A DNA stretch of 64,000 nt from Thalassia testudinum (lineage: Eukaryota; Streptophyta; Magnoliopsida; Alismatales; Hydrocharitaceae), in contig JAZHRO010000036.1 in the NCBI GenBank assembly GCA_037157565.1, forward strand, positions 17,410,501-17,474,500, written 5' to 3'. This document shows positions 1 through 64,000 of the stretch, one piece after another. Position 1 is the stretch's first letter, and each line of letters begins with the position of its first letter. The position numbers were made by a program, and so were the translations under genes. The notes under the pieces are model-generated. The model did no database searches. It worked only from the letters and a program-made list of their open reading frames with translations, and was not told the DNA's origin.

Positions 1-3000
1 TTCCTGTAGACTTTATAGTCATTGACATGGAAGTGCTTGAAGATATCCAGAACACACCTATCATTTTAGGAAGACCTTTCTTGGCTACAGCCAAGGCAAA
101 CATCAATTGTGGGGAGGGCCTTATAGAATTGAAGTTCGAAGATCAGAAAATAAAAATTGATATTTTTCAGGCCCAAAGAGGACCAACCTGTAGTATAATT
201 GAAGAAATCTTTTCTCTGGATTCTTTAGATCAGTTGGTTGAGGATACCTTAATCAATTCATTAAATTTAGAACCTCAACACTCTTTGGACTCTGACTTGA
301 CTTCCACTGAGATACCGAATTTAGAAACTGAGGACCTACCTCCAATTCCTTTAGTATCTCTAGGATCTCCTGAAACTTTCACACCTGCTCCTTCTGATCC
401 TATGCCTGTTGAACTCAAACCTCTTCCTGACTCTCTCAAATATGTTTTCTTAGGACCTGATCAGACCTATCCGGTGATTGTTAACTCTTCCTTATCATCT
501 GATCAAGAATCACGACTCTTATCTATCCTAAGAGCACATAGACAGGCTATAGGATGGAACCTTTCTGACCTAACTGGCATCAGTCCTTCTTATTGCACAC
601 ATAGGATTTTTACTGAAGAAGGATCTAGACCTACTAGACAGCCCCAACGTAGACTGAACCCTACATTACAAGAGGTGGTAAAAAGTGAAATGATTAAGTG
701 GTTGGACAATGGAATTATCTTCCCAATTTCTGACAGTAGATGGGTAAGTCCTGTTCAAGTTGTGCCAAAGAAGGCTGGACTTACCATCATCACCACTGAT
801 TCTGGAGAAGTCATCCCTACACGCATTGCTAGTTCGTGGCGAGTATGTATAGATTATCGAAAAATCAACCAAGCCACGAAGAAAGATCATTTCCCTTTGC
901 TCTTCATTGATCAGATACTGGAAAGACTGGCAGGGAATAGATTTTTCTATTTTTTGGATGGCTATTCAGGATATAATCAGGTGGCAATTCACCCCGACGA
1001 TTAGGAAAAAATGACATTCACCTGCCCTTATGGAACCTTTGCATTCCATAGGATGCCTTTTGGATTGTGCAATGCACCTACTACATTTCAGTGGTGTATG
1101 TTTGCAATCTTTTCCGACTTAGTAGGTGATTGCTTAGAAGTCTTCATGGATGACTTCTCAGTCTTCGGGAGCACATTCGATGCATGCTTAGACCACTTGA
1201 CTAAGGTCCTGCAAAGATGCATAAATGTGAATCTAGTACTTTCCTGGGAGAAATCTCATTTCATGGTAACTGAAGGACTAGTATTAGGTCACCTTAATTC
1301 TGAGAGAGGAATTGAGGTTGACCGCGTGAAGGTAAAGTTGATTTCTGATTTACCACTACCTTCGTCGGTAAAACAGATTCGATCTTTTCTCGGGCATGTT
1401 GGTTTTTATCGCCACTTTATAGCAGATTTCTCGAAAATAGCCCGACCTCTCACTACTCTCCTATCTAAAGATGTAGACTTCCAGATCTCTAACGATTGTG
1501 TTCGTGCCTATACGACACTTTGTGATCTGATTACTAAGGCCCCCATACTGCAACCCCCGAATTGGTCTCACCCTTTTGAGATCATGTGTGATGCCTCTAA
1601 TTATGCAATAGGAGCTGTCCTTGGTCAAAAATTGAACGGGAAACCCACAGTCATCTATTACGCTAGCAAGACCTTAGATGAAGCCTAGAGGAATTACACC
1701 GTCACGGAAAAGGAATTGCTAGCTGTAGTATTTGCACTGGAGAAATTCAGACCTTATCTTTTAGGTTCCCACATTATAGTCTACACTGACCACATGGCAG
1801 TTTGACATCTTCTCGCCAAGAAGGACGCGAAATCTCGTCTGATTAGATGGATCCTGCTTTTACAGGAATTTGATTTAGAGATTCGTGATAAGGCTGGAAA
1901 GCAGAATGTGGTAGCTAACCACTTATCCCACCTTCCTTCTGAAGTGATTTCTCCTTCTTTACCCATTTCTGACCACTTCCCTGACGAGCAATTGCTGGTC
2001 ATTCATTCTGATCTTCCCTGGTATGCTAACATTGTCAACTACCTGGCTTCTAGAATCCTCCCCACTGATTGGGTTCGACATCAAAAAGACAGACTTAGAT
2101 CCGAGGCCAAGCACTATTAATGGGAAGAACCCTGCCTTTTCAAGCATTGCAAAGACTAGATCTTTAGGAAGTGTGTTCCAGATAAGGAGATTAGAAGCAT
2201 CTTATCATTCTGCCATGACCAGGAGTGTGGCGGTCACTTCTCTGGAAAAAAGACCGCTGCAAAGATTTTGCAGAGCGATTTTTATTGGCCCACAATCTTT
2301 AAAGATGCACACCAATATAGCAGGGCATGTTCACACTGTCAGTCTCTCGGCAGTATTGGCCGCCGAGATATGATGCCCTTGAATCCGATCATGGTGTGAG
2401 AATCTTTGACATTTGGGGCATTGACTTCATGGGACCTTTCCCTAAATCTTATGGCTTCGAGTACATATTGTTGGCAGTTGAGTATGTTTCAAAATGGATT
2501 GAAGCCATCCCCTCGAGGACTAATGATCATAGAGTTGTGACACAATTTGTCCAAGATTTCATCTTCTCTAGATTTGGGGTACCAAAAGAGATCATTAGTG
2601 ATGGAGGGTCTCATTTTATTAACACACATTTTCAGTCCCTACTTCAAAAGTATGGGGTGTCACATAGGATAGCTACACCATATCACCCTCAAACCAATGG
2701 ACTTGCTGAATTGTCCAATCAGGAGATCAAGAAGATTTTACAGACTACCATCCGACTTGATAGAAAGGATTGGTCTTCCCGCCTATCTGATGCGTTGTGG
2801 GCAGATAGGACAGCCCACAAAACCCCTTTAGGCATGTCTCCTTTTAGACTTGTGTACGGGAAACACTGTCATCTTCCCATAGAACTAGAGCATAAAGCCT
2901 ATTGGGCCATCAGAAAGTGTAACTTGGACTTAGAGAAAGCCAGTGATCTTAGGAAATTGCAAATTTCTGAGCTTGATGAATTAAGGAATGAATCTTATGA

Positions 3001-3331
3001 AAGCTCAAGGATTTATAAGGATAAACTTAAGGCCTTCCATGGCCGTCACATTCTTAGGAAATCTTTTCACCCTGGTCAAAAAGTCCTTCTCTTCGACTCT
3101 AGATTAAAACTCTTTCCTGGGAAACTAAGATCAAAATGGACTGGACCTTTCAAAATCTTGAGAATATTTGACAATGGAGCCGTTGAGATCACTGAAATTG
3201 ACAAATCTGAACCTTTTACTGTAAATGGTCAAAGACTGAAACCTTTCATTGAGCCACATGATCACAGACTTGTCAATTCTACCATTTCGCTCCTACATTT
3301 TGAAATACCAACTAAGTTTTCGCCTAGCTGA
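1..3331 (+). pseudogene. Athila-like Ty3/gypsy pol, 5'-truncated by the window, broken
   Basis: Encodes the retrotransposon enzymes that copy element RNA into DNA and insert it. In order: protease tail (ILGRPFLATA near 60-90), reverse transcriptase (VCIDYRKIN, SGYNQVAI, then FMDD at 1143-1154), RNase H (MCDASNYAIGAVLG near 1585; TDH near 1785) and integrase (HHCC zinc finger about 2205-2350, [25 protein letters not shown]). There is no chromodomain after integrase, and the C-terminus [11 protein letters not shown] / VNGQRLKPF is typical of Athila-type elements. The reading frame is broken by stops at 1002, 1686, 1803, 2118, 2157 and 2397 and by a frameshift near 2400. Most stops look like C-to-T changes in CAG or CGA codons. 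The last open segment is 2402-3331. The element is dead as a protein source; its gag lies left of the window. Confidence 0.93.
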
Positions 3332-3359
3332 AGGCGTTAAACTTAGCAAAAACCTACCC
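3323..3359 (+). other. conserved box at the pol stop (CCTAGCTGAAGG...TAAACTTAGC)
   Basis: A short motif overlaps the pol stop. Versions of it recur at the same place in the other elements of the window: 11816-11858, 44899-44941 and, on the minus strand, 34116-34143. The shared core is CTAGCTGAAGG, a short spacer, TAAACT, then AGC; two copies go on to TGGGAGGCACC or TGGGGGGCAACC. It is non-coding in all copies. Function unknown. Confidence 0.6.
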
Positions 3360-3611
3360 TTGTATATAGTTGTTTTTCACCTTTCTTACTCTTGCCTTTA
3401 TTTGTATATAGTGTCTACCCTTGCATTTTCAGCATACTTTCATTGACACACATGTCATGCATTTCACTTCCTAGCCCGACTATTCACTCTGACCCTAGAT
3501 CAGACTTAAAATCGTCCGCACAGAGATTTATCTCCTCATTCCAACTTCCTTCCATCACCCAGTCTAGGATGGTGAAAAGCAGAGCATGCATTTGCATCCA
3601 CCCTATTCATT

Positions 3612-3648
3612 CAATGAGGACATTGCAACATTTAAGCATGGGGGGGTG
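3612..3648 (+). other. GAGGACATTG box followed by internal polypurine-like G-run
   Basis: CAATGAGGACATTG is followed about 10 bases later by AAGCATGGGGGGGTG. The same bipartite motif lies after pol in the elements at 11937-11972, 45107-45141 and, on the minus strand, 33987-34022. It resembles the true polypurine tract at the LTR edge but lies about 1.3 kb upstream of it, so it could be a second plus-strand priming site or the remains of an old boundary. Function is inferred only from shape and position. Confidence 0.6.
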
Positions 3649-4930
3649 TAAATGGTGAACCATTTAAACTGAAATGCAATTGTAGACACACCTATAGTAC
3701 CTATAGTATTATCAAACAATATATATACTTAAAAAAAAATTAAAAAATTTTGAAAAATTTTTTGAAAAAAATTACAAAGCTAAAAATACAAAAACAAACA
3801 AATTACAAAAAAAATTCCAAAAATACAATAAGGGACATGTACTCTATTGTCAAGGGCGGACAATAATTTCAAGGAGAAAGGGAGAAAAAGATAAAAGATA
3901 AGTGTTTAACTATGATCTTCTAGCTGAAAACAAAAATTAGAATAAATGTCTATGGACATTCAACCATTACTGTTTTGACCTACCAGGCCATAATAGCTTG
4001 ATACAAGCTTGGGCTTAATGCACTTCGAGCCTTGACAAGATAGACCACAGTCTCTCCTAACTTTAGGACATATTCTTGTACCTGAGTCACCATAACAGGA
4101 TTCATTGGTTTGCTTTGACTTAGGAGTCTAAGTAACCTTGGCTTACACTACACAATGTCAGGAAAGATCACTTGAACCTAAACTTCAACCCTTGTGTTCA
4201 TTAGGGAAGGTGGAGTCCTTACCTATGTATGCAGGTAGACTCTTTGTCATAATCTTTTGTCTTGTGTCTAGGAGAAACTCTTTCCACAAATAAATTCACC
4301 CACCAAATATAGTACGCTCTACTAAATAAGTTCCGAAGACATACTGTTCAAAAAAAAAAAAAAAAGTCAAGTATGTTCTCCAAAAATTCTTGAAATACAA
4401 TTGTTCCACCAAAAATGTTTTCGGGGTTCAAAACAAATGCCCTGTTTGTCCACCAAAAATTTCTCTGAGCCACAAACACAATAAGGGTTGGGTTTGAATA
4501 CCATCAATTCTTGAGAGTCATCCGAAAACATGAGCTGAAGTTAGGACCAACCTGGACTTAAAAAAAAGTGAAACCCCGAGAGTGAGCCTTAGAATTCACT
4601 TGGTTAGTCCTGACTTATCACAAAGCACAGCCATAACCTCATAGCATTCTGAGTCTCTGTAAAACCCCCTGAGTCCTGGAATTCGACTTTAGGTTTAAAT
4701 ATCAAGAGTCCTTGTTGGTTGAGAGATGGTCTATATCATTTAAGCCTCGAGTTCTAGTAGGTTATCCTCAGTAACAAGGTTCTCAAAATGTCCAAAAACA
4801 CAGTTGGTTTATTGAAAAATCTTTCAGCCTGAAGCTCATCATCAAACACTTAAAACTTTTGAAAGAAGGAAAAGATATCTCTTCACACTTACCTTGCTGA
4901 TACTTAAATTGCCTTACACTTCAACAGATT

Positions 4931-4968
4931 GTTTGCTAAGGGACTAGCAAAACGTAATCATGGGGGTA
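4931..4968 (+). other. hairpin and polypurine tract of the first element
   Basis: An imperfect hairpin (GTTTGCTA ... TAGCAAAAC) is followed by AATCATGGGGGTA and then TGATGAGTGG, the start of the 3' LTR. The polypurine tract primes plus-strand DNA synthesis in this class of element. The hairpin occurs at the same place in the other three Athila-like elements that retain their 3' ends here. Confidence 0.75.
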
Positions 4969-6230
4969 TGATGAGTGGCTACTCATCATGGCTAAAAAGC
5001 TGAAATTAAGCTAGACACTAAGTAAAACAATATCAAATTAACAGATAAAAAGGGTTAAGTGTGGGAATTAAAGAAAAAGACCTAAAACCTTTATTCTGTG
5101 TTAAAATTTCATAATTAGGTCACAAAATGAGATATTCTGAATGCAAAATACAAATGATGATCCATGCATCAATTGAACACATAAATAAGTTTGAAAGGCC
5201 AAATTAGAAGTAAAATCAATGTCTTAAATGTTCAATTAAGCACATATAAAAATTTGAAGGCAATTGGACATCATTTAGGTTATGAAATAGGTAGTTTACA
5301 CTTAGGTCCTTCATGCATTACACTCTCGCCCTTAAAAACTCCTCTTTGGACCTATTTGTAAGTCGCAGGGACCCTTTTGAAAGGCTGCAGGGCCCTTTCG
5401 GATGTAGTTCTTTTCACTTTTGGGCTTGCACTCTATTCTTCTACCCCTTCGTTCAAGGGTCTGTCTGCAAAATTTCCTTCATTTCAGAGAGAAGCCTGCT
5501 GCTCTTCACGCGCACTATAGCGCGCGAAGAACACGGCCAATCTCAGCTGTCCGTTGCTCTTCAGATCTTGATCTGCGGTTGGATTCGAATGGAACTTTCG
5601 CGTAATTCGGTGAATGCATTCACCTCTCTCCCCAGATCTCATCTGACGGCCAGATCTTGTGCTCAGCTCACCGCGTGCTCCGCCCCTCACATCCTCGCCG
5701 CTGGTTGCATCTTGTTTATCCTCACCTGCGCGGTGATCTCAGCCACTGAGCATGCTACTTAAGCACCTCAGTGGTGTCGCGCGCAAGGGATCGCTCCCTC
5801 CTACACCTCTCAGCGATCAATTCGTCCACTCCAGTCTCTCCTGCCCATCCAGCCTCTGATTTCACAGCCACCGACTATGAAATCATCACCTTCTCTCGAC
5901 ACTCCTCGTCGCTAAGGACTTCGTAGCACCTGAGGACGACCCTGGAGCCTCACTAGCAGACTCTTCCCTCCGCTGGAGTCATCTTCCTCCCTTCTTCCTC
6001 CTTAGCCACCGTCTAAGGACCCATAGGTCCCATTCTTCCCGTTAGATTAGGTTTCTAATTCTACATAATTAGCTTTAGCTGTAGTTAAGTAGTTTAGAGT
6101 AGAATTAGCATAATTGTTAATGTTTAATTTTCGCTGTAGGTTAAAGTAGCTGTAGTAAGAGAATTAGGCTTAAATTCCCTCCCCTCACCTCCTCTGATCA
6201 GTCTAGATCAGAGGGGAAGAATTCATCAAA
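4969..6230 (+). repeat. 3' LTR of the first Athila-like element (start fixed, end not located)
   Basis: The LTR starts with TGATGAGTGG directly after the polypurine tract. An AT-rich first part is followed by a C/T-rich, CpG-containing stretch (about 5500-6040) resembling the R/U5 part of the other Athila-like LTRs in the window, for example 35330-36300 and 58960-59700. I see no clear TATA box. The partner 5' LTR is outside the window, so the right end cannot be set; the LTR may run well past 6230. Confidence 0.6.
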
Positions 6231-7122
6231 CCATGTTTCAAATTATCTCCCTCTCCATTTTTTTTTCACAATCCAGTTATGATTTTTTCACGATAGATTT
6301 TTCTCATCTTTCACCCACACACTCTGATCCAATTTCAGATGTGGTTGGTTTTCAACCTCAGATCTGAAATTGGCGTCACAAGCACCTAAGGGGCTTCTCA
6401 CTCACCTCATCTTTGATCACAAAAGCCCCTTGATTATGGGTTGAATTTTTCAGTTTGTTAGATTTCTTTTCAACATGGATTTTAAGGATTTATTGCTTTC
6501 TGGATTTACTACCTAATCTGACAGATTGAAGCTGAGTTGAATTCCCTATTGGCAAGGATTCTGAGAGGATTTTTGGTGACAGAAATCATCTCAGAAGAGC
6601 CATCCATTAGTCTGATCTTGCATTCACAAGTTACTGTGAAACCTTTAATGAGTTCTCAATACTGTTTTGATATTTCAGAAGAACCATACATTATCTATTT
6701 TGATAATTACTGTAATAATTACTGTGGTAATTTGTATGGTGATTTCCTAACCTAAGGAGTACTCAATACTCCTTAAGGTTGCAAGAAACTGGGATTTGAT
6801 CTTATGGTTTTAATTGACTGAATTAATCCTTCCTTCATGCTGTCTGTAGCATTAGGAAGAATTAATTTAGTGATATTTGTGGATTTAATCTGAAATGAAG
6901 TTTTTGATGAGGGTTTTTGGCATCTGAATTGAGACATTTATTGATTTTCGTGAGAAATTGAACCCTTGTCAGATTTGGGATTTACTTATTTGCTTTTCAG
7001 TTGATTTTGATTGACTTTAATCCCAGTAACACAGTAAATTACTGCATCTTGCAGCTACATATTTCCTTCTTTCCAAACCCTTCCCTTCTCACCATTTGGA
7101 TTCACCTTCCTTCTCAGATGGA

Positions 7123-7275
7123 CTAACTGCAGTAGCAGTTAGCCCATTTGACAGTGGCTTAAGCTGCTGTAGAAAAGAGAAAATTAAACACCATTCCCCA
7201 TCTCATCTCTTGGACAGTAGCTTCGGCTGCTGTTAGAAAAGAAAATTGAACATAATTAATCCTTCCTTTATCACC
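7123..7275. repeat. 8-bp hairpin followed by a 63-bp imperfect tandem duplication
   Basis: CTAACTGC, loop AGTA, GCAGTTAG form a perfect hairpin at 7123-7142. Then GACAGTGGCTTAAGCTGCTG (from 7150) repeats as GACAGTAGCTTCGGCTGCTG (from 7213), each followed by GT(T)AGAAAAGA and an A-rich stretch. This looks like a local duplication; no function is evident. Confidence 0.6.
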
Positions 7276-7949
7276 TCCTACTGAAATCTAACTATAAGTA
7301 TACTAAAATCTGATACTGTATATATACATATACAACTAACTATAACTATAATGTACATAATAACTATGTAAGTATATATACATCTATACTGAAATGTATG
7401 TGTACATAATTAATCACTTCTTGAACAGTATATATACATATAAATTGGATAAATTAGTAATTTAGGGTTATAATTAAGTTAATTGAATATGTAGACTTAG
7501 GTTAATATATCTTAAGTAATTCAAGCTAGTTAAAGTATATTTATACCTTTTTTATACTACTTTAACTTAGTTTATAAGTTAAACAGCCAAAAACTGCTAT
7601 TTAAATATAAATAAAATAGAAATTAATTTGAAAAAAATATAATAAAAATATGGATAAAATACTTAAGTATGTAATCTAATTCTGTATAAGGTCAATTAGA
7701 CCATTTACTAACTAATTTATAAGTAATTAACCAAGAAAGCACCTAAATCAGCCTGTAAAAATAGCCCACTTTAATTAATTTATTTGTATGGTAAACCTAA
7801 TTAAATTTCAAAATTAATTGAACAATTATATAGTATTATGTAAATACTTTATATTCCATAATTTATTTATTTTTTTTTAATAAGTTATGGCCCTCGAATT
7901 AAGGGCCAAAATTGCCTCCAGACAGCAGCTATGCACGATTTCCAGTGCA

Positions 7950-7976
7950 GATGTGGCACTAGAATAGTGCCACATC
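7950..7976. other. perfect 12-bp hairpin with 3-base loop
   Basis: GATGTGGCACTA, loop GAA, TAGTGCCACATC. The perfect stem with a minimal loop stands out from the surrounding AT-rich DNA. It could be the centre of a palindromic element or a fold-back RNA. Confidence 0.7.
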
Positions 7977-8629
7977 GTGCGCTGCAAACCGCACGCAGCG
8001 GTTTATATTGCTTTCCTGCATATGGCAGGCAGTCGTCATGGAAACAAACGAACATTACATGCATACCCGATCCGATTATGAGCATTTTTGTACATGATAT
8101 TGTGGGGCTGGGGACCCTGGAGAGGCTTGTTTGTGGGGCTCTGAGGCCCTGCGCCGAGTTAAGAAAAACGTATTTAAGCTGCCTAATGAGAACTAGGGCA
8201 TGTTTAGTAGAGGTTTGGTCCCACCCTTTGGGTGCTATGTATCCCTCGAAAAGCGCACCCGCAAATTAGACACATTTTTAATTGATTAAAGAAAGTTAAT
8301 GACAGTGTTAAGTGTCTTTACGCCGCTGTATCTGAAACTTGATAAGGCAGAAAAGCAGAATAACAATGGAAGAACATCTGAAGAAGATTTGTGTTAAGTA
8401 AGAGAGAGAGACAGAAGATGTACATACATAAATACAAATACAAGAATAAGATATAAATATATATATATGTATACGTAGTATAGTCAATTATTTGTATAAA
8501 TGAACTCATATATTTACTAACAGAATAAAATTTCACCATAAAAGTCGCTACAAACCTCAGTTTTCCTCTTTAGGTTTGTATATAGTGTTTTCTGAGATCT
8601 AGCGACGCTTGCGTTTGTCACTAAAACTA

Positions 8630-8731
8630 TTGTATGTGTTACTGTAGATATCAGACTAGTAAGTTAAGTTAATAAAATTGTTGTATGTGTTACTGTAGAT
8701 ATCAGACTAGTAAGTTAAGTTAATATACTAT
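8630..8731. repeat. 51-bp tandem duplication (two copies)
   Basis: The unit begins TTGTATGTGTTACTGTAGAT at 8630 and again at 8681. The copies are nearly identical up to the last few bases, so the duplication is recent compared with its surroundings. Confidence 0.85.
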
Positions 8732-10469
8732 GTAATCTTAGTCTATTGTGTACTTTCATGTAAGTATTAATAATATAAAGACAGTTTAAAGTATAGTAAT
8801 AAATTGTTTGGTGCTTGTTTATAGTTAGTTAGTTTTTGCAAGCATTACAATTGATTCTTATTAAGTAGATAAACCATGTCCACATTCATTCATTCTTTAA
8901 TAAGACGTAAAGTTTCTTTTTGGAATTAGAGAATAATTTTGAGATCAAAAAGCGATGTAATTCAATAAATTGCCTCCCAGTGAACGACCTGGAATAAAAC
9001 CAGTAAAAATTAGATAAGTAATAATAATGGTTGTAATGACTGGTACTCCATACAACTCACCACAATGACACTCATGATGTTTCAAATCACAACATACTAC
9101 AACGCATACATTATCACAATCCATTATCATTATAACCATTTTTGTATTATTACATCTCCACCACCTTGGCCGTCCCTCCTTCACTCCTACCACCTCAAGC
9201 CACACACGGCCACTAGAGACCACCTTTGGTGCCCCATTTTCCCATAGTGATAATCATTCTTCATAGTTTAATTTCTCGCATTATTTTCTGCTAGTAGCAT
9301 AACATTATCTACCTCCTAGAGTGCACGCATATTTTCCCTGAGATCCATGCGTGCATCTTCTTTCTGTTAGCTTAAATCTAGTTATTTTTATTTTCTTTGT
9401 ACAAGCATTCCACTAGAGCTACTTGTAATGACTTGATTCAATGAAATAAAGACTGCATGTTATCTCTATTTGGATCTTAGTCTTTCTTTCATGCAAATAA
9501 AATGTTTGTTCTAGAGGATATTGAGAATTTAACAATAAACAAATTTTCTATTAGTCACCATCGAATAATTGAAATTGTGCGCACCTAGATGCATACTTTA
9601 AAAAACTTTCACGTTTATTCTCTACCTAATTCATGCACACGTTTTGAGCGTAAACAATGCAGCCGACAATTCGTATATTCATACTTTAAACATTGGATTG
9701 CGATTTTAAATGAGTAGAGAAAAGACAAATCAGAATCAAACTTGCAAAAATCATGCCTCTCTAAGATCGATTGGGACTCACCTAGCCTGATTAAAATGTT
9801 GTTGAAAACGGGCTTCGCGACTATACTATAGTGCATTTCAAATCAAATCACGATTTCACGTTTCCAACAGGGAGTAGCCTCATTTGGAGCAAAAATCACA
9901 TCGAGCACTCTTTGGAGCCTACTACTACCATCCTCTCATCACTTTGTATCTCTATTTTTTTTATGGTAGTCAAGCTTTCCGCTATATTTGAGAAGTACTT
10001 GTGTGGAACCCTTCCACATAAGTGAGCTTCCTAAGTGCTTATTTGTGCAAAGTCTTCTTTATACACACACACACATGCGCACACACACTAAGTGACTTTC
10101 AATTCAAGTTCTATAACTTTTTGCTTCTTTATTTTCTTTAGTGCACACATTTCCTTCCTAATTACCCTAGGCTACACATGCCTAGGGTGAGCCTAGGAAG
10201 TTTAGGCTTTCGTCTTTATGTTTTCGCATTCCAATTAAGTATTTTCAATATCTTCATTGCCTTGATTTCAAAACCCTAAAAATCATAAAGCATAAAAACC
10301 CTAAAAAGGAAGATTTTAGAGAGTGAGAGAGGTTTCTTCAATTCTATAACATAACTTGCCTCCATGGACAACCCTAGATTCTCTTACTATCTAGGATTAC
10401 AAATGTAAAAGTTGATCGAGTTTATGCATTGCAACAACACTTAATTTGTGCATTTTATAAAATCGCATA

Positions 10470-11803
10470 TTTCTGTATCACCTGATGAGCACATTTTGGT
10501 TGCACATGACAAGAATCTACCTTAGTAAGTCAATTTCCTCAATTAGTTAATAGTAGGGCAGATTCCACACAACTGGTCTAGATAATAACGAGATAATTTT
10601 TTGGCAAAAGCCAAGCATTATTTCTGGGATGATCCCATACTATTTAGACTATGTGAAGATCAAATAATTAGGAGGTGCATTCCTGAAGATGAGGTCTGAA
10701 GTGTGTTGTCCTTTTGTCATGATCAAGCTCGTGGTGGCCACTTCTCAGAAAAACTGACGACTGCAAAAGTCTTGCAATCAAGCTTTTATTGGCCATCATT
10801 ATTTAAGGACGCACATGACTTTTTCAAGACATGTCCTAGATGCCAAACACTTGGGACCATGGCTAAGAAGGATATGATGCCCCTTCAACCCATTTTAATT
10901 GTTGAAATATTTGATGTTTAGGGGATTGATTTCATGGGTTTCTTCCCACCATGCAACAGTTTTGAGCATATTTTAGTCTCTGTGGACTATGTATCTAAAT
11001 GGATAGATCGAAGTTGTACCTACTTGAAATTGTGATAATAAGGTCGTCATGGAATTTGTTAAGAACAACATTTTCTCCCAATTTGGGATGCCTAAGGCCA
11101 CAATCAGTGATGGTGGGAGCTATTTCATTAGTGCCCAATTTCATGACTTGCTTAGAAAATAAGAGATAATTCACTGCATCATTACCCCGTACCGTTCATA
11201 AATGCATGGGAAAACCAAGGTCTCAGATAGGAAGATTACGAACATCTTGTAGAAGACTGTGAGATCTGACTGGAAAGATTGGTCCACTCGACTTGATGTT
11301 GCCCTTTGGCCATACTAAACTGCTTACAGGACCCCAATTGGCTTGTACCATATCGATTAGTCCTTGGCAAAGCTTGTCACCTTCCAATCAAGCTTAAACA
11401 TCAGGCATATTGGGCTATCAAACAATGTAACATGGACCCTCATATAGCTAAAACCCAAAGGAAGCTCCAACTCTCCAAACTTGAATAACTTCGTCGGAAC
11501 GCTTACGAGAATAATAAACTTTACAAGGAGAAGATGAAAGTTGTCCACGACCAGCACATCCCTAGGAAAACCTTTGAGCCCAATCAACAAATTCGTCTCT
11601 TCGATGCAAGGTTCAAGTTGTTCTCAGAAAAATTACAATCCAAGTGGTCGAGACTCTGCTGTATGGTAAAACCATTTTCTAACGAGGCAATTGAAATTAC
11701 AAACCTTAAAGCCAAGCAAGCATTCACAGTAAATGGACAAAAATTGAAACCCTTCCTTACCCAGGTAGCCCCAAAGGAAGTGGTAACCCTTGTCAAGGGT
11801 TAA
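10470..11803 (+). pseudogene. Athila-like integrase remnant (second element)
   Basis: A 5'-truncated pol. The readable part starts in the linker before integrase (PDEHILVAHDKNLP near 10480) and continues through the zinc finger (SFCHDQARGGHFSEKLTTAK, then CPRCQTLG) into the core (GIDFMGFFPP, SDGGS, DRKIT-like) and C-terminal part ([32 protein letters not shown]), stopping at 11801-11803. Open segments are 10703-10921, 11306-11488 and 11534-11803; stops and frameshifts separate them. The likeness to the integrases at 2100-3331 and 43671-44879 is obvious residue by residue. Protease, RT and RNase H are missing. The left junction near 10450 shows no LTR, so this end was lost by deletion. Confidence 0.88.
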
Positions 11804-11936
11804 TTTGGAACTTTGCCTAGCTGAAGGTAATAAACTCAATGCTTCCTGGGGGGCAACCTAGTGGACTCAAGCTAACCTATTACGAGATGACACTTGGGTG
11901 ATTTCTACTCTTTCACCTTTGCATGCATTTCTTTTA

Positions 11937-11972
11937 CAATGAGGACATTGTGTTGAATAGGCATGGGGGGTG
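11937..11972 (+). other. GAGGACATTG box with internal G-run (second element)
   Basis: CAATGAGGACATTG, a 12-base spacer, then GGCATGGGGGGTG. Same layout as 3612-3648, 45107-45141 and minus-strand 33987-34022. Confidence 0.6.
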
Positions 11973-13144
11973 ATAATTCATATGTCTTGAGAGTGGGTTG
12001 TCAGCTTGAATTTTCACATTATTTCTTTTTTTAAAAAAGAGGGTTGTAATAAAAATAAGAAGAGCTAAGAAAGAATTGGAAACGTGGGCACTAGAGATTA
12101 CCTACCCGAGGAAATAATACATTCAGGGTCTTCTCACTTAGACTCTTCACATTTGGAGACTTAATTTATCCAAATGTCCACTAAGATGTAGACCCATTTC
12201 TCTAGTCCTTTCAAGTTTGAAATAAATCTCAATAGATTAAATAAATTGGGGTGGTAAGTACTCGACTTATCAACCCACCCTTTGCTTTGAAACATTCTAG
12301 AAGTCTAAACATCTGCACACTTTAAGGATTGACTCATTGATTAGGTGATCATAGTGAAAATTAGGGAGCCAATAAGCAGACTAGGAGGGGCATGGCTGGC
12401 ATGTTGCAAAGGGAGAGCCTCCCCATTGTCGAGTGCCCAGAACCTGCCATCAAATCAAATTCTCTTTGGTCGCTGCCACTAGATATGTCTCAGACTAAGG
12501 AAGCCACCTGCTTGAAAAGATAGAAAATACCCCCAAAAAAAGAGAGAGAAGAAAAAACAAACCACACTTCACCGCATGGGTATGGCTAGCAAGTTGACAT
12601 GGGTAACCCCCTATTGCCGGTTGTCTAGAGCCCAACCCACAAAAGGCACAAATAAGATATTGAAATAAGGAGAAACAAGGAAGTAGAAATAAAGATCCAG
12701 GGAGATATACACTAGGTTTGCCTTGTGTTGACCCCATCAAAAATTTAGCAAGAAGAAAGCTACCAGTCAGAAAGATAAATCCTTAGGTAGCAATAACTTC
12801 ATTTTAAGGTCACTTAGAGTTTGTGGATACCTAAGGTCCATTACAGTTGCTCGTATAGTGAGTCAATCACACACACAATAAGATGCTTAGCACTTTTAGA
12901 TATTTTTCAAATCTTAGGTGGGTTAGGTAGTCATAGAAAGCTGTTCCAAAACCCTGAATAGAAAAAAAAAAAGAAAAATAAATGTATATGTGAATAAGGC
13001 AAGGACTTGGGTAGTCCGCACCTTGGTTGACACCTGGGTACTGTTGAGTCTTAGTAGTTAAGATTCTAGATATAAATTTCCTCTTGTTGATGAACAACTA
13101 ATGCCCTGGTAGTCACTCCTTGGCTCTGTTTCTTTTTCGATTCA

Positions 13145-13180
13145 TCTTGCTAGGGACTAACAAGAGATGGGCACGGGGTA
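13145..13180 (+). other. hairpin and polypurine tract of the second element
   Basis: TCTTGCTAG, loop GGA, CTAACAAGA (one mismatch), then GATGGGCACGGGGTA directly before TGATGATTCT, the LTR start. Relative to the copy at 46150-46170 the second base pair is C-G instead of T-A, so both arms have changed together. Confidence 0.7.
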
Positions 13181-14300
13181 TGATGATTCTACACTTAACA
13201 ATGTTAACTTGATTACTTAAAGTCAATTCCGAGGTCAACAACACTTAATATTGCATTTCAACTGACTTAGGACAATACATGCATCTGATGTAATTTCTAT
13301 ACAAATAATGGTTGAAACTGATTTCTAGTGGCCAGGTTGTGAAAGTACATGCCGTAACAAGTTCCAGATGAGTTATCAAGCTGCATGAATGAAATTAGGA
13401 TGAAATCAAAGTCCAACAGCTCTAAAATCACCCTAATTGAGCCTCCCTAACTACCACAATGAGCCAAACAAGTTTTGGTCATTGATCTGATGATCTCACC
13501 ATGTGGCACCCCCACAGCTATCGTTGATGCCTGAGGAGCGCCCACTTGAGCTCCTCATCATGCAGGCACACATTATCTCTACCATACGATTGCTATTGAA
13601 CAGCTCTCAAAAAGTTGCGCCATCACCTACTCTCGTTACATGATCAACCATCAACAACCAAAATAATTGCAAGCCTCGCATAGCGTAGTGGTCAGGCATC
13701 CACTATCGAGTGTGAGCGACGCAAGATTGAATTACAATCCACGAGTCCTCCATTCACACCACACGACTTAATTCGATAGTACGATCTTCATTGAGTGGCC
13801 ACTAAGCATCGCGTCATCATCAATTGCGTAAGCGCGATCCGCACGATCACGTGCGTCCATTCCTTTGACGATCACCGTTGCGCTTCACGATCAACGCCTC
13901 ACGAGTAGCCATGTGGTCTAAATTCATTTGCAGGCATAAGGGTGTGATTGAGGCACTTATAGCCATTGGATGTGTCATGAATGATTCTGATGCGGCCGTG
14001 TCACCTGGTCATGTGCCAACGAGCATGTGTAAGAGGAGGTGCCGGGCGTACTCATGGGAGGTGGCCTAGGCGGATGTCTTATGCGTGCCTGGCACACCAG
14101 GCATCGACTGAGTATGTAATATCACCTATAAAAGGTCCTCATGGTTCTCCTTTGCAAGACACTCCATTCTAGATGATTCCCTCCCATCCTAAGGTGCAAG
14201 AATAGTCCCTGGAGCCACTGAGCCATCGACGGAGCTTCCTCCACCGCCACGGTTGCCTCAACAAGTATCTTTTAGATAAAATTCTATCCTCTCTTCTTTT
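13181..14300 (+). repeat. 3' LTR of the second Athila-like element (left part)
   Basis: Starts TGATGATTCTACAC after the polypurine tract. A promoter-like TATAAAAGG lies at 14127-14135, about 950 bases in, followed by the C-rich, CpG-containing stretch usual after the TATA box in these LTRs. The right end is not visible here: copia gag sequence appears by 14604, and similar R/U5-type sequence resumes at 17510, so the copia element probably lies inside this LTR. The 14300 end is approximate. Confidence 0.6.
14127..14135 (+). promoter_or_regulatory. TATA box of LTR (TATAAAAGG)
   Basis: TATAAAAGG in the U3/R zone of the LTR that begins at 13181, followed by C-rich sequence. Only the motif and its position support it. 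Confidence 0.6.
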
Positions 14301-14603
14301 ATTTCATGTTCTTGTATGCATAACTATTTTCAAAATTAGTAGAGAAATCTTTCTCCTTCCATCATTCTATTTGTTTTACTTGAATATAATGATGATTTTC
14401 TACTTAAGTGTGTTTTCACAATGGCCTTGATCTTTGTACTCATAGTTAAATCATTGTATTCAACTTGGATTTCTAACCCTACACACACACACACTCCCTC
14501 TCTCTCTCTCTCCCCCTCCTCCCTTCTTCCTTTATGCAAGCAAAAAGACAAATTAATCTCATGACAAAAAAATCTAAACAATAAAGGCTATGAATGCCTT
14601 GTA

Positions 14604-15520
14604 TTGTGCATTGAGCTTGGAAGAATTCGAGCAAATCCAAGAGTGCAACACCACCCACGAGATATGAAGTTAGAAGGCACTCATGAAGAAGCTTGCCCGG
14701 AGAAAGGAGAAGAATCCGATAATGAAACCACTTGCATGGGTTTCATGGCAATCGCAAAAAACGACAGCGACAATAGCGACGATGAGGTAAATTCTAAACT
14801 TCAAGATGCTTTTGATGAGTTATATGAAATTAGTAAATCATTAAGGTCGAAAATAAAAACATGAAAAATAATCTTAATTTTCTTAAATCTAAAAATGAAA
14901 GGCTAGAAAATAAACTTAAGGATCTAGAAATAAGCCCTAGCTCTAACATTTCTTAAATGAATAACTTGTTGTTAGAGAATAATAACCTAATCAATGAGAA
15001 TAGTAAATTGATTGAGGTAAATACTAGTTTGAAAATGAAAAATTTTGATTTAAAGACTAAGATGTATGTTGTAGAAAAAAAACTTGCATGTCTTAGAGAA
15101 GAATCAAATAAATTGATGAACAAATTGGATAACTTTTCTAATGATAAAGTTAGCCTTAGGCCTAATGTTGAGAAAGAATCTCCTTCAAGGACACCAGCTA
15201 ACAAATAAGGATTCAAACTAACTTGGATACCAAAGAAAGATTTGGAATCTTGTTTTATAGGTTTTCAAGGAAGTTACAACATAAAAGATTGGACCTATAA
15301 GCTCAAGAACGATCAACTCGAATTGGGAGGACCAAGAAGTAGACCGAGGAAGGAGAAGAGAAGATCGATGAGACGACAAATGAATGTCCGAGTCATCTTA
15401 CAATAATCGTCCAATTGGAGACCAGCGTCGATGCCTAGACCTCCAAGCTACGGATGGGAACCCCATCTGGTTTGGCATCCACCACCATTTGGGCCATTCT
15501 ATTGACCATGGTAGATGAGG
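14604..15520 (+). pseudogene. Ty1/copia (SIRE/Maximus-like) gag remnant
   Basis: Two open segments (14604-14864 and 14957-15208) separated by a frameshift and a stop read as one protein: an acidic stretch (CMGFMAIAKNDSDNSDDEVN), then ELQDAFDEL-like helix and a long coiled-coil rich in Asn, Glu, Leu and Lys. After a stop at 15206-15208 the same frame continues with FKLTWIPKKD, resembling the KxWVPK segment after gag in SIRE-type copia elements, and a Pro-rich tail. In this family the acidic segment and coiled coil follow a zinc knuckle, which is absent here. No integrase, RT or RNase H follows: the sequence goes straight to the 3' non-coding part, so pol has been deleted. 5' end not located. 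Confidence 0.72.
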
Positions 15521-15822
15521 TAAATTCTTTACCCTATCTTTTAATTTGTAGCGTCTAGATAGGAGGAGTCAAAAATTTATGAAGCTATTTGTCTATCTAG
15601 ATAGGGGGAGGTTTTAAAAATAACCTAGCTATATTGCCTTTAGAAAAGGGGAGATAATAACATAGCTATCTTATTTTCATGAAAAGATGAAATTAGAAGA
15701 GCATGTTTTAAGGGGGAGTTTAGGATAATTAAAAATTATAACACCTTTTTGATAATGTCAAAAGGGGGGAGAATTTTATGTATTCTTATTTATGGTTTTA
15801 TCATCATCAAAAAAGGGGAGAT
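15521..15822 (+). other. 3' non-coding part and polypurine tract of the copia remnant
   Basis: Several purine-rich runs (AGGGGGAGG near 15600, AAAAGGGGAGA near 15645, AAGGGGGAG near 15710, AAAAGGGGGGAGA near 15765) recur before the last one, AAAAAAGGGGAGA at 15809-15821, which abuts the LTR start. Multiple GGGGGAG runs before the 3' LTR are typical of SIRE-like copia elements. Confidence 0.65.
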
Positions 15823-16229
15823 TATTGGTGCTAGAGCACCACAATCGTTTATTTTGATGATAATAAAACACTTGTTATTTAACATTTGCTTTTGAGTCAT
15901 AGCTTTCAGGTTAAATTGCAAATGGAGACAAGTGTAGAAACGGAGTTCGAGCTTGTGTCCATGGTGGATTGGAGGAGCTTGACGGAGGAGTAGGAGCTTT
16001 GAGAGGAGTGAAAGCTTAAAGAAGAAGATAAAGAATATGATAGATTTCCTTTCTTGTTCTTTGCATTTTGTTATTTGTTATTTTGTTGCTCTTTATTTTC
16101 TTTCTTAGTAGCATGTTAAAGAGCCTCAAAGTATCCTCAAAGTAGTCCTAGGAACACCTGTCAGACCTTAGGATACTTAGGTTTTCTTAGAGAACTTAGA
16201 AAACCAAGATAGGTTTCAAACAGCCTGAT

Positions 16230-16747
16230 CAGACTTTCAATCTAGAAATCAGACGTCTGACTATTGACTCAAACGTCCAATAACTTAGGCTGGACTTAGC
16301 AGGTTATGTCTGTTGAAATCTGACATCTAGACCTTAGTTTAAATGTCTCAGAAGGAGTCTGATGGTTGTGCCAAACGTCCAACTAGTGGAACATTGGCTA
16401 ACGAAGTAACCATTAAGGGAAATGAGCTTTAGGCTTATATCAGACGTCCGTATAGGACCCCAGACGTCTGATATGTGACCTTTGAACCTTGATTGAGCTG
16501 AAATCACTTGTCTTGAGGATTATAGCCATTTAAACTCTTGGGAATCCATTCCTACACTTAATTAGGGTTCCAGACATCTAGACCTAGTGCCAGACGTCTG
16601 GTACATCGTATGATTAGTTCACACTAGAACCCTGTTTAGGTCTGACTCAAGTCAATAAGGGAACCCGTCTAGAATTAGACATCTGACTTAGTTCCCAAGT
16701 GTCTTAAGAGTGACTTCCAGATGTCTGATCTTTTTCCCAGCCATTTG
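16230..16747 (+). promoter_or_regulatory. phased CAGACGTCTG palindrome array in copia LTR A
   Basis: Matches start at 16230, 16250, 16270; 16320, 16340, 16352, 16372; 16441, 16461; 16571, 16591; 16676, 16696; and 16718, 16738. Neighbouring starts are 20 or 12 bases apart in nearly every group. Exact copies are at 16250, 16461 and 16591; others show C-to-T or G-to-A decay (CAGACATCTA, CAGATGTCTG). The array lies upstream of the TATA box at 16858, where LTR enhancers are found. The binding factor is unknown. Confidence 0.7.
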
Positions 16748-16857
16748 ATGACCCTATCAGAATCATTAATGATTCTGATTGTGGCTTGCATTGCCTTGGA
16801 TGAACCCCAAGGGCTATGGAAGACTTCCAAGGCCTTCCAAAGCCTTCCTTGGCCCTC

Positions 16858-16866
16858 TATAAATAG
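16858..16866 (+). promoter_or_regulatory. TATA box of copia LTR A
   Basis: TATAAATAG after a quasi-palindromic CCAAGGCCTTCC / AGCCTTCCTTGG segment. Copy B has the same box at 23593-23601. Confidence 0.75.
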
Positions 16867-17509
16867 AGGAGTAGCCTTGCCTTGGAAACACACACCAAGA
16901 AACACATTTCCACATCTTTAGTGTCCATTTGATCTTGAGAAGAAGCCCTAGCTCTCCAAGCTTTAGTTCCACTTCAAGAGAGCTTCATCATCGTTGCACA
17001 CCCACTCTCCCTCCACAGTTACGAGAGCGACAAAGCGCCGCCGAGTGATTCACGCACCTGCGTCATCAAACGAACGCACTTCCACCTAAGGGAAGATCTT
17101 TTACCTATAGTAGCTAGTTTCATTTATATACTTTGTGGCTCTATAGGTTTGATTTGTATTTTACTTTATTTATTGGCTAGGTATTCGTGTTGCGAATTCC
17201 CATCTCCATCGAGGGACAAAATCCTTCTCGTGAAGAGGAGGGGTTAGAGGCACACTACCCTCATTCAAAGTAGTGTTGTCGTATTAAGGTTCAGTCACCC
17301 TCTTTTAAGTGACTGGGTTAGTGGATTTGATCAACTTTGTCGATCGAGAAATCCTAACTCAAGAGGGTTAGGTGTTGGTTTTCACCCGGTTTGGGTTTCC
17401 ATCTAAAAATCTCTTATGCAATTGTGATTGTCTTTTTGTGAGATTGGATTTAAATTTCTGCACTTTTCTTTTATCACGTAATTCTCACCCCCTCCCGTAG
17501 GGATTTACA

Positions 17510-18540
17510 CTTCTTCCTCCTAGCCTTTTTCTTCTATAGGTAGAAAACATCCTTCCACCTTCTTCCTCCTCTCTCTCACACACCTACCTTCCTCCACCAC
17601 CTTCTCCACCTCCTCTACCTTCTAGTTAGGTCCTTAGTCTCCTTAGGTTCCCTATTTTTCTGTTAGGTTTTCCGTTAAGCATCCCTTCTACCGCTTGAGT
17701 TCTTCTCATTTACTTCTTTGCATTCTTCTCCATATCCTCTAGTCTTCGACTACTCCCACTACCTCTTCACATCTTGGGGATTGAGTTGAATCACTCCACC
17801 ACCATTGCGAGCTCTCTGAGATGCTCTTGTTCTACTTCGTATTATGGCTTGAGTCTCTACTTCTCTTCTTATTGTTATTTGCTTTTGTAGTGCTTGATTA
17901 GTTGTGGACATTTGTTTTGAGTAGCAATAATATTTCATGAGCTTTCTAGTATCTCTTTTATATTTCTATTTGCTTTCTTTATTATTCCAAAAAATCCAAA
18001 AAAAAGTGTCCTTAGGTCATTAGTTTAGGAGTCTGTAGTATTTTCAGAGTTTCTGTTTGTTTTGGAAATTTTGTTTCTTACGGTACAATTGTCATAAAAT
18101 CACCAAAATTTTCCAAACTATGGGGTTTAAGTATAGTTTTTGCATACCAAAGTTCATATCCAAATTCGTTATACTTTATTTTATAAAATTCATGTAGTGC
18201 GAGGGGGATAGACAATAAAACAAAATTATTTTTCCTGAATTATATACTTATCCAATTTTCGCAAAATCACTTGCATTCATTATATCATAAAATTGGGAAT
18301 CTCCTATAAAATTGGTGGATTTTTTTATGACTGTAGGTCTAAAGTCTAGTCAAGTCTTGAGTTAGGAGTCTGTTAGGTTAGTTGCCCTATCACTTATTTA
18401 AAAATTAAAAAAATTAGAACAATGCTTCAAAAAATCCCAAAAAAATCTTAGTTGACTTAGTTAGGTCAGGAAACATCTAGACACCAATGCCTCTCTGTGA
18501 GACAACCTGTACACTAGATTTTATACTCATATGTTTCAGA
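17510..18540 (+). repeat. probable R/U5 part of a gypsy LTR interrupted by the copia element
   Basis: C/T-rich start, then TTAGGTTCCCTATTTTTCTG-type sequence, AT-rich middle with runs of AAAAATCCAAAAAAAA, and near 18490 CCTCTCTGTGAGACAACCTG, which resembles the CTCTGTGGGA-CGACC segment found near the end of Athila/Tat-type LTRs. It may be the continuation of the LTR that starts at 13181. The link is inferred from composition and position only. Confidence 0.4.
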
Positions 18541-19765
18541 TACGATTTATAAATTGTAAATGACGTGCTTCTCAACTACGATGACTTAATCCTTTACGTG
18601 ATTTCATGATCACAATGATACAAAGATAATGTGAAAAATATGTAACTCATGATTGGATGGATAGTGAATATGGGTTTTAATCCTAAAGATTACATATGTC
18701 TTCCAACGTGAAGGATTCATGAGTATTTGGAATACCTGAGGGTGGTGTAGCACCATAATTCTACTAAACATGAACCCTTGATTATTAGCGTAATGAAACC
18801 AATAATCATTTTGGTGGGTTACTATTTGATTTAATTGATTGATGCGGTTTAAGGAGTTAAATTACATTCAATTTGGTGATTAATTGCACCTAATTTGATT
18901 AGGTACAAAATCAAGGGTTGGATTGAAATTAATTGTGTTTTCATACTTGATCAAAATATCTCATAAGTTGTTATAAGCCAACCTTATAAAAATCAAATAG
19001 GATTAATTTCCAACACTTGAATAAAGATCTAAGGGCTCCCATCATATTAGCTTTAGCATTTGAAACCCAACATATATCTCGCTAAACCTACATGTGGTTC
19101 CCTAATTGCATTCAATTATGTCCAACCCCACCATTAATAGAGAAAGAAGAGGTTGTGCCCTTCTTCTCCTTTTTCTTCCTATTGCCATTAATAAGAAGAA
19201 GCAGGTTGGCCAAAGAGAGCTCCATCTATCCCCTTTCTTCTTGGGAAGGAGGTCATCCTGGTAGCACACTAAGTGCCACCCCTTGTTGCTCGCTTATATT
19301 GGACCAAGAGGATTTGATCCTCTAGGCCATGTTTTGGTGGTTTTTGAGGCGACGGTCGCCTCCCGATTCATGAAAGAGTTCGTGAGGCACAAAGGGTTCA
19401 CGCCGTACATAGAGGAATCAAATCTTATCAACATGAAGGGTCTCATTTGCTTGCTCAGAAGGAGGGAGTCCCTGTAGGTAGGACTTATACCAAGATGCAC
19501 AACTCGTGAAGTACTATGATACACCAACTATAGGTATAATTTCTTACTCATAGGGATCCCGAAATGGAGAGATACTAGATCTCTTCATATGTTTATCAAT
19601 TTTCATTATTTGGATTTATGGGCATCAACCCGAGTTGCGATTTGACAAAACTTTTAACACCTATGTTTTCACACTACCGTGATGAGACGGGAATCAAGGA
19701 TCGAATTGTTCAAGTCCCCATAGCCCTCGATTGCCGATCAGGTCCAAGACCATGTTTCTCAACAA
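18541..19765 (+). repeat. probable 5' LTR of an old copia element (start uncertain)
   Basis: Ends in ...TTTCTCAACA just before a clear initiator-Met primer-binding site. The start is not visible: I did not find a copy of the 3' LTR start (TGTTGGAGTTATGTGCC at 27958) here. The interval contains GATTTGATCCTCTAGG and other AT-rich LTR-like sequence but no gene. Confidence 0.45.
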
Positions 19766-19778
19766 TGGTATCAGAGCC
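19766..19778 (+). other. primer-binding site for initiator tRNA-Met (TGGTATCAGAGCC)
   Basis: Exact complement of the 3' end of plant initiator tRNA-Met without the final bases, the standard minus-strand primer site of Ty1/copia elements. It marks the LTR/internal boundary of the copia element that hosts the solo LTRs at 21923-24946. Confidence 0.88.
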
Positions 19779-21917
19779 TAAGTCATTCCAGATTTCACAA
19801 AAATCATTGATTATGGTTTTTATTCACACTTGTCAAACTAGATGTCTAATGTTGTAATCAAATGATTGACTTGACTTGTGTTATACATTTGATTGGCGAA
19901 TTAGACATTCGACTTGTGAAGCCTCGTGTGCTCGATTTCTAAAATCAAACACACAGAGCCATACAAGTAACCAATCAGTGGGTAACCCTACCCATTAACT
20001 GATACTGCAGTAGTTAGACATCTAACTATTACAAGAAATTATTCCTAATTTAAAGTAGGGCACGATGTTGGATGACTAATGTAAACATCAATTGACTGGT
20101 TATTAAAAAACCAAACATCTAATAAGTAGGCCAAATTTATGATTACTAAAGAAATTTTTTCTAAAGTCACAACTATTGTAATTAGTTGACCAACAATTGT
20201 TGTTGGTCTACCAAGCAGTATTGAAAAGTTGATATTTAATGCGTTTTTGACCCAACATTAAATCTAATTCAACCCAACCTTTAGTGAAAAACCTAATACC
20301 GACATTAGGGAATATCCATTTATTTTTCAGTGAAATTTGTTGGTTTTTGGTTTTGATTTTTGTGCCTGTGATTGATAATGTGGATGTGATCTTTATAGAT
20401 CTATGTATAGGGATTTTAAAACCTCAAACAAATTGGAAATTATTTTGGAAAATGAATTTCAAATTCATAATAGGATTATTTTTCTAAAATTAAGATTTTT
20501 AAAAATAATAGAATGCCATTCATTCTAAATTGGATCACAAATTAGAGTTTACTAGTAATAACCTACCATGCTCACCATAATATGATTAATTAATAATCAT
20601 AGAAGAAGTGGACACTTACATCCCCTTGACATGTGATGTGATGGGTATCTGAGTGACATTTTTCACAATGTTTTGATGGTTTTAAAATTGTGAATTTATG
20701 ATGTGATCATGATAGCATGCATAAAGAAGTATTGGTGAACGAGTTGAGTATTTTTTTATGTAATCTCTTTAATATGATGTAATTTTGTGGTATGAATGCA
20801 TATCTATGTAATTTGATGTATGGGGATATGAACTCAAACATGATACATAAGAAAGTTTAGAATGCAATTCCAGTCTAGACTAGGTTGAGATTAGTAATTT
20901 AATAAGATTAAATTGACTCTCCTCAAAGAAACCTAGTCATACCAGTAAGATTGGATCCCTTAAGCTTCAAGTGGATCACCATGGTCATGATGAACCATTA
21001 GCCTCCTCCAAGGTGAGGTTGAGCGTAACCACTAGACTATGCCAGTGGGAGAGATTCCCAAAGGGACAACATTGACAACAACATGCACATGGAACAACAT
21101 GCACATGGAGTGAACTCTTTGTTTCCTAAGGATGAGTCATATACGAATTAGCCTGACTGTAGTTCCAAACCCTAAAGTTAGGTGCACACGGGAGTTCATG
21201 TGCAACATAGCTTAGCAGTAGTTTGATGCGCATGGTATGGCGACACCAAAGGGCCAAAATGCAAACATACAAGTTGGATTTGCAAGGTGGAAAATGTTTC
21301 TACTTCTCTTGTTGGGATTGTGTAAACTACCAAAGCAGATGCTCTATATCAATGAAGATGAGAGTCTGTTCCCACTTGAGACATTACGATCACCATCTCT
21401 TAATTTGAGATTTGTAGATGGAACAACATTTAAATTAGACATAGTGGGAGACACTTGTTTTAAAATTCCGGAAACAAATCGATTTTCAAAATCTAACTAC
21501 ATTCGTGTGTTTCACAAAAAAATGGTGATTTCAAAACTTGCTACAACTTGAACAAGTGGAAGATGCCCATTCACAAGTAATGGTTCTCAATGGTTGTGAA
21601 AAGACTCAAGGTCGATAGCTTGGACTACGTGCTACTCTCCAGGCCATTCAAGAATCCAAGAAATTAGGTTGTGGAGAACTATAATGAGGTTTGACATGAT
21701 GGTAACCCATTTGTGAAATATTGCATCATCAAACATCTACCAATTAGATTGGCAGACAATATTGGCGAATGCCAATATGCAAACGACATTATACTTAGGC
21801 CTGATGTGTTGGGCACTCGAAACACTATTTTCTCTCCACTATGGAATTCTAAAATGAGCTTGAAAAGTTCTTTGGAAGAACACCTATTCTGGATGTAGGA
21901 GTTATTTTTGGAATATG
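19779..21917 (+). pseudogene. degenerate internal region (leader and gag) of old copia element
   Basis: AT-rich leader to about 21200, then a degenerate coding-like stretch. The longest open piece, 21237-21551, is 104 residues with no domain I recognise. Near 21700-21890 short pieces (LPIRLADNIGECQYANDII) may be gag. The assignment rests on position between a primer-binding site and the RNase H remnant downstream. Confidence 0.4.
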
Positions 21918-22452
21918 AAGTGTGTAAGTAGCACTAGAAAGGGGGTGAATAGTGCGGCAAAAATAAAATTGATAACAATTGCAAAATGAAAATTCAATCC
22001 TACAAAAGCATTCACCACAAGAGATAGTTGATTTTTAGGTGGAAGCCCTAAGGGTAAAAATCGCCACCTAACTCACCCCTACAAACAACGACACTACTTT
22101 GGACCGAGAGTAGTGTACCTCAAACCCCTTTTCTTTACAAAGAGTATTTTGTCTCACAATGAGATGAAAATTCACAACGCGAATACCCAAACAAAAGCAA
22201 AAACCAAAAGAAACTACAAAGCCACAAAATACAAATTAACACTAAACTTTTATAGGCGTAAAAAACTTCCCTATTTGTCGAAGTGGATGAGCATGGTGGC
22301 GCAGCGGATCAATGCTCTCAGATGTGCAAAATAAGGCTTGGAGAGCAAGGACTATTTTTTTACTTTTTTGATCTTCTCACAATGAGTATAATGGTGGAAT
22401 GTATTATCTCTTGGATGTGTCAACAAGGGAAAGGCTCTAAGCTATCATAAAT

Positions 22453-23889
22453 TATTGGTGCAAGAGCACCTCGATCATTGATTTTGATGGTAACAAAACA
22501 CTTGTTATTTAATATTTACATTCGAGCTATAGTTTCAGGAATAATACAAATAAATTCAAGTGTAAAGGAGCTCAAGCTCGCATCTATGGAAAATTAGAGG
22601 AGCTTGATGGAGGAGAAGAGAAGATGGAAGCTTCACTTGGAGCGAGAGCTTGAAGACAAGAAGAATAGGATAGATGTCATGTTTATCTTTCTAATTGTAC
22701 TCTTTATTTGTTTTGCTATTTACTTTTCTTAGATTCATTGTTAAAGAGCCCAAGGTAACAAACATTAGTCCTAGGAACACTATTCCATCACTAGGACACT
22801 TAGGCAAACCCTAGAAACAAATCAGAAAATCAATATAGAAACTAGACAGCCTGATCAGACATCCACTCTAGACTTCAGACATTTGATCTTGGACTTTAAG
22901 ATGTTTGATAGTTTGTACAGATGTCTAAACACTTAGGGTGGACTTAGTACTCTTTGTTCATTACTTTTAGATGATTAGCCCATAGTCCAGACATCTTAGA
23001 AGACATCTGATAACCTTGATAGATGTCCAACAATAGGATCATTGGATTGTCAGAGCATAATCATCAAGGGTTATCTTATGAATATATTTATATTATGTTC
23101 CAGACATCCGTAGAGTTGTCCAGACGTTTGATAAATAGATGTTAGGTTAGATCTGACCCAAATCACTTTTGTCAAATGATTATAGCTGTTAGCCTCTCGG
23201 GAAATCCATTCCTACAGAGAATCCTCTTTCCAGATGTCCAGACACTTTGCCAGACAATCGACCTGTCGTCTAACCTAAAATTACCTAGAACCCAGTTTCG
23301 ATCTGATGAAAATAGGAAGAAATCTGATAATCTTCCCAAACATCTTATAAATGACATCTTAGACATCTATCTTGATCCAACACCATCCAAATGATCAACC
23401 CTTCTAGATCAGACGACCAACCTTTAGATCGTATGAAGACCTAGACATCTGACCTTAAACCCAAATGTCTGATAACCTTGTCAGAATCATAAATGACCCT
23501 AATTTCATTGGGATTTTGGATTGATCCTTTGTGATTTGTTTCCAACGGTTATGAAAGCCTTCTAAGGCCTTCTAAACCCTTCTTAGGGCCTCTATAAATA
23601 GATGAGGAACCTTCCTTTGTGAAATACACCTTGAGAAACTTCTTTCCACCATATTAAGTGTCTTAGAGAAGAAATCATCATCAAGAGAAGTTGTTACTCT
23701 CCAAGATCCACACTCCAAATCTGTGAGCACCAAAACTCTACTACATTCATGCCTACTATCTTCCAAATTAAGTCCTTGCCTATAGAAGCATAGCCTAATA
23801 TTTACTTTGTAGCTCTATAGGTATTTGTTTTTCCTTTTTGTTTGTGGATGGGTATTCATGTGGCGAATTCCCATCTATTAGGAATTACA
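22453..23889 (+). repeat. solo LTR of the same copia family nested in the inverse orientation (copy B)
   Basis: Runs from TATTGGTGCAAGAGCACC to AGGAATTACA and is flanked by TAAAT at 22448-22452 and 23890-23894. About 300 bases between GCGAATTCCCATCT and the end are missing compared with copy A, an internal deletion. The TATA box is at 23593-23601. Phased palindromes start at 22856/22876, 22898/22918, 22968/22988/23000/23020, 23101/23121 and 23231/23251/23263. Insertion occurred where the outer LTR aligns with the TATA box of copy A. Confidence 0.82.
23593..23601 (+). promoter_or_regulatory. TATA box of copia LTR copy B
   Basis: TATAAATAG after CTTCTAAACCCTTCTTAGGGCC-like purine/pyrimidine palindromic sequence; equivalent to 16858-16866 in copy A. 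Confidence 0.7.
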
Positions 23890-24951
23890 TAAATGAGTTC
23901 GAAAGTTTTAAGAAGGCTTAAGAGAGATCGTGTAGTCGTTGGAAACAAATCTAATGAGATTTGGTCCAAATCCAATGTGTGTGTAAGTAATCATTGTCAA
24001 GCAGCATAGTATCAGATGTTTGATTAGGGTATATTGGACATTTGATGAGCATGTTGGTCATCTAATTTTGGAAGGTGGTCTCCCTAGAATTTGATTGGAT
24101 GTTGTGTAGGGTTCTTATGTCAAAAGGTCAAATGACTAAAACAATCATATAAACCATCAGATGACATGATTAGATGTATAATATTGGGAGAAAAGTACTT
24201 GAAATTCATTCTAATGTGTTGGATCATTTACAGGGTACTTTGCCCTAATGGTTAGATGTCTGTTAGACATCTTATGTAAGGTGTGTTACCAAAAATCAAA
24301 TTTTTCATGAATTAAGAAATTAAGATTTGGTTTAACACAAAGATTTGGGTCAAATTAAATTACAACAGTTAATTATTGGACGTCTGGAAAGGATATCATA
24401 CATCTTAGAATTGCTATGGACTTCTAATATAGGGAATGGACATCTGATCAGCAAAAGCCTTAGATTTAGATTCCAGGCTTTGGTCATTAGACATCTAAGA
24501 AAGGATTAGACGTCTTAAGAGTAGTTATTAAATGTTTGATGAGAGAGTTGGATGTTTGAAGTTTGTTTACTATTTTTGGCTGTCTAATATAATTCTATGT
24601 CTTGCCTAAGGTTAGGTGAGTGTGCCTAGGACTGAGGTATATTTTGGGCTCTTTCACATGAATATAAGGAAATAAAAGGAGCAACAAATAAATATAACAA
24701 AATAAGAAAATCTAATCCTATTCTTCAAGTCTTCAAGCTTTAGCACTTAGCTCCATGTTTTCTCCTCCAATGCTTCTTTTCATCACCAAGCTCCTCCATC
24801 TCCACCATGGACTTAAGCTTGAGCTCCTTCTAATTGCCTTAACTAATTACAATAACTTGAAATCTCACAACTTAAATTGTAATTGTTAAATATCAAATGT
24901 TTTGTTATCATCAAAATCAAAGATTGAGGTGTACTTGCACCAACAAAGTGT

Positions 24952-27900
24952 ATGGAGAAATCTGTATTTGAAGATGAGAAGCTCGATATGTTCGCGGCAT
25001 CTCTCCCAACCTCTATGCTTGGGCCCTCGATAGAGAGAACTTTAAAGGGACAATCTATAAGTTGGTAGAATATCTACCAAGCATCATGAATCATCTTGAT
25101 GGAGTATGCAATGAATCTAGGAAAAGGAAGCATTCCTCAACCTCGGAAGCTGAAAGGACAATTCACACATGGACCCTAAGATCTCTCATGAGATGCAAAT
25201 CTATCCATGAAAATCTAGAGACCTTACCAGAAGGTTAGAGGAAAGGTTCATCAAGGTACTATATATTTCATCATCCATTTATTCATATGATGAATAAATA
25301 TTTTGATGCACTTGACATATTTGCAAGTGTTTCTTATCACTCAGGTGATTAGGATAGAGCCGAGGATGAAAAAGCTTTGTAAATGGAACCCAATGTAAGT
25401 GGTTGCAGTGGGAGCCATTAAGAGACACAAAGCTTATATCTAATTTGTATTCAGAATCACAAAGATTGTCTTTGTAATCTCGTATTAGTAGAAATTGTTT
25501 CTATTTTACAAATGTTTGGAATTGGCATATTCATGTGATGAATGACTTAATGTAAGTTTTGTCATTAAATGCTTGAATGATTTAGAATATATTCAAATAC
25601 TTAGATTTCATTGATGATGTGATCATTAAAAGGAATTCTAAACATGGGTAGAGAGGGTACTCCACCTCGATGAGATGACTCATGTCTGGACATGAACGTC
25701 TATAACTAAGATTAGAAAGACAATTGAGAGCAGACTCTTATGACCTGATAATTAAAAACTCTAAGACAATTAGTGTCCAATCCTTTTTCGAAAAGAAAAT
25801 ATGATAGAGTTATATCTCAAGGGTGACACATAGTGGTGTGTATGTTGTGGAAAAGATTTTTACTGGATGGCAACATTCACTAAATGATCATTCCAAATAT
25901 GATAATGTTCAAATATAGAAAGGCCAAAGATCTTTTTGGAAAGTTCTATGACTTCCCACATGTTGGTTATCGAATTAATGAATTCCATGAACCATGAACA
26001 CATCATAAGTGATTTGATCTAACTTAGAGAGTAGATCTTAGTTAGATAAATCAAAAGGGAGTGTCGCAATGAGTAAGAAATAGTTTCTGACTCATTTCTG
26101 TTGCATACCTCAGCTTAGTCTTGCCTTCTTAAGACAAGATCAAACTTAGAGAAGTTCAAATTGATGATGAATGTTGGATTTCCTGAATCTAATGTGGATT
26201 CATATTAAAGAATGCATATCCTCTATGGATTCAGATTAAGATCCCTTATTCGCATATGATGTGGGAAAGGATCTAGATATTTGGATTTGGTATTTATTGC
26301 TTATGTCCAAGTCCAAATTGGTTGAACACTAGGACAATCCTTGGATATCACAAGTGTAATAAAGGTTACCAATGTTGTGACACAAATTAATCAGGCATTC
26401 TTGATTTGCAAGATACTAGATTCCCAAAGAATGAATGCTTAATCTAATTCAAGGACAACATTCTTAGAGTGTTACTTGAACTCAACTAAGATAAAGCCAC
26501 CAAGATTGAATCTACTGAACTAATGTTGTTTCCAAATGAGTTGGATCCAAAGATAGATTGCAATATTTAAGGACTTCACACATGATAGTAGTTGTCAACC
26601 ATGTGATGTGAATTCCAAAAGGTTATATTGACATATATAATGCTAGATTATGTTATGATGAATTTCCTATTGGGATTCAATTAAAGAATAATGCATAATA
26701 GGAGAGTTACAAAACTTCTCCTGATCGAGTCTTGTAGATCAATCCTGAGGTCCACACTATATCCATACTAGTTGGAAATAGAGGCAATTATAAGTCTCAT
26801 TAGTCAGAAGGAATGTGGAAATGTTCCTATCCCTAAGTGAAAATTCTCAAGAAGTATTTTTCTTCTGAAATATTGGATTTCACAAAGATCAATGGTTATA
26901 ATGAAGCAAAGTATCTTGAAGGGTTAGTTGAACCTATTCAAGATCCCAAATAAAATATGAAGGGAATCAATGCTACTTGAAAAGAGTTTCATGATAGTAA
27001 AACTCCATCATGTTCCAAATAGGCACCTAGAATCAAATAATTCATAAAGCATTATGGATGTATTCAATGATTCCTAGAATCATGAGAAATAGTGGGACCA
27101 TAATATCATATGCAAAGTAGTATTGCACTCATATGAAGAGATAACATTATCTAAAATGGAATTTGAAAGTTTTAATCAAAAAATTATTTTCAATATAAAC
27201 TTGAAGATTTTTGGAACATCAAATGTTTGGCTGATTTTCATATAATGAAAGTCATCACATGTGTTTCCTGATGTCTCCTTATGAAGAAGACATCAAACTC
27301 AAATCGTTGAGAGAGAAAAAACATGATGAGTGTATGCGATACACACAAATCATGCACAATTCTAAATAGAGATATTTGAGATAGTGGGAGGATAAAATGT
27401 TATTCGTCCACAAGACACTTCGGATAAATTGTGAAGTTGTCCCTAACATTCCTTGAAAAATGAATGCAATAATGAAAAGGTGATCTTAAAGAGTTTAGAT
27501 GCATTGATTTAGCTGATCTCGATGAATTGAGATGCAACATTTGCTGTCTGATGTGGATAGTCCATATATGGCCTACTTGAATGCTACAATATTTGCTTTG
27601 GAAGTATATACGCAATTATACAAATGCTAAAGTAAATGTAGCCTATGAAGCTACAGCACGGATGATGCAGATACATAAGTCTTTTGGAAGGACTTGATGT
27701 AGTTTCCTTTGCTGAAACTCCTATTGTTGTGATGACAATAAGAACATCGCACTTGTTGAGAAATGGTTTCTTAGAACAAAAGCCTATTTGCAAAGGGAAA
27801 AGTCCCGACCATGAAATAGATGTCATGTGTGATAAAGTAGTTATTTCATATGCAGAGTTTTAGCTTATGGTTTGGCACTTTGGTCTATCAACACTTTATG

Positions 27901-27957
27901 TTAAAACTCTTGAGTATTAGGTTGGCATCATGTTGGCTCTTATAGCAAGTAGGAGTC
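24952..27957 (+). pseudogene. degenerate pol of old copia element, RNase H end recognisable
   Basis: Continues the internal region interrupted at 21922. Reading frames are destroyed. Between about 27640 and 27800 fragments such as VNVAYEATARMM, FAETPIVV and CDDNKNIALVEK resemble the end of copia RNase H (the TTEAEYVAACEA and YCDNNGAI region). A purine-rich GCAAGTAGGAGTC at 27945-27957 then adjoins an LTR start, as expected for a copia polypurine tract. The rest (26100-27600) can only be assigned by position. Confidence 0.5.
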
Positions 27958-28056
27958 TGTTGGAGTTATGTGCCTTAAGCAAATCAACCTAAGTTGAATC
28001 ACTGGATCAATGATTCAAATCTAAGTATCAAATCATGTGTTCACATTAAGACAATT
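27958..28056 (+). repeat. start of copia 3' LTR, interrupted by the CACTA transposon
   Basis: TGTTGGAGTTATGTGCCTTAAGC follows the polypurine tract, a common copia LTR start. Only 99 bases remain before the CACTA terminus at 28057; the rest would lie beyond the right end of the CACTA element, outside the window. ATT at 28054-28056 would be the left copy of a 3-base target duplication. Confidence 0.65.
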
Positions 28057-28545
28057 CACTACAAGAATATTGACTATTGCCGAACATTAAAAACAATCGG
28101 TAATGTGAAAATAATGGTCGAGAAATAGGGTCGAGGAATGTATTGTCGCTATTGGATTTTCTTGATTGTTCTAGAACAATACCATTAGGAAAAGGCAGAC
28201 CCCCACTTGATGTGTGGTTGTTTCTCTCATCTGTTTACAACAGTCGACAAAGCTTTTTCTCGACCATTATAAATAAATCGTCGAAATAAATATCTACGTC
28301 AACCGACATTTAGGCAATCGATTAAGATCGTATTCACGACCGTTTGTTAATAACAGACGAGAATATTACTATTGCCGTCCATTTTAGAACGGTCAAGGAT
28401 ATTAATATTCTCGACTGTTGTTATTAAACAGTCGAAAATACTAATATTCTTGTTCATTTTTAAACAGTCGATAATGCCTTGCAATTTTGGTCACATACTA
28501 TCTTGTCTATTGGAAAACGGTCGATAATAGTCGTAATTTTTTTTT
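28057..28545. repeat. CACTA left terminal repeat and subterminal repeats
   Basis: After CACTACAAGAA come many copies in both orientations of a motif related to AACAGTCGA / TCGACTGTT, for example near 28240, 28257, 28281, 28411, 28427, 28466 and 28514. TCGACTGTT (28411-28419) and AACAGTCGA (28427-28435) form a perfect 9-bp hairpin. Such subterminal arrays are where the CACTA-encoded TNPA-type protein binds. Confidence 0.75.
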
Positions 28546-28731
28546 AATTAATGTTTTTAATTATGTGGAAGACCTATAGAAAACTAAAAATCCTCTAAAA
28601 ATATAATCAATCACACAACTTAAAACATTTGCATCTAATTAAAACACTAGAAATGAAAATAAAATTTTCATATATGTAACAATGTATACAAAGTTCATTA
28701 TAAATGGTAATGTATAAAAAAAATACAATAA

Positions 28732-30450
28732 TCATGCTGCGACACCAATGCCTCCAACAACACCACTACCTAAATCATCGTCATCACGACGATCTCTAAA
28801 CTGATGAAAGGATAGGTGACCAATACCTCCCTGCTGAAGTACCCTCAGGAGCTCCTTGATACTCTGAGTTGACTACTGCAATTGCTCTAACGACTCCCCG
28901 AACTACGTCACATTATCCCTGACCTACGTGGTCAGCTCATGATCCGCTACTCCTCGTGGGGGCGACGTAATAGCGCAATCTCCTTCCTCATCTCCTGTAC
29001 CTCAGCTGAAGAGGACGATGCCCCCTTTCTCCCATACCAGGTGGAGACGGTCCACTCCTCCCTGCACTACGGACGTACCCGCCATGCTTAGGTGGAATGA
29101 CAGTCCAAAACACCTCCTCTACTGTCAGTGGCTGCAGAAATGTACTAGAAATGGCATCTTTAAGAGGATGCATTGAGTTGACCATGTTATCCTGAAAGAG
29201 ATTGAATTATGTTAAGTAATTTCATTTAATTATAATTACGAAATGAAAGAAAAGTATTGTGTATTTTAACTTACATGTCTCTACTGGTATGTGTCATGAC
29301 ATCATTCTTTGTTTCCCTTACTACTTAGCTTACTATGAGTGGCCTCATATACTCCCACTCGATTAAGCTGGGCACCTTCATGCATGGTGAACTACAATAT
29401 TTTGAAACAGTTAATTGAAATAAATTAAAACTATTGTAAGGTTTAAAAGAAAATAATAATTAAAAATACTTATGTATAGGGATTTCATCCCGCCTATGCT
29501 CCTCGTACCCAAGACATGGGTCTTCAGTGGAGCCTTAATCCTTCCTTATTTTTCTTGGTCTGCTCTTGAAATAAAGGAAAAATTTATTAACTTAGAAATT
29601 AGTTAAATGATAATATATGCAATACTTTTACCTACATCACTGGATCATGCCAATGCTCGCACACTTCCTTCCAAATGTGCAGCTGTATCAGAAGAGGCCC
29701 ATTATGTAATGCCTCATCATGATTCCTATTCTTATAATACTAAAAAATATATTTGTAATATTAGAAATAATATTAGAATTATGGTAAAGGAAATAAACAA
29801 ATACAGTTAAAATTTACCTTTTACCTTATTCTTAATCTCCAATCTTTGTGAATCTTGGCTGCGTGCTTGAGGATATAGTTGGGGAGGTTCGAATAGTCAC
29901 CCCAATCGAAGATGCCTACATTAATATGAGAATAAAAATTGTTACATAATTTAAAGTTATATAAAGCAGTGTAAATAAGTTATTCATTTTTATCAATTAC
30001 CTTTAACTCTCGAATGAGCTACCCCTTCAGCTCCTTTGGCACCTTCCTCCAATTGAAGTAGGATAGTGGGATGATCGCCTTCGTCAACGTACCCAATCTG
30101 CTAACGAATGGAGGATACTCCACTACTTCCCTCACTGGTATGATCCTGACAGAAATGCGGAACGCATGTGGAATTCTCTCTAGGTCCCTATTCTGCGTAG
30201 GACATCTTCCCCTACGTGCACCTAAAAGACAGAATTATAACATAAAATAAAATGAGAAAGAAATAAATAAATCATAACATTTACCAAACCTTAATTTCAT
30301 ACTAGTACTACGAAAGGGTGGTGCAGAACATCCCGGCTGAGAAGGATTTGGGTTAGTCGACTGCTCTGGCTGATCATCCAACCCAACGTCCTCCTCATCA
30401 AATGAAGTACTATCCTCCTCCTCATCCTCATCGGCGAGTGCACTCATCCT
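28732..30450 (-). pseudogene. CACTA-encoded Transposase_24 (Ptta/En-Spm) gene, exon-intron, broken
   Basis: Reading leftwards: a first exon MSALADEDEEEDSTSF... (from 30447), an exon with NRDLERIPHAFRISVRIIPV, EYPPFVSRLGTLTKAI and YFNWRKVPKELKG (about 30000-30210), an exon with HEGAQLNRVGVYEATHSK (about 29280-29390), then NSMHPLKDAISSTFLQPL and EEVFWTVIPPKHGGYV (28988-29185), a coiled-coil segment ASSSSAEVQEMRKEIALLR in a shifted frame, and the C-terminus ending at 28732. A donor GTAAGT (29269-29274) and an acceptor CAG (near 29191) frame one intron. This type of protein accompanies CACTA transposases; its exact role is not settled. Frameshifts in the last exon and a stop in the third show it is not functional. 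Low-complexity Asp/Glu at the N-terminus is usual. Confidence 0.72.
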
Positions 30451-30869
30451 CGTAGTTAGGATCCTCTGCCGGGAAATCCGTCGAAGGAGGTATCAGACTC
30501 TTCCCCTTCCCCCTACCCCCGTTCCCCTAACTCTGGAGATAATGAGCCACATATCCATGCCTCAGAAAGTATTGGCGAGGTGCTTGGGGCTCCTCACGGG
30601 GAGGCTGAGCCGGGTGCTGCCGGCGGTGAGCCTGAGGCTGAGGCTACTGACGAGGGGCCTCAAGCTACTAGGAGGTGACATCATCTCTGCCACCCCTATT
30701 AGCCTTCTTCTTGAATATAACCTGCGTAAAAATAAAACAAATAATCAGATATTTAAAAAAATTTCAATAACATTTCTCTTGTATATTTGATTTTTCAAAA
30801 ATCATGTATGAAACAAATTTTGAAATAAATGAAAATAAACAAGCATGGAATAAAAATAAATTCACAATC

Positions 30870-31255
30870 CATTTCCCCTCCCTCTTCTTCACATTCCCTT
30901 CTCCTTCGCCACTCTATTTCAATCTCCCCTCCCTCTTCACAATCCATCTCCCTTCCCTCTTCTTTAAATTCCCCTTCCCCTCCCTCGTCTTCACATTCCT
31001 TTCCCCTTCACCCCTCCATTTCCCTTTCCCCTCCCTCTTCTTAACATTTCCTTCCCTTTCGCCCCTCCATTCTCCATTCCCCTCTCTTCTTCACATTCCC
31101 TTCCCCTTCACCCCTCCATTCCCCTTTCCCCTCTCTCTTCTTCACATTCAATCCCCTTCCCCCTCCATTTCCTTTTCCCCTTCCTCCTTAGATTCCTCTT
31201 CCCCCTCCATTCCCCTTCCCCTCCCTCTCTTGTTTTCCTCTTCGCATTCACTTCT
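30870..31255. repeat. C/T-rich minisatellite, unit about 55 bp
   Basis: Repeats built from CCCCTCCCTCTTCTTCACATTCCC followed by a variable CCTTCCCCTTC-CACCCCTCCATT part, about seven degenerate copies (for example near 30875, 31025, 31079, 31127). It lies within the CACTA piece, upstream of its Transposase_24 gene. The long open frame on the plus strand is a by-product of the lack of purines. Confidence 0.75.
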
Positions 31256-31366
31256 CCACATTGAATAACATATAAAACATTAAACATCCAATCAAGAAAA
31301 GTGGACACACCCTACATAATAACAAAAAAAAGGAATTTAGCAAGAATCAAAAAAAGTAGGCACACC

Positions 31367-32740
31367 TGATGAGCATGATTGTTGTTCAGGAAAGTTGGGG
31401 TTTTGGGAAACCCGTTGTCATAGTTGCAAAACTCGCTAACAAATAAAATTTTACAAAACTCCAAGAAAGTCCCAGGTCGAACACAGGGAAGTGAACGTTT
31501 GGTTTTATGAAATCCACGCTTCGATTTTATTTCTTTTTGTTGTTTTTATCTTTTATAATTTTTTTATATTTTTATAAGGCAAGAGATCAGGTCAAAATAA
31601 TTTCTATCTAATCTACTTGCAGAGAGAGAGAGAGAGAGATAATCACATATATATCTCAAATAGTTTGCTACAGATATGAAAGTGGAAGCTACCTAGAAAG
31701 TAGAAAAAGATAGAATGGGTTGAGAAGAGTCCCCCTCGATGGTCGCTTGGAGGACGGCTCGCTCTGATGTCGCATGGATGAAGGTGGTGGGAAGCTAGAG
31801 GAAGGAGAACAATGGTGGAGGAAGGAGGATAGGGTAGGATGGCATCCTGGTGAGGATCTTCTTTCGAAAGGTGGTGAGAAAATAGCTATGGGATGCTCCA
31901 TGAATGGGGGTGAGAAGTGGGAAAATATTTTGGTTTTCTAATCTAGAAGTGCATCCCGGGCTTGGGACAAACTCTTTCCAAAGCCTTAGAGGTGGTAAAG
32001 GAAAGAAAGGAAGAGATGAAGAAGAATGGGAGGGGTAGAGGTCCTTTTATAGTGGAGGAAAGGATCCATTTTGTACATAAGACATTTAGTGATAACCATA
32101 AACGTCACTGAAGATTCGCTGCAAGCGTCGCTAGAGCTCCAGCTCACATGCCCCATGTGCGGTGCTCGTGCATGTGCTCCGACTGCTCGTGTCGCGCACG
32201 CCTGCTGGTACTCACTACCTCTGCGCCCCGTGCACTGCGCTGCACATGGGCTCGCCCATAGGCAGCCTAGATAGCACCACGTGGCGTGATTTGGGTCATC
32301 TATCTTCTTTCCTTTGTAGGGGCCTCTACATAAGTTGGATTAAGTCGATTTTCATGCCATTGGGCTACAATCATCAACCCAAATCCATCAGTGTGGTCGG
32401 ATTTATCGTTTGAAGCTCTAAATTGTGTCATCTAGTCCCTTGGCTGTTAATCTTCCTCGGGTTGCATAAGGTGCTATAGGACTCCGATCAAGACAATTTC
32501 GGAGGCGTTGGACTCCGATCATTGTTCTGATCAGATCCGTACGGTCGGATCGTCAATCCAAGACTCTAAATTAAATCTCCTCTCCTAGCCATAAAAGGAT
32601 GTAATTAACCTAAAATTTATACAAACTACCCTAAATGCAGAATAATGAATGCTATGAAATATTTATAACATGAAATGCATATCTAACCTTAGGAACATGC
32701 ATAAATAAGCAGTTTATCCTAATTAAATGTGTCTTCATCA
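31367..32740 (-). repeat. 3' LTR of the minus-strand element
   Basis: 1374 bp, from TGATGAAGACA (at 32740 reading leftwards) to TGCTCATCA (31367). The TATA box on the minus strand is TATAAAAGGAC (32041-32051). Near its end it carries CCCTGTGTTCGACCTGGGAC (about 31470-31490), a segment also found near the ends of the LTRs at 37270-37290 and 48275-48295. Confidence 0.88.
32041..32051 (-). promoter_or_regulatory. TATA box of the minus-strand element's 3' LTR
   Basis: Minus-strand TATAAAAGGAC. The equivalent in the 5' LTR is at 53738-53746, next to the insertion site of the solo LTR 51102-53730. Confidence 0.7.
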
Positions 32741-32777
32741 TACCTCCATGCCTATCTTTTGCTAGTCCCTAGCAAAA
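32741..32777 (-). other. hairpin and polypurine tract of the minus-strand element
   Basis: On the minus strand TTTTGCTAG, loop GGA, CTAGCAAAA (32757-32777) is a perfect 9-bp hairpin, followed by GATAGGCATGGAGGTA and the LTR start TGATGAAG. Its hairpin is identical to that at 46150-46170. Confidence 0.78.
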
Positions 32778-33319
32778 TCAAACTAAATGCTATGTATGAG
32801 AATCGAATTAGGATCTGATTACTTAGGCAAGACTTGTTGATTACATTAGAAAATTTCAACAAAGGATCTAGTCACGAAAACTCAGCAGTGCCCTGGTGTC
32901 TGCCAAAATGTAGATAGCCCAAGTCCTCACCTTATTTTGAAAAGGGAAGATGCATTTTTTTTCTTTTTTTTGTTTTTCATCTTTTCTTTGGATTTTTGAG
33001 TTTAGGGTTTCGGGGCAGCTTTCTATTGCTACCCAACCCACCCAAGACTCGAAAAGAACTTTAAGTTTTAAGCATCTTTGTGAATGTGATAGACTCACTG
33101 AGTAGCCATTAAAATGGACTTCAGGTTCCTACGACCCTAGGTGACCTTAAGAGTTTTTGCCTAAATGTTTATCTTTTCGTTCGGTAGCTTTCTCCTTACT
33201 TTTTTTTATTTTTTTATGGGGTCAACACAAGGACAAACCTAGTGTATATCTCCGTAGTTTATTCTACTTCTTCACTTCTTCCCTAAATGCTTTGGGAATT
33301 ATTTGTACATTTTTGTGAG

Positions 33320-33576
33320 CTGGGCTCTAAGCAACTGACCAATGGGTTATTACTCACGACAACTTGTCAACCATACTCGTGTGATGAAGTGTGGTTTATT
33401 TTTCTATTTTTCTTTTTTTTCTTTTTATTTTTTAGTATCATTTTTTTCTTTTTCTAAGTAGGTGGCTTTCCTGATCTAAAATTTACCTTAAAGCAGTAGA
33501 ATGAGTATGGTCTTGTAGCTGGGCTCTGGACAATCGACTAATGAGCTGTTACCCACGACAACTTGCCAGCCAAACT
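33320..33576 (-). repeat. post-coding doublet (two copies of a 55-58 base unit)
   Basis: Units at 33320-33375 and 33519-33576, 199 bases apart. On the minus strand each contains GGTTGACAAGTTGTCGTGAG or GGCTGGCAAGTTGTCGTGGG, and ends with AGAGCCCAGC. The second Athila-like element has the same doublet (12391-12441, 12578-12636) with a similar spacing of about 190. Confidence 0.65.
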
Positions 33577-33986
33577 ACCCAAAAAAGTTCATTAGCAGCC
33601 TAATTTCCGTAAAAATCATCAAAGAGTGAATCAGTGCAAATAGTGTGTAAATGCTTAGACTTAAAGTCCTCTTAAATCAGAGGGTGGGTTGATAAGTCAT
33701 ATACTTATCACCCTAATTTATTTACCAAATTAAAATAAAATTAACTTGGCGAAGACTCGAGACCAAGTCCACATTTTAGTGGACACCCAGGCTGATTAAG
33801 CCCAAAGACCTGAAGAGTCTAAGTGTTCAGGTCCTAAAGTATCGTTTCCTAAAGTTAACAACTCCTGATGCCTAAGTTGTCTTCTCCTAATTCTATTTTT
33901 TTGTCTTTTATTTTATTTTATTATTTTTTTAAGAAAATAAAAGAAATTCCACAAAGCTAACAAAATAATTTCAGGATTAACTATCC

Positions 33987-34022
33987 AACCCCCATGCATA
34001 AATGATGCAATGTCATCATTGT
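33987..34022 (-). other. GATGACATTG box with internal G-run (minus-strand element)
   Basis: Minus-strand CAATGATGACATTG, spacer, GCATGGGGG. Equivalent to 3612-3648 and the other copies, with one base changed in the box. Confidence 0.55.
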
Positions 34023-34137
34023 AAAAATAAAGACATGAAAATGGCAGAGTAAATAGAATATCACCTGAATTTTGTGACAATCTGGACGGCTCCGTAGAGA
34101 GAGGAGTATACACATGTGCTAAGTTTATTGCCTTTAG

Positions 34138-35131
34138 CTAGGCATAATATACAAACAAGGAGGAAATTAAGACTTCACAAGTGCGAGTTAGGATCAGAAT
34201 TAAAAGATTAATCCTAAAACCTACTAGCAGAAGATGTCCACAGATGTGGACCAAGTTGTGATGTAGACCCATGCACCAGGGTCGTGTAGTTCTAAGGTTC
34301 TGGATGAAAATCACCCAGAACCAGAGATTGTTGTGTTTGCAAGGCCGAGCCTGTTGTTTGGTGGTGTGCAACCCAAGTCTGAAATGTTGGACAATGGGTA
34401 GATTTGATTTACTAGATTCATATGTCCACTTAGAGTTTATCTTAGAAAGATAGTCAATTGTTATGTACTTGGGTTGCACATCCTCAATGTCAAAATTATC
34501 ATAAGGGTCCTAATAGAAGGTAGATAATTTTAGGTCAACAGGAACCCTTAAAGCCAAAATTATATTTCCCTGAAAATTAGCCTCCTAGATTTTAATTTAC
34601 AAATTCCTATCCTCCAAGTTCAAGTGTTCAATTTTCGAGACCTCAAGATCATTGTACACCCCATATAAAATATCCAAGTCCAACAATTGTGGTTGAATTA
34701 GGATTGACTTGGGTACAATTATTTCCAAATCAAAATCATAATCAATCCCTTCGGGGTGTGGTTGAGGGATGTGGCTATTGATTGAATCTTCTAGTAAATC
34801 AGGATTCAGATCCTCCAAGTTAGCCCCAACAAGATCACATTCTTCAATGATTGGGCTATCAAATAGTTCATCAAATTCCTCAAGCCCGCTTGTCTCACTA
34901 AAACCATGAGCTCAGGTGAGACCTCGCCTACAGATTCTTCACCCTCACAATCAAAGAATTCTTGATCCTCATTTATATACGTCTCAAAACCATATGCTAT
35001 TCCTTGGTCTATAGAGACATATTTTTCCTTACTCCCTGGCTCTGGGATCTCGGGTGAGAAAATTGATTTATCCTCAATGGGTTGCTTTAGACCAACCTAT
35101 TCATCCCCGGTTTCATAAAAAATGTCCCCCC
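34138..35131 (-). pseudogene. unrecognised acidic reading frame of the minus-strand element, 3' part
   Basis: Read leftwards from 35131, it continues the sequence cut at 48437. Open pieces: 34597-34818 (74 residues, rich in Asp, Glu, Ile and Leu: DLEIIVPKSILIQPQLLDLD) and 34138-34479 (113 residues). Stops and frameshifts separate them. The last piece ends with GHLLLVGFRINLLILILTR, a possible membrane-spanning segment, and its stop overlaps the conserved post-pol box. Upstream pieces near 34900-35100 are also acidic (GFETYINEDQEFFDCEGEES). It takes the place pol has in related elements. I do not recognise the family; a gag-derived, env-like or captured origin are all possible. Confidence 0.5.
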
Positions 35132-35526
35132 TGTTTGCACCTCAAAACACGCCTGTAATAACGCCTTCTTGTGCTATTTTCTAGCATTAACATTGCATAA
35201 TAGGATCCTGTAATCGCATTTGTAAAAACACTTGCATGCATGCATTTAATCAAGAGAGGAAGAGGAGTGAAACAATCGCCTGCATAGTTACATTTTTCTT
35301 CAAGTGCCTCCTTGCAAAATCACCCTCTTTTTATTTTTCCTCTTGATTTCTTCTTTTCTCTCCTTCCCGCGGCTGCACCCTACCCGCGGCTGCACTCTTC
35401 CCGCAGCTGCATGCAGCAGCCACGCAGCACTTCTTCCCGTCACTTCTCCCTGCCAACGCCGCTCCCTATAGCTGCAACTCGCACACCCTCTCCATGCTGC
35501 AGCCGGCACGCCACTCTCCCCTCCTC

Positions 35527-35533
35527 TATAAGT
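35527..35533 (+). promoter_or_regulatory. TATA box of the 5' LTR (TATAAGT)
   Basis: TATAAGTAG, 395 bases into the LTR, at the point where sequence becomes C-rich. The same box lies 395 bases into the 3' LTR (46584). Confidence 0.65.
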
Positions 35534-36123
35534 AGCTGCAGCTTCATCCTTGCAAGAGCAGCTGCTGCAAAGACCCCGCAGCCACCACCTTCCTCTCCAC
35601 CGTTCTCCCCTCCCATACGCTGGCCCTCCGTCGAGGAGGCACCCGGCGAGCAGGAGAACCCACTGTGGTGCACACCACCACAGTGGGAGCACCACCGCCC
35701 AGCTCTTCCACGAGCCGGTGGGCGTGGTGTTTTCTTTTCTCTTCGTTTTCGTCTCCACGCCATTGCTGCCGCTTCAAGCTCCGAAGCTTGAAGCAGCAGC
35801 AGCAGCAGCCCAGCACCAGCAGTAGCAGGTCCTCCCGCTCCTCCGCGACCGTCCCCGCAGTCGCTCACCGCCTCCGCGCGCGTCTGCAGGGCGTTCCCCG
35901 CCTCCGTCTCCGTTCTGTCCGCCTCGCAGTTGCACCTGTAGCCGTCCGCCGCGCGCACTGCAGCGGCCGGCTACGGCCTCGCGCCGCCCCCTGCCCTCCT
36001 CCGCGACCCTCCTCGACCACCTGCAGACCTCCTCCACGCTCGCTCCTCCACGCCTTCGCCCGCCCGTCGCCTTCGCGCATGCCTGCAGGAACCCTGCGCG
36101 AAGGCGCGGTGCACCATGACGGT

Positions 36124-36188
36124 CAGACGTCCGCCTTCGCCTTCAGACGACGTGGCGTCAGACGTCCGCCACCTCTTGCAGACGTCTT
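36124..36188 (+). promoter_or_regulatory. two pairs of 20-base-spaced CAGACG palindromes in the 5' LTR
   Basis: Starts at 36124, 36144, 36159 and 36179 (CAGACGTCCG, CAGACGACGT, CAGACGTCCG, CAGACGTCTT): spacings 20, 15, 20. The 3' LTR has the same at 47181, 47201, 47216 and 47236. Unlike in the copia LTR, they lie about 600 bases after the TATA box. Confidence 0.6.
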
Positions 36189-36369
36189 AACTCGCGCGTC
36201 CGCGATCTCCCTCTCTCTCTGCCGATCTCTCCCGCGCGCGTCCGCTCGATCTCTCCCGCCCGCTCCCGCTCTCTCTCTCTCACGTATTCTCTCTCTCTCT
36301 CTTTTATTTAACTCACAGCAACACACACACACACATTCACCGACGCACACACACATTCACCGACACACA

Positions 36370-36755
36370 CACTTATAGTAACATATATACATATATATAT
36401 ATATACATACATATATCTATATATATATACTTATATACATAGTATATCTATATAGTTATGTATACATACATATATATATAAATACATACATTATATATAA
36501 TATATATATATATCTACTTATATATACATCTATATACTTATACATATACTTATATATATATAGACATATATACTTATATACATATATATATATACATATA
36601 TATAGTAATATATATATATACTTATATACATATATATACACATATATATCTATATATATATATATCTATACATATATAACTATACATTTATATATATATA
36701 TAGATATATTTACTTATATACATACATAAGTACATATATTTTCACGTTATTTATT
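36370..36755. repeat. TA-rich microsatellite in the 5' LTR
   Basis: Long runs of TATATA mixed with TATACATA and TATCTATA. The counterpart in the 3' LTR is 47415-47730 and shorter, so the tract has changed length since insertion. Confidence 0.9.
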
Positions 36756-37443
36756 ATACGCTGTATCGCGGGGATATCTGCACCAGTTGCTGATATTCCC
36801 TGATACACGCGTACAAAAAAAGCGTGGTCCCATACATCATCCATCCTCCATCCACACTCCACGCGGCACCTAGTCGTGTTGGTTGCGTCTCTCTAGACGT
36901 CGACTGACTCGACATAGTGCTACACTCCATCGTCACCTCCACCCCCACCCCTTTATATATATACTACATATAAATATATATCTATAGCTACTATATTTAC
37001 TTTCTATCTGTTATCTTCCTTCTTAGTAAAAAGATAAAAAAAAGGTATAAAAGTGAAAAGATAATCTTTGATTTGCAGGTACCCCGTCTTGCAAGTAGCA
37101 AGGCGTGTTTTGGGACTCTGTTTGGCTAAAAGCCAAGGACACAATTTTGAGGGTGTGCCTCAAGAACAAGGATTACCATAAAAAACCTAAATAAGAAAAA
37201 CACCAAAAAACACAATAAACGAATGGAAGAGACGCGTTTTAAGGAAAACGTAGAAACTCGACTTTAACCCCACTTCCCTGTGTTCGACCCTGGGCCTAAA
37301 AGTGACAAGATAAAATCAATTAGGTCAGGTTAAAAAATTTTGTAAAGAGATGGTTAGGTCTGAATTAGGTTAACCACTATACAAATTTCAACGATAAAAA
37401 TATCATATTAACAACCTATCTGGGCCGACCAACATAACTTTTC

Positions 37444-37461
37444 TGGCGCCGTTGCCGGGGA
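37444..37461 (+). other. primer-binding site for tRNA-Asp (TGGCGCCGTTGCCGGGGA)
   Basis: An 18-base exact complement of the 3' end of plant tRNA-Asp, the usual primer of Athila-type elements, nine bases after the LTR end. Diverged versions occur at 50407-50424 (minus strand) and 61243-61256. Confidence 0.95.
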
Positions 37462-38838
37462 CGTGCGCTTTCAAGTAAGTTTCTATCCAATTCCTTTAAA
37501 TTTGTCTCTTCTCTCTTCACGGGTATTGTTGTTTTTGGTGTGCAGGTGAACCTGGTGGAAGGAGAAGAAGGCTGACGAAGTCGAGGACATGAGCAGATCC
37601 AAGGCGGGAATGAGAGCGTGAAGACGCTGACATCGCATTGGAGCTTCGCACACGTTGCCGAACAAGTAGGTTTTCTTTTCTCATCAAATTAGGGTTAACT
37701 TGCCACCACAATAAAAAAAAAAATTTAAAACTAAAAACTAGAAAAACTTCTTGGGATTTCTTGAGGGCAAGTGGATTAAAATTCACTTGATTGATTGGTT
37801 GTCTTCACTCCCACTGTCCTGGGATTTCCCGCCTTACTTCGCATAGCGAAAATCCGAGAATCTTGATTCTTAGATTTTTCGCCGTGGGAAGTATTCTTTG
37901 AGGCAAAGAAAAAGATTGCTTGTATCCCTCTTTTGCCTCACTTATCTTTAATTCAGGATCACATTTTTGGTGGGGAGACTTGGAATTGAGTTGATTCCAA
38001 CCCCACCACGACTTTTCAAACTTGCCTGTGATTCGATCCTGAATACTTCAACTCCAACAATTTTATTTTCTTTATCTTTTGGTTGAAGCCTTGTGTGTGG
38101 AAATCATTTCTGGTGATTGGGAGCACTTGAATTGAAGTGCTTTGGCTCCCTGTCACATTGATATAAAACTGATTCGTGCATCCACACTTAGAAATCTCCA
38201 TTTAGGGTAACCCATTGCATTTTAAGCATGCATTAACTAACTGATAATTGAAGAAGGGTTTCTTGGGTTTTAGAAGGAAAACCTGTATTTTTGCAAAAAC
38301 CCGGAGATTGGTTGAATTGGTAATTCAGCAAAACCCTAAAATTCATACTACTTAAGGCTGAACTCTAAAAACCATTCGCCAATAAAAACTTCAATTCGGG
38401 GAGATTTCCCCGTTGCATGCTTGTTCTTACACACTCTTAAAATCAATCACTTGGGCATTACCCGTAAACAACGCCCTTCACATTCCAAAAGCACTTGACC
38501 CTAAGCCTCTAATTAAAACTGGTAGTAACTTGACCCTTACTAAGGATTGGAGGTCTAACTACCTGTGTGTAGCGACTACGTGCTGGTGAGAGTTCCCGTG
38601 TGCTATCGGGTGTCTAAGACTGGGGCAAACGGCCTTTCAATCTAGCCCGGTGGTTCCGCGGTGCTTTCATTCGATTCCGTAGTTCGTGATAGTAGGTAAC
38701 TTAGATCTTTAGGTCTAAGGGCACACTGTAGAGGTTAGGAACTTGACTGTATTGATTTGTAATCAAGTGTACCTTTGCGGCGTCATTTCTCTCATCCCTT
38801 TTCCCTTCTCATCTCCCCAATTCTTCCTGCGGTAGTGC
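37462..38838 (+). other. leader between primer site and gag
   Basis: About 1.4 kb without a sustained reading frame. Contains several AT-rich stretches and short segments such as TTAGATTTTTCGCCGTGGG. Long leaders are usual in Athila-like elements; packaging signals would be expected here but I cannot identify one. Confidence 0.7.
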
Positions 38839-41097
38839 ATGTTTGGGAGGAGGTCACAAAACCCTGAAATATTTGAATTGACTGATAAATCTAGAAAACA
38901 AGTCGAATCGTCCTCCTCCTCCACAAACATGGCTGCACGCCCACCCCCAAATCCCGAGGGAGGAAACCGCCCTCAGAACCCACCAGGTGGTGGAGCCTTA
39001 GATCCCATAACCCGCCTCCAAGCCCAAATGGAAATGTATAATGAGAAAATCGAAGCCATTCGGGAAACATTGGAGGAAATGCAGAACCCTCCCGAACGGG
39101 AGGAGCCTAGGTCTCTTAGCTCTTATCAGAATCCCGCTGCTACAGAGACCATAGGACAAATTCGGGTCCCCATGGGCGGGGACGACTTTGAATTAAAACC
39201 AAACATAATTGGCCTAATCAATTTTCACTTTCATGGTCTTGCAAGTGAAGACCCATTTCTCCACTTGGAAGACCTAACCCGACTTGCTGAAACCGTTAAA
39301 CCAAGAAATGTCGGGTTATCTATAGTCCTCATGAAGATGTTCCCATTTTCATTACGGGATAAAGCGTCGCAATGGTTACGCACCCTTGGGAGAACCATCC
39401 ACTCTTGGGAAGAGATGCGAACAGCGTTTCTCAAGAAGTTCTTCCCAATCGGGCGGACCAATGCACTTCGCCGTGCTATCACTTCATTTACGCAACAAAA
39501 CGGCGAACAATTTCATAAGGCATGGGAGAGGTATAACGACCTCCTCAGGAAGTGTCCGCACCACGGTCTACCTAAGTGGCATATAGCCCAGATTTTCTAC
39601 TATGGGCTAAATGAGACTTTGAAGCAGATTGCAGACGCTTCCTGCGGAGGGAACTTTATGAATAAAGACGAGAATGGAGCATTCGAGCTGTTTGAAAATA
39701 TGAGTGAAAACTCGATGAACAATGCTTCCATTGTCGCCTTTAATCGTACCAGCCAGCCCCGAAATGTCCACGAAGTTGACACGGGACCCTCCCATTCATC
39801 CACTGATCTAAGCCTTATTGCACAAAAACTGGATGAAGTCTCCGTCGTGCACAAGAAGCTGGACGAGCTTCTGGCCAACCCCGCCCGATCTATGGCAAAC
39901 ACCACCTCTTCACCACTTCGTCACAATCCAAGTTCTTCTAATACCAGGCTTATCCCGAGAAACCCCGTTAGACCTTCCTTACCGAGTGTCGCGCCAAACG
40001 ACTCGGTAAGTCATGTGGAACTGGTTTCTGCGAGCCAGTATTTCGACACGGAGGACCAAGCCTCCGTGTGCTCAGACGCATATCTACATGCGGATGCGTC
40101 TTCTGGCATAGAAGATGCTTGCGCCCTGGGGAACAACCTGTTCTCTGCCACTTATAACCCAGGGTGGCGTAATCATCCGAACTTCGCATGGTCCAACAAC
40201 CCGCAGCGCCAAAACCCCGCGGGTGGACCAATGCGACCGTCCGCACCCGTCATCCCAAGGGTCCAGTTTAATCCTATGGCAAATCCGCCATCAGGCCCTT
40301 GCGTACCACAAACTGAACACGCATCAAGCCCTCTTGACAAATTGATGCGAATGATGACGGAAATGTCAAAGCACCATGAAGAGAACATGACCTCTCTTCA
40401 GCACCAATTGGCGCAGCAGAACGCCGAGATCAGTCAACTACGCATGGCGACTCGATCTCAGGGCACTCTTCCCGCCCAACCTGTTCCAAACCCGCGAAGT
40501 TTTGTGCCCCGTGGTTCTCAACCACAGGTACGACTTTCTCAAGGACAGGTTAATCAAGTTCTGCAAGCTCCGAGCATTCCACCGGGATTTCAGGCTAATC
40601 CTGCTGAGGCACCACACTCTTATATCCCCATTGCAAACCCTCCTCCACCGTATGATCCCACTGGACCCGCATCGTCCAATGCTATCACTACGAGGAGAGG
40701 TAAGCAGACCGTCGATCCGCCTCGACCTGATCCTGGCCCATCTTCTTCTTCGCCCTCTCATTCGGGAGGCATACCGCATTCGCGAGAGGATGATGCACCA
40801 AAACTTGTGCCAGAATCAGTCCCATTCCCTGAGGCTCTACTAAGGGAGCCAAAAGGCAAAAAGAAAAATACGCAGGCCTTTGACAACCTACGTAATTTGT
40901 TCAGGGATGTAGAAATCAAGGTACCCCTGCTCGAGGCAATCGACCACATACCTACTGTCGCTCGATTTTCGAAGACTACACAACACCCAGGCGGCAGTCA
41001 AAGAAGACTAAGAATCCGGTGGTTCTCTCGCCTCATGCGAGTTGTGCTATACTGTCAAACTTACCACCGAAGCAGAAAGATCCGGGCACACCACTGA
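38839..41097 (+). CDS. gag polyprotein (Retrotrans_gag), intact to a frameshift before protease
   Basis: 752 residues from ATG at 38839 (MFGRRSQNPE...). It forms the particle that packages element RNA. A low-complexity N-terminus (SSSSS, PPPNPEGGN) precedes the Retrotrans_gag domain, about residues 115-300: FELKPNIIGLINFHFHG, EDPFLHLEDL, MFPFSLRDKASQWL, FLKKFFPIGRTNALR, FYYGLNETLKQ. Then come ETYNPGW-type sequence (YNPGWRNHPNFAWSNN), a predicted coiled coil near 505-535 (MMTEMSKHHEENMTSLQHQL) and a basic/proline-rich tail ending in FPEALLREPKGKKKNTQ and LLEAIDHIP. No CCHC zinc knuckle is visible. The last 40 or so residues are out of frame relative to pol: the frame change is near 40966-40972. 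The same protein, badly decayed, is encoded at 62457-64000. Confidence 0.85.
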   Translation: MFGRRSQNPEIFELTDKSRKQVESSSSSTNMAARPPPNPEGGNRPQNPPGGGALDPITRLQAQMEMYNEKIEAIRETLEEMQNPPEREEPRSLSSYQNPAATETIGQIRVPMGGDDFELKPNIIGLINFHFHGLASEDPFLHLEDLTRLAETVKPRNVGLSIVLMKMFPFSLRDKASQWLRTLGRTIHSWEEMRTAFLKKFFPIGRTNALRRAITSFTQQNGEQFHKAWERYNDLLRKCPHHGLPKWHIAQIFYYGLNETLKQIADASCGGNFMNKDENGAFELFENMSENSMNNASIVAFNRTSQPRNVHEVDTGPSHSSTDLSLIAQKLDEVSVVHKKLDELLANPARSMANTTSSPLRHNPSSSNTRLIPRNPVRPSLPSVAPNDSVSHVELVSASQYFDTEDQASVCSDAYLHADASSGIEDACALGNNLFSATYNPGWRNHPNFAWSNNPQRQNPAGGPMRPSAPVIPRVQFNPMANPPSGPCVPQTEHASSPLDKLMRMMTEMSKHHEENMTSLQHQLAQQNAEISQLRMATRSQGTLPAQPVPNPRSFVPRGSQPQVRLSQGQVNQVLQAPSIPPGFQANPAEAPHSYIPIANPPPPYDPTGPASSNAITTRRGKQTVDPPRPDPGPSSSSPSHSGGIPHSREDDAPKLVPESVPFPEALLREPKGKKKNTQAFDNLRNLFRDVEIKVPLLEAIDHIPTVARFSKTTQHPGGSQRRLRIRWFSRLMRVVLYCQTYHRSRKIRAHH

Positions 41098-44000
41098 TTT
41101 CCTGTAGCATCCAAGGCTGCAGTTTTAACTGTGCCTTGCTTGATCTAGGATCTTCCATCAATCTCATACCGACCATCATGCTCAAAAAATTTTCCTTGGG
41201 AAATCTGAAACCCACCCCTGTCACGTTACAGTTGGCAGATCGTTCTGTCAAAATCCCGAAGGGTGTGGTGGAAGACGTGGTGGTTAGGGTCAACAGTCTC
41301 TGTTTTCCTGTTGACTTTCTTGTTTTAGATATGGAAGTTCCTAGTTCACTTTCTGATTGTCCGATCATCCTCGGTCGACCTTTCTTGGCCACAGCCCGCG
41401 CCCACATCGACTGCGAGTCGGGCTGTATTGAGATTGCCGTTGGATCTGAGAAGCTCAAGCTTAACATATTCAAGGCAGCCAAGAACTTTGATTGCGATTG
41501 CATTGAGGATGACACGTCTGACGAGGACATGGCCGTCAGCGTGTGTATCGGACTAATTGGGACCTATTCGGACTGCTGCGGATTACCTATAAACACTGAT
41601 AACTGCCTGACCAACGCATACTGTGACGTTCCCCAATCCCTCCCTTGTCCAGTACCTTCTCCTGGCCAGACTTCTGACGAGGTTTTCTCCGCTTCCCATA
41701 CCTCGTGGTCTGAGTCATATCCGGGCTACTCACTGTCGGTCCATACTCATGAAGACCGAATTGCCCTTTCTTCCCCGCCAAATCAGGCGGATTTACAAAT
41801 CCACACTGGGACCTTGAGCCCATATACTTCTCACTGGGGCTATTCATTTTTGGATCCATCTATCCAAGAAGCCCCTCTTCTTGGCCAATATGAAGGCCAG
41901 TTTCTTCCTCCTAACTTGTTCTCCTACCCGTCTAGGACACTCTCGTCCCAAGAAATGCCAGATCCTTCCCCATCCACTCCCGAGCTAAAAGTGCTGCCTA
42001 ATACACTCAAGTATGTTTTCCTGGGACCAAATGAAACGCTCCCTGTAATCATCAGTTCAAAATTAACCATGGAGCAGGAGTGCAAACTAACTAAGGTCCT
42101 CCTAGAACACAAGGCAGCTATTGGATGGTCTTTATCAGACTTATCTGGTATTAGTCCCTCCTACTGCACTCATCGTATATATACGGAGGAGGAGGCTCGA
42201 CCTTCTCGCGAGATGCAGTGACGTCTCAACCCTAACATGCGGGAGGTCGTTAAGAATGAAATCATTAAGTGGCTGGATGCGGGTATAATCTACCCGATCA
42301 GCGATAGCCCCTGGGTGAGTCCGATTCACGTTGTGCCCAAAAAGGCAGGACTCACCATACGTGTCAATGACAGGGGCGAATCCATCCCTACACGCACTCC
42401 TACATCTTGGAGAGTGTGTGTAGATTATAGGAAACTCAATGCTGCAACCAAGAAAGATCACTTCCCGCTACCATTTATTGACCAAATCCTGGAGCGGTTA
42501 GCGGGAAATAAATTTTTCTGCTTCCTGGATGGATTCTCAGGATATAACCAGGTGGCAATAGACCCCTGAGACCAAGAGAAAACCACTTTTACCTACCCTT
42601 TCGGCACCTTCACCTTTAGAAGGATGCCGTTCGGACTTTGTAACGTGCCAGCAACTTTCCAGAGATGCATGCTGGCGATATTTCATGACATGGTGGGTGA
42701 CTTTCTCGAGGTCTTCATGGATGACTTTTCAGTCTTTGGACCATCTTTCGACGAATGTCTTGCCAACCTGACTCGCATCCTTAGGAGATGTATTGATGTA
42801 AACCTCGTGCTTTCCTGGGAAAAAAGTCATTTTATGGTGCACGAGGGAATTGTTCTTGGACATATCATCTCCGATAGGGGTATCGAGGTTGACAGAGCTA
42901 AGCTCGATATCATTGCTGATTTACCTGTGCCTGGTTCTGTCAAACAAATCCGCTCCTTCTTGGGACACGTCGGTTTCTATAGGAGATTCATCAAAGACTT
43001 ATCCAAAATTTCTCGACCCTTAACTCATCTCCTATCAACCGACGTGCCCTTCGACATGGGCCCTGACTGTATACAAGCATTCACGCAGCTGCGTAATGCT
43101 GTCACCAAGGCCCCTGTTCTCCAGCCACCTGATTGGTCCCTCGACTTTGAACTTATGTGTGACGCTTCAGACCTTGCAGTCGGAGCCATCCTGGGACAAT
43201 GACGCGATAGACACCCCTTCGTGGTATACTACGCCAGTAAGACGTTGGACGAGGCCCAGCGTAATTATACTACCACTGAAAAGGAACTACTGGCAGTCGT
43301 CTTTGGGCTGGAAAAATTCCGTTCTTACCTTCTAGGCTCTCACGTTATTGTTTTCACTGATCACGCGGCCATTCGCCATCTCATGCACAAGAAGGATGCC
43401 AAGCCTAAACTGATTCGTTGGATCCTTCTGCTCCAGGAATTTGACATTGAGATTCGTGATAAGGTCGGAGCCCAGAATGTTGTGGCTGATCACCTTTCCA
43501 GACTGGACCCTGACCATATTGGACTTACTCTGCCAATTAATGAAGTTTTTCCTGATGAGCACCTATTGGCAATAAATGTGGCAAGTGGACCGTGGTATGC
43601 CGACATTGCCAATTACCTTGCTTCTGGATCTCTTCCACGTGGCTAGCCTAAAAACCAGCGCGAGCGTCTCATGGCAGAAGCAAAGTATTATTTCCGGGAT
43701 AATCCACTTCTTTTTCGGATAGGTGCTGATCAAATCATCCGTCGCTGTATTCCTGACAGTGAGTTCCCCAGTGTGCTATCCTTCTGCCACGATCAAGCCT
43801 GTGGAGGCCATTTCTCTGGGAGGAAAACTGCAGCCAAGGTGTTGCAGTGCGGTTTCTTTTGGCCCTCCCTTCACCAGGACGCGCACACTTATGCCAAACA
43901 TTGCACTAGGTGCCAGTCATTAGGGTCAATGGCACGTCGTGACATGATGCCCTTGCAACACATCCTAGCTGCGGAAATCTTCGACATCTGGGGAATTGAC

Positions 44001-44879
44001 TTCATGGGTCCCTTTCCTCCATCCAACGGCTTCGAATTCATCCTCGTGGCCGTCGACTATGTTTCAAAATGGATCGAGGCTATTCCCGCGCGCCGTGCTG
44101 ACCATGTTATCTCCACCCGATTCGTCAAAGACCATATCTTTGCGCGTTTTGGGATCCCTCGGGCCATTATCTCGGATGGAGGAAGCCACTTTACCCATGC
44201 TTCTTTTCGGGCACTTCTGAGGAGGTACGGAGTCCACCATCGTATCGCATCCCCGTATCATCCTCAGACGAACGGCCAGGCGGAAGTGTCGAACCGGCAA
44301 ATCAAGCAGATTCTCCAGAAAACGGTTCGGCCTGACCGTAAGGATTGGTCCGACAAGCTGACTGACGCACTTTGGGCGTATCGGACCGCCTTCAAGGCTC
44401 CCCTTGGTATGTCTCCATATAGAATCGTTTACGGGAAGCCTTGTCATTTGCCTGTGGAGTTGGAGCACCGCGCTTATTGGGCGGTTCGCCAATGTAACCT
44501 CGACCCAGACTTGTGTGAACGAGAAAGGAAACTCCAACTCCAAGAGCTGGAAGAGCTCCGTCGTGAAGCCTATGATTCTGCTCTAACCTTTAAACAGCGC
44601 ACTAAGGCTTTTCACGACAGCCATGTTCGGTGGAAGGAATTTGAGCCATCTCAGCAAGTTTGGCTCTATAATGCCCGACTCAAATTCTTTCCTGGGAAAT
44701 TAAAGTCCAAATGGACTGGTCCTTTTCTGGTCTCAAGACCATTCCCCAATGGGGCCGTCGAAATCGAAGATCCCAAATTTGGGCGTAAATTTACGGTCAA
44801 CGGGCAGCGTTTGAAACCCTATCTGACTCATGAACCTGCCCCCGTTGGAGAAACCGTTGCCCTGCTGGAGGGTAACTAA
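41019..44879 (+). pseudogene. pol: protease, RT, RNase H, integrase; four premature stops
   Basis: One frame throughout, offset by one base from gag. Readable sequence begins upstream of the first Met, near 40971. Protease has DLGSSINLIP (Asp at about 41142) and ILGRPFLATA. RT has VCVDYRKLNAATKKDHFPLP, SGYNQVAID and FMDD (42714-42725). RNase H begins MCDASDLAVGAILGQ. Integrase has FCHDQACGGHFSG with CTRC (zinc finger), [18 protein letters not shown] and HPQTNGQAEVSNRQIK, and ends [13 protein letters not shown] without a chromodomain. Stops are at 42219 (TGA), 42567 (TGA), 43200 (TGA) and 43644 (TAG); at least two look like CGA-to-TGA changes. The long stretch between protease and RT (about 41520-42000) is low-complexity and Ser/Pro-rich. 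The integrase piece 43671-44879 alone is intact (402 residues). Confidence 0.93.
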
Positions 44880-45106
44880 TTCTTTGCCTCATTCTGAGTC
44901 CAGCTGGGGACATTAAATTCAGCGCTTGTTGGGAGGCACCCTAACAGCACTCACCATCCACCATCACTTTTCACGCCTCTATCGCAATCACTTCACTTTT
45001 CTCTTCACCACCCACCATCCACCCACCCTTCCACCCTGATTTATACCCTGAACCTCAGCTCCTGTTACCCGATCTATCGTCCGTTCTCTGCCTTTCCCTG
45101 CATGCA

Positions 45107-45141
45107 TATGAGGACATAGCATTGTTTGGCATGGGGGGGTG
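45107..45141 (+). other. GAGGACAT box with internal G-run (35132-48431 element)
   Basis: ATGAGGACATAGCATTG followed by TTTGGCATGGGGGGGTG. It is about 1.05 kb before the true polypurine tract. Same layout as in the other three elements. Confidence 0.6.
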
Positions 45142-46149
45142 GATAGGCATCCATAGGATCCGGGTATGTTATGGTATCATACAGTTCCCACCTATTTATA
45201 AATATGCAAGGAAAAAAAAAAAATATATATATATATATATATTATAGTAAATGGTGTTTAGTAATGATCTTGAAGTTGAAACAAAAAGGCAATAAGTGTT
45301 TATGGATATTCAACCTCTGTTTTGAAGACTTTCCAGGCCACAAAAGCTTGATTCGCTCAGGCTCGGCTTAATTCACTTAAAGCATTGACAAAATAGATCA
45401 AGATCTCTCCTAACTAAGGATGTATTCTTGTACCTGAGACACCAGTACAGGATCCGTTGGTTTGCTTTTTCTTGAGAGCTTAAGTAAACTTGGTTCACAC
45501 TACACATATCAGGAAAGACCAGGTGAACATAAGATCCAACCCTAGTGTTCATTAGGGAAGGTGGAGTCCTTACCTGTGTGCGCAGGTAGACTTTTTATCC
45601 CAGGCTTTAGTCTTGTGTTTAGGAGCGACTCTTTCCACCAAAAAGAAACTCTCCCACCAAAAAAAAAAAAAAAAAATCAGAATAGAGATCTTTTAAAAGA
45701 GTCAGTATATCTCATAAATGTCTGTATACTTTGTTTTTCGGTGAGTCACAAAAAAAAGAAAAAAATTCAGAAAATGGGAGTTGAGTTTTCCGTCATCATC
45801 TTAAGGGTCAATTCGAAGACATGAGCTGAAACTGGGACCAACCTGTACTTAAAAATTCGTGAAACCCTGGGATTGAGTCTTAATGTTCATCTGGTCAGTC
45901 TTGATCCTTCACTATGCACAAACCATAACCTCTTGAGCTCTCGAGTACGGCAAAAACCTCCTGGGTCCTGGAAATCGTACTTAAGGCTTAAATATCAAGA
46001 GTCCTGGTTAGTTGAGAGATGATCTATGTCATGTGAGACTTAAAGTACTGGTAGTCTACTTTACAATTGGTTCTCACAATATTCCATAGTAAACACACCT
46101 GTATCACCTCAGAAGAAAATCTTCAGCTTAAGATCATTTCTAAATACTA

Positions 46150-46188
46150 TTTTGCTAGGGACTAGCAAAAGATAGGCATGGGGGTATA
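46150..46188 (+). other. hairpin and polypurine tract before the 3' LTR
   Basis: Perfect 9-bp stem TTTTGCTAG / CTAGCAAAA with loop GGA at 46150-46170, then GATAGGCATGGGGGTATA and the LTR start TGTTTGCACC at 46189. The purine run with GGGGG is the plus-strand primer. Confidence 0.82.
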
Positions 46189-48431
46189 TGTTTGCACCTC
46201 AAAACACGCCTGTAATAACGCCTTCTTGTGCTATTTTCTAGCATTAACATTGCATAATAGGATCCTGTAATCGCATTTGTAAAAACACTTGCATGCATGC
46301 ATTTAATCAAGAGAGGAAGAGGAGTGAAACAATCGCCTGCATAGTTACATTTTTCTTCAAGTGCCTCCTTGCAAAATCACCCTCTTTTTATTTTTCCTCT
46401 TGATTTCTTCTTTTCTCTCCTTCCCGCGGCTGCACCCTTCCCGCGGCTGCACTCTTCCCGCAGCTGCATGCAGCAGCCACGCAGCACTTCTTCCCGTCAC
46501 TTCTCCCTGCCAACGTCGCTCCATATAGCTGCAACTCGCACACCCTCTCCCTGCTGCAGCCGGCACGCCACTCTCCCCTCCTCTATAAGTAGCTGCAGCT
46601 TCATCCTTGCAAGAGCAGCTGCTGCAAAGAACCCGCAGCCACCACCTTCCTCTCCACCGTTCTCCCCTCCCATACGCCGGCCCTCCGTCGAGGAGGCACC
46701 CGGCGAGCAGGAGAACCCACTGTGGTGCACACCACCACAGTGGGAGCACCACCGCCCAGCTCTTCCACGAGCCGGTGGGCGTGGTGTTTTCTTTTCTCTT
46801 CGTTTTTGTCTCCACGCCATTGCTGCCGCTTCAAGCTCCGAAGCTTGAAACAGCAGCAGCAGCAGCCCAGCACCAGCAGTAGCAGGTCCTCCCGCTCCTC
46901 CGCGACCGTCCCCGCAGTCGCTCACCGCCTCCGTACGCGTCTGCAGGGCGTTCCCCGCCTCCGTCTCCGTTCTGTCCGCCTCGCAGTTGCACCTGTAGCC
47001 GTCCGCCGCGCGCACTGCAGCGGCCGGCTACGGCCTCGCGCCGCCCCCTGCCCTCCTCCGCGACCCTCCTCGACCACCTGCAGACCTCCTCCATGCTCGC
47101 TCCTCCACGCCTTCGCCCGCCCGTCGCCTTCGCGCACGCCTGCAGGAACCCTGCGCGAAGGCGCGGTGCACCGCGACGGTCAGACGTCCGCCTTCGCCTT
47201 CAGACGACACGGCGTCAGACGTCCGCCACCTCTTGCAGACGTCTTAACTCGCGCATCCGCGATCTCCCTCTCTCTCTGCCAATCTCTCCCGCCCGCTCCC
47301 GCTCTCTCTCTCTCACGTATTCTCTCTCTCTCTCTTTTATTTAACTCACAGCAACACACACACACACATTCACCGACACACACACACATTCACCGACACA
47401 CACACACACACTTATAGTAACATATATACATACATATATCTATATATATATACTTATATACATAGTATACCTATATAGTTATGTATACATACATATATAT
47501 ATAATATACATACATTATATAATATATATATATATATCTACTTATATATACATCTATATACTTATACATATACTTATATATATATATAGACATATATACT
47601 TATATACATATATATATACATATATATAGTAATATATATATATACTTATATACATATATATACACATATATATCTATATATATATATATCTATACATATA
47701 TAACTATACACTTATATACATACATAAGTACATATATTTTCACGTTATTTATTATACGCTGTATCGCGGGGATATCTGCACCAGTTGCTGATATTCCCTG
47801 ATACACGCGTACAAAAAAAGCGTGGTCCCATACATCATCCATCCTCCATCCACACTCCACGCGGCACCTAGTCGTGTTGGTTGCATCTCTCTAGACGTCG
47901 ACTGACTCGACATAGTGCTACACTCCATCGTCACCTCCACCCCCACCCCTTTATATATATACTACATATAAATATATATCTATAGCTACTATATTTACTT
48001 TCTATCTGTTATCTTCCTTCTTAGTAAAAAGATAAAAAAAGGTATAAAAGTGAAAAGATAATCTTTGATTTGCAGGTACCCCGTCTTGCAAGTAGCAAGG
48101 CGTGTTTTGGGACTCTGTTTGGCTAAAAGCCAAGGACACAATTTTGAGGGTGTGCCTCAAGAACAAGGATTACCATAAAAAACCTAAATAAGAAAAACAC
48201 GAAAAAACACAATAAACGAATGGAAGAGACGCGTTTTAAGGAAAATGTAGAAACTCGACTTTAACCCCACTTCCCTGTGTTCGACCCTGGGCCTAAAAGT
48301 GACAAGATAAAATCAATTAGGTCAGGTTAAAAAATTTTGTAAAGAGATGGTTAGGTCTGAATTAGGTTAACCACTATACAAATTTCAACGATAAAAATAT
48401 CATATTAACAACCTATCTGGGCCGACCATCA
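46189..48431 (+). repeat. 3' LTR of the 35132-48431 element
   Basis: 2243 bp, from TGTTTGCACC to CCGACCATCA. Nearly identical to the 5' LTR apart from scattered substitutions, the 18-base loss near 47284 and a shorter TA tract. TATA box at 46584; paired palindromes at 47181-47245. It is followed by the C-run of the target site. Confidence 0.93.
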
Positions 48432-48436
48432 CCCCC

Positions 48437-49175
48437 CCCCCAACAAGTGCCTGAGCGAGTTCTGACATTGGTTCTCCTGAAGGGGGTTCATCCTTGGAAC
48501 CATCCCAAGATTGGACTAAGGCAACCGCAAGTTTCATCCTCAATCTTGACAACTTCCCAAGTAAAAACTCACCTGGGTCCCTATCCTTAACATCTTGGAG
48601 CCAATCCAATAAAGAACTATAAAGTCCATTAATCATTTTGATCATAGGCTCCAATGCTTCAGTGCATGGTGTTGGCTAAGCTTCTAAAAATTGTATGGTG
48701 TTCCTTAAGTTAGCCAACACCCTGTCTTCGACCTGGTTCACCTAAACCGAATGGTTCGATTCAGGGTTGGGTGGGTTTGGCTTAAAACTAGGATAGTCAA
48801 GCAATTGAGGTTCTTGGGTTCCTCCTTGATAGTAGGTCATTTCGAGTTGTTCAAAAAGAGGTGGTGACCTATATTCAGTATAATCGTGGGGAAGGTAGGT
48901 GGTATAATCATATATCCTTCTTGGTTGTAGATCGGGTTAGGTTCATCAAAGGGTAGAGATCTATAATCATTGTAGGCGTGAGAAGGATAATAATCATAGT
49001 CTTGTTGTCTAGGGTTAGGCCCTGGACACTGAGGTTTGGATTCATATCCCCAATCAAAGTTATCTCGGCTAGTGGATGCGTAATCATAAGTTGAGTCGAT
49101 ATATTAATCATCTTGAGGATAAGTAGTGGTAGGAGGGTAGGATTGGAAATGTGTGTAGGATGTGGAAGCATACAT
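48437..49175 (-). pseudogene. unrecognised reading frame of the minus-strand element, 5' part
   Basis: Read leftwards from ATG at 49173-49175: a Tyr/Asp/Pro-rich N-terminus (MYASTSYTHFQSYPPTTTYP, then DYDYYPSHAYNDYRSLPFDE), followed by a helical part (LEPMIKMINGLYSSLLDWLQ, LGKLSRLRMKLAVALVQSW) that is open from 48654 to the insertion point. At least three in-frame stops lie before it. The sequence resumes at 35131 on the other side of the inserted element. A Tyr-rich, low-complexity start may reflect a gag-like origin, but no Retrotrans_gag motif is visible. Confidence 0.5.
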
Positions 49176-50406
49176 GGTGAAGTATGAGGGAAAACAGAAC
49201 AGAGAAAGATGCCCTGCAATACAATCAACCAAACCTGTCCTTAAATTGGGTAGCTTAAGGACCTATGCTTAGAAATGAACTCTGACGACACAACGAATTT
49301 GTTGTTGTCCTTACTCCCGAAAGTGGTAAAGTTGGGCCAGCGAAGCAGGGGGAGAATGTCCCAAGGGTCGCTAATTATGCCAAACCCCTACTTTCTTAAG
49401 TCGTTTGACAATCGATCGCCCAACTTAGCACCTTTTGAAGTAAGCAGACATCACTAATTCGAAATGCATTCAAGAGAACACCTTGAAATGGACTCAATGA
49501 ATTCTAGGACCAACGTCTAGTCAATTTTAATTAGGGCTTGGGATGATTATGCTCTTGGAATGTTATGGGCCCTTTAGATGGGTTGTGCCCTTAAAAGTCA
49601 ATTAATATGTGTGTGCATGCACAACCAATGGTTTTCAAACAAGGTTTTGATGATGTGTCTTTTAGGGTTTAACCGTGTTTAGTAGCTTTTAAGGTTTAAT
49701 CCTTAGGTTGGTTCGATTAAGGTTCAGTAGAACACTCCAAGTTTTGAAAACACGGGTGTAGATATATTCCTTTAAAAATCCAAAATGATGTGGAGTGCCT
49801 GGTTCAGCCTTAAAAGTTAACCCGAAATGGCAAGCTACTTGATGAATCACTTTTAATTTGAGTGTTGTGGCCCAAATAGTTCAAGCAATTGGCCTATTGC
49901 ACCACTTGATTAAGTCACACAAAAAGTCTTAACCTAATCAGATTTCCACTCACTTATGTGTGTGGTGAGTTAAGGTGTACCGGATTTAGAGGTCAGATCT
50001 CAGTTAAGTGATAGAATAAAAGTGATTGTGCGCCTTAGGATGAGAGTTGTGGGTGTTAAGTGTGTAACTTTCAATTTAATCCTACAAGAAGAGAAAAGTA
50101 ATTTTTTTTGTATTTTTAGTTTATATAGATGGGTGAGGTGAGGTGAAGAGACAATCAAATAATCAAGATCTAACTGAAGGTTTATGTAAGCACCTAAGTT
50201 GATTTGAGTTTGAGTTATTAAGTGATAGAATGGAATTTAGGGTGGTGGTGGTGGGGATACACTTACAAAACCTTTTAACCGCACTTTACTTTGATCTATT
50301 CTACTTTGGCTCGCCTTGGAAGGGTACCAGTAATCACAGAAAGAAAGGAGAAAAGTGAGCTAAAAAGTTAAGGCGAAAAAATGCGAAAAAACCAAAGAGC
50401 ATTGCC
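49176..50406 (-). other. leader of the minus-strand element
   Basis: About 1.2 kb between primer site and the first reading frame, without coding signal. Comparable in length with the leader at 37462-38838. Confidence 0.6.
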
Positions 50407-50424
50407 TCCTCAGCAACGGTGCCA
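50407..50424 (-). other. primer-binding site of the minus-strand element (tRNA-Asp type, diverged)
   Basis: Minus-strand TGGCACCGTTGCTGAGGA, 15 of 18 matches to the tRNA-Asp complement seen at 37444-37461. Three bases separate it from the LTR end at 50428. Confidence 0.85.
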
Positions 50425-51101
50425 AAATGGTGAGCGGGTTTTCGCGAGGGAAAGCTAGGGTTTCGGGAAACCCGTCATCGTAGTTGCAAAACTCGCTATC
50501 AAATAAAATTTTACCAAAACTCCAAGGGAGTCCCAGGTCGAACACAGGGCGACGAATGTTTTGTTTTTGTGAAATCCACGCTTCAGTTTTATTTCTTTTT
50601 GTTGTTTTTATCTTTTGTAATTTTTTTACATTTTTATAAGGCAAGAGATTAGGTCAAAATAATTTTTATCTAATCTATTTGTAAAGAGAAAGAGAGAAAC
50701 AATCACATATATATCTCAAATAATTTGCTACAGATATGAAAGTGGAAGGCTACACTAGAAAGCAGTAAAAGATAAAATGGGTTGAGAAGAGTTCCCCTCG
50801 ATGGTTGCTTGGAGGATGGCTCGCTCTAACATCTCCTGGATGAAGGTGGTGGGAAGCTGAAGGAAGGCGAACGACGACAGAGGAAGGATGACGGGGTAAG
50901 ATGACATCGTGGTGAAGATCTTCTTCCAGAAGGTGATGATAGGATGGCCACGGGATGCTCCACGAATGAGGGTGAGAGGCGGGAAAATATTTTGGTTTTC
51001 TACTCTAGAGGAGCATCCTAGGCTTGGGACAAGCTCTCTCTAGGGCCTTGGAGGTGGTGAGGGAAAGAAAGGAAGAGATGAAGAAGAATGGGAGGCGTAG
51101 G

Positions 51102-53730
51102 GTGAAATGACCTGTTGCCTTTTGGGTTGTTTAAGACGTCTGGGTAAGCCGTCAAACGTATGTCCAGACGTCTAGATGAATGGTCGAACTTTTGAAAGTA
51201 GAAGAACCATACCTTCTTTCTTTTCCGCACACGAGCTGCATGTGCACTCACCTCTCTCTCCTTACCCCAAACCCTAACCCTCTCCTATTTAACCCCCACC
51301 CCCACGCCACTCCATCCATCTCCACCAGCCACCATCTTCGTCCTTCACCTTCCTCCCTTCCTTCCAACGCGGCAAGAGGAGAGGAAGAAGAGAGAGAGCT
51401 GGGACGCGAAGGAGGAGGAAAGGGGAGCGGGTGTGTGGGAGGAGCTCGAGAGGAGGAGCTCGCGAGGGAGCTGCGGGAGCTTGTGCCAGAGGAGTCGAGG
51501 GCACGAGCGAGGAGGAGGAGCTTGTGAGCAGGAGCCTTGGCCTCCTGCAGCTCCTGCGAGCGAGCTTGCGAAGGAGACAGCTCCCTGGAGAAGTTCTGCG
51601 TACTGGATATTTTCCAATATCAGACATCTGGAGCATCTCCCAGACGTCTGGAGTAGCAAAAGCATGTCCAGAGCTGAAGTCGGACATCTGAAAGCACGCT
51701 TAGTGCTAAGGTACGTGCTTTTGTGTGGTTATGACCATGCAGGCCTCACCGCAAGGATTTTTGCCCAGCCTTATTTAGCTCTGCGCGTGTGTTCACAGGA
51801 GCAGAGCATTGGAAAGGCACGAGGTGTGCCCTTCGAGGTGCTTTTGGACGTCTGGACACGTCGCCAGAAGTCTGACCATACCTCCAGACAACCGGAAGGA
51901 GGGACTGACGTCTGGAACTCACCTCAGGCGATCGCAGAAGGGTCCAGATGTCTGAGGTAGCCGCAGAAAACCCAGGATGAGTATTGACATCTTTTAAGAC
52001 GTTTAGGACTAGACCCAGACGTCTGATTTAGGGTAGTGTGAGTGTTTTTGGCTCGTTTAGGGCCCAAATGGAATTGGATTTCCGCAAATGAAGTACCGTT
52101 GTTTTTCGCTTGAGTTTTTCTACGAGTTAGTGTCATTTGTTTATGGTTTTGGACTCGTTTGACGCGGTTGGTTAATTGTATAGGTCTCCAGCTAGTCGAG
52201 TACGCGGGAGCTGCGGAGGCGATAGGATCTACGATCCAAGCCCCCATTCCTCCCATGTTTGCCGGTAGAGTGGTTTACATTCATATTTTGATTTAAATAA
52301 ATGAACTGCATGCTTAGAGTAAATTGAATGAACCCTAGGATGAGAATGAACCCTAAGGCAGAAACGAATGAGCATGGTTGAGCTACACTGTTTACTTGAG
52401 ATGCTTGTAAAATTGTAAATGCTAGCAAGTGTACTGGTTATGTAATATGATGCCTTGTCAGTTAGAAAATCACGAGCTGTCTGTTCTAAGAATGGAAACG
52501 GAAATGTAAATAGAGAGATATGAAAGTTTTGAATATGAAATGAAAGGAATACCAGCATGAACCCTAAAATGAATTAGGAGGAAAACCCCTATAGATGAGA
52601 AGTGAGCTGGCCCTTGTGTACGTGGTACCAAGGAGAGCCACTGCCCCTTTTGTGTAGAGGGGTACTAGTCGCCCGTTGGGTTGAGCCCCAGGGTCAGGCC
52701 TAGACACTTTACACTGACTCTGTTTGGCCCTTGTGTACGTGGTACCGAGGTGAGCTACTTAGTGTAAGGAGGGAGGTAGCCGCCCCAAGGGGCCCAGTGT
52801 TAGGACTAGCCGCCCTACACCAACTCTTGTTAGACCCACTGGGCAAACCGAGATAGTCGGACGAGGGTACGCGGATTGTGGAGGGGTGAAACCCCTATGC
52901 TGTTATGTTCTGAGAGGACAAGTCCCTGTACTGTTTCGTGCTGTACCTTTAGGCATACCCGCTAGCGGAAACGACTGACCGCGTGCCAGTGCGGAATAGC
53001 TACTCGCACGCTTATCACGTGTGCCATAGTTACCGCTACGTCGCAACTATGACCTCGAGGTGGTTGACTGGGTGTAGGATTAACACAGGGGACTCTCCTG
53101 GCTAGGAGAGCACCACATGTACCTCCTACATCATGGAAAAAAATTGCAATCAAGATCATTCCCGTGAGGAATAGGCTAGATCAAGAATTGGTTTAGGTGA
53201 ATAAAGGAACAACAAATTTAAAGTACTTGGTTGAACTAAATGAAAATGGATAGTTACTTAATTGCATTAATTTATAGCTTGTCTCAATTACATATAAATG
53301 GCTAAATTACCACTCTACTCAATGTTCATTGACTTCGAAAATTTTATAACCCTATTCAGGTCATGGAGTTGAGCAACCAGCACCACTGGCTGCAGAGGGA
53401 GCTGGGCCCAGCCGAGCCTAGCCTTAGCTGCGTTTTCTTACTGTTACCTAGCTTCTGTTGTAGTAGTGAGTATTTTTGTTCTATGTAATACTGTTTCAGT
53501 ACATTCAACTGTACTTTCTCTGTCATAGTTATGATGGCTTGTAATATTGATGGACTATTTCGCTCTGTTTCTATTACTGTCTTTTAAATTATTTTTGTTT
53601 AGTTACATTGCATGTGTGGTTGTGATTTATTTCCTGCTTTTGGTTATTTCTCGTTGAACGATTAGGTCTTAGGATTAGTCGAGGTGAGTCGGTCTTGGGT
53701 CCTGTAGGGATCTGGGATCGGGTCGTAACA
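51102..53730 (+). repeat. 2.6 kb solo LTR of another gypsy family
   Basis: Starts TGAAATGACC and ends GGGTCGTAACA; neighbours TAGGG (51097-51101) and TGGGG (53731-53735) are a 4-of-5 target duplication. The ends resemble chromovirus (Tekay/Del-type) LTRs, an inference from a few bases. A possible TATA-like CTATTTAACC lies near 51285. A GC-rich stretch follows. Units of GGCCCTTGTGTACGTGGTAC occur near 52610 and 52727. Phased CAGACGTCTG palindromes lie at 51133-51174, 51621-51690, 51845-51954 and 51996-52025. Confidence 0.8.
51845..51954 (+). promoter_or_regulatory. six palindromic sites at exact 20-base spacing
   Basis: Starts 51845 (TGGACGTCTG), 51865 (CAGAAGTCTG), 51885 (CAGACAACCG), 51905 (CTGACGTCTG), 51925 (CAGGCGATCG, weak) and 51945 (CAGATGTCTG). 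Two further groups in the same LTR keep the 20-base step: 51621, 51641, (51661 weak), 51681 and 51996, 52016; and 51133, 51153, 51165 shows the 20-12 step. Confidence 0.72.
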
Positions 53731-54839
53731 TGGGGATCCTTTTATAGTGGAGGAAAGGATCCATTTTGTACATAGGACATTTAGTGATAACCACAAACGT
53801 CGCTAAAGATCCACCGCAAGCGTCACTAAAGCTCCAGCTCAAGCGCCTCACACATGGCACTCGTGCGTGCGCTCTGCCCGCCCATTGCTCACATGCTTGC
53901 TAGCGCTCGCTGCCTCCGCACACTATGCGCTTTGCGTGCCCATGTGCTGCACGCTTCTCTGTGCGCGTGTGGTGGTGCATGCAAGCCCATGGGTAGCCTG
54001 GATAGCTCCACATGGCATGATCTAAGTCGTCTATCTTTTTTCCTTTGTAGGGGTTGCTACAGAAGTTGGATTGAGTTGATTTTTGCACCATTAGGCTACA
54101 ATCGTCGACCCAAATCCATCAGTGTGGTCGGATTTGTCATTTGAAACTCTAAATTGCATCACCTAGTCCCTTGGTCATTGATCTTCCTCAGGTTGCATAA
54201 GGTTCCGCGGGACTCCGATCAGGATGATTTCGAAGGCGTTGGACTCCGATTGTCATCCTAATCAGATCCGTATGGTTGGATGGTCAATCCGTGGCTTTGA
54301 ATTAAATCTCCTCTTCTGACCATAAAAGGATGCAATTAACCGAAAATTTATACAGACTACTCTAAATGCAGAATGATGCATGCTATGCAGTATTTATAAC
54401 ATGGAATGCATATCTAAGCTTAGGAATATGCATAAATAGGCAATTTATCTTAATTAAATTTGTCTTCATCAACACCCAACATAATCACAAAAAAAAAAGT
54501 GGGCACACCCAACAGAATCACAAATTTACCGGCATTATATAAATTAAATGTACGTAGGCACACCCCACATGTAAAAGAAAAGGAACTTTTAAAAAATTTG
54601 AACGAAATGATAGAACAATGTCACATAGTGGAGAACAAAGGGAAGAACTTCAAAAAATCCGAGAAACCTATATGACAGACAATAAAATTAAACTCAGTTT
54701 GGAATAATAAATAAACATAAGCTTGGGAAAAAATAATAAATATAAGCTTTGAATAATTAAATGTAAGCTTTAAAACTTAGTTTCTTTAATAATTTCATTT
54801 TTAGGATACGAATTAATACAAATACCAAATTATCTTATA

Positions 54840-55580
54840 TATCAATGTCCACTGCACCAGGGTCAACTTCTTCATTTTGTTGATTTTCCTAATATGCTTC
54901 AAATTCAACATCTAGGTCGAGATCTTTTCCTACATTGTATTGTTCACGTGATAGAGCTATAACAGGTATTATCCATCCATTTCTGCTATTATCATGCACA
55001 GAAAATACTTGTGCTACCTGACAAGCTAATGTGAATGGTTATACTGATTGAAGAATGCTACAGTTCTTACATAAGCTCAAGAAACTGTGTTTCTTATCAA
55101 CTTTGAATCCAATGTCTTCTTTGAAAATATCAAATCAATCACACTTGAATAGAACCTCCCTATAGTCAAACCTAAAACTCATTTTCACAATCTCTTCAAT
55201 TTGACTGTAATACCCATCACAACCAGTGCTTATGTCACAACTGACAACAACTCCCACCTATTACGTGGCCTTCACATCATCAATGGACCATCATCTGAAT
55301 TTGAATCTGTTAATTATGTAACCCAAATGGTAACATCCATATGTCAAAGTTGTATTAGGAATTACATCAAAATTCTATACCCACCGTGGATTACCCTTTT
55401 CTTTCAGTTTAGTTACATGACCCTTGAACAAATCAATGAATTGCAAGTTGCATGTAGATGGCATAGAAGGTTCTTTGAATTCATTGTAAAATTCATCAAC
55501 TTCTGGAATTTTCTTCAGAATGTACAAGTGTGCCAATCGTCGGTCCATTTTTGAGATGGGCTTAAAACTCCATCCGGATG
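54840..55580 (-). pseudogene. CACTA transposase (TNPD) remnant: DUF4216 and end of DUF4218
   Basis: Read leftwards: RLAHLYILKKIPEVDEFYNE and GHVTKLKEKGNPRWVQNFDV (55605-55375), then VVVSCDISTGCDGYYSQIEE-like and FRFDYREVLFKCD with FTLACQVAQVFSVHDN (about 55200-54950), and an acidic tail (NEEVDPGAVDI). The DYREVLFKCDWFD and QVAQVFYVxD pattern is that of DUF4216, which follows DUF4218 at the C-terminus of plant CACTA transposases. Several stops show it is dead. It is separated from its upstream part by the solo LTR 55586-57309. Confidence 0.72.
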
Positions 55581-55585
55581 ATCGA

Positions 55586-57309
55586 TGGTGAGCATGTTTT
55601 CGCAAGGGAAAATCAGGGTTTTGGAGAACCCATCGTCGTAGTCACAAAATAACGCTACCAGATAAAATTTATACCGAAACTTCAAGGGAGTCCCGGGTTG
55701 AACATAGGGAGGCGAACATTTGGTTTTGAAATCTACGCTTTTGATTTTATTTATTTTTGATGTTTTTATCTTTTGCAAAAAAATGTTTAGAATTTTAATA
55801 GGCAAGATCAGGTCGACAAAATATTTATCTAACTAATCTACTTGCAAAATAAGAGAGAGAGAGAGAAACAATCATATATATGTGTAAACAAGAGTTTGCT
55901 ACAATGGAAGAAGTTACAACTATACTAGAAAGCAATAAAAGATAAAGGTGAGAAGAATCCCCCTTGACGGTCGCTTGAAGGACAACTCACTTTGACGTCG
56001 CCTGGGTGAAGGTGATGGGAAGTTGGAGGAAGGAGAACGGCGACAGAGGAAAGAGGACGAGGCAGGACAACATCGCGGCAAGGATCTACTTCCCAAAGTG
56101 GTGAGAGGATGGCCACAGGATGCTCCACGAAGAGGGATGAGAGGTGGGAAAATAATCTGATTTTCTACTCTAGAGGAGCATCTCGGGCTTGGGACAAGCT
56201 CTCTCTAGAGCCTTGGAGGTGGTAAGGGAGAGAAAGGAAGAGATCAAGGCCAATGGGGAGGTGTAGGTGGGCTTATATAGGTGTAACGGAGGGGTCCTCC
56301 ACGACCATGCACCAAATGCAGCGCGCAAGACATGTGCCACACGGGCACCTCCTGCACACAACTATGCGCGCATTGTGCACTTAGCACTGGCATCTCCGCA
56401 CAACGCAGTTCGAAGGCACTTGAGGGTCTGCAGGTCACGTGATGATTGTTGGATCGCAGGTGGACAGTGCGAATCAAGCAGAGGTCGCGCGATTGGGATC
56501 GTGCACATCGCACACTTACACTTGAATTACGCATGCTCGCTGGCGAGAGAGGACATCAACTGCTTAATCGTGGATAAAGCTCTAGGATCATTCTTCGAAG
56601 CACGCCCAGTTGTCCGTGCGATCGCACGTATGGCGCGAGCGTCCATCCACACGTGTAGATTCTGACCATTCGATTGAGATCGAGCGGTCCAATTTCGCTG
56701 GCATCGACAAGGTTGGGACAAATCGCCGCTTGAACCCGCACCCTTCTTTGAGAAGCAGGCACACTACCAATGTGGCAAGGCGCTGGTTTGTTGCACCGAA
56801 GAGCTGCTGCATCCTCGGTCTCAACCATTGGATGAAGATCCAACAGTCGAGATCTCATCAGGCCTTCTCCTTTGGAGTTGTGCAGCAAGCAACGATGAAA
56901 CTCAGTCGTTGGATTGAGATCCAGTGGCTTGGATCTCTTCCTAAGGCAAAGTAGGTGCTATGGCCAATGTTGGGCAGCCTAGATGGCCCCACATGACGCC
57001 ATCTGGGCCGTCCATCTTCATTCCTTTGTTGGGACTGCTATGGATGTCGGATCGAGATGATTTTTATATTGTCAAACTGTGATCGTAGTTCTGGATCCAT
57101 CCGTACGATCAAATTTTTCATCCAAAACCCATAAAGATGTTACATTATCCTCTGGCCACACCAAATGTAAAGATTAATATACAAATTATGTGAATCATCC
57201 TAAATGCAATGTAATGAATGTTATACATTATTTACAATGCTACATGCAATGTTAAGCTTAGGAACTAACATAAGTAGGCATTTTATCATGAATAAATGCA
57301 TATTTATCA
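55586..57309 (-). repeat. solo LTR related to the minus-strand Athila-like element
   Basis: 1724 bp, plus-strand ends TGGTGAGCATG and ATTTATCA, flanked by ATCGA at 55581-55585 and 57310-57314. It aligns with 31367-32740 and 50428-54471 at both ends (GGGAGTCCCGGGTTGAACAT near 55690; TAAGCTTAGGAACTAACATA near 57255). The minus-strand TATA-like CTATATAAGCCC is near 56272. It interrupts the CACTA transposase remnant. Confidence 0.87.
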
Positions 57310-57314
57310 ATCGA

Positions 57315-58079
57315 CCTTCCTTCGATATCAAATATGGACATGCAATCTTCATCATTACCATTAAATCCTCCATCATAATTACGTTCAAGATAATTAAATT
57401 AATTATCTGTCATATTCATGTACATAGCATAGAAGTTAATACATTTCTTTACAAGATATCCTTCCACGATTGACCCTTCTGGCTTTGCCTTATTCAAGAC
57501 ATAATCTTTCAGCTTCTTCAAATATCGTTCAATTGGATACATCCATCTGTACTACACGGGTCCAGCAATTCTTGCTTCATTTGCAAATGAAGCATGACAT
57601 GAACAATCACGTCGAAGAATGCAGGTGGAAAATCTACTTCATTTTACAAATTGTGATCACAATTTGTTTATCCTAGTACTCCAGCAATTCAGGATCTAAT
57701 GTCTTTGAACATATTACTTTAAAATATCTGCTCATCTCCATGAAAGAATCGACTACCTGATCAGGCATCACTCACGTATCGCTAGTGGGAATAAGATTTT
57801 CATGTACACATGAAAATCATGACTTTTTAACCCAATAATCTTCTTTTGCGCTTTATTTACACAACGTGAAAGCTGCAATGAATACCATCTGGAACTCGAA
57901 TGTCATTAAGGAATGATAAAATCCTTTGTCTTTTCTCTTCGGTAAGACTGTATATAGCTTCTAGAAAGTGAGTGATGATAACATCATCATCAGCCATATC
58001 TAGCTTTAATTAGTCATAATCAAGGAATAAATGCTCCTACATAACAGCCAGAGGAGCATAATTCACTGCAAATCCATTC
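57315..58079 (-). pseudogene. CACTA transposase remnant: start of DUF4218 and preceding linker
   Basis: Read leftwards: EEKRQRILSFLNDIRVPDGI (near 57930-57880), then LGLKSHDFHVYMK-type sequence, PDQVVDSFMEMSRYFKVICS with KTLDPELLEY (57760-57670), and VITICKMK and FHLHSSTLFM. The order LKSHDCH, LP-A-R, FF--ICS and LD-L-- is that of the DUF4218 region of TNPD. Stops and frameshifts are frequent. The element starting at 58080 cuts it off. Confidence 0.7.
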
Positions 58080-58869
58080 TGAGGGAAATATAGTAAAATA
58101 GGGGTAAAACTGCAGTTTTAATAGCGTATCTCAATTGCATAATAATCATGGGATTTCTCAGGGGTTAATTAAAGGCCAAATGGTCTTAAATGTCTAACAA
58201 ATGAGTCCGTGCAGACAGAAATAGGTTTTCACATATTTCAGGAATTAAATGATATCTAAAACCCTAAAAATAGACCTGCTTAATCTATTGAGGTTATGGT
58301 CAAGATAAAATTCACATAAACTCTCTAAAAATTATAATAAAATATTCTCTAGGGTTTGGTGTGCTTGATTTGACCATTGGAACTCAATTTGACCTAAAAT
58401 AGAGTCTTAGATAGACAATTACCCTACTTTGGGTTTTTACGTAAATTACCCAGACAAACTTGGAAAAAACCTAAATCTAACTTCACCATTTGATTCCTTG
58501 GGTCCAAATTAGGCATGTACCAAAATTTCGGCTCAATCAGAGATTGTCTTGACCTAGTTTGTAATTTGGTCTAGTCTGAATCTTTTCTCTCACACACATG
58601 CCCCTAACTTTCGAATTCCATGCAAAGAACCCCTAACTTCATCATCTTCTTTGCACGCAAATCCTCACACCATGTTTGGAAGGTTGAACCTCCACCATTG
58701 AGTTTTGAGCGAGGATTTCTCGCTCAACTCTCAATCAATCTCTCCCAAAATTTATATGGGGATTCCTTGTGAAATTGCCTTCCATTTGAACCGCATCTTG
58801 GGCTCTACTTCTTTCCCAAAAGGTCATGTGAACCTTTCAAAGGTTTGAGTTTCCTTTTTATGTGAACCT

Positions 58870-58901
58870 CCCAAGCTTGGAAGCTTCTTTCCAAGCTTGG
58901 G
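58870..58901 (+). promoter_or_regulatory. perfect 13-bp inverted repeat just upstream of the LTR TATA box
   Basis: CCCAAGCTTGGAA (58870-58882), loop GCTTCT, TTCCAAGCTTGGG (58889-58901). It ends 16 bases before TATAAAAG. Either arm also contains AAGCTT, itself a palindrome. Confidence 0.75.
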
Positions 58902-58917
58902 AAGGCTTCGTATGGCC

Positions 58918-58925
58918 TATAAAAG
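58918..58925 (+). promoter_or_regulatory. TATA box of the LTR (TATAAAAG)
   Basis: TATAAAAG, about 840 bases into the LTR, followed by the C/T-rich segment seen after the TATA box in the other LTRs. Confidence 0.72.
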
Positions 58926-61242
58926 AACCCCTATTCCATTTCGCATCTTCTGAACTAAGTTTTGGCCAAAATACCCTCTTCAAACTCCTTCCCCGGCCAT
59001 CTCCGACTTAGCTCGCTCCTCCCTCCGTCGCTCTTCGGCCTTCCAGTGGCCAAATTGGGAGTGCCATCATCTTCGTCTCTTTCGTTCGCACCTGGTGTGC
59101 CAAAGCTAGGGTCGTCCTCCCCTCTCTTCCTCGCCATCCACCTCTCCGGAGTTCTCTTCCATGGCACCGGCCAATCAAAGCTGACATCCACCTACCCCTT
59201 TTGTCTGATTAGCTTAGGTTAGATTAGTTCCTTATAGCTCGTAGGTTAGTTTCCTACCCAAAAATCCCAAAAAGAACCCCTTGAATCCACTAATCACTCT
59301 CATCTTCTCCATCTTCGACCACTCCTCCAGCAAGGCACCCCATCGCTACACCCATCTACATGCCTTGCCACTGACTCCACAAGCTCCGCCATCACAGGGA
59401 GGGCAAAAGCCCTTTGTCTATTTCTCCGATTCGTGACTCCACGACTCTCCCGAACTCCACCTTCACGCACTGACTTACTGAGGTCGTACGACCTCCACGC
59501 ACGCCACGCTGCATCCACCACCACGTTTGCCATCACATGGCGAAGCTGCTGAGTCGTCTGCCATGGCTGTGAGGCCTTTTCTTGAATTTCAGGTACCAGG
59601 TCGAGCCTGCCATTAGCAGGCAACCTTCAAGCTCACTTGAAGCATTCTCCAACTGCTGCAAGTCCCAGGTACCATGCCCAGGTCACGCAGAAACAATCCA
59701 GGAAGCAATATGATTGGTCAATTCATGACATTGACCATGTTGGCTGCTTCAATTGAGCAAAAAAGCACCTGAAGTTGCTGTTGCCAGTTGCACGTAGAAG
59801 GTGGGACAACATAGTCCCATATCAGAAGAGGCAAAGCGTCTGAGGAAATTGATTTTGTGCCTGGGGCTTATCGCCTCAGAACACTGGGGGTGAGATCCCC
59901 ACTCACCCACACTAACCCAACCCACCTAACCCTATACTCACACCTTGGCTGCGATCCACACCCGCAGCCCTGGTCTCGGGTGTGCTCATACTCGATACCC
60001 GAATGCCCAGTACTGTGCATGGCCTTGTGAAGGCAGAAAGGAGGTGGAAACCCAGAGAGAAAATAGGTGAGAGAGTGCTAGGTAGGGGAGTGTTTTGCTA
60101 TGGAGAAGAACGGCTAACACTTGGCCGAATTTGAAGAGGAGTTCCCCTTTGTACGTGAAGAAAGAAAGGAGCAGAGAAAGAAAAGAGGCAAGGTAGAAGA
60201 AGAGGGGGATCGTGGAAGAAGAAAGGAAGAAGAAGAAGAAAGAACAAGACCATAGAAAGAAAGAACAGAAGGCAAGGAAGAAGAACAACAACAACAACAA
60301 GAAAATCAAAAGAGTACTGTAGCAACGTCTTTTAAGGCGTTTGATTGAAAAATCAGTCGTCTGATTATCAACTCCTTCATATTAATTGTACTGAGTAATT
60401 GTTCTATGTGTTAGACTAATAATTGGTGATCCAATTCACCATTATTTTGTCTAGATTTCCTTTTGGTTCCTCATATACTCATGTTATACATTGCATATTA
60501 GTTTTTGAGTAATTAATTATGCTCATTTATATCTTTTATTGGGATTAGTACGTGAATGCAATACTTGCTCCCAATGTTTGACCTCAGATACTCTTTTGAA
60601 TTCGAGTAATAAATTTTATTTGTTGATTGAGCGATTTAGAGGACACTACAACGAACGCATACTTAGATCCCCTCGTTTTCGCCCGAATCAACAGTGAGAC
60701 CCTTCTTCTTCAACGTGCAACACAATATGAATACCTAAAATTTTCATATCATTCCTTGTTTTACTGTGTCCTTTGGGTTGTCTGCTAGGTTTAATACGTC
60801 AAGAATGTTGTGTTAGTTCAACCCCTCATATATAATATTTTAATGATTTTACAAAATGAAGATAAAGAGATAAAAACATAAGCATAGCATATTTTTCTCT
60901 TTGAACTCGCTCAATAGTATTAACATAACAAGAAACATGAAAATTGAGACACGCATATTTACAATTTTATATCTCATTAACAAGTGTACTAATTACCCGT
61001 GAAAATAAGATAACGGGTGCGATTTATATTCGTGAGTTGGAAATCGGATTACGCAATTAGGTTAGAGGTTAGGTTAGCAAAAAATCACAATGATTGAAAA
61101 GTTAGAAATCAAGTCAAGTCGCATTTCCACCGCCCTATGTTCGACCAGGATTTACCAAGTTTTGTTATTTTATTTGTTGACGTATTTTCTTGCTATACTA
61201 TGACGAAAATATTCAAAAATGTGATTTTACGCTGAATAAATT

Positions 61243-61256
61243 ACCGTTGCAGGGGA
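61243..61256 (+). other. decayed tRNA-Asp primer-binding site
   Basis: ACCGTTGCAGGGGA matches 12 of the last 14 bases of the site at 37444-37461; the first four bases are lost. Position between LTR-type sequence and a gag leader supports it. Confidence 0.55.
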
Positions 61257-62456
61257 GCCAAGACGATTCTGATTTTGATTTCTGATATATGTGTTTTTGC
61301 TTGCATTTTCGTGTGCAAGAAATTAGGAGTGGATTCGTGCACGCATTTAGTGCAAGTGATGAAAATTAGGTGCACACATTTTATCTTAGTTAGGATTTGA
61401 TCTAGCGTTAGGATAGGAGTTATTTGAAAAAAAATAACAAACAAAAAATAAAAAAATTAAGAATATAAAAAAAACTTAAATCTTTGAATTTAGGTTTATT
61501 TGACTATATTTTTTATATTTTTATCAATGGTGGTTAGTAATAGCATTTTATCCCTTCAACACCCTTGATCCAATTTTTAGCAAATTTGGCCAACACTTTA
61601 ATCCTATTTTAAAAATTCAGTTGCCAAAAATTCACACCATCAAAAATTTTGAAATTCACATTGTAACTGAACAATCAAATTATCTTTCAAATGACACTAT
61701 ATTTATAGGAAATTCTATCTGTGGAATTTTGAACATTCTTACACTGCACGGGGGTCAGGGCTAATTTCTTCAGAGTTTGTTCGGACTTTGAAGAATTATT
61801 TTGTCCTCCACACAGATCACATTGAGTTAAAATTTACAAAATTTGAAAGCCACTCAAATCTACTTTGTTGAGTAAAATTTCCAGAATTTTTGGAATAGTT
61901 TTGATACTAAGTTGATCGAAACTAATCCGTAGGGGTTTGACCGAACTATTTGACCCCCTGATAGTATAAAATTCATAACTATTTGTCTGGATCTGATAAA
62001 TTCTTGGAAAAATATTCTCTGAAAAGCTAATTGAAAAAGGAAGTTGCATGTGAAATTTCATACTATTTGGACTTCTACATTAATCCAAAGAGTCATTTTA
62101 TCCAAGAATTAGGTCTGCAGGCCTGAATAACAGAGAAGCATAAACCCTAGGTTCTCACTTTAGGGTTGACATTCCATCTTAGTGCCTCTATTCAGACCCT
62201 AATCACTAGGTTAGAAACTAATTAAGAAGGGTTAAGTATTTATTTAATTCCTTCCTTCACCTTAATTAAAAGTGTTCTAACCTAGGTCACTTAACCTGAC
62301 CTTGTGATGGTTTATGCACGGTAGAAGGTCACTATGACCTATCCTAGTTGGTCCTTTGGAGACTTCCCAAGGTAGCTATCTAATGTACATAGGCAACACC
62401 TCTCGCCTACTTCTCCTCCTGCTATCTCCTTTCCTCTTCCTTCTTCCTCAGCTGCA
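61257..62456 (+). other. leader between primer site and gag (third coding relative)
   Basis: 1.2 kb AT-rich sequence with no sustained frame, in the same position and of similar length as the leader at 37462-38838. Confidence 0.55.
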
Positions 62457-64000
62457 ATGGCTAAGCAAAACCCTCCTCTTCCTCCCATTGAGGGGAATGA
62501 TGCCCAAGTGATGGCCAGGGTTGAGGCGAGATTGGCTACACAAGATCAATAGAATTGTGTATGGTTCGATGCCATTCTCACTACCTTAGATAGAATTGAA
62601 AATCCCTTGTGTGGAGAGCAACTGCGAGACCATTACGATCCGACTACATGTAATGTGCTACCTCAGGTTCGGATGCCTGCAGATGGTGATGCATTTGAGC
62701 TCAAGCTGAATGTGATAAGTCTGATTCAGACTTGCTTTCATGGTAACTCAAATGAAGATCCATTCCAACATCTTGAGGACCTGAGTCGAATTGCTGAGAC
62801 AATCTGACCCAGGAATGTAGCTATCGGGATTGTTCCCATGAAGCTATTCCCTTTCTCTTTGAGGGATAAAGCTTCTTATTGGTTCAAAACCATAGGGAGA
62901 CCAATCTATACCTAGGAGGATCTATGTAGGGAGTTCCTCCAAAAGTTTTCCCCTATTGGTCACATTAATGCTATGAGGCTGGCCATCACAACTTTCACCT
63001 AGCAGTTGAGTAAGAAATTGCACGAAACCTAGGAGAGTTTTCATGATCTTCTAAGGAAGTGTCCTCATCACGCCTTGTTGGCACCTTGCCCAGATATTCT
63101 ATCATGGGCTGGATGAGACACATTGGTGTCTAGCCGATGCATCTAGTGGTGAAAACTTCATTGCCAAGGACAAAGCAGGAGCTTTTGAGTTATTTAAGTA
63201 CTTGGTGGAAAACTCTCTCAATGTCATACCAATGAGCTAATTCTCACGCCCTACTCAGCAACGCGTACCGGTCCATGAAGCCCAAGCCGAGTCAACCTAG
63301 GCTAACATGGACATTATTATGAAAAAGCTGGATAACATGGATCTCCTACATAAGAAGGTTGGCAAGCTTAGTCAATCATGTGCAGTGAGATCTGGGGTTG
63401 CATCTTTTGTGCCATCATCTGTTCCATCTATTGCTCCATTTCGAGTACCTCCTACTAGACCTCATCTTCTTACTTGAGATGCATTTGTCTACTCGTCTGT
63501 TGCTTCTTCATGGGCTCCTTCCTATAGGGAGCCTGTGACCAATCTTGAGCTAGCATTTGTTGACCAGGAGAACTTTTATAGAGACTATATGAGCCTTGAT
63601 TCATATGATATGTCCTCCCAAGCATCTTCGGCCCATGAGGATGCCAACGCAGTTCATGGTTATGGGTGTAACAACCCATACTCTGAGACGTACAACCCTG
63701 GTTGGCACCAGCATCCTAATTTTTCCTTGGGTGGAAATCAACAGAGACCTACTCTTGCTCCTCAACACCAGCCCAAGCAGTATAGGAACTTTGCACCTTC
63801 ATTTCCTAGACAACAGCCAGTTCCATATCAGCAACAGTCTCAATCCATATATCAGACTATTCACGATACTACACTTAACCCTCCTTCACAATCTATTATG
63901 TTGGAAGAACTAAGGAAAGTAATTCAATCAATAGAAAAAAGCTAGGTGTAAGTAACAAACCATGTTCAGAAAATGCAAGAGAATTAGCTATAGATGTTAT
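62457..64000 (+). pseudogene. Athila-like gag remnant, runs off the window
   Basis: From ATG at 62457 (MAKQNPPLPPIEGN). The domain order follows the gag at 38839: VRMPADGDAFELKLNVISLI, HGNSNEDPFQHLEDLSRIAE, MKLFPFSLRDKASYWF, FLQKFSPIGHINAMRLAITT, FHDLLRKCPHH, then after a frameshift near 63070 the C-terminal part NPYSETYNPGWHQHPNFS (within 63535-63945). Stops interrupt it at about 62550, 62805, 62910, 63000 and 63030, several of them TAG or TGA where the relative has Gln, Arg or Trp codons. No pol is reached before the window ends. Confidence 0.85.

Follow-up and report, generated by a model that had tools for sequence, protein, structure and literature searches.

Repeated short sites in the control regions of mobile elements include operator or iteron arrays with helical phasing, as well as the subterminal sites of the TNPA or VANC type, which bind the element's own protein. 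The arrays reported here share with them the organization as repeated short sites in such regions, but whereas the binder there is element-encoded, the one proposed for ours is probably of the host. The palindromes of maize Sireviruses are reportedly the subject of a 2016 paper in Genome Research. Closest to the present case are the Sirevirus RM boxes, palindromes repeated many times in copia LTRs (Bousios, 2010; PMC2829016). They begin some hundreds of bp into the LTR, ahead of the TATA box, and recur in the linker that precedes the env-like gene. In its accessible text, this paper gives the RM core as CGG-CCG, states that other Ty1/copia elements lack it and names no fixed step or periodicity. 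Another precedent is the maize palindrome CACCGGACNNNGTCCGGTG, common to Copia and Helitron annotations and tied to RNA structure and small RNAs (PMC10760457). It is likewise a single palindrome across two element classes in one genome, but it is not shared from copia LTR to gypsy LTR, and the accessible part of that paper mentions neither gypsy elements nor a phased array. Our literature search, largely confined to non-subscription papers, turned up no description of a fixed phasing, nor of gypsy elements with the same arrays. Retrotransposon families are usually seen as separate parasites, each with its own control region.

We analyzed a window (the whole stretch of 64,000 nt) from Thalassia testudinum (GCA_037157565.1, contig JAZHRO010000036.1, 17,410,501-17,474,500, forward strand), in which the 10-bp palindrome CAGACGTCTG repeats every 20 bp, that is, with a 10-bp gap, and additionally at steps of 12 or 22 bp. 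It is carried by copia Sirevirus LTRs, by the LTRs of an Athila-like element, by a solo LTR with relatives among chromodomain-bearing gypsy elements and by a fourth LTR that is probably Athila-like. What copia carries are the RM boxes already known from Sireviruses, with a new word: both consist of repeated palindromes in Sirevirus LTRs upstream of the TATA box, and the nearest RM word listed there, that of Usier (GTCGGACGTCCGAC), has a core two transitions away from CAGACGTCTG (PMC2829016). In contrast to the RM boxes as described there, the word here lacks CGG-CCG (for that core, CGGACGTCCG at step 20 gives 8 window pairs vs 22 for CAGACGTCTG), the 20-bp step is dominant, and the arrays are common to gypsy LTRs, one of them following an integrase-chromodomain region and hence not confined to Sireviruses.

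A phased palindrome in LTRs of the window

The sequence-only reading that preceded this work had claimed phased sites in the LTRs of several families, and this holds on a larger scale than first seen. All 24 step-20 pairs in the whole window (at most 5 of 20 total mismatches) fall inside named LTRs, against 0.16 expected per 64 kb from block shuffles; sites with at most one mismatch number 18 in 12,822 bp of non-redundant LTR vs 1 in 48,935 bp outside. The pattern is not equally common outside the LTRs or in shuffled sequence. When the 1,024 ten-bp palindromes were ranked at 51 steps across the window, CAGACGTCTG at step 20 gave 22 pairs, non-variant palindromes with at least four G/C reached 9 at most, and the words that outranked it were composed of A/T only. 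Chance or base composition as the origin of the arrays is ruled out by the shuffles and this ranking. Neighbor distances in the window (consecutive sites with at most 2 mismatches, at most 70 bp apart) are 20 (eight times), 40 (three), 12 and 42 (two each), 35 and 70 (one each). Across 22 pair units, which had been selected by site matches, the mean top-base frequency is 0.82 in the site columns and 0.37 in the gap columns, against 0.38 at random; the sites are conserved and the gaps look random. From 19 sites with at most one mismatch instead, the offsets +20 and -20 yield 8 and 9 more sites (scored as at least 7 of 10 matches), the rate at background offsets being 0.6%.

Copia and gypsy carriers of the arrays

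The LTRs and arrays in the window are as follows:

15823..17509, plus strand: SireA LTR of a copia Sirevirus; start at the PPT/AT junction, end from the sequence-only reading
16230..16747, no strand: SireA array; 20-step pairs at 16230, 16250, 16441, 16571 and 16718, upstream of TATA
22451..~23900, plus strand: SireB, second Sirevirus LTR; 3' end approximate, TATA at 23593
22856..23471: SireB array; pairs at 22856, 22898, 23101 and 23442, 12-step at 22988/23000
23901..24946, minus strand: SireC, third Sirevirus LTR, initial portion; inner border approximate
35132..37434, plus strand: Athila-like gypsy element, 5' LTR; limits by LTR-LTR match
36124..36190: Athila array in the 5' LTR; sites 36124, 36144, 36159 and 36179 (steps 20, 15, 20)
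46189..48431, plus strand: Athila-like 3' LTR; 95.75% identity to the 5' LTR
47181..47247: Athila array, 3' LTR copy; sites 47181, 47201, 47216 and 47236
51103..53730, plus strand: chromovirus-type solo LTR (TGAAAT...GTAACA), within an Athila-like LTR
51133..51174: chromovirus-type array, the first of two; steps 20 and 12, with TATTTAA (51286) ~110-150 bp downstream
51621..52025: second chromovirus-type array; sites 51621, 51641, 51681, 51845, 51865, 51885, 51905, 51945, 51984 (4 mismatches), 51996 and 52016
58080..61238, plus strand: 58080 LTR, its element probably Athila-like; start from the sequence-only reading, TATA at 58918
60322..60363, plus strand: array of the 58080 LTR, 0-12-32; sites 60322, 60334 and 60354

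The sites listed by the sequence-only reading are all present, but several are weak, with 4 mismatches at 16230, 3 each at 36144 and 47201, and 4, 3 and 1 at 60322, 60334 and 60354. The region 21923-24946, which it gave as copia, holds two copia LTRs, one on the plus strand (22451-~23900) and one in minus orientation around it, and the array of the latter (SireC) has decayed to one 20-step pair, at 24377.

SireA shows the multiple PPTs of Sireviruses: AGGGGGAG is exact at 15603 and 15711 and has one mismatch at 15561, 15646, 15764 and the terminal 15813. After the terminal PPT, 15821-15824 reads AT/TA, one transition from the AT/TG attachment site of Sireviruses. Its TATA box lies at 16858. 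Of five Sirevirus LTRs examined, the four in which a TATA was found carry their arrays at LTR positions 409-997, ahead of the TATA at 1033-1115. Genome relatives hold more sites with at most 2 mismatches than the window copy (15, 19, 15 and 15 in L028, L029, L036 and L041 vs 7). The counts in these four match those of RM boxes, which number 8 or more within the upper half of the LTR and precede the TATA box.

The solo LTR has an imperfect 5-bp target duplication (TAGGG/TGGGG), and its class rests on LTR similarity (~60-83% over at least 300 bp) to the LTRs that follow integrase and chromodomain in the genome locus L026 and, by similarity, in L048. In L026, Pfam finds Integrase_H2C2 (3.3e-18) and Chromo (4.1e-06, above cut-off), with a partial rve below cut-off; the chromodomain, following the integrase as in chromoviruses, is itself followed by the array. 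We take these elements to be of the Tekay/Del type. The arrays of the window's chromovirus-type LTR lie to either side of a candidate TATA.

The Athila-like element encodes Retrotrans_gag, RVT_1 and rve by Pfam. With these gypsy gag and pol domains and an exact tRNA-Asp-type PBS at 37444, the motif of Athila-type elements, it is probably of the Athila type. Its 5' LTR has a candidate TATA at 35526 and TATTTAA at 36305; on the minus strand, its array reads TTAAGACGTCTG-N10-CGGACGTCTG (36190-36159). The 58080 element has a PBS-like sequence at 61239 (6 of 18 mismatches to the tRNA-Asp-type PBS) and a gag-like region from 62735; no domain was found by Pfam over 63478-63945. Since its gag-region DNA matches the Athila-like element at 65%, the carriers, earlier called four unrelated families, more accurately comprise four LTR families from three lineages. 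The sites of its LTR (from 60332, TTAAGGCGTTTG-N10-CAGTCGTCTG) are weak singly and significant as a lattice, with no equal 20-step pair in 2,000 LTR shuffles. Among its genome relatives the best step is 20 in L034 and, with a weaker second site, L033, 21 in L037 and 19 in L038, with no step found in L035; step 20 thus occurs in three of the six copies examined of this LTR type, 19 and 21 in two and none in one.

Genome-wide counts and spacing preference

The genome-wide search proposed by the sequence-only reading bears its idea out. Across 4.26 Gb, pairs with at most 2 mismatches number 483,342 at N10, 98,012 at N2 and 3,060 at N11, vs 186, 3 and 359 for the reversed-pattern controls. Nearly half a million spacing-locked pairs therefore occur in one genome, beside both copia and gypsy genes: the array adjoins copia domains in L036 (gag PF14223 between two LTRs) and L043 (RVT_2), and gypsy domains in L026. 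The directional word TTAAGACGTCTG-N10-CAGACGTCTG has 85,541 exact copies, and its backwards control has 0. It is found without mismatch in the chromovirus-type L025 and the Sireviruses L028 and L036; in the window its mismatches number 1 for the Athila LTR, 2 for the solo LTR, 3 for the 58080 LTR and, among the Sireviruses, 4 at best (SireB). The word carries a TTAA extension.

Eight genome LTR stretches were measured, 3 of Sirevirus and 5 of chromovirus type, with related copies among them: of 97 neighbor distances up to 70 bp, 72 equal 12, 20 or 22 (34 of 40 in Sirevirus, 38 of 57 in chromovirus-type stretches). The steps succeed one another as 20 to 12 (9), 12 to 20 (11), 20 to 22 (6), 22 to 20 (6) and 20 to 20 (10), the orders 12-12, 12-22 and 22-22 being never seen in this count. 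A strict spacing grammar is not upheld, with 25 of the 97 distances deviating. The alternation of N10 and N2 proposed by the sequence-only reading is nearly unaltered in the less decayed copies L025 and L026. The helical-period fit, inflated by related copies, is best at 10.2 bp for Sirevirus and pooled data; for the chromovirus copies without the distances 20, 40 and 60, a period of 6.5 bp is the better fit, again with inflation by related copies.

The search beyond this genome found no relatives. Ten contigs of the viral_contigs set hold two exact palindromes, spaced by N10 in none, N2 in two and N17 in five. The Sirevirus PPT/LTR pattern occurs in 14 contigs, none with another PPT in the preceding 600 bp, and a query with the Athila integrase found no match.

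Possible readers of the arrays

With moderate confidence, we read the arrays as putative phased docking sites for one sequence-specific, dimeric DNA-binding protein, likely of the host, that would steer the transcription of copia and gypsy LTRs. One dimer would occupy each 10-bp palindrome, the 10-bp gap would set adjacent dimers about two helical turns apart, and the alternative joins of pairs, N2 and N12, are about one turn apart in length, so that the dimers would lie on one face of the DNA, able to touch. The array would control LTR transcription, in Sireviruses from a position upstream of the TATA box. An upstream-promoter role misfits some LTRs, because the arrays lie downstream of the best TATA by ~600 bp in the Athila-like LTR and by ~1,400 bp in the 58080 LTR. 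A single protein, most likely a host factor, would serve copia and gypsy elements without other common LTR sequence. More tentatively, one diffusible putative protein and a common phased code, which the elements evolved or acquired, might bind copia and gypsy into a single regulatory network; the code would consist of palindrome dimers at 20 bp with joins of 12 or 22 in several abundant LTR families. If one protein reads the arrays, many unrelated elements could be reached through it alone, and the purpose of the Sirevirus RM boxes would become directly testable via the spacing (N10, N11, N2, N12). Proteins of bZIP C-box, ARF or LBD sites were considered as candidates and not adopted; no literature match was found for LBD sites.

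The sequence-only reading had left the choice between convergence and spread open. We favor a shared reader protein and consider an old spread less likely: template switching or recombination would have carried a short array from one LTR family to another, where it was retained as functional, and the common word would stem from that module's ancestry, not from separate origins. Consistent with such a move, the directional word and its TTAA extension are found in the window's four LTR families and genome-wide. One inserted repeat including its gaps is unsupported as the source, cross-family gap identity being 3.26/10 vs 3.27/10 at random; however, the gaps of one family are hardly more alike (3.55/10), so any trace of old descent would be gone from them and gap identity does not count against it. 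Against spread, copia and gypsy LTRs, as claimed earlier, do not otherwise align. With the sites masked, we found no copia-gypsy alignment (one weak unmasked match has E 0.006) and no alignment of Sirevirus to the remaining reference LTRs, and none of 18 masked genome loci (L040-L057) matches both Sirevirus and chromovirus references, L047 additionally holding a 58080-type piece. The bases flanking exact sites also differ, with T 26, C 9 and G 1 in Sirevirus but C 33, T 14 and A 5 in chromovirus copies, as does the array position relative to TATA between copia and gypsy LTRs.

An element-encoded regulator, for example from the Sirevirus env-like ORF region, might instead bind the arrays of its own element, activating it or countering its silencing, and gypsy elements would have evolved the same sites to exploit this. 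In the accessible text of PMC2829016, RM copies lie upstream of the env-like gene and RM words vary by element and species (Table 3), as for a fast-evolving pair, and the L043 array lies between copia pol and the PPT octamer; this is nonetheless improbable, as the chromovirus and Athila copies would have needed to follow. We give still less credence to the palindromes working as RNA or single-stranded hairpins, in small-RNA seeding or packaging, as proposed for maize Sirevirus palindromes, on which small RNAs cluster according to the accessible parts of PMC5311732 and PMC10760457. Two arrays have fold z-scores of -3.80 and -3.56, and the two sites of L034 hold matching changes that preserve the inverted repeat; but self-complementary words alone raise folding scores, the A-type site AAGACGTCTG disrupts end pairing, and an exact gap of 10 with a 12/20/22 grammar should be unnecessary. 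Hardly credible is a neutral minisatellite, a 20-bp unit tandemly duplicated within LTRs and multiplied by retrotransposition. Runs of successive 20-bp steps do occur (51845-51945), but the 12- and 22-bp joins misfit a single unit and the same word appears in unrelated families; moreover, the gap columns of the pair units are at background level where the site columns reach 0.82.

Phased palindromes in the window and the genome

The unit of the arrays is a 10-bp palindrome, CAGACGTCTG, whose steps of 20, 12 and 22 bp correspond to gaps of N10, N2 and N12, respectively. The regions concerned are:

17410501-17474500 of its contig: the window, in a plant genome of 4.26 Gb
15823..17509 (+): first copia Sirevirus LTR
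22451..23900 (+): second copia Sirevirus LTR
35132..37434 and 46189..48431: LTRs of the Athila-like element
51103..53730: solo LTR, chromovirus-type gypsy
58080..61238: a further LTR (the 58080 LTR)

Allowing up to one mismatch, 18 sites fall within the 12,822 bp of non-redundant LTR in the window, as against one in the 48,935 bp outside. When all 1,024 ten-bp palindromes were scanned at steps 10 to 60, one of the Athila LTRs being masked along with a TA-rich block, CAGACGTCTG gave 22 step-20 pairs, as against a maximum of 9 for non-variant palindromes with at least four G/C; the words scoring above it are A/T-only. The sequence-only reading had placed the phased sites in LTRs, and this is borne out: all 24 step-20 pairs with up to 5 of 20 mismatches lie inside the named LTRs, whereas shuffling in 1-kb blocks predicts 0.16. 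For the two weakest cases, none of 5,000 shuffles of the Athila LTR, its TA block removed, equalled the best 20-step pair, and none of 2,000 did so for the 58080 LTR.

The genome-wide search for spaced pairs that the same reading had proposed recovered, with up to 2 of 20 mismatches, at least 483,342 pairs at N10, 3,060 at N11 and 98,012 at N2 (counts of repeats being lower bounds), against 186, 359 and 3 for control patterns read backwards. A sample of 15 stretches at round positions on seven large contigs (90 kb) held 12 step-20 pairs at this threshold, with 10.2 expected from the genome count, along with eight pairs at step 42, four at 22, two each at 12, 41 and 50, and single pairs at 21, 32, 52 and 60. 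With up to 5 mismatches, a step-20 pair occurs in six of the 15, one of which (stretch L057) is at the limit. The part of the first seven stretches that lies outside hand-assigned LTRs, 45,662 bases in all, has 12 sites; the two pairs it contains overlap, and both fall in the unassigned element of stretch L037.

Element families that carry the array

The first Sirevirus LTR has a TATA at 16858 and is accompanied by exact copies of the Sirevirus hallmark AGGGGGAG at 15603 and 15711, with near copies reaching the LTR junction; in genomic relatives, copia gag (L036) and copia RT (L043) adjoin the array. The sites lie upstream of the TATA in all four of the five Sirevirus LTRs examined in which a TATA was found. 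The copia arrays are Sirevirus RM boxes with a new word, the RM boxes being repeated palindromes upstream of the TATA and also in the linker, according to PMC2829016. The word lacks the CGG-CCG core given there, and is separated from the Usier core CGGACGTCCG by two transitions. Given that 36 of 45 mismatches in the window sites are transitions, the two words could be connected through decay at CpG and CHG. In L043 (about 1047 and 1110-1632) an array occupies the linker between copia pol and a PPT octamer, like the linker RM boxes reported for env-type Sireviruses.

Among the gypsy elements, the 2.6-kb solo LTR is alignable with genome copies; in stretch L026 an array-bearing LTR directly follows an integrase with a chromodomain, and similarity makes L048 another example. 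Of seven chromovirus-type LTRs, two have an early TATA-like box, preceded at 110-200 bp by one array and followed at some distance by another. In a third the sole box comes later, at 1199, and the search strings used found none in the other four. The Athila-like element combines gypsy gag, RT and integrase with an exact tRNA-Asp-type PBS; its LTRs are 95.75% identical overall. A TA-rich block with many inverted repeats differs between them (36370-36760 versus 47410-47740). The array lies downstream of the best TATA, by about 600 bp in this LTR and 1,400 bp in the 58080 LTR. The claim of at least four unrelated families holds for four LTR families but reduces to three lineages, because a match in the gag region connects the 58080 element to the Athila-like one. 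For single copies, the LTR ends given are approximate. One more array sits in an unassigned element of L037, which is partly related to L045.

Not every LTR has the array, since step-20 pairs are absent from other Athila-type-looking pieces at 31389-32740, 50427-54471 (around the solo LTR) and 55585-57309. The array-bearing solo LTR 51103-53730 sits inside the minus-strand Athila-like LTR 50427-54471, of which 31389-32740 is an uninterrupted relative, providing an empty-site comparison in which the 5-bp duplication is imperfect. An exact TGGTATCAGAGC at 19766, a tRNA-Met-type PBS, is probably the boundary of a further LTR, one that lacks the array.

According to PMC2829016, other Ty1/copia elements lack the RM; the part of that paper covered here contains no gypsy test. 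For maize, PMC10760457 describes a single palindrome common to Copia and Helitron annotations. We found no report of a spacing-locked array shared by copia and gypsy in the open-licence literature searched.

Spacing rules and candidate readers

In less decayed copies, site-N10-site pairs are linked by N2 or, in Sirevirus, N12. In eight LTR stretches of the genome, a set that includes related copies, steps of 12, 20 or 22 make up 72 of the 97 neighbour distances of up to 70 bp, the rest being mostly 32, 50, 52, 58 and 69. Consecutive steps run 20-12 (9 times), 12-20 (11), 20-22 (6), 22-20 (6) and 20-20 (10), with no 12-12, 22-22 or 12-22 among the successions counted. A period near 10.2 bp fits the Sirevirus and pooled distances; chromovirus copies are not clean. 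Conservation is 0.82 in site columns and 0.37 in gap columns, against 0.38 at random. The directional form TTAAGACGTCTG-N10-CAGACGTCTG is present without mismatch in 42,844 copies on one strand and 42,697 copies on the opposite strand; read backwards, it has no exact copy genome-wide. Its mismatches in the window number one in the Athila LTR, two in the solo LTR, three in the 58080 LTR and four in Sirevirus; the Sirevirus stretches L028 and L036 have none.

Preferred spacing with free gap sequence most likely reflects contact between DNA-bound dimers, which needs such a layout. Hairpins, neutral repeats and simple inheritance do not require this combination. Together with the placement of the arrays relative to the TATA, we infer from it a role in transcription control or chromatin. 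A host protein would be the likeliest reader, since unrelated elements share the array; spread of a module between LTR families is the foremost of the possible rivals, followed by a reader encoded by the elements themselves and, lower still, a role of the palindromes in RNA. The 58080-type LTRs are the loosest, with step 20 in the window copy, L034 and L033, 21 in L037, 19 in L038 and no array step in L035. These and the non-fitting steps leave the odds of the readings above unchanged, because those odds rest on the genome-wide counts.

Many gaps among 100 directional-form matches listed have dyad-symmetric-looking edges (GGAA....TTCC, GGG....CCC), such that the recognised dyad may exceed 10 bp. 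The 58080-type gap is itself nearly symmetric (ATTT..AAAT; L034 1329-1358, L037 about 4558-4588), and in L034 changes in both sites preserve the inverted repeat. Two exact copies of CAGACGTCTG, 17 bp apart, also occur in each of five IMG/VR contigs (L002, L006, L008, L009 and L010), presumably from viruses that are related to one another and have no connection with the arrays of the plant.
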